Shown: positions 1 to 64,000 of the stretch, one piece after another | Numbering within the stretch: the stretch's first letter is position 1 | Layout of the letters: every line of letters starts with the position of its first letter | NCBI GenBank assembly: GCA_000310025.1 | Contig: FN649741.1 | Location: forward strand, 239,774-303,773 | Source: Ectocarpus siliculosus | Taxonomy: Eukaryota > Sar > Phaeophyceae > Ectocarpales > Ectocarpaceae | Direction: 5' to 3' | DNA length: 64,000 nt | Program-made: the position numbers and the translations under genes | The notes under the pieces: generated by a model | What the model was told of the DNA's origin: nothing | What the model saw: the letters and a program-made list of their open reading frames with translations, nothing else | Databases searched by the model: none

Positions 1-534
1 AGGGCCAGAGCGGGTGTATGACAATCTCGCGCGTCTGCTGGCACGTTATTAAAAATGCATCCGGTCAGATAACACGACCCCTCAGCCTTCTGGGCCCCCT
101 TCTTTTACTGTGAAAACCGAGGATATGCCATCAACAAGGACTGAACGAGTAAAAAACGTTTCAAACTACAGGTGTGTTTCAAGGAAGCATCATGTGTTTT
201 CTTTGACCAACTAAATATACGAAATGAACCCACGGAAGTCGCCACGTCAGCCAAAAGAACCAGCCGAAATCTCTTCAGGGTTCGTTACACGTGGAGGGTC
301 ACCATGTACTGAAAAGAAAAAAGACATCCAACAGACACACGTGCATCCGTTCTTTCCTTGTTGTATTTGACCAGTGCAGTGCTAACACCCATTAATTCGT
401 TCTCTCAAGGAACGAACACGTATGTATGCAACGCAGCAGTACACGGCACGTTTGTTGGGCTGTCTCCCTTCTATGTACAGACCGATTTGCGGTCAGGCTT
501 GGCCGCAAAAGCGACCCCGTTCCTCCCATTCCGT
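1..534. other. 3' flank of LHC-1 at the window edge
   Basis: This is non-coding sequence downstream of the LHC-1 stop. It shows no similarity that I can see to the 3' flanks shared by LHC-2 to LHC-10, which fits LHC-1 lying outside the amplified unit. A frame of 182 codons on the plus strand from 358 overlaps LHC-1 exon 4 antisense and is a shadow. Confidence 0.6.
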
Positions 535-3351
535 TTAGCCGAGGATGTCGGCCGGGTTGACCAGCTCCTGCACCAACATGCCGGCGATGCCGATCATGGC
601 GAGGCGCCCGTTGTTAAGCTCCTTGGTCTGCATCTTCTCCAGGCCCGCCTGGTCCTTAGGCTTGAGGTTGAGGGGGTCGAAGCCAAGGTCTCCCGGGCTG
701 TACTCATCCCTGAGGCCACCCTCACCGGTAACGGGGCTGGGCTCAGCATATGCCTTGGTGATGGTGTTGTACTCGATGAAGGCCATGCCGAGCAGGGAGA
801 AAGCCCAGAACTGCAGTGGGGGGCGATCACGGCCGTGGGCGCGAGCGCAGGATATATAAGGGCCCGGGGGTTACATTTTTTATTGCCAAAAGACATTGGG
901 GCTTGATCGCGGCTACGCATACCCACGGATGCTCCAGAATGATGTTACGGAAAGCGCTTGATTCCTGAAACAGGAGAAGTGTGCAACACAACTAACCCAC
1001 ACAGCGTTGATGGGTGCGAATATAGTTTCCCCTTGCTCAGCAAAGCCCAGAGTCGAAAGCAGAGAAAGCAACGGGCCATTGATCATGTAGCCCGGAAGTG
1101 TGAACGTTGGGAGCATCGCGCATCACGTGGTCAACCAACTTGTTATGTTTGTCGTCGTCCAGTTTTTATTTTTTCCTCATGAAACACAACGAATTGACAA
1201 AAGACTATGATTGCGTTCATCGCTACGTAAAACCCCGAACTCTTGAACCTGTGGGTAGAGATTACTTTCTTCTAGAAACCCAAACAAGGCTTACAGAATG
1301 AACACCACACCTATCCATACTCCGCAGGTACAGCAGTATGGTGGTGTCCCACTCGGTAGGTATGGTGGGATACTGCTGCTGCCCTCTGTCCTACTCACGC
1401 TTCTCCCTTTCTCGATTATAGTGTTTGCGGCCCTCGTGCTTGCGGCAGTAACGTGTTCGATTTTAACGTACATACTTCGAGATTTTTGGAAGACATGTCC
1501 TACCTATCCGCGGTTAGAGTCCGGGGAAACTAGCAAAGTAATGTTAACGATACAACAACAATGCCCAGTTTTCGGACAAGGTCTGACGTGCAACTGGTTG
1601 GCCTGCCCTCAGTGTAGGCGTGGCAACATGCCCACGGGTTCACCACGTACGCCAATGCTTTTCATGTTTCAAGAGACCGATTTATGAGGACAAACACGGT
1701 ACCCATGTCACCGCCGACAAGGACACGCTAAATGACAATACCATCCGACGGCAAGGAAAACACTTGCACTACTGTCCAGCATCAATGGACGACGCTGCTT
1801 TCGATCTGAGAGTCAAAGCGGTTGCGCCTCAGCGCTGGAGTCGCGGCATCTCTTGTCCGTTATACTGATTACCTCGGGGAATTGCGCGCTGATCTCCTGG
1901 AAGTGGTCCACTGCAGGGCCGATGTAGTCGGGGCCCATGAAGAGAGGGTGGTATTGCTGGAGTGGGCAAGTGAGGAGGCAACGGTGGAGCAGGGAAGGGG
2001 TGAGAAGGTACGACTCCGTCGAGTTAAGCGCTGTACACATGCCCAGAATCTTTTGGCCGTCATTGAGGCGATGTAACCTCTTTTCGCCTAAAACCAGTCT
2101 TTCGTACAAAATTTTAGGTACAACTAAAAATTCTTCCAGCCGCATAGGAGCGGAGGAATACATATGCTTGGTTATTGACGCAGAGAAAAGGACATATCAT
2201 GCTTAAATGCCAGTGAGTAGGGGGCAAGATCCCGCCGTACTCTGCCGCACGAGTAGTCCCGAGTTGAACTCGCAGAGATACTGATTACTTGCTCCCTACA
2301 ACGCTACATTTGGCTCCTGCATTATGTACGAAAAAAATTCGCCGCCTCATTTTTTCGGGCCGCCTCTGTCCGCTCAAGTCGGCGGAGGTCAAGGCAGGAA
2401 TCATGTATGTACGCATCGCATGTCACTCCACAAAGATCGAACCTCCATCCCTCTGCGCTGTCCTGTTGCGCATGCATTCGGTGTACATATTGACATAGAG
2501 ATCAACGCTAATTGTCCCGCCCAACACAACACCACCTTATTCTTTCCGAAGAGGTACGCACGGCGGCAGATAGCTTGCGAGGGAGGTGCCTTTTTCTCTA
2601 CAAGAACCGCAGACAGTCGTGTGTTTGGATCATACCTCCGCCACAATGACGCCAACCGTCGCGAGCATAGCCACACGCCCGTGCTTGATTTCGGCCTCAC
2701 GCCAGAGCTTGATCTCTCCAGGTTCAGCGCCATCGGACAGCTCGAGGGGGTCGAAGATCTGGCGGGTTCAGCGATCGAAAGAACACGAGAGAGCCAGCAC
2801 GGCAGAATAGAACGGCGGGAGGATCTTGTTGGAATAAGCCACCCCGCAGCCGCCACCCCACAAGGCGGAGAGGCAAGACACTCCTGAAACAAGCTTGGCA
2901 GAGATCTACCACGCCCAAAGGAACAGTTGACTCCTACAGTTCCACGTCTGCGACAATGTACACACATATCTGTCGACGTGTCAGCGCAGTCAGCGCAAAT
3001 GGATCTGTGTGTACGTATGCGCGTGCAAGAATTCGTCTGCGCATCTACGAGCCTCTCGAAAAAATGAGCAGATATGGGTCAACCATCTGCACAGAGCACG
3101 GCAGCAGCAGAGACAACTACCATTCACGACTGACTGGCTGTGGAAAGGATCGTGCGTGTGTACGATACCTTTCCATCGCCGAAGGGAGCTCCCGGCAGGG
3201 TTGCAACGTAGTCCGATCCAGCGCTCATCTTGAGGGCCGAAGCTGAGGACGCGGGCGCCGCAGATCGCACGGCCATCGGTGCGACGAAGGCAGTCGAAGA
3301 GGCGATGAGGGTGGCGGCAGTGCCAAGGAACATGTTGGAGGAGGCAACCAT
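535..3351 (-). CDS. LHC-1: diverged chlorophyll a/c-binding antenna protein
   Basis: The exons in coding order are 3169-3351, 2636-2758, 1873-1956 and 535-810 (stop TAA). The product is 221 residues, one more than its neighbours because of an extra Ser near the N-terminus. All introns are GT-AG and phase 0, at the same positions as in the other nine genes, but they are longer (410, 679 and 1062 nt) and unrelated in sequence. By hand count it differs from LHC-2 at about 30 positions. Most lie in the presequence and in the loop after helix 2, where it reads TKAYAEPSP. The LHC helix-1 motif (EIKHGR) and helix-3 motif (ELNNGR) are intact. The start was chosen by alignment with MVAS in the other copies; an in-frame ATG upstream (3495) would add 48 residues with no presequence character. 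This is likely an older paralogue that escaped homogenisation. Confidence 0.93.
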
Positions 3352-4006
3352 TTTGTTTGGGGTTGAAAGAGTGGAAAGAGTGGAAAGAGAGAAAGTTGTG
3401 AGGGAAGGGGGGAGGGAGGCGGGTGCCGAAGCTGCGGTGATTTCGTGTGAGCAAGAACATTTGGTGACGAGAAGTTCTACGGAGAACCGCATCAACGGAA
3501 AAAATATGAACTAAAAACCGAAAACCGAAAACCTGAAACCGCGCTTCTTGCGTACGTACTTCGATACACGTCATGCCACGGCTGGCTCAGCCAATCATCT
3601 TTGAGGGTTAAAATTTGAAATAAATACCCCGAGGCGGGAACAGAGCAAATGACAAGCCCCCGGCGGCTCGTGATCTCGTGATACTTCTAGGGTGCAGGGA
3701 ATGGCCACGAGTCTCAGCCCTTATTAGCCTTATCACAGGCCCACCCCCTCTGCTGGCTGTGAATTGCCGTCTCGTGTCGTGACGTGTCTGACGGCTGTCT
3801 GACGCATAGTATGTAAAAAAAAAAAATCTAATTATGCGTACGTGCGAGAACTTTGCGCGTCACGATATGTTCTGGCTCACATCACGCACAATCTTGCCGC
3901 ATCGTCACAAACCCACGCCTCGCCACATCCTCCCACAACCGCAACACACCCTCATCCCTCCTTCCAACTGACAATCCCCCAACACACACTCCACCTACCA
4001 AGCAAG
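3352..4006. promoter_or_regulatory. Head-to-head spacer LHC-1/LHC-2
   Basis: This 655-bp divergent promoter region holds only one CCAAT-TATA module (3588-3630), and it points to LHC-2. The LHC-1 side has a leader rich in pyrimidines on the coding strand (about 3352-3410), with a repeated GTGGAAAGA seen on the plus strand, and no copy of the shared module. LHC-1 therefore appears to use a different core promoter or to share the single module. Confidence 0.55.
3588..3630 (+). promoter_or_regulatory. CCAAT-TATA module for LHC-2
   Basis: CAGCCAAT (3588-3595) is followed about 25 bp later by TTGAAATAAATACCCC (a TATA-like block). The same arrangement recurs upstream of the other plus-strand LHC genes. 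It lies about 390 bp before the ATG, so a long leader or a leader intron is implied. Confidence 0.6.
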
Positions 4007-5943
4007 ATGGTCGCCTCCCAGATGTTCATCGGCACTGCCGCCACCCTCATCGCCTCCTCGACTGCCTTCGTCGCACCGATGGCCGTGCGATCTGTTGCCA
4101 CTACTCCTTCCTCCTCGAGCCTCAAGATGAGTGCTGGATCGGACTACGTCGCGACCCTGCCCGGAGCTCCCTTCTCTGACGGAAAGGTGATGATGACGTG
4201 TGTGTGGTCGCCTTAGGAACACCCAGGGTGTGAGCTCTAGAGTATCACCCAGGGTGGTGCTTTGTACTGCTCTACATGTAGAATATCCTCAGAGTCGTTG
4301 TCTCTCAGTGCTCATGTTACCGAACACAGCAATCTTTGTTGGCGTACTGTACATGTACCGACGAGAACACGTTAGGTATAATGGCATGGACAGATGTGAC
4401 GTGAATGTTTTGGCATATTAGGTAAGCGGAGACATGCAAATGCGGATCCACACGCATGTATGTCTGCACAACATGTGGCTTGGCGCATCCAACAGCATGT
4501 ATTCATTCGTCGTCGATGCACCTCTCAAACCATCGATCTGTTGTAACGCCGCGCTGTCCAAGGTACCCTAACCACGACGCAGAGGTTGAGAGTCGACACA
4601 TTAATCACGTTGCGGTACCTGTGCACATGGAAGGATTTTCCGTGACGAAGTTGTCTCACCCGTTGCGGTCTTTGATCACTGCTGTCCCAACGCCCTCGTG
4701 CCTCAGATCTTCGACCCCCTGGGCCTATCTGACGGCGCCGCCCCCGGCGACATCAAGAAGTGGCGCGAGGCCGAGATCAAGCACGGGCGTGTGGCCATGC
4801 TTGCTTCCCTCGGTGTCATCGTCGCAGAGGTGAGGCAACCATGCGCGCGTCAATATATTTGCTGACCATAGGCATGTAGCTTCAGAAAGGGCGGCATGTG
4901 TTCTGTATTCTCCAGCGATACTACAATCCTTTTTTGCTTTGACACAGAACCCAATCGAGTCCTTCGTGTTGCTCATGATTTTCGTCAAACCGCATCGCAT
5001 GGTGTTCGCTTTCGTCTGTCGCCTCTGGATTCTTTAGCAATACCACCCGTTCTTCATGGGCCCCGACTACATTGGTCCCGCCGTGGACCACTTCCAGGAG
5101 ATCAGCGCACAATTCCCTGAGGTAAGGCTGCGTGTTCGGCGAAGCACATTTGGTTGGATACTCGCTGATGATATTTTAGACAAAGAGATACTCGGATGAA
5201 ACCAGCCGACTCTGTCTGCGACTCCGTTCAAATTACAAATCACATGTAGACCAGCGCTCGAGAAGTTACAAGCACGTGGTTCCAGCATTAAATTTCCTAT
5301 CCTCCCCCTCCAACACCGAAAACGAGTCGAAGGGTGGTATGATCCCACTCCCACCACAGCAAGGCACCATCTGCATACTTCGAAAGAAAACATGGCTGAC
5401 GTTATTCGCATTGCTGTGTCACCACCGTTCTGATATCGGTTGGTTGACCAGCCTGTTGTACGAAGTCCTCGGCAGATTGACCCACTCATCAAGTGCCCTT
5501 TTGCGCAGTACCTACTCGAGTGTTGTTCCTCCCGGCACAAGGATACGGTACTGTCAACGATGCCACCCTTCCCTCGACACCATGTGGTCGACTAGTGCTG
5601 TTTGTTCACACAACCATCCCCTCTCTGTGTCTCTCTGCCTGTCATTCCCGTGTCTCCAAAACCTCAGTTCTGGGCGTTCTCCCTCCTGGGCATGGCCTTC
5701 ATCGAGTACAACACCATCATGACCGCCTTCGACACCCCCAGCGCTGTCACCGGCGAGGGCGGCCTGAAGGAGGACTACATCCCGGGAGACCTCGGCTTCG
5801 ACCCCCTCAACCTCAAGCCCGACGACGAGGCGGCTCTGGACGTGATGAAGACCAAGGAGCTCAACAACGGCCGTTTGGCCATGATTGGCATCGCCGGCAT
5901 GTTGGCGCAGGAGCTGGTGAACCCGGCCGACATCCTCGGCTAG
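4007..5943 (+). CDS. LHC-2: chlorophyll a/c-binding antenna protein (reference copy)
   Basis: The exons are 4007-4186, 4707-4829, 5038-5121 and 5668-5943 (stop TAG), giving 220 residues; all introns are GT-AG and phase 0. Exon 1 encodes the presequence: a hydrophobic signal (about residues 5-19) and the plastid motif with likely cleavage before Phe21 (STA/FVAP), then a Ser/Thr-rich stretch and the stromal N-terminus of the mature protein. Exon 2 encodes helix 1 with the chlorophyll-ligand and salt-bridge motif E83-x2-H86-x-R88. Exon 3 encodes the lumenal loop ([11 protein letters not shown]). Exon 4 encodes helix 2 ([11 protein letters not shown], from residue 130) and helix 3 with E193-x2-N196-x-R198. 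This is the three-helix chlorophyll a/b-binding family (Pfam PF00504). Family knowledge says the protein sits in the thylakoid membrane and feeds excitation to the photosystems. The Lhcf, Lhcr or Lhcx subclass was not decided. Confidence 0.96.
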
Positions 5944-8900
5944 ATTGTTTTACTTTGTCGGTTGGGATTATCTGGGTGTACGAATCAAGTGTGTTCGTGT
6001 TATTTTGTCAAATGTTTTATGCATCCTTCGATCCGAGAGCATGGAAGGTAGTTAGGAGGTGCTACCGTGTTGTTACGGCTTTGTCTCGCGATCGTAGATG
6101 CTGATGTGATACGAAAGTTCCTTGATGCTTACTTTTTCGGCTGTAATTTGCCTTTGTACCGAAGGATTGCTGAGTGTCGACGATTCGATTGGCCTTCCAT
6201 TATTTTGGTTCTTCCATGCATACCACCGATGGTGATGTCGGTGGAGGGAAGAATCTTTGTCGCACTTGTCATTATGGTGAGAAAGTTTGCTTGTTGTTTA
6301 GCCGACGCTATTCCCGCTCAGGCTCACGAACAATTTTGTCTTGTGTTTTTCCTTTAGACAAGCTTCGCCATTTGGCTGTTTCCGTTGAGATATGTCTTCA
6401 CGATTCTGGTGTTGTCTAAACTCGAAAGGTCGAGCTGGTGGCGATAGAAGAGCAACATAGAGTGTTGCGCGCCGGAATGTCGTGTTTGCTAGTCTGACGT
6501 GTGTGGTGAAAAGAGAGTGTAGCACTTTCCATTTGTGTGTGTAGCCAATGCTCTCGTACAGGCTTGCCTCCTCGCGGTGTGATCGTTGGTTAATTGCACC
6601 TCACACGGATGCTTCACCTTGTAGCTTGCGTGCAGTGGCGTCCAAGGTGTGCCTCGTCGAGTTGTTGTGCGACGCGTGCGCCCTTGGTTAAATTTTGTTG
6701 TGTGTATTAGTATCATCAGAGGGATGTTCAATCCAAGTGATGACTCTCTATTGATTTCCCTAGTTGATGTCGTGCTGTCAATCGAAAAATGAACGAAAAC
6801 ATCCCCGTCCTAGGTGACACCTGCTGGTGACAGCAGTACTTGCGTGCTTGATGTCGGAGGGCAGCATTCTGCCCCCCACGGGCAACTACAACAGCCCTTG
6901 ACACTGTGATGGTCTAGCGTACGCACTCGTTCAACGATGCACGCATGGTGATGTTCTACGGACTCGTAAAACGATGCAAACATGCATCTGCCCTCACTGA
7001 CGCCATCTAACCCGTATTACCACGGCCCATGTGGTTCGGAGAACACCGGCATCGCGCACCGGCAACATACCCGACACCCAGAAACAAGTTCATTATAACT
7101 TGCGCTTACGTGAACCCACAACTAACACGGAAGTACGATTCCCGGGCGCGTGGCCATCTTCCCATTCACGCATGGAGGAAGCCGCACCTCTCATCATGAT
7201 GAAGTGCGGAAAGAGGGCGCAGAGTTCGGCGAAGGATTCAAGGTTGGTATATATTCAGACGGCCAAGGAAGTGTGTGAAGTATTGCCATCCTCTCATCGA
7301 CAACGACTACATGCACTGTCGCCTGGCCTAATGTAGTGCAGGCAAAAAGCGCCAGCCAGTCTTTCTTCCAGTACAGTACGTTGTGCAACCGGAAACTCAA
7401 ATAATTGGGTTCGACATGGATGGATGCTCATGGAAGTGCGTTGACGACCCAATGTTTGCACGTACTACGAAAACGAGCCAAAGGACATGTTTCGGGTGGT
7501 GCGGAATATATCCAATCTCCGTTTTCATCCTTTTTGACCCGGGATCGATCGTCTGTATCCCGGTAATTTTTCTTTTTCGTTTGGGGAAAAAAAATCACGC
7601 CCTGGAAGACCTTTTTGGCCTCGATTTTCATTTATATTATTTCTAGAAAGGTGGACCCCCTTTTAGGGTTTTAGGGTGGGACCAGTATTACGGACATTAG
7701 AAAAGGTACAGAGCGGAGTACACCGGAACGGTTTTGTATAGCGAAGAATACAACAACAACAACAACCGTACCGTTCTCCTCATATATTATGTACCACCAC
7801 ACACACCCGAAGAGATGCTGAGCACAAGTAGCTAATGTTCAATGTGAGGATGAGGGAAGGGAGGCCGGAAGGTGAGCGCGGTGGGTTGACTCATCAACGA
7901 CAAGTTTTACGCCACGGTGATCGACGCGATGCTTGGGACGTAGAGCTTCTCGTCATGGTTGGTTCTTGTTCGCTCGAATCATCCCAGCTGCCACACCTTC
8001 CAACCTCCCTCCACCCATCCCTCACAAGCTCCCATCTACAGAAGTAGTAGTAGTATTATCCGCAATGCCTGCTCGGAGTCTCTTCGGGTATGGTGGCAGC
8101 TATCTATCTATGCGTAGGGGTATGCTATGAAAAATATGAACGAACGCTCTATTTTGATCGCTCCCGAACCATGTACGACAGCACAGCAAAAACATCAAAG
8201 GCTGAACGACGAGAGGTGGTGAGATCTTGAGACAGGAGTCGTCTGTAAGTGTACGAGAAAGGTAGGGTGTGCTGGCGCTTCCGATCGATGCCGTACGTTG
8301 CCGACGACGACTTTGTTGCGGCCGATTTGTTGGCATGCTCCATCTAGAAATTTTCAGCTGGCTGGCCGTGTAGGATAGATCTCTGGAGTGGATATTTGAC
8401 CGACGGGCGAGGGATAACCCTATTTCATTGTCCATCTATTGAAGACATATTCTCCACAACGAAGCCCCTAAAACCCAGCACTTCCAATAAACACATGGTC
8501 GAACATTCGGGCATCGGAATAAGCACAAGACCTTTCCCTACTCGTCCGTGGAGGTCCAAAATCGACGATAGGCTCAGTACAGTGGCTGGCCTGGTTCCAG
8601 CATTGATGCATTGATGTGCCGAAGCCGATCTTCCGGTCGGTCGGGTAGAAACACTTGTCGTCTGCTCTAGGCCAGACACAACAGCCACGAAGGTAAATGG
8701 GATAATGACTATTCTCAGTTCTTGTTGGGGCCGTAAATACGTCAACCTTGATGCCTTCGCCGAATGCCGTGAGCGTCTTTCCGTACATACTTGTTTAGGG
8801 GTTTGCCCACCACCGACTAGCGAAAGAAAAACCACATTCATTCGCCATCATGGCACGTTTACACGATTGCGCATGATGAAAAGACAGTAGAATGGCCATC

Positions 8901-10106
8901 ACAGCAGTTCCTGCTTGTGGGTTACGAAGTGAAGACGCAGCTTCATTCGTATGCCGGTATGGCATGCCGATATCCTCACACGCTAGTCGGTGGGGACATC
9001 ACGGTCACAAATGGCGGCCGGTGAGGGCAGATGCATGCCATGCATGATGCATACTCCATGCGTTGTTTCACGCACTGCCGCCAGCAGGTGTCAAGGGCTG
9101 ATTCGCGTAGGGCAGGTATCTCGCCCCTCAACCATTAACCACGACGGTACTGTCGCCAGAAGGTGTCACGTGAGACATGGACGTTTTCGTCAAGTTTGTA
9201 TTCGATTGTTCGATTCATAAAAACACTACATACCCTCAACGCCATTCACGCTGCACGGCAAAGTCGAGACGTTGTCAAGGACATTCAAACAAACAACAAA
9301 TGAACTTCAAGAAGCAGGGCGTAGCACACCATCTCGATGCGACACACCTCGGACACCACTGCACGCAAGCTGCAAAGTGGGACATCGGTGCCAGGTGCGA
9401 CAAAAAATAACACTACCCCACTTCCCACCAATCGTCTACAACAAATACCTTCACGAGTCCCTATACAACATACAAACCACGAGGGGGCGAGCATGCACGA
9501 AAAAGTTGACTACATACATTACCGTGCTGCCATTCTCTTGTTACCACACACGTCAGACTCGCAAACGCGATATTCGGGGAGTCTCGAATACGGCACAACG
9601 CATCGAATCGTTCATCACTTCTCATGCTCGACCTTCACAATCTCGACAAGAGAGCTGTCGTGGGTGTAGGTAGCAGTCTGTCTCGGACACTAGGATCGAT
9701 TAGAGATTGAAAACCACGAACAGCCAATTCGCAAAGCTCGTCCAAAGAAAAAACAGCTGGAACAACATCGAGCAGAACCTGTCGCCACCAAATGTGGCAA
9801 GAGCGATACAGATTTCTCCGTACGCCGACATTCCTAGCGGTGGTGTGAAAGAAACCGTTAGAGTCGAGAAGTCCAACTGTCGACCTTCAAAACTAAACCG
9901 GTACAGAAGTAACTTGAAGCCGAAAACGTAAGCATCAAGGAACGCCAACCACACCAGCATCTACCATCGCGAGACAAAGCCGTACAGTAAGTGCCATGTA
10001 CCTTCCCCATGCTCTCGGATCGAAGGATGCATAAAACACTGACAAAAGCACACGAACACACTTGATTCGTACACCCAGGTAATCCCAACCGACAAAGTAA
10101 AACAAT
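5944..10106. other. Tail-to-tail spacer LHC-2/LHC-3
   Basis: This is 4.2 kb with no supported gene. It is two inverted 3' flanks meeting near 7.6-8.1 kb. The left flank changes type near 6.05 kb: the first about 100 bp match the flank of LHC-3 and LHC-6, and the rest matches LHC-5, LHC-7 and LHC-8. A hairpin-forming palindrome sits at 6859-6874. A CAA-rich run lies near 7750-7770. The middle (about 7000-8900) is an inverted copy of about 24.8-26.7 kb. All open frames here are short and shift between copies, so I read the region as non-coding. Confidence 0.75.
6859..6874. repeat. Palindrome in LHC-2 3' flank
   Basis: GGGCAGCATTCTGCCC has 6-bp perfect arms around a 4-base centre. It is the counterpart of the palindromes at 17916, 26863 and 33724 and lies about 0.9 kb past the stop codon. 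Confidence 0.65.
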
Positions 10107-11987
10107 CTAGCCGAGGATGTCGGCCGGGTTCACCAGCTCCTGCGCCAACATGCCGGCGATGCCAATCATGGCCAAACGGCCATTGTTGAGCTCCTTGGTC
10201 TTCATCACGTCCAGAGCCGCCTCGTCGTCGGGCTTGAGGTTGAGGGGGTCGAAGCCGAGGTCTCCCGGGATGTAGTCCTCCTTCAGGCCGCCCTCGCCGG
10301 TGACAGCGCTGGGGGTGTCGAAGGCGGTCATGATGGTGTTGTACTCGATGAAGGCCATGCCCAGGAGGGAGAACGCCCAGAACTGAGGTTTTGGAGGCAC
10401 GGGAATGACGGGCAGAGAGACACAGAGAGGGAATGGTTGTGTGAACAAACAGCACTCGTCGACCACATGGTGTCGAGGGAAGGGTGGCATCGTTGACAGT
10501 ACCGTATCCACGTTGTGTCCCCAATAAATCGAGTAGATACTGCGGAAGAAGAGCATTTGTTAAGTGGGTCAACCTACCGAGGCCTTAGCGCAGCGTACAA
10601 CTGGCTGGTCAACCAACTTACGTCAGCACTGCGGGAGAAACGCAATGGGAATTAAGTTTTTTTCATCAAAGTGTGCAAATGGTGCCTTACTCTGTGGTGG
10701 GAGTGGATTGTAACACCCTTCGACTCGTTTTCGGTGTGGGGAACGGGGGGACAGGAAATTCGTTGCTGGAATCACTTGTGTACCTTCTCGAGCAGTGGTC
10801 GGTCTACAAGTGAATTGCGTGTTTTATCCGAGTCGCACAAAGCACAACTTGTCAAATCCGACTTTTCAATGGCCTCACACATCAAATTTGTGTCCCTCGA
10901 ACACCCAGCCTCACCTCAGGAAACTGCGCGCTGATCTCCTGGAAGTGGTCCACGGCGGGGCCAATGTAGTCGGGTCCCATGAAGAAAGGGTGGTATTGCT
11001 GGAGTGGGCAACGACGACAGGGACGAAAGCGAACACCATGCAATGAAGGCGGGACATAAATCATGAGCAACAAGAAGGATTCGATCACAACAGGTGTTGT
11101 GTCAACGGTAGGATTCAAGTATCGCGGGAGAATACAAAACAACATGCCACCCTCTCTGAATCTACTGTGTGTGTCAATCGTATTCCAACACATTCACGCG
11201 TGCATGGTTTTCCTCACCTCTGCGACAATGACACCGAGGGAAGCCAGCATGGCCACACGCCCGTGCTTGATCTCGGCCTCGCGCCACTTCTTGATGTCCC
11301 CGGGGGCAGCGCCGTCGGATAGGCCCAAGGGGTCGAAGACCTGAGGCACGAGGGCGTTGGACAGCAGTGTGATCAAAGACCGCAACGGGTGAGACAATCT
11401 GACCCAGAGGGCATAATCTCACACGGACACGGCACGGTGATGGATATACTCATCTGTTGAACTCCCAATCTTTTCTTCGTCGTGGATAGTATACTTTGGA
11501 TAGCGGCATGGCAAAGTTGAGTGTGTGTGTGCGGCCAGGATGCTGTACATATCTACATGACTGCTATACCACACAAAAGATTACCTTGAAGCGATGCAAG
11601 CGTTATTTGTCTGTGTGACTGATCTAACCAGACCGTGTACGTCCACAAGATACTGCTAGTCGGTGTTCTAGCGAGCGAGCCTTCGGACACGGATACACGT
11701 TGCTCGAGAGCGGCGGTCCCAAGGGTGTTGTAGCCTACAGACCTACATGCATAGGGACAAAGAACCACCTCGAGTGTTGGCTCACGTCATCACGCACGCT
11801 TCCTCACCTTTCCGTCAGAGAAGGGAGCTCCGGGCAAAGTTGCGACGTAGTCCGAACCGGCGCTCATCTTGAGGCTCGAGGAGGAAGTAGTAGTGGCAAC
11901 AGATCGCACAGCCATCGGTGCCACGAAGGCAGTCGAGGAGGCGATGAGGGTGGCGGCAGTGCCGATGAACATCTGGGAGGCGACCAT
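10107..11987 (-). CDS. LHC-3: chlorophyll a/c-binding antenna protein
   Basis: The exons in coding order are 11808-11987, 11218-11340, 10915-10998 and 10107-10382 (stop TAG), giving 220 residues. The mature region equals LHC-2 except that exon 2 opens with Val instead of Ile (VFDPLG), a change shared only with LHC-9. The presequence has [10 protein letters not shown]. Introns are 467, 219 and 532 nt. Introns 1 and 2 resemble those of LHC-6, which is the inverted counterpart of this gene. The 5' partner is LHC-4, 1055 bp away. The ATG at 11987 is fixed by the conserved MVASQMF; only a C/A-rich leader lies upstream. Confidence 0.95.
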
Positions 11988-12382
11988 CTTTGCTTAGTGG
12001 GTGGAGTGTGTGTTGAGAGATTGGTTGATGAAGGTGGGATGAGGGTTTGTTGCGGTTGTGGGAGGATGGGGGCGAGGCGTGGGGGTGGGTAACGATGCGG
12101 CGAGATTGTGGTGTGATGAGCAAGAAGGGACTTGTGACGCGCCTCGAAGCACGTATACGTCCATCCACATCATGTGTCGACCACGTCAGTCACTCAAACG
12201 CGATGGCAACTCAACTCACAGTCAGCAGGGCGGGTGAGTGTGTGCTTGAGCTACTGCTGTAACTAAAGCTGAGTCTCCTCGTCGTTACCCACCTGCCTGT
12301 CACATCGTACATTCATCGGCTCGCCTACCACGGTACGTTTCAGCAGCGCGGTCCCATTTGGGGCGGGGCGGTTTGCCTCTGC

Positions 12383-12425
12383 GGGGTATATATTTCAAAT
12401 TTGAACCCTCGAAGATGATTGGCTG
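12383..12425 (-). promoter_or_regulatory. CCAAT-TATA module for LHC-3
   Basis: On the minus strand CAGCCAAT (12425-12418) precedes AAATATATACCCCGC by about 25 bp. The module is nearly identical to the LHC-6 module on the plus strand at 21263-21306. Confidence 0.65.
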
Positions 12426-12531
12426 AGTACGCGGCGGAACCACAACACCATGACGTGTTTTCAAAGTACGTCACGAATTCTCTGTTCGGTAGTCGTGCGT
12501 GTTGCAGTTCGCAGTTTGGCCACGACAAGCC

Positions 12532-12558
12532 TGCAAACACTGCAAACACTGCAAACAC
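12532..12558. repeat. Three tandem copies of TGCAAACAC
   Basis: Three exact 9-bp repeats stand in the centre between the two divergent promoter modules. The reverse complement occurs as two copies at 21121-21138 (LHC-5/6) and as two full copies plus one shortened at 30244-30269 (LHC-7/8). It may be a protein-binding site or simple slippage. Confidence 0.6.
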
Positions 12559-12579
12559 GTCATAATGCCGCCGCGTGCT

Positions 12580-12614
12580 CAGCCAATCGTCAAGAATTGA
12601 AGTAAATACCCCGC
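12580..12614 (+). promoter_or_regulatory. CCAAT-TATA module for LHC-4
   Basis: AGCCAAT (12581-12587) is followed by AGTAAATACCCCGC (12601-12614). This is the TAAATA variant, shared with the minus-strand LHC-5 module at 21066-21099. It lies about 430 bp before the ATG. Confidence 0.6.
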
Positions 12615-13042
12615 AGTGAAAACAGCCCGCCCCAAATGGGACCTCGCTGCTGAAACGTACCGCTGTAGGTGAGCCGATGAATATACGATGTGACAGGTAC
12701 GTGAGTAATGACGAGGAGACTCAGCTTTAGTTTCTGTAGCTCAATCACATGCACGCACGCTCGATCGCTCTGGTTGCTGTGAATTGCCATCGTGTTTCAG
12801 TGACTGGCGACGTGGTCGACTGATGATGTGGGTGTCTTGACACATGTCCTGCCACGATGTCACAATATGTGCGTGCTTCGAGAACTTTGCGCGTCACAAC
12901 ATGTTCTGGCTCACATCACGCACAATCTCGCCGCATCGTTACCCACCCCCACGCCTCTCCCCCATCCCCTCACAACCGCAACACACCCTCATCCCACCTT
13001 CATCAACCAATCTCCAGCACACACCCCACCTACTAAGCAAAG

Positions 13043-15060
13043 ATGGTCGCCTCCCAGATGTTCATCGGCACTGCCGCCACCCTCATCGCCTCCTCGACCG
13101 CCTTCGTCGCACAGATGGCCGTGCGACCTGTTGCCGCCACTCCTTCCTCCTCGAGCCTCAAGATGAGCGCCGGTTCGGATTACGTCGCAACTTTGCCCGG
13201 AGCTCCCTTCTCTGACGGAAAGGTGATGACGTGTGTGTCATCGCGTGAGTCGACACGCACCCCAGGGAGGGAGGTGCTTTCTATGCATTGCCCAAGACTA
13301 TCCATACCCTGAGAGCCGTTGTTTTTCGCTTATACCTGTATCTTTGTCCAAAGGGTGTCGTTTATGAACGCAGCATTAGTTGTGGATGTGTACTTGTTCC
13401 GACATGAACACGTGAGGTACAGCAGTATTGGCAAGTATTGATGACATCGACAGGTATGATGACGTGACGCCTTGTGGACACATCGCGTTATACAGCAGTA
13501 GTGCGGTGGATACTGGATGCACACACCGTATGCTTGCATACATGTGTACCTGTTTCAGCGGATCCAACAACACGTACTCATTCCTCGTCGATCCACCTAT
13601 CCAACCATCCTTTGGTCGTGCCTCTATCCAAGGTATCATATCCACGACGGGGAGATTGGGACTGGACAGATGAACTTTTCATGATGTCATATATCGGAGA
13701 GGTTGGGAATGGGCAGATTAATTTTTTCACGGTGTCGCATCTACGTGGGATATTACCTTCTGGGCCAAATTGTCTTACCTGTTGCGGCCTTTGATAACAC
13801 TGCTGTCCAACGCTCTCGTGCCTCAGATCTTCGACCCCCTGGGCCTATCCGACGGCGCTGCTCCCGGGGACATCAAGAAGTGGCGCGAGGCCGAGATCAA
13901 GCACGGGCGTGTGGCCATGCTTGCGTCCCTCGGTGTCATCGTCGCAGAGGTGAGGCAAAACGTGCATGACGGCAAACGATAGACACATGCCTTCGGAAGG
14001 GTGGCATGTTATTTTGTTGTTTCCAGCGATACTATTAATACTATCCTGCCGTAGACACAAGACCTAATTGAATCCTTCGTGTTGCTCATGCATTTCGTCC
14101 CACCGCATCGCTTTGTGCTCGCCCTCGTCTCTGTCGCCGTCGCCCACTCCAGCAATACCACCCTTTCTTCATGGGGCCCGACTACATTGGCCCCGCCGTG
14201 GACCACTTCCAGGAGATCAGCGCACAATTCCCTGAGGTGGGACTGGGTGTTCGGGAAGCGCACTTGGTTGCTTGCATGAGATTTGAGCCAAGAGAAAATT
14301 GGATGAAACACACCTTGATTCCGTTTACGACTCAGTTCAACGCACAGTTCTCATGTAGACCAGTGCTCGACAAGGTGCACACACGTGATTTCTACCTCTT
14401 TTCCTGTCCTCCCCTTCCAACATCGAAAACGAGTCGTAGACTTCGGGGCGGCATGACCTCACCAGAGCAAGACACCATCTGCACACTTCAAAATGAAATA
14501 TATGAAGGTGTTCGAATTGTCGTGGTGCCGCCGTGCTGGTATCAGGTGGTGATCCAGTCAGTTTTAGGTTGCGCTAAGGCTTCCGCAGATTGTCGGACTT
14601 ATCAAGTGCCCTTCTTCCGCAGTACCTACTCGAGTGTTGTTCCTCACGAAACACCGAGGATGCTGTGCTCTCAACGATGCCATCCTTTCCTCGACACTAT
14701 GTGGTCGACTAGTGCTGTTTGTTCACACAACCATCCCCTCTCTGTGTCTCTCTGCCCGTCATTCCCGTGTCTCCAAAACCTCAGTTCTGGGCGTTCTCCC
14801 TCCTGGGCATGGCCTTCATCGAGTACAACACCATCATGACCGCCTTCGACACCCCCAGCGCTGTCACCGGCGAGGGCGGCCTGAAGGAGGACTACATCCC
14901 GGGAGACCTCGGCTTCGACCCCCTCAACCTCAAGCCCGACGACGAGGCGGCTCTGGACGTGATGAAGACCAAGGAGCTCAACAACGGCCGTTTGGCCATG
15001 ATCGGTATCGCCGGCATGTTGGCGCAGGAGCTGGTGAACCCGGCCGACATCCTCGGCTAG
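13043..15060 (+). CDS. LHC-4: chlorophyll a/c-binding antenna protein
   Basis: The exons are 13043-13222, 13827-13949, 14153-14236 and 14785-15060 (stop TAG), giving 220 residues. The mature protein is identical to LHC-2 from exon 2 on. The presequence differs by Gln in place of Pro in the FVAP motif (FVAQM) and by RPVAATP. Intron 1 (604 nt) belongs to the type found in LHC-5, LHC-7 and LHC-8, whereas the 3' flank is the LHC-3/6 type, so the gene is a mosaic. The altered FVAQ does not touch Phe21, so import should still be possible, but this is inference. Confidence 0.95.
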
Positions 15061-18000
15061 ATTGTTTTACTTTGTCGGTTGGGAATATCTGCGTGTAATC
15101 AAGTGTGTTCGTGTGCTTTTGTCAAATGTTTATGGCATCCGTCTGATTCGAGAGGCTGGAAGGTAGTGTTGGGAAGTGCTGTGTACCTTTTTGTACGACC
15201 TTTGTCTCGCGATGGTATAGATGGTGGTGTGGTTCGCAGTTCGATTATGCTCACGTTTCCTGCTGTAATTTTCTTTTCCCCCGCAGTAGTGGTGCGTGGA
15301 GCGCTCCGAGTGCTCGTCGATTTCGTCAACGATTCAACGTGTCGTTGATTCGTTCGGCGTTTTAATCTACCACCGATGGTGATGTCGGTGTGTACAGAAA
15401 AATCTGTATCGCTCTTGGTGTGGGTAGCGAGGGGTTTGGTTGATGTTGTTTCGCCGAAACCAGTTCCACGAAGGCTCGCATGCTCAATTTTGACAGCGTT
15501 TTACTGGACGACCTGCACGAATATACTGTTTTGTGTTTTACAATGTGTTTATGGTCCGGGTGTTGTGTTGGAAGTCGAAAGGTCGAGCATGTGACTATAA
15601 TGGTGTAGCATGTGTCACACACGACACTCCGTTATCTCGGGTTTGTGTGGGAGTCTGACGTGGTGACGTGGTTTGATGAAGGTACACCGTTGGTGGTTGG
15701 TAAGAGGGACCCTTGTTGTACATGATTTGGGGCAAGGCGGTTGTTTTTTGGTTGTGGAACGATCACGGGTGCCCCACTTTGTCGCTTGCATGCAGTGGCG
15801 TTCAAGGTGTGTCGCGTCTAGTTGTTGTGCGACGCTTGGGGACCATTGTAAAAATTTTGTTGTGAGGTTTTGAGTGTCGAGACAACGTGTCGAATCCGCC
15901 GTGCACGGTGAATCGGGTTGCATACAAGCTGGTCCTTCAAGATGAAGACCTTTCTCTGTGGGTTGCCCAAGTCGACGGTAGCGTTTTACTGCTATCAATC
16001 GAATACAAAATTGACGAAAACGTCATGTCTGACGTGATACCTGCTGGCGACAAGTCCATAGACTAGGGCATATATGCATGTATGTGCATGTGCCCTCGCC
16101 GACAGCCATCTGACCGCAATGTCCCCACTGATAAGCGTGTGAGGATACCGGCATGCCATGTCGGCGCATGCGCAAACGTGTACATCGTGCACGGGTAGCG
16201 CGTGTGCGTTATTTCTTTCGTCGGTGGTGGGCAAACATCTCACGAAGCATGGAAAGACGCTCACAGCACTCGACGAACGCTCGAAGGTTGACTTCTTTAC
16301 GACCGCAAGATGAACTGAGTATACAGTCATCATCCCATTTACATTCCGTGGCTGTTGTTTCAGGCCTCATTAAGACAAGAAGCGTCAGACTTACAATGCG
16401 TTATCGGACCGAGACCGGAATCTCGGCTTCGGTATCAATGCATCAATGCCGGAGGCACAGTATCAATGCATCAATGTCGAGGCCCAGACTATGTACGTAT
16501 TTTGGACCGTCATGTACGAAATACTTTTCCTCGGTGCCAGTGTTCGATCATGTGTTGAATGGAGGAAGTGTTTGATTTGGTGAGGTGCCTTATTGAAGAG
16601 TGTTCGATGGTGGTATTGTGAGATAGGATATATCCCCCGCTGATCAAACCGCTCTAGAGATCTATCTTACACTGAAGTTTCCTGGAGGATGCTAGACTGT
16701 AAGAAGACGGCCGCGAGGGTCGGCGGCAACGAACAGCAACGGTCGGAAGCGCCAGCACACCCTTCCTCGCCGCGCGCTCGTACCCTTAGAAGCCATCCAT
16801 GATATGATAGGCGATAACTCTCTCAAGATCTCACAACGTCTTGTCTTCCCCCGTTGATGCATTGCTGTGCTGTATTTAGTACATGGTTCGGGAGCGATCA
16901 AATTAGAGCGTTCATATTTTTTTCATAGCATACCCCTACTCATAGATAAATAGCTTCCACCACACCCGAAGAGACTCTGAGCAGGCATTGTGGATATTAC
17001 TACTACTACTACTGTAGATGGGAGCTTTTGAGGGGTGGGGGGAGGGAGGTTGGAAGGTGTGGCAGCTAGGATGATTAGAGCGAACAAGAGTCAACCGTCC
17101 GTGACGACACGTTCTACGCAACAAGAAGCATCGCGTCGATCGCCGTGGCGTAAAACTTATCGTGAATGAATCAGCCCTGCTGTGCTTACCTTCCGGCCTC
17201 CCTTTCCCTATCCCTCACCAACCACATTGAAAATTAGCTACAAATGACTGCTCAGCGTCTCTTCACGTGTGGTGGCACACAATCTATGAGAACGGTACGG
17301 TGTTTGGATGTAATGGTATTTCACATGGAGAAAGACAAGACAAATATCTTGGCTCGTTTTCGTATTTCACCAAGAACAGGGTCGTCAACATGGTTCCATC
17401 AGCATCGATGTCTAAGTAGAGTTTCCGGTCGGGCAACGTAATGGAAGGCTGGCGTCTCTAGTCTGCACTACATTAGGCTAGGGGACAGTTCCTGTCGATG
17501 GGAGGATGGTTATACTTCACACATTATCTCGGCCGTATAGGTATGAACCTTCAAGCCATCGCTGAACTTTGTGAGCCGCTTTCCCCACTTCATCATGATG
17601 AGAGGTCCGGGTTCGTCCATGTGTGAGTGGGGAGATGACCATCACAGCCTGAATCCTACTCCACGTTAATCGTGGGTTCACATGGTGTGCACAAAAAGGA
17701 TTTGTTTTTGAAGATCATGTATGTATGCCGGTACGCCATGCGGGTATTCTCCAAACCAAGTGGGCGGCGATATGACGGGTAAATTGCGATCGGTGCGGGC
17801 AGATGCATGCGTGCATCGTTTTACGAGTCCGAAGACCGTCACCATGCGTGCATCGTTGAACGAGTGCGTACGCTCGACCATCACAGTGTCAAGAACTGTT
17901 GTACTTGCCAGTGGGGGGCAGTATACTGCCCTCCGCCATCAAGCACCCAAGTACTGCTGTCACCAGCAGGGGTCACCTAGGATTTCGTTCATTTTTGATT

Positions 18001-18913
18001 GACAACAACATGACATCAACGAAGGAACAATAAAGCCATTACCTGAATGGAACATCCCTCTAATGGTATTCAAACACAAAACAAAATCGAACCAAGGGCG
18101 CATGCGTCGCACAACAACTCGACGCGGCACACCCTGGACGCCACTGCATGCAAGCTACAAGGTGAAGCATCAGACACACTGCACGCAAGCTACAAGGCAG
18201 ATCATCCGTGTCAGATACGACAAACCAAGGATCACACCGTGAAGAGGCGAGCCTGTAGGAAAGCTTTGGCTACATACTGGAACGTGTGGAACGTGCTGTA
18301 CACATTATTTTCACCACACACGTCAGAATCGCAAACACGACATTCCGTGGCGTAAAACTCCATGCTTCAACTACTCTATAGTCGCTTTCCAGCTCGACCT
18401 TCGACTATAGACAACACCAGAATCGTGAAGACACGCTACAACGGAAACAGCCGAATGGCGAAGTTCGCCTGAAGGAAAAACGCAGACAAAATTGTTCGTG
18501 AGCCTGAGCGGGATTGGCCTCGGCTAAACAACATCAAGCAATATCTCTCGCCACCGGCCATGACCAGAGCGACAACGTTTCTTCACTCCGCCGATATAAC
18601 CATCGGTGGTACATGCATAAAATAATCTAAACAATCGAAGACCGGTCGAATAGTCGACACTCAGCACTCCTACGGTATGTATGTGTATAAACGTAAATTA
18701 CAGCAGGAACCTCAAGCATCAACGGACACCCGCATTACATCAGCATCTAACGTTGCGAGACAAAGCCACAACAAGTACGGTAGGTAGCTTCTCCCAACTA
18801 CACTCCATCCTCTCAAACCAGACGGATGCATACAACACTGATAAAAGTACACAAAAATATGTGAAAAATATAAACGTATACCAAAATATTCCCCAACCGA
18901 CGAATTGAACTTT
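15061..18913. other. Tail-to-tail spacer LHC-4/LHC-5
   Basis: This 3.9 kb spacer has no supported gene. It is homologous, with indels, to the other three tail-to-tail spacers. Shared landmarks are the block near 16.6-16.9 kb (CTCTAGAGATCTATC and a GGTTCGGGAGCGATCAA segment), a TAC repeat near 16,998-17,015, and the 16-bp perfect palindrome at 17916-17931. Near 18.1-18.2 kb a segment of about 45 bp containing GCAAGCTACAAGG is directly repeated. Confidence 0.72.
17916..17931. repeat. Perfect 16-bp palindrome in LHC-5 3' flank
   Basis: GGGCAGTATACTGCCC is a perfect dyad. It differs from the copy at 26863-26878 at two positions that are symmetric about the centre, so the dyad is kept. Confidence 0.75.
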
Positions 18914-20656
18914 TTAGCCGAGGATGTCGGCCGGGTTCACCAGCTCCTGCGCCAACATGCCGGCGATACCGATCATGGCCAAACGGCCGTTGTTGAGCTC
19001 CTTGGTCTTCATCACGTCCAGAGCCGCCTCGTCGTCGGGCTTGAGGTTGAGGGGGTCGAAGCCGAGGTCTCCCGGGATGTAGTCCTCCTTCAGGCCGCCC
19101 TCGCCGGTGACAGCGCTGGGGGTGTCGAAGGCGGTCATGATGGTGTTGTACTCGACGAAGGCCATGCCCAGGAGGGAGAACGCCCAGAACTGAGGTTCGG
19201 GAGGCACGGGAATGACGGGCAGAGAGACACAGAGAGGGAGTTCTATTGTGAACAATCAGCACTCGTCGACCACATGGTGTCGAGGGAACGGTGGCATCGT
19301 TGACAGCACAGCATCCACGTTGTGTCCCCAATAACTCGAGAAGGTACTGCGGAAGAAGGGCACTTGTTAAGTGGGTGAATCTACCGAGGACTTCGTGCAA
19401 CAATCTGGTCAACCAACTGATCCGAATTTTCAATTGCCTCACATTTGAGAAACGAAATATGCTTACCCCAACACCCAGTCTCACCTCAGGGAATTGCGCG
19501 CTGATCTCCTGGAAATGGTCCACGGCGGGGCCAATGTAGTCTGGTCCCATGAAGAATGGGTGGTATTGCTGTAGAATACGGAGACGACAGAGACGAGAGC
19601 GAGCACAAAGCGATGCAGTGGGACGAAATGAATATGAGCAGCACAAAGGATTCAATTAGGTCTGATGAGGCAGGATAGTAGTATCGCTAGAAACAAGAAA
19701 GTAACATGCCACCCTTCCGAAGGCATGTGTCCGTCGTATGCCATGATGCACGTTTTGCCTCACCTCTGCGACGATGACACCAAGGGACGCAAGCATGGCC
19801 ACACGCCCGTGCTTGATCTCGGCCTCGCGCCACTTCTTGATGTCCCCGGGAGCAGCGCCGTCGGATAGGCCCAGGGGATCGAAGATCTGAGGCACGAGAG
19901 CGTTGGACAGCAGTGATCAAAGACCGCAACAGGTGAGGCAATTTGGCCCAGAAGGTAATACCTCACACAGATACAAATGACACCGTGAAAAGTTCATCTG
20001 TCCATTCCCAATCTCCCCGTCGTGGATATGATACCTTGGATAGAGGAACGACCAAAGGATGATTGGATAGGTGGATCGACGAGGAATGAGTACGAGTTGT
20101 TGGATCCGCTGAAACAGGTACACATGTATGCAAGCATACATACATACATACATACATACATACATACATACGGTGTGCGTGCATCCAATATCCACCGCAC
20201 TACTGCTGTAGAACGCGATGTATTCACAAGGCGTCACGTCATCATACCTGTCGATGTCATCAATACCTCCCAACACTGCTGTACCTCACGTGTTCATGTC
20301 GGAACAAGTACACATCCACAACTAATGCTGCGTTCATAAATGACACCCTTTGGACACGGATACAGGTCGCGAGAGACAACGGCTCTCAGGGTATGGATGT
20401 AGTCTTGGGCAATGCATAGAAAGCACCTCCTCCCTGGGGTGCGTATTGGCTCACGCCATCACACATGCGTCCTCACCTTTCCGTCAGAGAAGGGAGCTCC
20501 GGGCAAAGTTGCGACGTAGTCCGAACCGGCGCTCATCTTGAGGCTCGAGGAGGAAGTAGTAGTGGCAACAGATCGCACGGCCATCGGTGAGACGAAGGCA
20601 GTCGAGGAGGCGATGAGGGTGGCGGCAGTGCCGATGAACATCTGGGAGGCGACCAT
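18914..20656 (-). CDS. LHC-5: chlorophyll a/c-binding antenna protein
   Basis: The exons in coding order are 20477-20656, 19764-19886, 19485-19568 and 18914-19189 (stop TAA), giving 220 residues. The differences are Ser for Ala in the plastid motif (FVSPM), TTTSSSS in the linker, and Val141 instead of Ile141 in helix 2 (FVEYN), which is shared only with LHC-8. Intron 3 is short (295 nt against about 500-570 in the other amplified copies) through an internal deletion, and intron 1 (590 nt) contains the CATA microsatellite at 20135-20171. The spacer to LHC-6 is 1055 bp. Confidence 0.95.
20135..20171. repeat. (CATA)9 microsatellite in LHC-5 intron 1
   Basis: Nine tandem CATA units stand at a site where LHC-4 has only a short CATA run in intron 1. 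This is a slippage-prone tract with no coding role. Confidence 0.9.
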
Positions 20657-21065
20657 CTTTGCTTAGTAGGTGGAGTGTGTGCTGGAGATTGGTTGATGAA
20701 GGTGGGATGAGGGCGTGCTGTGGTTGTGAGAGGATGTGGGAGAGGGATGGGTAACGATGCGGCGAGATTGCGTGTGATCTGAGCCAGAACATGTTGTGAC
20801 GCGCAAAGTTCTCGAAGTCACGTATGTATGTGACATCGTGACACCCACATCATGAGTCGACCACGTCGTCAGTCACTGAAAAGCGATGGCAATTCACAGC
20901 CCGCAGAGCGATCGAGTGTGCGTGCATGTGATTGAGCTACAGAAACTAAAGCTGAGGCTCCTCGTCATTACCCGCCTACCTGTCACATTGTACATCGGTC
21001 GGCTCGTCTATACAGCGGTACGTTTCAGCAACGCAGTCCCATTTGGGGCGGGCTGTTTTCCTCTG

Positions 21066-21099
21066 CGGGGTATTTACTTAAATTCTTGACGATTGGCTG
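21066..21099 (-). promoter_or_regulatory. CCAAT-TATA module for LHC-5
   Basis: CAGCCAAT (21099-21092) is followed on the minus strand by AAGTAAATACCCCGC. It is the TAAATA variant seen at LHC-4. Confidence 0.6.
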
Positions 21100-21262
21100 A
21101 GAACGCGCCGGCATCATGACGTGTTTGCAGTGTTTGCAGTCTTGTCGTGGCCAAACTGCGAACTGCAACACGCTCGACGACCGAACACCGAAGAACAGAG
21201 AATTCGTGACGTACTTTGAAAACTTGAAAACGCGTCATGGTGTCATGCTTCCGCCGCGTTCT

Positions 21263-21306
21263 CAGCCAATCATCTTCGAGGGTTCAAATTTGAAATATAT
21301 ACCCCG
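21263..21306 (+). promoter_or_regulatory. CCAAT-TATA module for LHC-6
   Basis: CAGCCAAT (21263-21270) stands about 25 bp before AAATATATACCCCGC. It is the canonical TATATA variant, matching LHC-3. Confidence 0.65.
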
Positions 21307-21711
21307 CAGAGGCAAACCGCCCCGCCCCAAATGGGACCGCGCTGCTGAAACGTACCGCTGTAGGCGAGCCGATGAATGTACGATGTGACAGGCAGGTGGG
21401 CAGCGATGAGGAGACTCGGCTTGAGCTTTAGTTACAGCAGTAGCTCAAGCACACACTCACCCGCTTTGCTGACTGTAAGTTGAGTTGCCATCGCGTTTGA
21501 GTGACTGACGTGGTCGACACATGATGTGGATGGACACATACGTGCTTCGAGGCGCGTCACACAAGTCCCTTCTGCTCATCACACCACAATCTCGCCGCAT
21601 CGTTACCCATCCCCACGCCTCTCCCCCATCCTCTCACAACCACAACACGCCCTCATCCCAATTTCCGACAACAACCAATCTCTCAACACACACCCCACCT
21701 ACTAAGCAAAG

Positions 21712-23584
21712 ATGGTCGCCTCCCAGATGTTCATCGGCACTGCCGCCACCCTCATCGCCTCCTCGACTGCCTTCGTCGCACCGATGGCTGTGCGATCTGT
21801 TGCCACTACTCCTTCCTCTGCGAGCCTCAAGATGAGTGCTGGATCGGACTACGTCGCGACCCTGCCCGGAGCTCCCTTCTCTGACGGAAAGGTGAGGATG
21901 CGTGTGTGATGGCGTGAGTCAACACGCACCCCAGGGAGGAGGTGCTTTCTATGCATGTAGTCCAGGTCTGTATAGGCTACAACACCCTCGGGACCGCCGC
22001 TCTCGAGCAACATGTATCCATGAAGGCTCGCTCGCTAGAACACCGACTACAGCAGTAGCAGTAATTTTGTGGACGTATACCTACCAACATGAACATGTGG
22101 TCTGGATAGACCAGTCACATAGACAAATAACGCGTGTATCGCTTCAAGGGTATCTTTTTGTGTGGTACAGCAGTCATGCAGATATGTACAGCATCCTGGC
22201 CGCACACACACACTCAACTCTAGTATACTATCCATGACGAAGAAAAGATTGGGAATTCGATAGATGAGTATATCCATCACCGTGCCGTATCCGTGTGAAA
22301 TTATACCCTCTGGGTCAACTTGTCTCACCCGTTGCGGTCTTTGATCCCCGCTGTCCAACGCCCTCGTGCCTCAGATCTTCGACCCCTTGGGCCTATCCGA
22401 CGGCGCTGCCCCCGGCGACATCAAGAAGTGGCGCGAGGCCGAGATCAAGCACGGGCGTGTGGCCATGCTTGCGTCCCTCGGTGTCATCGTCGCAGAGGTG
22501 AGGAAAACCATGCACGCGTGAATGTGTTGGAGTACGATTGACACACACATTAGCTTCAGAGAGGGTGGCATGTTGTTTTGTATTCTCCAGCAATACTTAA
22601 ATCCTACCGTAGACGCAACACCTGTTGTGATCGAATCCTTCGTGTTGTTCATGATTTTTCGTCCCGCCTTCATTGCATGGTGTTCGCTCTCGTCCCTGTC
22701 GTCGTTGCCCACTCCAGCAATACCACCCTTTCTTCATGGGACCCGACTACATTGGCCCCGCCGTGGACCACTTCCAGGAGATCAGCGCGCAGTTTCCTGA
22801 GGTGAGGCTGGGTGTTCGGGGGAACCACATTTGATGTGTGAGGCCATTAAAAAGTCGGATTTGACAAGTTGTACTTTGTGCGACTCGGATAAAACACTTA
22901 AATTCACTTATAGACCGACCATTGCTGGAGAAAACACACACGTGATTCCAGCAACGAATTTCCTGTCCTCCCGTTCCCAACACCGAAAACGAGTCAAAGG
23001 GTCGTATGCCATTTTGCACACTTTGATAAATAATATTTATTCCCAATGCGTTTCTCCCGCCGTACTGACGTAATTTGGTTGACCAGCCAGTTGTACGCTG
23101 CGCTAAGGCCTCGGTAGATTCACCCACTTAACAAGTGCCCTTCTTCCGCAGAACCTACTCGAGTTATTGGGGACACAACGTGGATGCTGTGCTGTCAACG
23201 ATGCCACCGTTCCCTCGACACCATGTGGTCGACTAGTGCTGTTTGTTCACAATAGAACTCCCTCTCTGTGTCTCTCTGCCCGTCATTCCCGTGTCTCCAA
23301 AACCTCAGTTCTGGGCGTTCTCCCTCCTGGGCATGGCCTTCATCGAGTACAACACCATCATGACCGCCTTCGACACCCCCAGCGCCGTGACCGGCGAGGG
23401 CGGCCTGAAGGAGGACTACATCCCGGGAGACCTCGGCTTCGACCCCCTCAACCTCAAGCCCGACGACGAGGCGGCTCTGGACGTGATGAAGACCAAGGAG
23501 CTCAACAACGGCCGTTTGGCCATGATCGGCATCGCCGGCATGTTGGCGCAGGAGCTGGTGAACCCGGCCGACATCCTCGGCTAG
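21712..23584 (+). CDS. LHC-6: chlorophyll a/c-binding antenna protein
   Basis: The exons are 21712-21891, 22375-22497, 22718-22801 and 23309-23584 (stop TAG), giving 220 residues. The mature protein equals LHC-2 apart from Ala for Ser in the linker (TTPSSASLK), a change found also in LHC-8. Intron 1 (483 nt) is a visible mosaic: its first about 60 bp follow the LHC-4/5/7/8 type and the rest follows LHC-3, with the switch near 21,955. Introns 2 and 3 match LHC-3 closely. Exon 4 uses GTGACC where most copies have GTCACC, one of few silent differences. Confidence 0.95.
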
Positions 23585-26500
23585 ATTGTTTTACTTTGTC
23601 GGCTGGGATTACCTGGGTGTATGAATCAAGTGTGTTCGTATACTTTTGTCAGTGTTTTATGCATCCTTCGATCCGAGAGCATGGAAGGTACATGACACTT
23701 ACTGTACGGCTTTGTCACGCGATGGTAGATGCTGGCGTGGTTCGTGTTTCGTTGGTGCTCACGTTTCCGGCTTTAAGTCACTTCTGTACCGGTTTAGTGC
23801 TGAGTGTTGACAGTTGGACTTCTCGACTCTCGCGGTTTCTTTCACCACCGCTAGGAATGTCGGCGTACAAAGAAATCTGTATTGCTCTTGCCATTTGTGG
23901 TGGCGACAGGTTTTGCTCGATGGTGTTCGGATGTTTTTTTCTCTGGCCGAGCTTCGCGAGTTGGCTGTTCGTGGTTTACAATCTCTATTCGATTCTAGTA
24001 TAAGTGTCCGAGACGGACTGCTACCTACACTCAAAGACAGCTTTCTAGTCGAGATTGTGAAGGTCGAGCACGGGAAGTGATGAAAGATTAGATGCGTTGT
24101 GTCGTGTTCGAGACTCTCGAATATCGCGTTTGCGAGTCTGACGTGTGTGGTATCAAGAGAATGGCAGCACGTTAATGTATGCAGCCAACGTTTTTGTACA
24201 TGGTTGCCTCCTCTTGGCTTGATCGTCGGGAGTACATTGTATAGGGACTCGTGAAGGTATTTGTTGTAGATGATTTGTGGGAAGTGGGGTAGTGTTATTT
24301 TTTGTCGCACCTGGCACCGATGTACCACTTTGCAGCTTGCGTGCAGTGGTGTCCGAGGTGTGTTGCATCGAGATGGTGCGCTACGCCCTGGGTGCATTTA
24401 GTTGTTTGTTTGGATGTCAGTGACAACGTCTCGACTTTGTCGTGCAGCGTGAATTGCGTTGAGGGTATGTAGTGTTTTTATGAATCGAACAATCGAATAC
24501 AAACTTGACGAAAACGTCCATGTCAAACGTGACACCTTCTGGCGACAGTACCGTCGTGGTTACTGGTTGGGGGGCTAGATACCTGCCCTACGCGAATCAG
24601 CCCTTGACACCTGCTGGCGGCAGTGCGTGAAACAACGCATGGAGTATGCATCATGCATGGCATGCATCTTACCTCACCGGCCGCCATCTGTGACCGTGAT
24701 GTCCCCACCGACTAACGTGAGAGGATACCGGCATACACAAAAGAAGCTGCGTCTTCACTTCGTAACCCACAAGCAGGAACTGCTGTGATGGCCATTCTTC
24801 TACTGTCTTGTCACCATGCGCAAACGTGTAAACGTGCACTGATGGCGAATGAATGTGGTTTTTCTTTCGCTAGTCGGTGGTGGGCAAACCTCTAAACAAG
24901 TATGCACGGAAAGACGCTCACGGCATTCGGCGAAGGCATCAAGGTTGACGTATTTACGGTCCCAACACGAACTGAGTATAGCCATCATCCCATTCACCTT
25001 CGTGGCTGTTGTTTCTGGCCTAGAGCAGACGACAAGCGTTCGACTTCCAAGAATGGTGCGTTTCTACTCGACCGACCGGAAGATCGGCTTCGGCACATCA
25101 GTGCATCAATGCTGGAAAAAGGCCGCCACTGTACTGAGCCTATTGTGGGTTTTGGACCTCCACGGACGAGTAGGGAAAGAAAGGTTGTCTGCCTTTTTTC
25201 CTTGGCGCGAATGTTCTCGACCATGTGTTGATTGGAAGTGCTGGGTTTTACGGGTTGCGTTGTGGAGAATAAGTATTCAATAGAGGGACAATGAAACAGG
25301 GTTATCTCCCACCCGCCGGTCAAATATCCACTCTAGAGATCTATCCCACACGGACAGTTGAAAAATTCTAGATGGAGCATATATATGCCAACAAATCGGC
25401 CGCAACAGGGTCGTCGTCAACGAACGGCATCGATCGGAAGTACCAGCACACACCCTTCCTCGCTCGTACACCTAGAAGTCATCCATGATGATAGACGAGA
25501 ACTCTCTCAAGATCTCACCACCTCTCGTCGTTCCGCCTTTGAATGTGTTGCTATGCTGCATGGTTCGGGGGCGATCAAGATAATAGAGCGTTCATATTTT
25601 TTGTAGCATACCTCTACTCATCATGGATAGCTGCCACCACACCCGAAGAGACTCTGAGCAGGCATTGGGGATATTGCTACTACTACTGGCTGTGTAGATG
25701 GGAGCTTGTGAGGGATGGGGGAGGGAGGTTGCAATGTATAGCAGCTGGGATGCTTCGAGCCAGCAAGAACCAACCGTGAACAGGAGTTATAGTTGTACGT
25801 CACAAGCATCGCGTCGATCGCCGTGCGTGGCGTAAAACTTGTCGTGAATGAATCAGACCTGCTGCGCTCACCTTCCGGCCTCCCGTCCCTCATCCTCACA
25901 TTGAACATTAGCTACTTGTGCTCAGCATCTCTTCGGGTGTGTCTGGTGGTACACAATCTGTGAGGAGAACGGTACGGTTGTTGTTGTTGTTGTTGTTGTC
26001 TTCACTAAAAACAAACCTCTCCGGTCTCCGCTCTGTACCTTTTCTAATGTCCGTAATACTGGTCCTACCCTAAAAGGGGGTACACCTTTCTAGAAATAAT
26101 ATAAACGAAAATGGAGCCCAGCAAGGCCCTCCAGGCCGTGATTTGTTTTTTCCCGAACGAAAAAGAAAATTTACCGGGATAGAGACGATCGACCCCTGGT
26201 CAAAAAGGATGAACACGGAGATTGGATATTTTCCGCACTACCCGAAACATGTCCTTTGGCTCGTTTTCGTAGTACGTCCAAACATTGGGTCGTCAACGCA
26301 CTTCCATGAGCATCCATCCATGTCGAACCCAATTATTTGAGTTTCCGGTTGGGCAACGTACTGTACTGGAAGAAAGGCTGGCTGGCGCCTTTTGCCTGCA
26401 CTACATTAGGCCAGGCGACAGTGCATGTAGTGGTTGCCGATGAGAGGATGGCAATGCTTCACACACTTCCCTGGCCGTCTAAATATACACCAACCTTGAA

Positions 26501-27851
26501 TCTTTCGCCGAACTCTGCGCCCTCTTTCCGCACTTCATCATGATGAGAGGTGCGGCTTCCTCCATGCGTGAATAGGAAGATGGCCATCGCGCCCGGGAAT
26601 CGTACTTCCGTGTTAGTTGTGGGTTCATTATGCGTAAGTCATAATGAACTTGTTTCTGGGTGTCAGGTATGTTGCCGGTGCGCGATGCCGGTGTTCTCCG
26701 AACCACATGGGCCGTGGTGTTACGGGTCGGATGGCGTCGGTGAGGGCAGATGCATGCTTTCATCGTTTTACGAGTCCGAAGACCATCACCATGCGTGCAT
26801 CGTTGAACGAGTGCGTACGCTAGACCATCACAGTGTCAAGGGCTGTTGTAGTTGCCCGCGGGGGGCAGCATGCTGCCCTCCGCCATCAAGCACCCAAGCA
26901 CTGCTGTCACCAGGTGTCACCTAGGACGGGGATGTTTTCGTTCATTTTTTCATCACCAACAACACGACATCAATAAAAAGTCATCACTTGGATTGAACAT
27001 CCCTCTGATGATACTCATACACACAACAAAATTGAACCAAGAGCGCACGCGTCGCACAACAACTCGACGCCGCACACCTTCGACGCCACTGCACGCAAGC
27101 TACAAGGCGGAGCATCCGTGTCAGGTACAACAAACCAAAGATCGAACCGAGAGGAGGCAAGCCTGTACGAAAGCTTGGCTATATACATGCACGTGCTTTA
27201 CACTCAATTTTGACCACAAACGTCAGACTCGCGAACACGACGTTCCGGCGCGTATCACGGCTTGCCACCACTTTTCAATCTTACCAGCTTGAGCTTTCTA
27301 CTTTCGACAGCACACCAACATCGTCAAGAGATTTTCAACAAAAAGCCAAGAGCCAAAAGGCGAAAAGGTAGAACACAGACAATTTGTTCGTGAGACTCAG
27401 CGGGACTGGGCTCGGGTAAACAACATCAAGCAAAATCTCTCGCCATTGGCCATGACCAGAGTGACACAGTTTCTTCCCTCAGAGTGACACAGTTTCTTCC
27501 CTCCGCCGACATCTCCATCGGTGGTATGCATAGAAGCACGTAACCAATCGAAGGCCAATCGACACTCACCAATCCTACGGTACAAAACCAAATTACAGTC
27601 GAAAAAGTAAGCATCAAGGAACTTCCGTATCACATCAGCATCTAAGATCGCGAGACAAAGCCGTAACAATACGGTAGGTAGCATCTCCCAATTACACTTC
27701 ATCCTCTCGGACCAGACGCATGCATAAAACAATGACAATCACACGCACATACTGACAGAAGCACACCGAAACACTTCATCCATCACACCAATACATCAAC
27801 GAAAAATATATAAACGTCCCAACATATTCCCCAACCGACGAATTGAACTTT
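23585..27851. other. Tail-to-tail spacer LHC-6/LHC-7
   Basis: This 4.3 kb spacer has no supported gene. It is an inverted copy of the LHC-2/3 spacer. For example, the run at 25979-25997 (TTG repeat) pairs with the CAA run near 7750, and the block at about 24.86-25.27 kb pairs with 8.40-8.85 kb. It contains the perfect palindrome at 26863-26878. Frames of 60-140 codons occur but none is conserved in frame across the four spacers. Confidence 0.74.
26863..26878. repeat. Perfect 16-bp palindrome in LHC-7 3' flank
   Basis: GGGCAGCATGCTGCCC is a perfect dyad 974 bp beyond the LHC-7 stop codon, flanked on the far side by a GTCACCAGGTGTCACC segment that is itself partly dyadic. Confidence 0.75.
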
Positions 27852-29738
27852 TTAGCCGAGGATGTCGGCCGGATTGACCAGCTCCTGCGCCAACATGCCG
27901 GCGATGCCGATCATGGCCAAACGGCCGTTGTTGAGCTCCTTGGTCTTCATCACGTCCAGAGCCGCCTCGTCGTCGGGCTTGAGGTTGAGGGGGTCGAAGC
28001 CGAGGTCTCCCGGGATGTAGTCCTCCTTCAGGCCGCCCTCGCCGGTGACAGCGCTGGGGGTGTCGAAGGCGGTCATGATGGTGTTGTACTCGATGAAGGC
28101 CATGCCCAGGAGGGAGAACGCCCAGAACTGAGGTTTTGGAGGCACGGGAATGACAGGCAGAGAGACACAGAGAGGGAATGGTTGTGTGAACAAACAGCAC
28201 TACATAGTCGACCACATGGTGTCGAGGGAACGGTGGCATCGTTGACAGTACAGCATCCCCGTCGTGGCTGGCGGAACACCACTCGAGTAGGTTCTGCGGA
28301 AGAAGAGCACTTGTTGAGTGGGTCAATCTACCGAGGCCTGAGCGCAGCGTACAACTGGCTGGTCAACCAACGTACATCAGCACGGCGGTAAAACGCAATA
28401 GGAGTAAGTACGTTGTAAATATTTTTCCAAGTGTGCAGATGGTGCCTTACTGTGGTGGGAGTGGATCTTACCACCCTCCGACTCGTTTTCGGTGTTGAAA
28501 GGGGAGCACAGGAAATTCGTTGCTGGAATCACGTTTTCGATTGCCTCACACATCATTCAAGAAACGCGTGTGTTTCCCCGAACACCCGGTCTCACCTCAG
28601 GGAACTGCGCGCTGATCTCCTGGAAGTGGTCCACGGCGGGGCCAATGTAGTCTGGGCCCATGAAGAAAGGGTGGTATTGCTGGAGTGGGCAACGGCGACA
28701 GGGAAGAGGGCGAGCACAACCCGATGCGGTGGGAAGAAATGCGTATGAGCAACACAATATATTTTGATTGGATTCGCATGAGTCTACAGCAGGATGGTAC
28801 AGGAGTATCGTTTGGAGAATACAAAACAACATGCCACCCTTTCCGAAGGCATGTGTCCACCGTATGCCAACATGTTCACGCGCGCATCTTTTGCCTCACC
28901 TCTGCGACGATGACACCAAGGGACGCAAGCATGGCCACGCGCCCGTGCTTGATCTCGGCCTCGCGCCACTTCTTGATGTCCCCGGGGGCGGCGCCGTCGG
29001 ACAGGCCCAGGGGGTCGAAGATCTGAAGAACGAGGGCGTTGGACAGCAGTGATCAAAGGCCGCAACAGGTGAGACAATTTGACACAGAGGGTAAAGCCTC
29101 ACATTGATGACACCGTGAAAAATTCATGTATACACCAAATCTCTCCGTCTTGGATAGCGACCAAAATGGATGGTTAGATACAAGTAGGTGGATCAACGAG
29201 GAATGGACTACGTGTTGTTGGATCCGCTGAAACAGGTGCATGTATGCAAGCATACCGTGTGTGGATTCAATAACCACCGCACTACTGCTGTAGAACGCGA
29301 TGTATCCACAAGGCATCCACGTCATCATACCTGTCGATGTCAGCAATACTTGCCAATACTGCTGTACCTCACGCGTTCATGTCGAGCAAGTACACACCCA
29401 CAAACTGTTGTTAGGTTCATAAATGACACCCTTTGGACACGGATAAAAAGTAGCGAGAGACAACGGCTCTCAGGGTGTGCATGGTCTTGGGCAATGCATA
29501 GAAAGCACCTCCTCCCTGGGGTGCGTGTCGACTCACGCGATCACACACACGTCATCACCTTTCCGTCAGAGAAGGGAGCTCCGGGCAGAGTCGCGACGTA
29601 GTCCGAACCGGCGCTCATCTTGAGGCTCGAGGAAGAAGGAGCGGGGGCAACAGATCGCACCGCCATCGGTGCGACGAAGGCAGTCGAGGAGGCGATGAGG
29701 GTGGCGGCAGTGCCGATGAACATCTGGGAGGCGACCAT
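27852..29738 (-). CDS. LHC-7: chlorophyll a/c-binding antenna protein
   Basis: The exons in coding order are 29559-29738, 28900-29022, 28596-28679 and 27852-28127 (stop TAA), giving 220 residues. The linker reads [11 protein letters not shown], intermediate between LHC-1 (Pro/Ala-rich) and the others. The acceptor of intron 1 is CTTCAG rather than the usual CCTCAG. The frame is open upstream of the ATG for 72 codons to another ATG at 29954. That extension matches leader DNA of the other genes, where it is interrupted, so the conserved MVASQMF start is preferred. Confidence 0.95.
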
Positions 29739-30177
29739 CTTTGCTCGGTAGGTGGGGTGTGTGTTGAGAGATTGGTTGATGAAGGTGGGATGAGGGTGTG
29801 TTGTGGTTGTGGACGGATGGGGGAGAGGCGTGGGGGTGGGTAACGATGCGGCGAGATTATGTGCCATGTGTGAGCCAGAACATGTGTGACGCGCAAAGTT
29901 CTCGAAGCACGTATGTATGTGACATCGTGACAGGACATGTGTCAGGACACCCACATCATGAGTCGACCACGTCGTCAGTCACTGAAACGCGATGGCAATT
30001 CACAGCCAGCAGAGCGATCGAGCGCGCATGTGATTGAGCGACAGAAACTAAAGCTGAGTCTCCTCGTCATTACCTACCTATTGCTGTGTACCAGTCATTG
30101 CTGTACATCGGTAGGCTCGCCTATTCAGCAGTACGTTTCAGCAGAGCGGTCCCATTCGGGGCGGGCTGTTTTCCTCT

Positions 30178-30222
30178 GCGGGGTACATATTTCAAATTCG
30201 AACCCTCGAAGACGATTGGCTG
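30178..30222 (-). promoter_or_regulatory. CCAAT-TATA module for LHC-7
   Basis: CAGCCAAT lies on the minus strand at 30222-30215, followed by AAATATGTACCCCGC. The TATA box is changed to TATGTA, so this may be the weakest of the TATA blocks. Confidence 0.58.
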
Positions 30223-30415
30223 AGCACGCGGTGGCATCATGACGTGTTTGCGTGTTTGCAGTGTTTGCAGTCTTTCTGTGTGTTTTTTTATTATTCCTTA
30301 AGTCTTGTCGTGGCCAAACTGCCAACTGCAACACGCACGACGCACGACGAACGAACAGAGAGTTCGTGACGTTGTTGTTGTGCGTGACGTACTTGACAAA
30401 ACAAAAAGAACTACT

Positions 30416-30456
30416 CAGCCAATCATCTTCGAGGGTTCAAATTTGAAATATATACC
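30416..30456 (+). promoter_or_regulatory. CCAAT-TATA module for LHC-8
   Basis: CAGCCAAT (30416-30423) precedes AAATATATACC. The CCCGC tail seen at the other copies is replaced by AGAGG here. Confidence 0.62.
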
Positions 30457-30857
30457 AGAGGAAAACAGCCCGCCCCAAACGGGACCGCGCTGCTGAAACG
30501 TACCGCTGTAGGCTAGCCGACCAATATACGATGTGACAGGCAGGTGGGTAGTGACGAGGAGACTCAGCTTTACTTTCTGTAGCTCAAGCACACACTCAAC
30601 CGCTCTGCTGGCTGTAAGTTGAGTTGTCATCATCGCGTTTGAGTGACTGACGTGGTTGACACATGACGATGTGTGGATGGACACATACGTGCTTGGAGGC
30701 GCGTCACAAGTCTCTTCTTGCTCATCACTCATCACACCACAATCTCGCCGCATCGTTGCCCCCCCACTTCTCTCCCCCATCCGCCCACAACCCACTACAC
30801 ACCCTCATCCCACCTTCATCAACCAATCTCCAGCACACACCCCATTTACTAAGCAAG

Positions 30858-32844
30858 ATGGTCGCCTCCCAGATGTTCATCGGCGCTGCTGCCACCCTCA
30901 TCGCCTCCTCGACTGCCTTCGTCGCACCGATGGCCGTGCCATCTGTTGCCACTACTACTTCCTCCGCGAGCCTCAAGATGAGCGCCGGTTCGGACTACGT
31001 CGCAACTTTGCCCGGAGCTCCCTTCTCTGACGGAAAGGTGAGGACGCGTGTGTGATCGCGTGAGTCGACACGCACCCCAGGGAGGAGGTGCTTTCTATGC
31101 ATTGCCCAAGACCATGCATACCCTGAGAGCCGTTGTGTCTCGCCGCTTTTTATCCGTGTCCAAAGGGTGTCATTTATGAACGCGGCATTAGTTGTGGGAT
31201 GTGTATTTGGTCCGACATGAACGCGTGAGGTACAGCAGAATTGGCAAGTATTGCTGACATCAACAGGTATGATGACGTGATGCCTTGTGGATACATCGCG
31301 TTCTACAGCAGCAAGTACTTCGGTGGTTTATGAATCCACGCACCGTATGCTTGCGTAAATGTCCTGTTTCAGCGGATCCAACAACGCATACTAATTCTTC
31401 GTCGATCCACCTATCCAGCCATCCATTTTGGTCGCGCCTCTATCCAAGGTATCCTATCCACGAAGAAGAGATTGGGAATGGGCAGATGAACTTTTCACGG
31501 TGTCATTGCTATGTGAGGTTTTACCCTCTGGGTCAAGTTGTCTCGCCTGTTGCGGCCTTTGATCACCGCTGTCCCAACGCTCTCGTGCCTCAGATCTTCG
31601 ACCCTCTGGGCCTATCCGACGGCGCTGCCCCCGGGGACATCAAGAAGTGGCGCGAGGCCGAGATCAAGCACGGGCGTGTGGCCATGCTTGCGTCCCTTGG
31701 TGTCATCGTCGCAGAGGTGAGGAAAACCATGCATGATGGCATACGATGGACACATGCCTTCAGAAAGGGTGGCACGTTGTTTTGTTTTCTCAGCGATACT
31801 ACTACCCTGCTGTAGACACAAGACCACAATCAAGTCTTCCGTGTTGCTGATTATTTTTGTTCCGCCGTATCGCGTTGTGCTCGCTCTCGTCCCTATCGTC
31901 TCTGCCCACTCTATGAATAGCAATACCACCCATTCTTCATGGGCCCCGACTACATTGGCCCCGCCGTGGACCACTTCCAGGAGATCAGCGCCCAATTCCC
32001 TGAGGTGAGACTGGCGCATTTTGTTGCATACATGATGTGTGAGGCAAATGAAAAGTCCGGTTTGATCATATAATATAGCAAGTGTTGTTATTTCGGCGAC
32101 TCGGGTAAAACACGCATCTTTTGTAGACCGACCATTGCTGGAGAAGTTGTACACACATGATTCCAGCAACCAGTTTCCTGTCCCTCCCTCCAACACCGAA
32201 CCCGAGTCCTAAATTTCGGGGCGGCATGACCTCACCAGATCAAGACACCATCTGCACACTTGAAACAATAGGCTATATATAGTCTATGGACATGTTCCCA
32301 GTGGTGTGGTGTCGCCGTGCTGATGTACGTTGGTTGACCAGTCAGATGTAGGTTGCGCTAAGGCTTCCGCAGGTTGTCCAACTCATCAAGTACCCTTTTG
32401 CGCAGTACCTACTCGAGTGTTGTTTCTCGTGGCACAAGAAGTATGCTGTACTGTCAACGATGCCACCCTTCCCTCGGCACCATGTGGATCGACGAGTGCT
32501 GTTTGTTCACACAACCATTCCCTCTCTGCGTTTCTCTGCCTGTCATTCCCGTGCCTCCAAAACCTCAGTTCTGGGCGTTCTCCCTCCTGGGCATGGCCTT
32601 CGTCGAGTACAACACCATCATGACGGCCTTCGACACCCCCAGCGCTGTCACCGGCGAGGGCGGCCTGAAGGAGGACTACATCCCGGGAGACCTCGGCTTC
32701 GACCCCCTCAACCTCAAGCCCGACGACGAGGCGGCTCTGGACGTGATGAAGACCAAGGAGCTCAACAACGGCCGTTTGGCCATGATCGGTATCGCCGGCA
32801 TGTTGGCACAGGAGCTGGTGAACCCGGCCGACATCCTCGGCTAG
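30858..32844 (+). CDS. LHC-8: chlorophyll a/c-binding antenna protein
   Basis: The exons are 30858-31037, 31594-31716, 31921-32004 and 32569-32844 (stop TAG), giving 220 residues. The presequence has Ala10 for Thr and Pro29 for Arg (MAVPS), and helix 2 has Val141, shared with LHC-5. The acceptor of intron 2 is altered: the usual CTCCAG is replaced by CTCTATGAATAG, leaving a valid AG directly before the exon but a poorer pyrimidine tract. The 5' partner is LHC-7. Confidence 0.95.
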
Positions 32845-33723
32845 ATTGTTTTACTTTGTCGGTTGGGGAATATTTTGGGATACACGTTTATATATTTTTC
32901 GTTAATGTATTGGTGTGAATGGACCACGTGTGGTCGTGCGCTTCTGTCCGTGTTTTATGCTTGCGGTCTGAGAGGATGAATTGTAGTTGGGAGATGCTAC
33001 CTACCGTATTGTTACGGCTTTGTCTCGCGATCGTAGATGCTGATGTGATACGGAAGTTCCTTGATGCTTACGTTTTCAACTGTAATTTGCTTTTGTCCGG
33101 AAGGATTGGTGAGTGTCGGCGGAGGGAAGAATCTGTGTCGCTCTTGCCATGATGGTGAGAAAGATTTTTTGATGTTGTTCAGCCGAGGCTATTGCCGCTC
33201 AGGCTCACGAACAATTTTGTCTCTGTTTTTCCTTTAGGTGATGTTCGCCATTGTGCTGTTTCCGTTGTTATATGTCTTCACTGTCCTGGTGTTGTCTAAA
33301 CTTGAACGGTCAAACTTGAAAGCAATAAATGAGTAGTTTTAGCATGGAGTGATACGCCCCGGAATGATGTGTTTGCGAGTCTGACGTGTGTGGTGAAAAG
33401 AGTGTGTACAAGTACGTTCATGTGTGTAGCCAAAGCTTTCGTACAGGCTTCCCTTCTCGCGGTGGGATCCTTGGTTTGTTGCACTTGACACGGATGCGTC
33501 ACCTTGAAGCTTGCGTGCAGTGGCGTCCAAGGTGTGCCTCGTCGAGTTGTTGTGCGACGCGTGCGCCCTTGGTTAAATTTTGTTGTGTGTTTGAGTATCA
33601 TCAGAGGGATGTTCCATCCAGGTGATGACCTCGACAATTGTTCCGTCGTTGATGTCTTGTTGTTTATCAATCAAAAATGTGACACCTGCTGGTGACAACA
33701 GTACTTGCGTACTTGATGGCGGA

Positions 33724-33739
33724 GGGCAATATACTGCCC
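33724..33739. repeat. Near-palindrome in LHC-8 3' flank
   Basis: GGGCAATATACTGCCC is the fourth copy of the dyad, with one mismatched pair. It lies 880 bp past the LHC-8 stop. Confidence 0.6.
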
Positions 33740-35731
33740 CCCACTGGCAACTACAACAGCCCTTGACACTGTGATGGTCGAACGTACGCACTCGTTCAAC
33801 GATGCACGCATGGTGATGGTCTACGGACTCGTAAAACGATTCACGCATGCATCTGCCTTCACCGACCGCCATCTGACCCGTAATACCACGGCCCACGTGG
33901 TTCGGAGGACACCGGCATCGCGTACCCGCAACATACCTGACACTCAGAAACAAGGTTCATACATATGTGGCACACTCGTGTATATGTGAACCCACAACCA
34001 ACAACGTGGAGTAGAATTCCAGCATGTGATGGCAATCTTCTTATTCACGTATGGAGGAAGGCTCATCTCTCATCATGATGAAGTGCGGAAAGTGGGCACA
34101 GAGTTCGGCGAAGGCTTGAAAGTTGATATCTAGACGGTCGAGATATTGTGTGAAGTATAGCTATCCTCCCATCGACAACCACTGTCTGTCGCCTGGCCGA
34201 TGTAGTGCAGGCAAAAGACGCCAGCCTTCTACAGCACGTTGCCTAACCGAAAATCTGTTTGGGTTCGACATCGATGGTGATGGGATCGTTGACGACGCTA
34301 TTTTTGGACGTAGTAAGAAACCGAGCCAAAACGCGTGTTGGCTTGTTTTCTCATTGCAGACATTTTCAATCAGCGTACGTACATAGTATTCAATCATCGA
34401 TGAGAGTACAGGATTCGGTTAGCGGCCTCGATTCGCAATATTCAATTGAGGTAAATACGGGATTTGATGAGATGAAGAACGCGCCAGCGTAAAACAGTGC
34501 TCACGTGTTCGTACCCTCGAGTGGATGCCACCACACACCCCCGAGGAGATGCTGAGCAGTCATTTGCAGCAACGTTTCAACCAATCAATGTGATTTTATG
34601 AGGGATAAGGGAAGGGAGGCCAGAAGGTAAGCATAGACTGGCCGATTCATTCACGACAAGTTTTACGCCACGGCGATCGACGCGATGCGTCTGACGTAGA
34701 ATTTCTCGTCACGGTTGGTTCTTGTTGGCTGGAATCATCCCAGCTGCCACACCTTCCAACCTCCCTCCCCCCATCCCTCACAAGCTCCCATCTACAATAA
34801 TACAGTAGAAAAAACCGTGTACCGCACATACCGTGTACCGCACATACATACCCACAAACCACCAACAACGCTCGCTCGTTGATGGGCACCGCCTCCAGAA
34901 TAGGATACCGGCCCCTTTCGACAGAGGGTCGGATTCGCTTGACGCGCGAGTTCGTTCGGTGTGGTGCTGATTAGTAAAAAAAGCACACACAGAGAGAGAG
35001 ACACACAGCGAGAGAGGCACAGAGAGAGAGAAAAACGGGCACGACCTGCCTCGTGCACCATGCTTCCGAGGCACAGGACACAGACAGCGGTTTATTGGTT
35101 TCGCCGCGATCTACGGCGGATGCTGTCGGAGATTGGTGTCGTGTTGATTTCCAAGTGTACACTGAAATGGTCATAATCCACCCAGGTACCCGTTTCTGGT
35201 TACTTCTCTGCAAACAAGGGGGAACGATGAGAGGTGGTGAGATCTTGAGACAGAGAGGTATGTATCGTCTGTAAGTGTACGAGCAAGGTAGGGTGTGCTG
35301 GCGCTTCCGATCGATGCCGTTCGTTGCCGACTACTCTTCTTGCTGCCGATTTGCTGGCATGCGCTCGAAGTTTTCAGATCTCTGGAATGGAGTGGACAAC
35401 TGGCCAGTGGGGGAAAGCCTATTATATTACAATGTATCCAATGAATACTCTACGACGAGGCTCCCCACCAAATCCAACACTTTCGTGCAACACGTCATTT
35501 AACATTCGCACCAAGGAAAAGAGGAACACATGATTTTTCTCGTTCGTCATGGTCCAAAACCCAAAACTAGTGTCTCCACTCACTGTGGTTGTAGCGTTGG
35601 TGCCGAATCCGAGCTTCCGGTCGGTCGGGTAGTAACAACAACGCGTTGTGAGTCTGGCGCTTTTTGTTTGCACTAGGCCAAACACAACAGCCACCTGCGT
35701 GGATGAGATGATGATGTGGCTATGCTCAGTA

Positions 35732-36705
35732 TACCGAACAGTCGGAGAGTTGGCACCGGTCGGAGAGACGGCGGGGTGCGATACAAAACCCGAGAAAACA
35801 ACATTTAATTCGATTTACGCACCGGGGTCGGTGATATCACACCGGGTGCGATCTCTCCGACCCCCAAATCCAAGATTGAGCTCCTTTTCAGCTGCCGGAG
35901 TGAGGTATATGTGCGTACCTTTTACCCGTGGGGACGGTGTCAGCGGACCGCCACTCCTTTGCGTACGATTGGATGGTCGCGGTTCACGCGGGATGCCAGT
36001 TGTAGATTTTTTAATTGGTATGGAAGTTGCCAACCGTACATCAACCAAACACACGACGTACAAGCCGCACCCTACCCCACCTTACACACCCGAAACTAAA
36101 ACTAATGTACTGCTGCGTACGTACTGGTATCCGTAGAAGAAGACCGAAACGAAAGCGGGAAACAATTGATACCGTGTGTACTGGCACCACCTCAGATGGA
36201 AACGACATTTATTTTTTGTTGTCACGCCATAGCCACACTCGCATCAAACACAAGACCACTCGCTGCATGGAAAGCTGTTACGTACCAGCCTACGTTGCCG
36301 TTACCGGTGTGCTCCAACCACCAACAACGGCACCTACACGTACGTGTGGTTCTATATTGTACTGATCAATAGCCAGCATGATCAACTATTGTAATAGCGT
36401 GTGAAGAAGACCGTGTGTGTGGGTGCCTACACTGGTATCAATACTATCGTACCGGTCGGGGAAATGGCACCGGGGTGCGTGGGTGCATACAAGACCTGTG
36501 TGTATTTCATCGGGGATGGCACCGGTCGGAGATATCGCACCGGGGTGCCTTGGAAAAATTAAAAGAAACGATTTAATTGCATTTATTTCCGCACGGGGGT
36601 CGGAGAGATGGAACCGGTGGGAGACATGGCATGCGCGATAAAAAACCCGAGGAAAAACCATTTAAAAAAACGATCGCACCCGGTACCGACTCTCCGACTA
36701 CGGTA
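35732..36705. mobile_element. Non-autonomous DNA transposon with TIRs and TA target duplication
   Basis: The element body is 35734-36703 (970 bp), flanked by TA on both sides. The left end is CCGAACAGTCGGAGAGTTGG and the right end, reversed, is CCGTAGTCGGAGAGTCGG, so the termini are imperfect inverted repeats of about 25 bp. Subterminal and internal copies of GGTCGGAGAGAT or its reverse occur near 35757, 35849, 36452, 36519, 36598 and 36688. The related spacer at 8.6-8.8 kb reads straight through this point, showing an unfilled site. No transposase frame is present. A TA duplication is typical of Tc1/mariner-like families, but the assignment is inference. Confidence 0.72.
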
Positions 36706-38088
36706 TGTCGTGGCCGTATTCAAACAGCTTTGAGCCTTTCGCCGAAGACTGTGGGTACCCGTACTTTACCATTAGAGGTATGTCCACCACCGACAAAAGA
36801 AAGAAGTACCACACTTACTTCTCGCTGCTGGTGTGCATGTTCTGTGCGTCTACTGCGCATAGGTATAGAATGACCATCACTGCTATTAATTCCTGTTTGT
36901 GTGGGCTACGTAGAAGAAAGAGACGCGGTTTCTTTTGTGTATGCCGGCATGGCATGCCGGTATCCTCACACTGTAGTTGGTAGTCAGTGGGGACGTCACG
37001 GTCACAGATGGCGGTCGGTGAGGGCAGATGTATGCATACATGCCCCATTCTCCGGACTGTCGCCAGCTGGTGTCAAGGGCTGGTTGCCCGTAGGGGAGGG
37101 TATCGTCCCCCAACCATCAAGCACGCAAGTACTGTCGCCAGTAGGTGTTACGTGAGATACAGACGTGCTCGTTATGTTTGTATTCAGTTCACAACAACAC
37201 TCACTACCCTCGACGAGGGCAACACACAGAGAGAGGTCATCATCTGGACGGAACAACTCCCAAACAACGTGATTCACGGTGCATGACAAGGTCGAGACGT
37301 TGGCTCTGATATTCAAACAAAAAACACACGTTAACGACGGCCAAGAGCGTCGAATAACAAAACGACCTGACACACCCTTAACGCCTCTGCACGTAACCTA
37401 CGAAGTTTGGCATCAGTGTCAGGTGCGACAAACCAGTGACATCGGCCCCACTTGCTACAAATCATGCACGACAAACACTTCACGAGCCCCATATACCAAA
37501 GATCAAACAACGAGGGGGCACACCTGTACCGAAGCATTGCTACATACATGGACTTGCAAGATCAGTCGACTTGCGGAAGCTGTCGTCATTGAAGCAGTCC
37601 GTTTCCCACACTAGGATCGTGAAGACATATTACAATACAAACATCCAACTCGCGAAGATAGCCTTCCGTAAAATGACAGTCAAAATTGTGAGTGAGCCTG
37701 AGAGGAACTGGCCCCGGCTAAACAACGTCAAGCAAAAATTTTCGCTCCTACATACCCATGCCAAGAGCGACACAGATTCCTCTGTATACGCCGACATCAC
37801 CGTCGGTGGTAAAAGGAAAAGCCGAAAGATTAAAACACAAGTCGAATTGTCGGCACTCAGCACAACTACTACGGTGCAGAAGTAAGTTACAGCCGGAACC
37901 TCAAGCATTAACGAAACGCGCTTCACACCAGCATCTACCATCGCGGGACAAGACCGTACGATGCGGTGTGCACCTCCCAACTACCTTCCATGCTCTCGGA
38001 CCAGACCGATGCATAAACACTTGACAAAAGAACAAGAACACACTTGATTCATACACGCAGATAATCCCAACCGACAAAGTAAAACAAT

Positions 38089-39903
38089 CTAGCCGAGGAT
38101 GTCGGCCGGGTTCACCAGCTCCTGTGCCAACATGCCGGCGATGCCGATCATGGCCAAACGGCCGTTGTTGAGCTCCTTGGTCTTCATCGCGTCCAGAGCC
38201 GCCTCGTCGTCGGGCTTGAGGTTGAGGGGGTCGAAGCCGAGGTCTCCCGGGATGTAGTCCTCCTTCAGGCCGCCCTCGCCGGTGACAGCGCTGGGGGTGT
38301 CGAAGGCGGTCATGATGGTGTTGTACTCGATGAAGGCCATGCCCAGGAGGGAGAACGCCCAGAACTGAGGTTTTGGAGGCACGGGAATGACGGGCAGAGA
38401 AACACAGAGAGGGAATGGTTGTGTGAACAAACAGCACTCGTCGACCACATGGTGTCGAGGGAACGGTGGCATCGTTGACAGCACAGCATCCACGTGTGTC
38501 ACGAGGAGCAACACTCGAGTACGTGCACGGGAGTACTCTTGTGCTACTTTGGACAAGCTGCAGAGGCCTTGGCGGTAATGTACAACTGGCTGGTCAACCA
38601 ACGTACATCAGCACGGCGACACCACACTACTGGGAACATGTCCATAGACTATATATAGCCTATTGTTTCAAGTGTGCAGATGGTGTCTTGATCTGGTGAG
38701 GTCATGCCGCCCCGAAATTTAGGACTCGGGTTCGGTGGAGGGAGGGACAGGAAATTCGTTGCTGGAATCATGTGTGTACAACTTCTCCAGCAATGGTCGG
38801 TCTACAAAAGATTGCGTCTTTTACCCGAGTCGCCGTATATGATCAAACCGGACTTTTCATTTGCCTCACACATCATGTATGCAACGAAATGCGCCAGTCT
38901 CACCTCAGGGAATTGCGCGCTGATCTCCTGGAAGTGGTCCACGGCGGGGCCAATGTAGTCGGGGCCCATGAAGAACGGGTGGTATTGCTGGAGTGGGCAG
39001 AGACGATAGGGACGAGAGTGCGCACAACGCGATACGGCGGGACAAAAATAATCAGCAACGCGGAAGACTTGATTGTGGTCTTGTGTCTACAGCAGGGTAG
39101 TAGTATCGCTGAGAAAACAAAACAACGTGCCACCCTTTCCGAAGACATGTGTCCATCGTGTGCCATCATGCATGGTTTGCCTCACCTCTGCGACGATGAC
39201 ACCAAGGGACGCAAGCATGGCCACACGCCCGTGCTTGATCTCGGCCTCGCGCCACTTCTTGATGTCCCCGGGGGCAGCGCCGTCGGATAGGCCCAGGGGG
39301 TCGAAGACCTGAGGCACGAGAGCGTTGGGACAGCAGTGGTGATCAAAGCCCGCAACAGGTGAGCCAATTTGGCCCAGAAGGTAAGACCTCAAACATAAAG
39401 ATACAGCAGTAACGGCATCGCGATCGAATTGATCTGTCTATTCATGTCATCATGCAGTCTATAATACCAGCGTGTCCATGTTGGTTCTTGTATAGTCTAC
39501 ACAGATACGTCCACAAAATAGTCTATTGCTATGCATATTCGGTATTCGGTATTCTACAATAGAACGAGCGAGCCTTCGGATACGGCAGTACTCTGTATAT
39601 GGATACACGTTGCGGAGAGACGGGTGGTCCCGAGGGTACTGCTGTGGTAGCCTAGACTGTGTACTTATGCATACAAAGCACAACCTTGGGTGTTGGCTCA
39701 CGCCACCACACACACCTCCTCACCTTTCCGTCAGAGAAGGGAGCTCCGGGCAGGGTCGCGACGTAGTCCGAACCAGCGCTCATCTTGAGGCTCGAGGAAG
39801 AAGGAGTAGTGGCAACAGATCGCGCAGCCATGGGTGCGACGAAGGCAGTCGAGGAGGCGATGAGGGTGGCAGCAGTGCCGATGAACATCTGGGAGGCGAC
39901 CAT
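38089..39903 (-). CDS. LHC-9: chlorophyll a/c-binding antenna protein
   Basis: The exons in coding order are 39724-39903, 39186-39308, 38904-38987 and 38089-38364 (stop TAG), giving 220 residues. It carries MAARS in the presequence, Val at the first residue of exon 2 (as in LHC-3) and Ala188 instead of Val188 in the loop before helix 3 (LDAMKTKE), shared only with LHC-10. Introns are 415, 198 and 539 nt. Intron 1 is a variant of the LHC-3 type. The leader (39904-40020) is shorter than in LHC-3 to LHC-8, and no CCAAT-TATA module faces this gene. Confidence 0.95.
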
Positions 39904-40548
39904 CTTGCTTGGTAGGTGGAGTGCGTGTTGGAGATTGGGTGTTGGAAGTTGGGATGAGGCTGTGTTGTGGGTTGTGGGGGATGGGGGGAGAGGCGTGGGG
40001 TGGCGATGATGCGCGATGATGATGCGGCGAGATTAAGTAGCTGCGAACTGCGAACTGCGACACAGCACGACGAACGAACATGACGCACTTTGAAAACACG
40101 TCATGATGCTACCGCTTGCTCAGCCAATCATCTTCGCGGGTTCAAATTTGAAATAAATAACCCGCAGAGACAACAAGCCCGTCCCTTGGCCCAAAAGAGA
40201 TCGTGTTGCTGAAAAGCACCCTGCAGGCGAGCCAACTAAAGCACCATGCGATAGACAGGGTAGGGAATGACGAGGAGACTCAGCCCTAACTACTGTAACT
40301 CTCATACTCACCCGGTCTGCTGGCTGTGAATTGCCGCCCTCGTTTCAGCTACTGACGTGGTCGACACATGACCGGTTGGACACATATGCACGTCACAATT
40401 CCCTTCTGGCTCATCACGCACATCTCGCCACATCGTCCCACCCCCACGGCCTCTCCCCATCCTCCCACAATCCACTTCACACCCTCATCCCCATCCCAAC
40501 TTCCAACAACAACCAATCTCTCAACACACATTCCACCTACCAAGCAAG
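39904..40548. promoter_or_regulatory. Head-to-head spacer LHC-9/LHC-10
   Basis: This 645-bp spacer carries one CCAAT-TATA module (40121-40165) that faces LHC-10. As in the LHC-1/2 spacer, the inverted second module is missing. A tandem TGCGAACTGCGAACTGCGAC run (about 40,041-40,060) lies on the LHC-9 side. LHC-9 is either driven from the shared module in reverse or from an unrecognised promoter. Confidence 0.6.
40121..40165 (+). promoter_or_regulatory. CCAAT-TATA module for LHC-10
   Basis: CAGCCAAT (40121-40128) is followed by AAATAAATAACCCGC, close to the LHC-2 module. It lies about 390 bp before the ATG. Confidence 0.6.
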
Positions 40549-42467
40549 ATGGTCGCCTCCCAGATGTTCCTCGGCACTGCCGCCACCCTCATCGCCTCCT
40601 CGACTGCCTTCGTCGCACCCATGGCTGTGCGATCTGCTGCCACTACTCCTTCGTCCTCGAGCCTCAAGATGAGTGCTGGATCGGACTACGTCGCCACCCT
40701 GCCCGGAGCTCCCTTCTCTGACGGAAAGGTGAGGAGGTGTTTGTGGTGGCGTGAGCCAACACGCACACCCGCGGTGGAGTGCTACGTTGTACAGCAGTAC
40801 CCGCAGGACGCTGTCTCTTGTATCCGTGTTTTGAAGGATCGCTCGATCTGTCGCAATAACACACAAGTATTAGTATTTCGTGGACGTGCACGTACCAAAT
40901 GAACATGTAAATTGTGTTGTATGATGAACAACCAATGACATCGACAAAGAAGGCGCGTATCACGTCAAGGATGTTGTCGTGTGTTGTCTTCATGTGGAAC
41001 AACACCTGGGCGACACTCAATTAGTTGGCATTCCCCTATCCAAGGTATCACACTACACAAGGTATATCATCTCCACATAAATGGAGAGACTGTGCATCGA
41101 CAAATCAATCGTTCGCGGTGCTGTATCTATACATGTGTGAGGTCTTACCTTCTGGGCCAAATTGGCTCACCTGTTGCGGGCTTTGATCACCACTGTCCCA
41201 ACGCTCTCGTGCCTCAGATCTTCGACCCCCTGGGCCTATCCGACGGCGCTGCCCCCGGCGACATCAAGAAGTGGCGCGAGGCCGAGATCAAGCACGGGCG
41301 TGTGGCCATGCTTGCGTCCCTTGGTGTCATCGTCGCAGAGGTGAGGCAAAGCATACATGACGGCACACGATGGACACATGCCTTCGGAAAGGGTGGCGTG
41401 TTGTTGTAATGTTTTCCAAGGATACAAAAAAAACTGTTGTAGACAGAGATAGTCTAGTTTGGGGCGTTGCTCATGTTTTTCGTCCCGCCGCATCCCGTTG
41501 TGCTCGCTCTCGTCCTGTTGTCGTTGCCCACTCCAGCAATACCACCCGTTCTTCATGGGCCCCGACTACATTGGCCCCGCCGTGGACCACTTCCAGGAGA
41601 TCAGCGCGCAGTTCCCTGAGGTGAGAACTGGGTGTTCGGGAAAACACTGTTGCTATGTAGACTACATGACGTGTGAGGCAATCGAAAAGTCCGATATATG
41701 CATATCAAGTGGTGTTGTTTCTGCGACTCGGGTTAAACACGCAATTCACTTGTAGACCAACCATTGCTGGAGAAGCTATACACACAGAGTACGTGATTCC
41801 AGCAACGAATTCCTTCCCTCCCCTTCCAACACCGAACCCGAGTCGTACATTTCGGAGCGGCAGGACCTCACCAGAGTAAGACACCACTGCACACTTTGAA
41901 ATAAGATTTATGGAGTTGTTCCTAGTTTCTAGTGATGTGGTGCCGCCGTGCTGGTATCAGTTGGTTGACCAGCCTGTTGTACGAAGTCCTCGGCAGGTTG
42001 TCCGACTCATCAAGTACCTTCTTCCGCAGTATCTACTCGAGTGTTGTTCCTCGTGGCACAAGAAGTATGCTGTACTGTCAACGATGCCACCGTTCCCTCG
42101 GCACCATGTGGTCGACGAGTGCTGTTTGGTCACGAAAGAACTCCATCTCTGTGTCTCTCTGCCCGTCATTCCCGTGCCTCCAAAACCTCAGTTCTGGGCG
42201 TTCTCCCTCCTGGGCATGGCCTTCATCGAGTACAACACCATCATGACCGCCTTCGACACCCCCAGCGCTGTCACCGGCGAGGGCGGCCTGAAGGAGGATT
42301 ACATCCCGGGAGACCTCGGCTTCGACCCCCTCAACCTCAAGCCCGACGACGAGGCGGCTCTGGACGCGATGAAGACCAAGGAGCTCAACAACGGCCGTTT
42401 GGCCATGATCGGCATCGCCGGCATGTTGGCGCAGGAGCTGGTGAACCCGGCCGACATCCTCGGCTAA
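40549..42467 (+). CDS. LHC-10: chlorophyll a/c-binding antenna protein
   Basis: The exons are 40549-40728, 41218-41340, 41537-41620 and 42192-42467 (stop TAA), giving 220 residues. It has Leu8 for Ile (MFLG, as in LHC-1), RSAATTP in the linker, and Ala188. Introns are 489, 196 and 571 nt. This is the right end of the array. Downstream similarity to the shared 3' flank continues to at least 43.5 kb but is weaker than among internal copies, and the stop is followed at once by different sequence (ATTTGTTTGCTTTTCTAG). Confidence 0.95.
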
Positions 42468-45058
42468 TTTGTTTGCTTTTCTAGACTTTCGTCGCTTGCA
42501 TTATCTTGATGTGAAGGATCAAGTGTGCGTGTCTGATGTAAATGTGTTTTATTGCGTCCCTCTGATCCGAGAGGATGGAAGAATGTATTTGGGATGTGCT
42601 ACTTGCTGTATTGTTCGCCCTTGTCTCGCAATCGCAAATGGTGGTGTGAAGCGTGTTTAGTTGATGCCTCCGTGTTCGGTTGTAACTTACTTCTGTATTG
42701 TCATGCTGAGTGTCCACGATTGGACTTGTCTTCGATTCCTTCGGCTTGTCTTCTGCCACCGCCATCTATATCGGCGTACAGAGGAATCTGTGTCGCTCTC
42801 GGGATGTGTGATGGCGAGATATGTGCTTGAAGTTGTTTAGCCGAGGCGGGTTCCGCTCAGGTTCACCCGCAATTTTGACTGTTTTTTCTTAAGACGAGCT
42901 TCGCGGGGATTGCTGTGTTGTACAATCTCTTTTACGATCATAGTGTTCTGTCAAGATTTGATAGGCCGAGCATGGGAAGTGATGAAAAGGTTAGCATGCG
43001 TTGTGTCGCATTCGAAACTCCGGAATCCCGTGTGTATTTGCGAGTCTAAAATGTTTGGTGAAATGAGTGCATGTATGTAGCCAAAGCTGTCGTTGCATAC
43101 CGCTCTCGTAGTTTTGCCCTTGGTGTATGGTTCGAGGGGCCCGTGCGGTACTCAGATGTACATGGCTAGTGGCAAAAGTGGCACCACTTTGTAGGTTGCA
43201 TGCGGTGGCGTCCAGGGTGTGCCCTTGGGTTAAAACGTGTTGTTTATTTTGAGTATGGGAGACACCGTCTCGAGTTCGCCATTGAACCGCGTCGTTTGGG
43301 AGTTGTTAATTCCAAATGATGACCTGCGCGTTTTGCCCTCGTTGAAGGTAGTGTTGTTATCAACGGAATACGAACTTGACGAAAACGTGCATGAAAACGT
43401 CCATGTCTCACGCAACACGTGCTGGCGACAGTACTTCATTCAGTGCATGATGATTGGGGAGCGAGATTCTCGCCCACGGGCAACCAGCCTTGACACCTGC
43501 TGTCGACAGTACGTGAAGCAATGCATTTAGGCATATACATGTGCTCTCATCGACCGCCATCTGTGACCTCATGTCCCAACTGACTACGGCGTGAGGATAC
43601 CAACACGGTATGCATACTTAGCGAGAAGCTCAGTCTCTAACACGTAACCAACAAACAGGAATTGTGGTGATGGCCATTTTCCTGTCTTGCTTCATGCGTC
43701 TGTGATGCGCAGCCGCATACGGTCAGCGGTATGTTTTTTTCTTGTCGGTGGTGGGCACACCTCTCATGATGAAAGTACCGGAAGAAGCTCTAAGCCTTCG
43801 GCGAAAGGCTCGAAGATTGATTTTCGCACGGCCGAGATGATGTGAAGGATAGCCATCCTCGAGTCCACAGTCGTTGTTGGTTCCGGCGTAGAGCAGCCCA
43901 ACGCGCCAGCCGTACCATGAGTGATTACCCCGCCTGAAAAGCTTGGAATGTGACGTAGTAAGTGCTGGAACAACTTTGGCGAATCTGTGGTGGGAACACT
44001 TTTATCTACTAAAATATGTGAAAACGAGGCCAAATAGATCTTGAGATGAAGCATCCCTACCAGCTTCGAACTACATTTTTCACGAGCGAAGAAGAGTGTA
44101 CTGGCGCATACGACGACGCAAACTGTCGCTGACTCTTGCGGACGATTTGTAAGCATGCTCTGGAATATTTCAATAGAAGAAGGGTAGAGCAGGTTCGGAG
44201 TGGGTCAACACGTGTCAGTCTAGGTTGATGATAGGAAGACCATCGCGAGACACAATTTGACCACCGGGGACTCCACAGGAGGCCTGCATAGCTTACCAAT
44301 TCAAATACCCCCGTTGCATACCTCGATTCGAGGCCCTATATACAATCCAACTGATACTTCCATTGAAAAGCCTGTATTGGATATTCCACACAGAGAGGGA
44401 AAGAAGAAAGCATTGAAAGTTGAGTGTTACGTCTATGCCGCGTCCGACGAGCAAGCAAGTTGAAAGAGTTGCATCCCTTGCGTACGGGCTCTCATCTGCT
44501 GGTAGGCTCTTACCATGACCACAACGGACGGTACGGGTTGCAGAGAGCGCACGGACGGGTAGACAACCAAAACCAACCACCGATAGAGACGGGAGGAAAA
44601 TGCTCACTCGGTCAGGAACAAGTGCTCATTGAAGACATATTTGTAATCTACTCGCAACTGCTGGTTCTGGCGTGTCACTCTATACAGGGTCGATCGACTT
44701 GCTGAATAAATTGACGAGCAACGCCAGGTTCTGCCGTCGATCGCTCGGTACTCATCTTCTCCGAAATAATGTGACTTCTGACCACCGCGCCAAGGGTATT
44801 TACACAACACGTTTCCTTGTGGCAGGTCAGAACGGTCTTCGTCTATTTGGCGACGACAACAACAACAACAACAAGAGCAACGGCTAAACGACAACAACAT
44901 CAGCAACATCACGCTAAACTATTACTACGCCATGATATTACAAGGGGGTACAACTTGAACATGTAATTAAAGCCGCTGAGAACAGCCTTTTAGCTTCGGG
45001 CCAGCCACTTCCCCACAGCACAGCAGGACGTGGGGCGTGTGGCAGGATGGCTGGATAT
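42468..45058. other. 3' flank of LHC-10 and array boundary
   Basis: No gene is supported. The flank resembles those of LHC-3, LHC-4, LHC-6 and LHC-9 up to about 43.5 kb (landmark GCACCACTTTGTAGGTTGCA near 43,180). A decayed piece of the spacer centre follows at about 43.73-43.95 kb (GTCGGTGGTGGGCACACCTC). Beyond about 44.2 kb nothing matches the array, so the amplified unit ends there. An (AAC)n tract sits at about 44,853-44,875. Confidence 0.6.
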
Positions 45059-46546
45059 TCAGCCTGCGTGGTACTGCGGCGCTGAAGCAAGGAACTCGCC
45101 GTAGGCGGCCGTGCTGGGGCGAACGAACAGTTCGACCAGCGGATTCGCGCGCTTCCGCTTCGTCGCGCCAATATCTTTGAGCAGCTCGTCAAAGTGGCGG
45201 AAGTGGAACGGAGCGATGCAGAGGCCGCCGTACACCTGTGCGGCCGGCCTGTCCTTGCGCCGCCACTCCTGCATCACGTCGATACTCGCGTTCATCTCGT
45301 CGGCGCTTGGCTGGTGCTCGAGTTGCCCGTCCGCATACCGCACGAGCCAGTGCGATACCAGTTCCGCAGACAGCACTGAGCAGAAGCTGCTGTTGAAACC
45401 GATGAAACCGACATCGGGCAGACTCGGGTTCACAGCGAAACGGTAGAGGCGGTAAAGGCCGTCCGAATCGACCAGCTTGTGCTGCGCTTCGGCGGGCAGG
45501 AACGAGAGGCCTTGTTTCCACCCGGTCGCCATCACCGCGACATCGCACGGAACCGTGCCACCGTTCGATAGGACCGCAGCGCCTTCTTCGTAGCGCTCGA
45601 TCGAGCCTTGCACTGCCTTGATCGTGCCCTTGTCCAAAGCTTCGAAAAAGCCGGGGGTGGCGACGCCGATCGAGCACGAGACAATGTCCTCGATCGGTTC
45701 GTCGGGAACCATCTTGTGCTTCTTCAGGCCCAGCTGAAACGTAAGCGCAGCCTCCAGGCCACGGAAGTTCGCCCAGATCAGCGGCTTTAGGATCATCCTG
45801 AGCACACGCCCGATGGGCGAAGGCAGCCAGCCGTTGAACTGCTCCTCCTGGGCGCGCATGTATAGTAGGTGCTTGACGTTGACGCCGCCGACGAAGTACG
45901 GCAGCCGCCAGACGTTCTTGCGGTAGACGAGGGTGACCGATTTCGCGCCGCTGTTGGCGACGTTGACGGCGATGTCCAAGGCCGATTTGGAGCCACCCAG
46001 AACAACGACGCGCTTCCCCTTGATGGTCGACGGGTCGGTGTAGTCCGACGAATGGATGACCTCTCCGCCCTGCGCGGCGAACTCCTGCTCTCCCGGATGG
46101 GTCGCGACGTGCTTCTGGGAGAACTGACCTGTCGCAACGCTGACGAAATCGAAGTCTTCCCGCTTGGTGCACCCGTCTTCTTGAAGCGTGAGGGTCCAGC
46201 CGGCCCGACCGTCGGCTCTGCGCTCCATCGTCTCAACGCTCGTGTTAAGCCTGAACAGACGTGCGACGCCGTGCTTCTCGGCGTAGGAATGGAGGTAGGC
46301 GTTGACGTCTGGCGCCTTCGGCCATTCTGGCACGTTTTCGCCGTAGGTTTGGTCGGTGAAGTGGTAGAGGTCTTTCGGAGACTGCGTCTGGCAGTCCGGA
46401 TAGGACCGTGACAACTCCCACACACCGCCGAAGGCAGGGCCTCGCTCGAACCCGTGGACTTCGTGCCCGCGTTCAGCGAAGGTCTTCGCGGCGGCAATTC
46501 CGCTAAAGCCTCCGCCGATCACAGCGACCCTCTTCTTCTCAACCAT
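45059..46546 (-). CDS. Flavin-containing monooxygenase-like FAD/NAD(P) oxidoreductase
   Basis: The product is 495 residues from a single exon. The first Rossmann motif is GGGFSG (residues 11-16) for FAD. An ATG motif lies at VATGQFS (137-143). A motif like the FMO fingerprint reads G161-x3-H165-x3-Y169 (GGEVIHSSDY), with Gln instead of Phe at its first position. The second dinucleotide motif GGSKSA (184-189) would bind NADPH. A late MATGWK segment precedes the C-terminal domain. The family uses FAD, NADPH and O2 to oxygenate N, S or carbonyl substrates; the substrate here is unknown. The start MVEKKR was chosen because the Rossmann strand begins at once; an ATG at 46696 would add 50 residues without domain character. 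A TATA-like CATATATA is at 46643-46650. The gene is intronless and GC-rich next to intron-bearing neighbours, so bacterial origin is possible. Confidence 0.88.
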   Translation of the reverse strand: MVEKKRVAVIGGGFSGIAAAKTFAERGHEVHGFERGPAFGGVWELSRSYPDCQTQSPKDLYHFTDQTYGENVPEWPKAPDVNAYLHSYAEKHGVARLFRLNTSVETMERRADGRAGWTLTLQEDGCTKREDFDFVSVATGQFSQKHVATHPGEQEFAAQGGEVIHSSDYTDPSTIKGKRVVVLGGSKSALDIAVNVANSGAKSVTLVYRKNVWRLPYFVGGVNVKHLLYMRAQEEQFNGWLPSPIGRVLRMILKPLIWANFRGLEAALTFQLGLKKHKMVPDEPIEDIVSCSIGVATPGFFEALDKGTIKAVQGSIERYEEGAAVLSNGGTVPCDVAVMATGWKQGLSFLPAEAQHKLVDSDGLYRLYRFAVNPSLPDVGFIGFNSSFCSVLSAELVSHWLVRYADGQLEHQPSADEMNASIDVMQEWRRKDRPAAQVYGGLCIAPFHFRHFDELLKDIGATKRKRANPLVELFVRPSTAAYGEFLASAPQYHAG

Positions 46547-49500
46547 GATGGGATGAAAGCAAACGTTTCCCTGCGATTGTAGAGGAGTGGGCGAGCGACT
46601 AGCGGTAAGACATCCGTGTTTGCTGTCGATACTGGAGAGGTGCATATATACACTTAAGCATGTACATACCGTACTCGGCGTTTCCCTTTGCACCATCTTC
46701 TCCCCATTATTTCTTCTACGGACAAGCTTGAGTTTTACCGCCGAATGTAGAGTCCGTTTGTCAAGTTACGTCAAAGACCGAGATTTTTTCGTGTGCGAAT
46801 GTTGCTGGGTTATCGCCACAGAACAAACACATTTCCCGATATTCTTCCTGGGTGGCGAGTCAGCGAATTGAGCGACCAACAGCACAGGTGCGGAAAGCCA
46901 TCTCCAAGAAACCCCTCCGTGATTCAGTCAACTCCCCCCGTCCAGACGGCATGACCATGTACTCAGGCAGAAGGCGATCGCACCCAAAACTTGCGAAGGA
47001 GGCGATCGTGGTTTCTCGTGTTTAGAATCCTCGGGGCTGGCGTGTTGGTGGCGTTGTTGCGGTTTTGTGTACGAAACACACAGGGTTAGGTCTGTTGACG
47101 TCGTCATAAGAGTTGGAGGAGAGCTGACCTGCAGTGTTTCGTAGCACATACGTCGCGTCATCGATTGGGTGACGATAGTTAATCGTCCTTCAATCGAGCG
47201 CGTTCGCCGAAGTCGAGCTTGATCGAAGTCAGGGACCGGATGTTTCTTTCGGTTCCAAGTCACGACGAGTCGGTTTCGCGAGGATCTACAGTAGTTGTCG
47301 AGTACACTCGTTTTCTGGATACCCGTTTCGTCTCATCGTGCACGTATTGAGTTGAAAGCATTGGGTAGTCTCTGGTGGGTCTGACACCCGCCTTCGTGAT
47401 TGGACTGTAGGTGATTTGGCTCGCGAGCGCTCCCGGTCCTAGGCCTCGTTGTCTTTCGTCGGCCAGCGGAATGTGTTGGATGATTGTTGTTGATTGTAAG
47501 TGCAGAAGCACCGCAGCAGCGGTGTGAGAAACACTGCCTCGCACGAAGGCGTCATGCCACCTAAGACGTGAAACCTTGCCCTTTTTCTCCCACTGGCTAA
47601 CCAAGATCGAGTGATAGATTCCAGTGTCTGGGCCATGGCGCATATTGAGTATTGGCGTTGTCGTTGTTGTTATAATGGCACGCTTGAGTGCGAATCAGGC
47701 GAAGGGTGGTGTGACTGATGGGCAACGTATGGTGGAAAAAATCCTATCCCGTTTTCCTTTGATGTTGTCCGCTGCGACCGGACCCGCGCTTCTTTTTGCT
47801 TGGGCTTGTTATTGCACGGTGTGAGGCGGTGATCTGGAACCTGACCAAGGGTATTTTATGCATCTCCGATGTTCATTGCAGTAGACTGATAAAAAACGCG
47901 TTACGGCGACGTTGGTGAGGGGTCTGATGTGCATTGAACATCACGGTAGAGTGTTGCGACCGAGGGAGGTGCCACAGAGAGAGATAGCCGTAACTACATG
48001 CGCTTTGCAACTTTGTAGTGAAACAGTCAACATGTGCCGCAGATCGTTATTCAACAAGTGACGATCCTTAGTGGTTCATACTGCCGTCAACGTAACGGGC
48101 GCGCAACTCTTCTCCACCGCTAAAAAGGGAGATTAATTCCAACATATCACTCGGTTGCGTGTAATTGCGTTGTAGACTGGGCTTGAGCCCTGAGAACAGG
48201 AGGCCGTACGCGGGAATGAGTGATGGTGGTGGAGCCTGATATTGGCTTTCGGGAGAGCCCCATCTTCCACAACCGAGGTCATTCAGCTGGGCATGGCGTC
48301 TAACTACATTTGATTGGTAGCTTGAGGACACGGCTTGGGCCCTCGTTGCCGCAATAGTCTGTTGCCGTGGTTCACAACATTCCCAAGTAATTGTACTTGT
48401 GAATGGTCATGGGCATGCGTGGTTACTTACGAAGAGACAAAGGCAACAACTCATTGATGTAAGGTTGGCTGGAGACAAGGAGAAAGGAACGTGGGCTACA
48501 ACTGAGAAAACAGGACCAGATCTCTCCTCTACTCATTCATGACGTGTATTTCACCGAAAACAAAAAAAAAAGCCCGTTGATTGGTGGTTGGAATAATGGA
48601 CAGGCGCCACACCGTGTTTGGCACAGACTTGTAAACATCAACATTCAGTACTTGTATTTTCTTGGTGTTGTGTTGTCCAAACCGACGGCAAAGAAGAGCA
48701 GGAGCACAGAAACGTGCGTAGCCGGAACTGGTGTGCTTCCTTTGAAACAAGTGTCCAGCCAATCGCCTTGGTCCGTATACTACACTCACAAGTACACTGG
48801 ATACACAGGATGTGATGTGGCCAGTTGGATACTGATTGGAATATGCGGCAGGTTGGGGTGGAACGGGAAGCTGGAAGCCTGGTGGTTGGACCACAATGCT
48901 ACAACCCGCGGTGTGGCGAGATTGTTGACTGCACACACACGACGGCGCACAATCTTGGTGAGATTGCGGCCAGGTAGTTGGTGCGCCCGCACCCTCTACT
49001 CTACGTCTTCCATTCACCTGTCTGTGCATGCTCTTCGCCAGGACAAGACTCCACTCACCTAAAACTCTCCTCTCTCGTGCCTTCTAGACTCTACTGCTGT
49101 AGTAGTACTGTAGTAGGTGTTTGACTCGCCGTGCCGCTCGGATGTATGTGTGTTAAACGCGGGTGGGGGTGAAGGCTTGGGTGTACTTGCTGCGCAGGCG
49201 GTAGCCTGATCATGATTGATGATTGATATTGTTGAAAATATACCGAAGATTTGTTGCGGCTCATCGCAGCGCCTGTTCGTTTCATCTCAAGAGAAACTAT
49301 TCGGGAACTAACCGAGTACAGTAGTCTAATCAGCAGGCTCCTTTCCCTTTTCTCACCATAGCGACTTCAACGCATCCCTTCGACTACGGTAGTACCTCGA
49401 ACGGGTTGTCTTTCAGTGATTGCACGTGTATTTTCCAAGAGTATCTGCAATCGGATGTGCCAAGCAACCTTCAGTCATGTGGTACACCGCACGCATTCCC

Positions 49501-50356
49501 CCAATCTCCTGCCGTTGAAAGTTGGATGTGGGCGACGGTCCCTCACACGCCAAGATCTTTCAATTCCAAAACCGTGGAATCCCCCCCCCGACTCTGCTGC
49601 GTTACTGCTGCCGCTACTGCCGCAGCTGCTGTAGGGAAGCCCTGCACCCTGAGCGCCTTAGCGTTGACTTGCTGACGCGCTGACGCGGTGAATGTGCAAC
49701 TGAGCAACGTGCCAACGTGCCAAGCGCCAACCCGCCGCGTGCAAAAACCCGCCGCGTTCGAACGCCGATCATGACAGTCCCTTATTATTACAAGCAGAAC
49801 AACGAACAACAGCAGAGTTGTAGTTCTGTGTAACCATCTTTGCTGCTTGCCGACCACATGGGTCGGAATGCATTCCTTCAGCGCCTTCAGGAGATGGGAG
49901 CAGCAGTGATTCTGTGAATCCTCGGTGTACACTACTGCTGTACTGCTGTAGTTGCGGCGGCAAGGCAACTTTCAGGGTTCGACTGCCGTACGCTGTCTTG
50001 CCAGCCAGGTCCAGTCATCAAATGTGTGTGTGCCTAGAGTACTCTTATAGTCCCAATTGCTTGGTCTGAAAAGTAAGCGCTGGACATTTACATCTAACTA
50101 CAATAAGCAGGACTCAACTTTGGTTCGACTTCATTTATTTTTTTTATATATACTCGAGTCCTCTCAGCCCAGCTTTTTTCCTTCCCCAAACATTCTTCTC
50201 CAGAAGTTCCAATTCTGCCGAGCCTCCCATGGATATGGAAAATTGGGCACACCGTGGATCGTTGAGCCACTGGGCACACCCGCCTCTTCCCATCACTCCT
50301 CCAGATCGCCTGCCCTTTCCACTCTCTCCTCTCCGTATATGCAAAATAAAATAAAT

Positions 50357-51074
50357 AGGCCGGGGGGGGGGCTTGGCAGGTTTCCTCTTCAAAGTTCCAG
50401 GAAACGCCTGCAAATCTCAGTTATCCAAAGTCTAACTCCAGTACGAAACTGCCATCCATGCACCCCCATCACAAATTAATCGTCCGTGCCCCCCCCCTGT
50501 GTACAATGTTAGTGTCTGAGATTGTAGCCCTTATTGCGATACACTACAGATTAGGGGTCCGTGGTTGTCCAAACGATCCTTCTATCATCGAGATCGGTGA
50601 GCTACAAGCTGGGTTGTTGAAGCTGCTGTGCGGTCCGATTTTGAAACGCTTCAAGCATTTAGCAACGGCGAATCAGCGCCTGTACTGTGTAGGTCTGTGG
50701 GGCCATGAACTTCAGCGCAGCTCTTCCCTCACAGTCGATTTTACTGCCTGCGGGGATGTATATGTAGGTCTAGCCAGAAGCAAAGGTGCTTGAAGCGCTT
50801 CGAAATCGGACCGCACAGCAGCTTCAACAATCCAGCTTGTAGCTCACCGATCTCGATGATGGAAGGATTATTTGGAAAATCACGGACCGCTAATCTGTAG
50901 TGTATCGCAAGGGCTTCAATCTCAGACACCATGTAACATTGTACACGAGGGGGGGTGCACGGACGGTGAAATTGGGATGGCAGTTTCGTACTGGAGTTAG
51001 ACTTTGGAAAACTGAGATATGCAGGCGTTTCCTGGAACTTTGAAGAGGAAACCTGCCAAGCCCCCCGCGGCCTT
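50357..51074. repeat. Foldback element: about 290-bp imperfect inverted repeat
   Basis: The left arm is about 50357-50657 and the right arm about 50788-51074, with a 130-bp loop. The arms begin at the outside with a G-tract/GCTTGGCAGGTTTCCTCTTC and end at the inside with CGCTTCAAGCA. Both arms encode a similar short peptide (IHYRL...SIIEIGELQAGLLKLLCG) in opposite directions with indels between them, so it is a leftover of shared sequence and not evidence for a gene. A foldback or MITE-like origin is likely. No clear target duplication was found. Confidence 0.7.
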
Positions 51075-51474
51075 AAGGATTGCCCCCCCGCCCCCCAATG
51101 GGGCCGTTGTTTGTGCCGCATGTAACGTGTGGGATCCTTCTGGCGCACACACACGGTTGTTTGTGTCGTTCGCATGCGCATGAAGCCCACGGGGTATCTC
51201 ATGGGGCGCCCGGCCAACCAGCAACTGTTCCAAAACAGATCATAGTGTCATGAAAGCAACATACAAGTTCCTCAAGATCCAGCGGACTTCGGGGTGATAA
51301 AAAAGACCATCAACGACATGAATCAGAATTTGATTTATTGTTATGTTTTAGAAAACTTCGTACTTGCGACTGGTGGTACACTTGAAGTAGGACGGCTCGA
51401 AGCCAAGAAGAGTCGCCGTGCAGTGCACCATAGTCGACAGCAGCAGTTAGCAGCAGGCGGTTCCTGATACCGAC

Positions 51475-51800
51475 TCAAACCCATACGCGCAGTCGGTACT
51501 GGGCAGCGCCAAGAAACGTTGATGCCCAGCGATATGCATGGAAGAAGAGGAAGCCAAACTATGTGAAACTACTGATGGACAATCATACGTACGTGACATA
51601 GCTCTGGATACGTACACACAAAAGATGACACTACGGTCGGGAAGATTCAAAGCGACACATGGCAAAGGTGTACGACATAATAACCCAAACGCGAAGTCGG
51701 CATTGGGCAGCGCCAAGAAACGTTCACACCCAGCGATATGCATGGAGAGGAGAGGAAGCACATGTGGAGCTACGCATGGACAATCATACTTGCATAACCC
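51475..51800. repeat. Diverged direct repeat, period about 204 bp
   Basis: Units of about 110-120 bp begin near 51,475 and 51,679. They share GGGCAGCGCCAAGAAACGTT and CCCAGCGATATGCATGGA and then GGACAATCATAC. On the minus strand both read MHIAGxxRFLALP, but no longer reading frame is supported. Confidence 0.65.
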
Positions 51801-52925
51801 TTGGTCATGTACACGAACACTTATTCAACAGACTCAATGAACACTCTCTAGGAAGTGCCATACCACCTTCTCTACAATTTCGCGGGCTTCCCATCCGCGT
51901 CAATGAGCACTCTTCAACTCGACGAGAAAGAAAGACGCCTCTTCACGTCAACTCAATAAGCAGCACCCACTCAATTCCTTCTTCGACTGCTCAGCAGCTG
52001 ACAACAGCGGACCTTACGTCACTGGGGCCATGCCCCTCCGGCACGGTCCTTCTATCTTGTATGGAGAGCGCCGCAGACGGAGATATAGCATCGACTGATG
52101 TAGCGCGCGGCTGCTGGGTAATTGTGCAGGGCATTCCTGATCCTCAACCTGCCATCACTGCTGCCCCCTTCTCACACAGGCAAGGGTACTAGACGCGACG
52201 TGTCGCAAAAATTCCCAAGAGGTTCGGAGGCGCCTTCCACTTCTGCTGACCAGAGATCAGCACCACAGATACCCCCCTCTTCCCCCCAGCAGCTTGGTTG
52301 GCTCCTACACAAAAAATCCTCGGCTTGCACGACTTATTGTCTACAGGCATCTCGTCCCAGAGGGTCTTGGTACTCAACGCCCTGCTATCGATGCTCCCAA
52401 ACATTTCCCGCCCTCTCTCTCTGCCGCTGCATACAACCGCAAACAGAAAGCAACGCATCGCCATCTTCATGACGCATGGTCTATTTAGATGCTCCTGCTC
52501 CTCACCATCTGTTGCTGCTACCCAGTAGGGCAACTGCTACCCCCCCCCCTTCCCTCTCCAAAGCCGATTTGTCGGCAACTGTAGACTCTCTCCACTGTGG
52601 CCTTTAACCATCGCCGCTGCCTGCCGGCGATCCCTCCGTGATTTCACATTGAAATCTGCAGTCAATTCTCACCATGAAATATGATACATACGTGGAATAA
52701 CTCAGACGACGACACACGCGATTTGGCAGCATGTTCTGCCCGAAAAAATACGTCATGTTGCTCTCTACCGCATAACGCCAACGCCTTTAAATAGTAGAGT
52801 GGCATCTGCGCAACATCAGAAAAAATGACAAACACCAAAGGGCTTTCAACACATCGTAGGGGTAGCCAAGTGGTCGATCGGCTGTCGATCCCTCATCACG
52901 GAGCTCCTGCACACAAAGTCGACCC

Positions 52926-54590
52926 TCACGTCGATCCCCTCAGCCCGAACGCATCAAAAGCTGCCCAGGTTTCAGACATGTCCACCATCTCCCCAGAAAC
53001 CCGCGCCCTGTCCAAGGCGATTGCAACGAGCCCGGCCTCAAGCGCATCGACTATGCCCACGGGCAGCTCTATGGCCTCGCCCCTCAGGAACGCGGCGACG
53101 TCTGCCACCATCAGATCATCGGCGCCGTAGTGCGCCGCCTTCTTGGCCTCGTCGAGGTCGTTGTAGTCGTGGTCGGCGATGATGCTACCGTCCCGGAGGG
53201 TGGCCTTGAGGTAGCCGCGGACGAAGTCGCCCTCGATCATCCCGCGGGCGCCCATCACGCAGAACCGCCTGTGTTCGTCGGGCACGTTGAGGTTCGTGTG
53301 GAAGGCCATCGACGCGCCCGTCTCGTACTGCAGGATGGCCGTCTGGTGGTCGATGATGTCGCTGTCGCTGCGAAAGGCGTCGTCGACGCCGTTCCACACG
53401 CTCTCCTTGGTGTGCATGATCCCGTCTTCTTTCGTCTCAGACGCGGGGGCGTACTCCGGCAGGTAGGACTTCTTGCCTCCGAAGCTCGCCACCTTTACCG
53501 GTCGCGAGCCGGTCATCTAGAGGAGCGATGCGCCAGCCAGACAACGGTGAGAGACACGAGAAACCGTCTTGAGAAACAAAGATCGAGATTCTGTTATCTC
53601 AAACAGTGATATAGATGGCATGATGCCAGCGGCGACACTAGATTGAACATTGCTGTCTACCCAACTTATTCATTTTCTCTCGCAACTGCAAACGTCTGTT
53701 ACGGGGTTACACATGAGACTCACATGTGCATGGCGCACGCGTTCGTTTTTATCGCGACAAGGTTAAGGCGGTTCTATACTCAAGTGAACCTAAAACAAGC
53801 GCTGCAGCACGGTGTACACTGCGGAAGAAACCCTGAAAACACAAACGTTTCAGCTAGGGTTCGACACGCCCAGCTTGCTGACACAGTCCTGATGGTTGAA
53901 ACGTGTGGTTGAACAACGGAACAAAAAGAGTGAGTTGCCTAATTATGCAGGATAACCGGTCGCCTTTCGTAAATTATTCTTCCCTGCAGCGTTCTGCTTG
54001 GATACGCAATGTTCCTTCCAACACGAAACACCCACCATGTTGTAGATGTCAAGGTCGTGACAGCACTTCTCTAGCATGAAACCCCCCGACAGCTTGGACA
54101 GCCTCCGCCAGTCGCGCATGAAGAACGCGCCATGGTACGGGCCGATGTGTTCGTTCGCCTCCAGGCTCACGACGGGTCCCAGCTTCCCCAACACGGCACG
54201 CAGGTCGGACATGTGCTTCGAGTACCGCAGCACCAGCCCCACCATCACCCGATCCGGGCCGTGCTCCTTGAGCAGCGCCGCCAGCTCCAGCGTCTCCTGC
54301 TCGGAGATGACGACGGGCTTCTCCGTGAAGACGCGGACGCCGGCGGCCAGGCCGGCCTTGATGTGTTCCAGGTGGAAGTTGTTGGGAGAGCCGACGAAGA
54401 AGAGGTCGGGCTTGGTCTCTCGAAGCATCTCCTCGACGCTGTCGAACGGGGGAACGTCCTCGCCAATCTTGGACAGGAAGGCCGGCTGCGGGTCGTGATA
54501 ACCCACGAACTCTATCTCCGGCATCTTCTCCTTCATTATCGCCAGGACGTGTCCCGCACGGAGGCCTACGCCAGCTGTCACAACCTTCAT
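52926..54590 (-). CDS. Gfo/Idh/MocA-family NAD(P)-dependent oxidoreductase
   Basis: There are two exons, 54036-54590 and 52926-53516, joined in phase 0 across a 519-nt GT-AG intron, giving 381 residues, the usual family length. The N-terminal Rossmann domain begins MKVVTAGVG. The family EKP motif is at residues 90-92 (VFTEKPVVIS), with the Lys expected at the nicotinamide site. HDLD at 178-181 supplies the His/Asp pair typical of the catalytic region. Exon 2 carries the C-terminal beta-sheet domain. Members oxidise or reduce sugars, inositols and related polyols; the substrate is not predictable here. The donor was set at ATG/GTGGGT, because the joined YNMMTGSRPV matches the family pattern. 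Upstream in-frame codons to 54827 have no domain character. It faces the same way as the FMO-like gene, but 6 kb separate them. Confidence 0.87.
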
Positions 54591-57500
54591 TCTGGACGAG
54601 TTTGGCCGCTGGCAAGATGGTGGGGGGATGGGAGAGCGAGTGTTATTCATATACCACGAGATGGAGAAACATGCTGTTGGCGGGGCATCGTGGATCGTAG
54701 AGGGGGGCCCCCACGAGCAGCACATAATTTTCTCTAGAACCACCCTCCATCTAATTTGGCGGACTTTGGCACACATTGACATGTAACCCCCCCCCCCCCT
54801 CCCCTCCAATTCTGGTGTTTCAGCCACTGCTGCTGTTGTGAACGGCTAGGATTAAAGCCCAACACTGCGCAGCCCTTGAAGCAAGCGCTTGGGTGCGGCG
54901 TGAGAGTGATGTTTTCAAACTCTCTGCGAAATGCTCAGTTGGATAGGTTGATCGTTCACGAAGCAAGTCTGTCTTGACGAAAACAAGTAGACTCCCGTCA
55001 CACCTTGCGGGAAAATCGAAACGAAGGGGAGGTGGCAAGCTCGCAGATGGCGGGGAACCCTTTTTCAATTGCGTGGTGACGACTTGATTTACGCTAGTTG
55101 GACGCATGTGATTAAGCACTATATCTAGAACTAAACACAAGAAATAACACAATCAAGCAAAGCCCGCGCGCGGTTCGTGCGGCGGGACAAGGGCACCGAC
55201 AAAGCACGAAAATACACTGAAGGCTCTCTACTATTTTGATATACTTGACGGGGGAGGACTTTTCGCGAAATAGGTAGTTGTCGATGTCTGACAGCGCTGT
55301 AGCTCCTAGATGCCGCCGATTCTCTGCATACCATGTCGATGCATCACAAAACACACCGGCACGACCGCACCTACGACCAAGCACGAACATCTTCCCGCGT
55401 GGATGAAACGGTAGGACTTGGTGTCTTCGTTCTTTCGTGGTTACGCTGTCGTCGAGAAACGTAACTCGCCGTACGTGTCGGTCTATTTCTTCTACAGCAA
55501 CTACACTAATATAGCGTTCCCTGTACAATATGAGGCCGCATAGTGCCAGTGGATTGGGTCGGCATTTTACTGGGCACCCGGTGCTATTCAGAGTACGAGA
55601 CAACTTGAATATGTTCCACTACCTACATAATTCAAGAGATTTCACCGGCCTTACACTACTGTATACAAGGCGACCGACCGGTCTTACTACTGTAGTGCGG
55701 CCTTACAATGTATACAGAGACCGCTACTGATGCAGTTGGAAAGTGCAGCGGACGAGTGCTACAACTAATGGAGTGGGACATCTGTCGATCCGAAGAAAAC
55801 GACTTGAACCCAGAGTTAATGTCAAATCAGATTGGGCACAGCATTGACACGCGCCGATCGTTTTCGCCCTGATCCCAGGCAAGTTGTTGCATCACGCGGA
55901 ACTGGAGGCAGAATCCTGAGCCGATAAACAACAGGATACAAACGATTCGTCGAGAAGATCATAAAAGAGTGCCTTGTTCTTTAAGGAATAATAAAAACAC
56001 ACACAGAAACACTACCCATTCGAGATATACCCACAGTCGAACGGGATGTGGTGGAGTCTTTTCAGTGAGTGGAGGGAAACCGGCTGAGTACTGGACTTAT
56101 TTCGAGTCTTTTTAAGTCTACACTGACTGATGATTTATACCAGTGATGCCAGCTGGTGCTAAGTACAAAAACATCTGTATAGGTAACTTACATTTTACAA
56201 TACATTCCCTGTAGTTCTCTACTGGGTCAACGACAAAATATCGGGGAGAATCCCTCCGTTGTGTCGTGTATTGTAAAATGTAACCTTCACAGGGGACACG
56301 GCGCAGTGTCTATTGACAGCTTGCTGGTTTATTAGACATATTAGGAATAATATTGTAAAAATCGTGAAAGGTGGAACGAAGTCTACAGCAGTACATCACC
56401 AGCCCTACATCACTCGTTTTTCAAATCTACAGATTTTTGAATTTCACGGACAGCAGGTGTTTCCCGCCGTTTTTTTAAATTTACAAATTGTTTTTGATCC
56501 TTTGGGGTAACGTATCAGTGATGTTTATACAGCAGTAGATGAGAATGGTATACCTGGTGCATGGTAGGTAGGGCATACCATTCAGGTTGTATCATGTTAG
56601 CTTGTTTCTTGTTATGTTGGGTGTTGGTAAACACCATCAGTAGAGCATGGAAAGTTGTCAAATGATTTACATCCAATGTGGTGGTTGTTGTCAACTTCCC
56701 TGGTGTTCCTCAAAGCGGTTTGTCGAGATATCTTGTCGCAACCATGTCGTAATCACGTCGTAGAGCATCCGTCATGAAGGTCAGCAGCAGCAGCGAGCTT
56801 GTTCTATGCCACATCAGTAAGTAAAGCAGCAGTGCTGAAATGGGTAAATCAAGGCGAAATACTACAGCTATGTACATAGCTCCCTCCTGTCACTATTCGT
56901 CAGAGTCAAGTTCGCTTCATACAAAAGAACAAAGAGCGTCTTTCTGTGAGGTTATGTTTACGTTCTAAAGAGCGCGTGCCAGCCAGCACGCCGATGTGAC
57001 TGAGGTGCTTGTTTCTGGCAAAAAATAAATAAATAAAGGCTAACATATTGTCCGCCGGAGGGCGGAGGAACAATAAAAGTATGAAATCTAGCCAAGGGTG
57101 AGAAAGAACAGAATCGTCTGCAAGCAGGTAGCCTTCTACTCCCCGAGAGAGCGGCATACACAACAACACTACCATCGAACAGCGACCACAAGCCACCGAG
57201 AGGCTACCAAAGACAGGCCCAAGCAAGGCTTCCGAGGCTAAACGCGGCATGACACGTACAACAGAATGTTGAGCAGAGCAAGCGTTCGTTCGGAACTGGC
57301 ACACGCCCGACGCACACACGTTTGCTTGCGATACATGTCAGAATCCACAATAAATCGATCCTCCTTCCTCCGTCGCGTGGTGATTATTGGATAGCTCGCT
57401 GAAGCGCGCTTAACCATGCTCAAGTTGCTGAGCCCGGTGCAGGTGACATTTACTCGTGGGGAGTAATTCCTTAAGCTCTCGCGAACGCCGATGTTGCTTG

Positions 57501-59519
57501 CCTGTGTATCCGGCAACACATTCTCAACCCACACACAGCTTGTTGGTTCAGTTCATACAGCTGATGGTGTGCTTTCAAACTAATCGAGCTGCGTCATTAT
57601 CCCGACCCCGCCCTCCCCTTTCTAAGGTGTGCTCGGTTACGCTCCAACCAAACGCGATTGATTTTGTTTGCCTGCCCAATCTTCTGCTGACCTTTGACGG
57701 TGTGTCGGAGATCTGATGTTCGACCTGCCCGAAAAACCACTCCGTCCGGCGCTACTCCGCTTCCTCCCCCTCTCCGCGCCTGTGTATGTCCTCACGCGGA
57801 AAGGCGGCACCGGATGCGGAGTTTCTGGCACAGCAGTGATGTGTGGTTGGAGTACTCCCTCGGGGAGAGGCGTTCACCTCAAACTAAGTCTCACCGGTGT
57901 GTGACTGGGTGCGTGTGGGGTGTGGGACGTGGGAGGCTCGAGCAAGGAGCGCGCAGCTTTTTTTTGGCGGCGCGGGACTGTCAGGTGCGGGGGAACCTGC
58001 CGGGGTGCCGGGTGCCGATCTGCTGTCTGGTGGTGCTTGGGTGTGCACAGGAGACAGGAGACCAGTAGTGTAGACTTCAACATCAGCTGGTGGTGAGATG
58101 CGCATGAATGCACAGATGTGCCAACTTGTCTTGATTGAGCACTGCTCTTCTTCCCCATAGGGGAGACATCACTGCTGTATGTGTTGCTCGAGGAAGAATA
58201 TAAATGTGCTGCTGGCTGCTGGCTGTACAGCATGCTGGCCGTTGTTCAATGAACCGACCATCATTTCAATGAATGCACTGCGTGTAGTTTGTCCTGGATC
58301 CTGAACTCTATATCTTTCGATAGGCTCCGAGGTGTGCACTCCAGTTAGTGTAAAATAACACTCCCGTGGCCTTCGTCTTGTGTGACCGCGGCTGTCCGAA
58401 TTTGTACCGAAATGTGTCAGGATGTCAGGATTGACGTTTGGATGTTTGGATGACAAAAAAATGTGTGTCCATCAGTCAGTATCGTCCGGGGTTCTTCTGT
58501 TGTCTACAATATAAATCAATCCAAAACTCGCGCAGAGATGGCCAGATTCTCAGATATCATCGCAAGCTCGAGGTTGGGTGGTCTTTATTTTGTGTTTTCG
58601 ACTCCCGGATAAATGTGTGCGCGTGCGTACAGGAGTTGTAAACTACAGCAGCAGTACATACATGTAACAACACCGCCGTATATCTATCTGCCGACCACGA
58701 CATATTTTCCGCGATATCTTTGGCACAGGCAGGCTTGTTCGTGACTTGCGTCGGTCAGCGTAGTATGTCCTCAACAGACTAATATTTGGTAAATCGACAC
58801 GGCGGAGGGCCAAATATTACAAATGCTCCTCTCTCTCTTCGGCCGCCATATTTCAACATGAACAACACGTCGTCGAGCCCACAGACAACCATTATCAGAT
58901 CATCACGGTTGGTTGTGACGCACTCACACGTTGCCACTCTCACGGATTCTTGTAGGGGGTGTCTTGCGCGTGGAAGAGGAATGGTCCATGCTACACCTGG
59001 AATGTACTTCATTGGCCTATCCATGGGCGAGTGAGAGACATGTGCGAGGCAAGAAGAGCCTCGCGTCGTGCACGTTACTCCCAAACAGCCCCTAGTGTTA
59101 TGGTATTTGGAGGTAGACATGTGATCGTGGTTGATCATGGTTATTTGGCGCCGTCGGATGCTAAGACGTGACGTCATGCTAGATCAGGGCTTTATGCCGA
59201 GACATGTGCCCTTCTGTTCAGTGTGTGCGTACAGGTGATCTATGATCGCGTGTGCGTGGGATATTGTGAGTTGGCTTGGAAAGCGTTAATCAAGAGAAAG
59301 AGAACAACGGAAAGCAACAACAACCTGCTACTGTGGTCGGACAAGAGAGTTCCACACAGCTCTAAGGTGATTGATTCTGAAGGAAGGGGTCAAATACCAT
59401 TACACTGGCGTTGTTGGTTTTGGTCGTGTTGCTTGATTCTTGCGTTCAATTGATTTTGATTTTTTCGCTTTTTTGCAGTCTGCTGCATAGCGGCAGGGTA
59501 ACAGACTTGTGGCCCTGCT
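54591..59519. other. Intergenic interval left of the fossil element
   Basis: These 4.9 kb have no supported gene. A C-tract is at 54,787-54,800. A short TIR element is at 56182-56285. Copies of TACAGCAGTA occur at 56,384 and 56,528. Open frames (for example 55112-55603 minus, 56906-57319 minus, 57694-58068 plus) are under 170 codons and show nothing recognisable. Part of the right end could belong to the 5' end of the element that begins near 59.5 kb, but no terminal repeat partner lies in the window. Confidence 0.5.
56182..56285. mobile_element. Short TIR element (MITE-like), about 104 bp
   Basis: TTACATTTTACAATACA (56188-56204) and its exact reverse complement (56267-56283) form 17-bp perfect inverted repeats around 62 bp. 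The outer bases GGT..ACC extend the symmetry, with a small insertion on the left. There is no coding capacity. The size and structure fit a miniature inverted-repeat element; a transcriptional hairpin is the alternative. Confidence 0.5.
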
Positions 59520-62500
59520 TCAGCATGTCGGCTCCTGATGAGCCGCGAGGTAGCAGCGACTCTGCTGCCTCGACCTCGGTCCCTTTGTCGCCGCACAACA
59601 CTCCCGATGATGATGATTCGCATGCTTCGCGCAGCTCGCTCCGTGTTGATAAGGATTCGCCGAATGCCTTCTTGCATGTTCGCGGTCGGACTTTTCAGCA
59701 GCAGCAGCAGCAGCCACGATCGCGATCGCAGTTCGAACGCACGTTAGCAGACGTAGACTCTCAGGAAGATGATGTTGCACGATCGCACACTGAAGGCCTT
59801 GGTCGCGCGCCGCGCTCCAGGTCTGTGCCCTCTCGTGATTCAGCTCGCCGCTGGTCATCAGATGTGGCACACCGCCTTGAGACACCTGCAGAAATGCAGA
59901 TGCGCTCGGTGGTTCAACGCGCACACTCACACCCCGCATCCAATTCCGAACACAGCAATGTGCCGAAATTGGATGGTGAAGGCTCTCGCTCTCCGAGTTT
60001 GATTGAAGCCTCACGCACGCACACGAATGAAGCTCACAGCTCCATTGTGCGCGTGTCGGACGCCCCCAGTGGCGCGGTCGAGTCTAGTACTCCTGCCCCT
60101 GGTAGCCCAGCTGTCGCTGTCGGCATGTTTGAACCTCAGAGTTTGAATTATTCCGACGCCAGCCCGGCTGCATCCCATTCCGAGCGCGGATATGTGCCGA
60201 ATGTGGATAGTGTTGGCTCTCAATCCTCGAGTTTGATCGATGCCTCACACGCGCACTCGATTGGAGTTAACAGCTCCGTCGAACGCACGTCAGAACGCAC
60301 CAGCGGAGCGGTCGCCTCGAGCGATTCTGCCCCTGGTCTCGCTGTCGCAAGTCCCCGAGAAACTATCAATACGTTCTCTCGGCTGCATGCCGACACCCCT
60401 TCTTTATCGCATTCCGAGAACACCACAAATGTTTCGGAGATGGATGGAGATGGCTCTCGCTGGCAAAGTTTGAGAGTCACTGCGACCTCACAGCAGTCGG
60501 ATACACTGAGATCCGCTGACGGTGAGACACCGCAAGCCACCAGCGGCGCATTTGCTTCCAGCAACCCTGCCCCGCCTGGTGCCGCGCATGATGCAAGCGA
60601 CGCTGCACTTGTGTACCCGCGTCCACAATCACGTGAATATGTTCCGACTGGCAACCATGCTTCTGCCCCTGTCCGCACCGATGCAATTGCAGGCAGAGAC
60701 GTAGAACCTGTATCTAGTGTATCTTTACCCGCCGTAAACGAAGATCGTACCCCTACAGCAGCCCCTCCTCTCCCATTTGCGCCCACACGCGTGCAAACTA
60801 CGAGTATGCCTGTTGTTAGAAGGTCACGGCGTTTAGCTGGTAAACCACCATCTGACGCTCTCGATCTAGCACGGTCAACGGCCGCTCCAACGCGGCCTGT
60901 GCCTGCCCATGAAACTACCGAAAAACGACTACACCCAGTTGTACCCCATGGTAATGCAATCTCGTCTGTTGGACCTTCACCCAGCTCACCGGCTCTAATG
61001 AGCATGGTTTGCAGCAGGCTCGCCCTTACCCTTTCGGGGTATGGTTCGCAGAGCCCCTCGCTCACCGATCCTACGGGATTTGGTTCGACGCGAAACCCTC
61101 CCACCGACTCACAGGGGTTCGGTGCGGAGCCCTCGCTCACCTATCCTACGGGATTTGGTTCGACGCGAAACCCTCCCACCGACCCACAGGGGTTCGGTGC
61201 GGAGCCCTCGCTCACCGATCCTACGGGATTTGGTTCGACGCGAAACTCTCCCACCGACCCACAGGGGTTTGGTGCGGAGCACACGCTCACCGGTCCTTCG
61301 GGATTTGGTTCGCAGCGCATGGCGCTCACCGGCTCGAATTAGCTTGGTTCCGAGCCCCAGCACGCCGGCCCTGCGGGGTACGGTATGCCATACCAGCAGC
61401 AAGGGCTGTTGCTGAATCCACCACTGTCCATCGCTAGAGGTGGTTATGTGGTACCGCCCCCGGCCCAACCGTCATACAGCCAAATGGCGCAAGGACCGCC
61501 GGATCTCAGCCTCCGAACGGGGGATGAATTGTTCCTTGACATTCCGGTGTCTAACTTCGCGCACGTGCACCAGCAGGCCTTCACGGAAGCATGCAGGATA
61601 CAAGTCACCAAGGCGGCTACAGTGCTGACGACGATGTTAGAAACCTCGGAGAGACCTACGGTCACTCTCCGTGAATTCATGCATCACGTCGCTCATGCCC
61701 CTACGGTAGACGCCCCACTAGTCGAATCGGTCACGCGCCTTCTGCACGGGCTCAGAGGAGGTTACGCTAACCTTACAGGTGGCTACCGTCCGACGGAGGT
61801 CAACTGGTACCTTCTCCCTTCGATTCTGCCAACGACGTTTGGCGCTTCTGCAGCATTCGCCAAGCAGACGGGCGATTTCCGTGTCGTCACTCACCGCAAG
61901 GTGAAGAAAGAGCGCGCTACCGACAGCAGCAGCTCCCACAGCCGTGGCAGCCGTGGTCGTGGTAGTGGGCGAGGTTCTTCCAGCAACCGTGGACGTGGCA
62001 ACCATAACGGTCACCGTCAACGTGGTTCGCGAGGGTCGCGCTCTTCCGCAGCTAGCGAAAGTGACGCGTCGGCTTCCGTGGCCGCCAGCAGCTCCAACAG
62101 ATCGAATCGAGGCAAACGTGGCAAGAAGCGCTCTGGGTCCAACGGCCGCCGAGAGGAGGTCGCTGTGGAACGCAAGCCTTCGGCGACTAAAAGCGTCAGC
62201 AAGGAGGACACGAGTCGTGGCCGCCGTCGTAGCCGGAGTCATAGCAGGAGCTGTAGCCCACGCCGCCGCGGACACTGCCGCGGGCACCGCAGCAGCGACG
62301 GCTCGGAGGCACCAGCCTATGAGGATCACTCCCCCGAGGAGATCTTTGACGCAAACCAACCGCACCTGACCACCGATCTTCCACTGGAAGAGCGTCTGGA
62401 CCAACCCCTGACAGCCCCGCGTGATGACAGGCAAGTACCGTTGTTGGGTGATGTCGCAGCCAGCGACCACTCATTGATGTCACGCAACAGTGCATTCGTA

Positions 62501-64000
62501 GGCCATAACGCCCAACCGTTGTCGTCAACGACTGCTCGTGCTCGCCAAGTAGAGATAGACAAGGCTGACGCGCTTGCAGAAGCTGCACGAATCAGAGAGA
62601 TCAGTGCGAAGTACATCAAGACGAAGTTTAGGGATATTCGTATACAACCATCGATCCCTTGGCCGGCAAACCTGAAACAGGCAGTGCCGCAGTTGTTAGA
62701 TTCTATCAAGGCTGCAGCCTTAGATGTCTTGCAACAGGCTGACCCTTTCATCGATTTTGACAAATCCGATACGTGGGTTCGCGGGTGGGAAAACCCGCTG
62801 AAGAAAGCCATCATTAGCGACGTATCCCCAAACAAGCAAACCACTGGTGACCTTATCAGCTCTATCAATGGTATGTTTGTGCAGGTGAAGCAGCGTATGG
62901 ACGACGGTATGAACGGAGGAGAAGCTTTCAAGCACCTTCTTCGTCTGATCGCGTCCCACTTCAAGCATGAAGACCGTGGAGACGCCTTGACAACGCTGAA
63001 TGCGTCCGGTGTTCCCAACGGAACTACGTTTGGAGAATTTTTGCGACAGTATCGTACTGCCGTGAACAACATCACGCACTATTCCAGTCTTTTTAGCCAT
63101 AACGAGACTTGGATTGTCGGGATCACAAGGAATAAGATCAACGACCAGTTTTCTGTGATGATGTCTGACTGTTTTCCGGGTGCAAAGCGTACCGCGGCAG
63201 AACCCTACAGTAGTCTGGATGAGATGTGGCGAGTGCTGAATGAGTTCACGACCTCTAAGGTTAAGGCAGAGAATGGCGAGCAATATGCTGCGCTCTCGCT
63301 TAGTGGATTATCGTTGCATTCGCAAGGCGGTAGTCGTTCTCAAGGACGTTCGACGACGCAATCGCAGCAGCCTTGGAGCTCCCAGGGAGCACGTGGCAAA
63401 TCGGTCATGCGTGTTAAGGCAGAGCCAATTCATTATGTGTTTTGTGTTAGCTACGATGCTTGGCCGCTGGCCACCGATGATCATTGGGAGACAGTGCATG
63501 CTGTTGTTTCCAGTGGTTTCAAACGTCAACTCCCCCCCCTTTGGACACCACTCCTTAGGACTAGAGCTGACCGAGCACAAGCGTTCAGCGCGAATGCTGG
63601 CCGTTGTTTAAACTGTCACGGGTCTGGCCACTCCATCAAACACTGTGAACAGCCTTTCACCAATGCTAGTGGTGTACTGAACCCAGATTTAGGTGCACTG
63701 ACTGATGGTGATGACATGTTTCGCCTGTGGCAAGAGCGCTTGCGGTCCTGGAGGACTAAGCCTGCGACTGCCACAACACACGGCTCACGCAACTCGAATG
63801 GCCAACAAAACCGGCGCCGTTCCCACAGACCAGCTCATAGAGTTCAATACGCTGGTAACGCTCCAAACCCGCAACAATACACTCAGACGTGGCATCAACC
63901 GCCACCACAGGGCCTGCTGCAATCTAGTGCACCAGCCCAACAGCACACATTGGTAGCATACCAGCCTCATGCAGGTACTGCTCCAGCGTCTGCCACACAC
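59520..64000 (+). mobile_element. Fossil LTR-retrotransposon-type element, gag-like part (continues past right edge)
   Basis: A long coding-like stretch runs to the right edge. In order, it has a Ser/Thr/Pro-rich low-complexity region (about 59.5-61.0 kb), 75-bp tandem repeats (61056-61325), an Arg/Gly/Ser-rich basic region (about 61.9-62.3 kb), a mostly helical gag-like core (about 62.5-63.3 kb) and a CCHC zinc knuckle CLNCHGSGHSIKHC (about 63.6 kb). The order basic region, core and knuckle is that of retroelement Gag. Protease, reverse transcriptase and integrase are not in the window, nor is a paired LTR, so the family (Ty1/copia, Ty3 or other) is open. It is mostly open with about one break seen, which suggests a fairly young insertion. 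The upstream Ser/Pro-rich part could instead be a separate host gene. Confidence 0.55.
61056..61325 (+). repeat. 75-bp tandem repeats, about 3.6 units
   Basis: Units start at 61056, 61131, 61206 and 61281 and contain CTCACCGATCCTACGGGATT and CAGGGGTTCGGTGCGGAGC. Because 75 is a multiple of three, each unit codes for 25 residues (DPTGFGSTRN and QGFGAEPSL) and all three forward frames stay open, which produces shadow frames. Confidence 0.85.

Follow-up and report, generated by a model that had tools for sequence, protein, structure and literature searches.

The window analysed here, 64,000 nucleotides long, contains ten intact LHC genes (g1-g10) between the stop codon of g1 (535-537) and that of g10 (42465-42467), in agreement with the ends given initially. 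All 40 exons, four per gene, were located by tblastn, and every gene splices to an intact open frame through GT-AG introns, all of phase 0, whose lengths vary among copies. Genes g2-g10 encode proteins of 220 aa from exons of 180, 123, 84 and 273 nt; g1 encodes 221 aa, with a first exon of 183 nt. From g1 to g10 the strands read - + - + - + - + - +; for ten independent strands, perfect alternation would arise by chance with a probability of 2/2^10 = 0.002. The ten located genes, with their intact frames, bear out the strict strand alternation described in the initial annotation, and correct its array size of 38 kb to approximately 42 kb.

Residues 51-212 of g2, the copy scanned, match the Chloroa_b-bind domain PF00504 with 134.1 bits against a curated cut-off of 22.3, and by this domain the array genes are predicted members of the LHC (chlorophyll a/b-c binding) superfamily. 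PDB matches of the protein are spread over several red-lineage groups; the best single-domain, full-length relative is XLH12 (9m4f chain t; E 8.6e-39; query residues 12-217 aligned), a light-harvesting protein with a sequence clearly divergent from that of the array protein. XLH is a name for xanthophyte antenna proteins.

Low-stringency tblastn over the stretch from g1 to part of g4 revealed no LHC pseudogenes in the spacers (best spacer match E 0.93), and a single weak LHC match lies in a spacer at 17585-17484 (tblastn, E 0.30). The leftmost 534 bases, before g1, gave no spacer match at E 1e-5, and RNA families gave 0 matches at gathering score. The only IMG/VR match (locus L001, 17 residues; 480 of 10051 bases inspected) was judged to be chance.

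Table 1. Features of the LHC array in window coordinates; lengths of P1-P5 are ATG-to-ATG distances.
Feature	Coordinates	Strand or orientation	Details
g1 LHC	535..3351	-	exons 3169-3351, 2636-2758, 1873-1956, 538-810; stop 535-537; divergent copy
P1, g1/g2 divergent intergenic	3352..4006		655 bp; CCAAT-palindrome module ~3586-3641; palindrome 3608-3619, one mismatch
g2 LHC	4007..5943	+	exons 4007-4186, 4707-4829, 5038-5121, 5668-5940
S1, tail-to-tail spacer	5944..10106	+	
g3 LHC	10107..11987	-	exons 11808-11987, 11218-11340, 10915-10998, 10110-10382
P2, g3/g4 divergent intergenic	11988..13042		1055 bp; module 12427-12373 towards g3; decayed mirror copy 12568-12613
g4 LHC	13043..15060	+	exons 13043-13222, 13827-13949, 14153-14236, 14785-15057
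S2, tail-to-tail spacer	15061..18913	- (relative to S1)	centre of larger inverted block
g5 LHC	18914..20656	-	exons 20477-20656, 19764-19886, 19485-19568, 18917-19189
P3, g5/g6 divergent intergenic	20657..21711		1055 bp; module 21261-21315 towards g6; decayed mirror copy 21090-21057
g6 LHC	21712..23584	+	exons 21712-21891, 22375-22497, 22718-22801, 23309-23581
S3, tail-to-tail spacer	23585..27851	-	86% identical to S1 reverse complement over nearly whole length
g7 LHC	27852..29738	-	exons 29559-29738, 28900-29022, 28596-28679, 27855-28127
P4, g7/g8 divergent intergenic	29739..30857		1119 bp; module copies 30234-30170 towards g7 (palindrome, one mismatch) and 30414-30456 towards g8
g8 LHC	30858..32844	+	exons 30858-31037, 31594-31716, 31921-32004, 32569-32841; mosaic
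S4, tail-to-tail spacer	32845..38088	+	extra block ~35741-36725 with internal repeats
g9 LHC	38089..39903	-	exons 39724-39903, 39186-39308, 38904-38987, 38092-38364
P5, g9/g10 divergent intergenic	39904..40548		645 bp; module 40111-40164 towards g10
g10 LHC	40549..42467	+	exons 40549-40728, 41218-41340, 41537-41620, 42192-42464
S5, partial spacer after g10	42468..43815	-	array's right edge, approximate
Left arm, larger inverted block about S2	6810..14095	+	S1-g3-P2-5' part of g4
Right arm, larger inverted block about S2	19626..26924	-	5' part of g5-P3-g6-S3

Divergent promoters and tail-to-tail spacers

In bidirectional promoter pairs the two gene heads typically lie within about 1 kb of each other; the five distances here range from 645 to 1119 bp. 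P2, P3 and P4 are full-length decayed palindromes, with end-to-end self-inverted identities of 74%, 73% and 71%, respectively. A CCAAT-palindrome-ATA module is common to P1-P5: its six sites in the 64-kb window all fall inside these regions, and it occurred in 0 of 10 mononucleotide shuffles. The orientations of the promoters relative to one another are weakly separated by summed bits (1354 vs. 574 for P2/P3, 1052 vs. 683 for P2/P4, and 953 vs. 664 for P3/P4). The orientations of P1 and P5 are tentative (for P1, one of four comparisons, that with P4, conflicts with the others), and both regions were excluded from the key argument below.

The spacers S1-S4 are mutually homologous in all six pairwise comparisons, but they occur in two orientations. 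The inverted alignment prevails for S1/S3 (4864 vs. 572 summed bits for direct), S1/S2 (2000 vs. 450), S2/S4 (2006 vs. 490) and S3/S4 (1989 vs. 497), and the direct alignment for S1/S4 (2359 vs. 802 for inverted) and S2/S3 (1970 vs. 416); the pattern + - - + is thus supported by every comparison. The main aligned pieces are 71-81% identical, but those of S1/S3 reach 86%. Each of S1-S4 also aligns with its own reverse complement over 35-63% of its length, against 0 in three mononucleotide shuffles each. These results fit the view of the array as a chain of inverted repeats.

Recombination among copies and constancy of the protein

In blocks of 300 columns, the 6810-14095 arm shares 86-97% identity with 19626-26924 read as its reverse complement; over their overall range the inverted arms about S2 are 67-98% identical per block, with some stretches at 95-99%. 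In near-identical palindromes maintained by arm-to-arm conversion the arms are nearly identical along their length, whereas here even the best arms show 86-97% per block, and P2-P4 are more decayed still. Long inverted gene arrays are usually considered short-lived, and the instability of inverted repeats had been raised as a puzzle for this locus. The puzzle is lessened by the divergence of the arms and by the longest exact repeat (245 bp); moreover, the two spacer orientations indicate that rearrangement did take place.

Flanking sequences retain a record of exchange. A tree of 3' flanks of g2-g10 (g1 was omitted from it and from the recombination tests) separates {g2,g5,g7,g8} from {g3,g4,g6,g9,g10} with a split of 100, and a tree of 5' flanks of g3-g8 (527 bp) separates {g4,g5,g7} from {g3,g6,g8}, also with a split of 100. 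Within the latter side a further split, of 99, sets g8 apart from {g3,g6}, and we therefore regard its 5' flank as a distant member of that side; a 5'-flank tree of all ten genes (320 bp) was poorly resolved. All four combinations of 5' and 3' flank classes are present among g3-g8 (g3/g6, g4, g5/g7, and g8). Because promoter orientation by bits is weak, the argument from four combinations rests on these flank trees.

Mosaicism extends into the gene bodies: introns 2 and 3 of g8 differ from those of g9 by 5-8%, but its intron 1 differs from that of g9 by 39% and from those of g4, g5 and g7 by 11-12%, and the g8-g9 run was reached by 0 of 500 permutations. With home-made versions of GENECONV and PHI, recombination tracts at a global permutation P<0.05 were detected in 4 of 36 gene pairs when gene bodies alone were compared and in 12 of the 36 when flanks were added, and 0 of 300 permutations gave a PHI-like value as low as observed in either data set. 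Among the recombinant pairs, bias towards adjacent genes was weak (3/4, P 0.028; 5/12, P 0.062), and bias towards opposite strands was not clear (3/4, P 0.39; 9/12, P 0.095).

That nine copies code for almost one protein holds for the proteins of g2-g10 (96.4-99.5% identity; 81-84% for g1 vs. the others), yet their introns differ by 5-44% depending on the pair, with mean p-distances of 0.22-0.32. Only 15 of 221 alignment columns vary among g2-g10, 12 of them within the first 38 and three in the remainder; dS is 0.06-0.16, dN 0.002-0.016 and GC3 0.83-0.87. The dS of g1 to the other copies is 0.52-0.61. The idea that conversion keeps the array homogeneous is therefore only partly sustained: exchange between copies is patchy but detectable by the tests above, whereas introns and spacers are not homogenised and only exons are alike, which argues that the uniformity is owed mostly to purifying selection. 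Exon 4 likeness extends approximately 100-200 alignment columns into intron 3, and divergence climbs again just past the stop codon, which weakens this exon as proof of homogenisation; likeness that hugs exon borders can be explained by selection on coding sequence and codon use, with little need for conversion.

Origin and maintenance of the alternating array

We consider it probable that an inverted duplication produced a pair that was amplified and then reshuffled by inter-copy recombination while purifying selection held the protein, the whole acting as a gene-dosage device, read from shared divergent promoters, for an abundant antenna protein. The host would be a red-lineage alga, probably one with chlorophyll a/c, whose nuclear genome carries this multigene array for a single antenna protein. 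At an early stage one gene would have been duplicated together with its flanks in inverted orientation, leaving two genes head to head about a palindromic divergent promoter (a flip after direct duplication is indistinguishable from this here); the pair would then have been amplified. Exchange between opposite-strand copies, indicated by the spacer orientations together with palindromic P2-P4 and the four flank combinations, could have reversed spacers and promoters and either copied or inverted the ~7-kb block, and gene conversion may have moved shorter tracts such as that of g8/g9. Flank conversion could mimic a swap of flank class, but could less easily reverse a whole 4-kb spacer. Purifying selection, locally aided by conversion, would keep the protein constant. 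Gene dosage is a likely, putative role, and each pair would share a putative divergent promoter with the CCAAT-palindrome-ATA module.

Simple tandem amplification of the head-to-head pair, without inversion, would account for homologous pairs, promoters and spacers and make alternation automatic; it predicts, however, one spacer and promoter orientation and two gene classes. The six spacer comparisons and the four flank combinations contradict it, barring assembly error in the spacer orientations, and we regard it as very unlikely. Such error, or more broadly the misassembly of a locus that is in truth smaller or arranged in another order, is slightly less probable again: inverted repeats are difficult to assemble, but the array has no N's, the copies differ in intron sequence and length, and no exact repeat in 1-44 kb reaches 250 bp, so that reads longer than 245 bp should settle the order. 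A very recent burst of copies, also suggested initially, is the least credible reading. It could draw on the near-identical proteins and on the most similar stretches of the inverted arms, but for the array as a whole it is refuted by the measured divergence of synonymous sites, introns, spacers and g1; the inverted block, like the g8/g9 tract, is of younger age than the array itself.

It is also conceivable, although rather unlikely, that strict alternation is itself selected, for example because each pair must share a single regulatory module or because read-through is avoided when neighbouring genes lie on opposite strands. Each of the five pairs retains one or more modules in which the palindrome is intact or has one mismatch, and P1 and P5 hold a single module, whereas P2 and P3 hold one plus a decayed mirror copy, which faces g4 and g5, respectively. 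This reading may coexist with amplification and reshuffling of an inverted pair, but we argue that no special selection is needed: alternation survives both when opposite-strand copies recombine to invert a segment and when same-strand copies recombine to duplicate or delete one. Somewhat less doubtful, but still rather improbable, is a standing inversion system, in which recombination between opposite-strand LHC genes would keep flipping promoters and spacers; strains and individuals would then differ in which 5' regulatory half drives each gene body and 3' end, alternation and protein would stay fixed, copy number would rise or fall by two at a time, and the regulatory halves would be re-dealt continually.

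Alpha- and beta-tubulin genes alternate in trypanosomatid arrays; those arrays alternate two genes, whereas the LHC array alternates one gene in strand. In both, the array is regular and the arrangement itself is the feature (for tubulin, PMC1621084). LHC units are multiplied within and between loci in Symbiodinium minutum as well, but there, in the available portion of PMC4351107, they lie largely in polyprotein genes rather than in separate alternating-strand genes. A further comparable case is that of the highly similar, closely spaced LHC genes Esi_12-Esi_22 on supercontig 0085 of Ectocarpus siliculosus, for which concerted evolution, recent duplications or both have been proposed (PMC3008699). 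In the passages available on these neighbouring genes neither alternating strands nor flips nor palindromic spacers are mentioned, and the words "cluster", "tandem", "orientation" and "head" occur 0 times each in the main text as accessible. None of the literature matches listed (abstracts in part; few subscription journals covered) named an alternating LHC array. The present array adds a structural point: palindromic P2-P4, spacers in both orientations, and four flank combinations.

In conclusion, mean intron divergence in this array amounts to between a fifth and a third, yet its alternation is perfect and past flips are recorded in its spacers. It suggests a simple rule that could be examined in any genome, by which a strand-alternating array can stay alternating by homologous recombination alone, and it offers a natural test of selection versus conversion in keeping an abundant photosynthetic protein uniform.

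Gene array and its junctions

The ten light-harvesting (LHC) genes of the array (g1–g10, left to right) are all intact and lie on strands − + − + − + − + − + over 535–42467 of the window, which bears out the strict alternation proposed in the initial annotation; the chance of ten genes alternating is 0.002. Each gene has four exons and three GT-AG introns, all of phase 0 (10/10 genes), and encodes 220 aa (g2–g10) or 221 aa (g1). The g2 protein matches PF00504 (E 8.5e-39); for g10, the best single-domain full-length relative in the PDB is XLH12 (9m4f chain t, E 8.6e-39), which the multi-domain protein 9vfj chain 11 outranks by summed score. The PDB matches suggest that the genes belong to the red lineage, and the presence of introns suggests a nuclear location. 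Bases 1–534, left of g1, gave no spacer match at E 1e-5; the left end of the array may lie beyond the window edge.

Some inverted self-similarity is present in all nine junctions, i.e. the divergent regions P1–P5 and the tail-to-tail spacers S1–S4, and it runs end to end in three of them; three mononucleotide shuffles of each spacer gave no self-inverted match. As read from sequence, an ancestral inverted duplication of a gene plus its flanks would give such junctions. Three of the four spacers (S1, S2 and S4) carry, at or towards their middle, a stretch resembling the P1 promoter region, as if a relic promoter lay inside them; S3 has no match to this P1 stretch at E 1e-3.

Features of the array junctions and of the sequence to the right (window coordinates; P lengths are ATG to ATG)
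Feature	Position	Strand	Length	Observation
P1 (g1/g2)			655 bp	self-inverted match over 27% of length
P2 (g3/g4)			1055 bp	matches own reverse complement end to end, 74%
P3 (g5/g6)			1055 bp	matches own reverse complement end to end, 73%
P4 (g7/g8)			1119 bp	matches own reverse complement end to end, 71%
P5 (g9/g10)			645 bp	self-inverted match over 38% of length
S1 (g2/g3)			4163 bp	self-inverted match over 55%
S2 (g4/g5)			3853 bp	self-inverted match over 63%
S3 (g6/g7)			4267 bp	self-inverted match over 43%
S4 (g8/g9)			5244 bp	self-inverted match over 35%
P1 stretch	3396–3493			45–142 bp upstream of g1 start codon
P1-like stretches in S1; S2; S4	7939–8027; 17026–17118; 34684–34783		~90–100 bp	68–73% similar to P1 stretch
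S4 block	35741–36725		~1 kb	unmatched in other spacers; perhaps a small mobile element
Direct repeats in S4 block	35741–35808; 36599–36665			81%
Sequence common to P4 and a site far outside array	30269–30301; 56013–55981		33 bp	94% identity
FMO-like flavin monooxygenase	45062–46765	−		long open frame; PF00743, E 6.3e-37
GFO/IDH/MocA-type oxidoreductase	52929–54845	−		pieces apparently separated by an intron; PF01408, E 1.1e-15; second piece matches only below its cut-off
Successive long open frames	59381–64000	+	653 and 886 aa	second leaves window; no Pfam hit at E 0.001; retroelement-like on visual inspection only
Tandem repeats	61055–61312		75-bp unit	

All five divergent regions contain a module of ~45–55 bp, made up, in this order, of CCAAT, a palindrome of 12 bp, TTCAAATTTGAA, with no more than one mismatch and beginning 17 bases after the CCAAT start, and an ATA-rich stretch. 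Its six sites in the 64 kb all fall within P1–P5, and 10 mononucleotide shuffles contained none. Both mirror copies occur in P4; in P2 and P3 a good copy is paired with a decayed one, and P1 and P5 carry a single copy each; therefore, every gene pair has kept at least one module. This conservation is what suggests a regulatory role.

Probable flips and exchange within the array

The spacers are still asymmetric enough to be oriented, and 6/6 comparisons agree on S1+ S2− S3− S4+ (relative to S1), the winning strand collecting 2.9 to 8.5 times the summed bits of the other. Promoter orientation by bits alone is weak (1.4 to 2.4-fold for P2–P4), and one of four comparisons for P1 is contradictory. 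The 3′-flank tree (g2–g10) separates {g2, g5, g7, g8} from {g3, g4, g6, g9, g10} with support 100, two groups that correspond to genes adjoining opposite spacer sides. The 5′-flank tree (g3–g8) separates {g4, g5, g7} from {g3, g6, g8} with support 100, g8 standing apart from g3 and g6 (support 99); a 320-bp 5′-flank tree of all ten genes is poorly resolved, with most supports below 60. The two splits are incompatible and define four combinations: g3/g6; g4; g5/g7; and g8. Not all four could arise if a pair had simply been copied in tandem; exchange between the flanks, i.e. inside gene bodies, can yield them, and flank conversion might imitate the same pattern.

Recombination is detected among the copies g2–g10. 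A long-concordant-run permutation test gave global P < 0.05 for 4/36 pairs over the gene body (g8-g9, g7-g8, g2-g10 and g5-g6) and for 12/36 with flanks, and a PHI-like test exceeded all 300 permutations in both data sets. Adjacent pairs are somewhat enriched among recombinant pairs (3/4, P 0.028 for the body; 5/12, P 0.062 with flanks); opposite-strand pairs are not clearly so (3/4, P 0.39; 9/12, P 0.095). Between g8 and g9, identity is 84% and 47% in the two blocks that cover exon 1 with intron 1; it is 91–99% over a tract that starts at the intron 1 end and reaches into intron 3, 86% in the block spanning the intron 3/exon 4 border and 99% across the remaining exon 4. An inverted block about S2 (6.8–14.1 kb vs. 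reversed 26.9–19.6 kb) is 86–97% identical per 300-column block; identity is lower, at 77%, in the spacer next to g2/g7, returns to 92–95% in exon 4 of these two genes, lies at 67–76% in several blocks of their bodies, and is down to 78% within g4/g5 intron 3. The longest exact repeat within 1–44 kb is 245 bp (none of 250 bp), so gene order should be safe given longer assembly reads.

Divergence of the copies and persistence of alternation

The proteins of g2–g10 are 96.4–99.5% identical, consistent with the earlier description of nine copies coding almost one protein; 12 of the 15 variable columns (of 221) fall within the first 38, presumably the targeting peptide. Among these genes, dN is 0.002–0.016, dS is 0.059–0.163, and p-distances average 0.32 in intron 1, 0.24 in intron 2 and 0.22 in intron 3 (single pairs, 0.05 to 0.44); g1 differs from the others by dS 0.52–0.61, and its introns are hardly alignable to theirs (mean p 0.52–0.57). 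These values argue against the very recent burst initially proposed. The alternative, an array kept homogeneous by conversion, holds in that recombinant tracts are detected and fails in that the introns have diverged: the array is thus not new, and its DNA has not been homogenised. Divergence drops at exons and climbs back beyond their borders. Uniformity is highest in exon 4 (mean dS 0.047 vs. 0.15–0.29 for exons 1–3; 0.46 against g1), whose similarity spills 100–200 columns into intron 3 and not beyond the stop codon. The exon-bound uniformity points mainly to selection, with a possible contribution of local conversion.

Passages of PMC3008699 describe the Ectocarpus LHC proteins Esi_12 to Esi_22 as highly similar and near one another, with concerted evolution and/or recent duplication likely, and passages of PMC4351107 report unit shuffling in Symbiodinium; these passages contain no mention of strand alternation. 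Passages of PMC5643376, PMC12716418, PMC13219633 and PMC3096602 bear on background and naming only. Our literature search, which older cluster work likely escapes, named no alternating LHC array.

Selection for shared promoters might contribute to the alternation. By argument, in an alternating array same-strand exchange would lead to gain or loss of an even number of genes, and opposite-strand exchange would invert an even number. Both types would keep the alternation perfect; on this argument, exceptionless alternation thus needs no selection.
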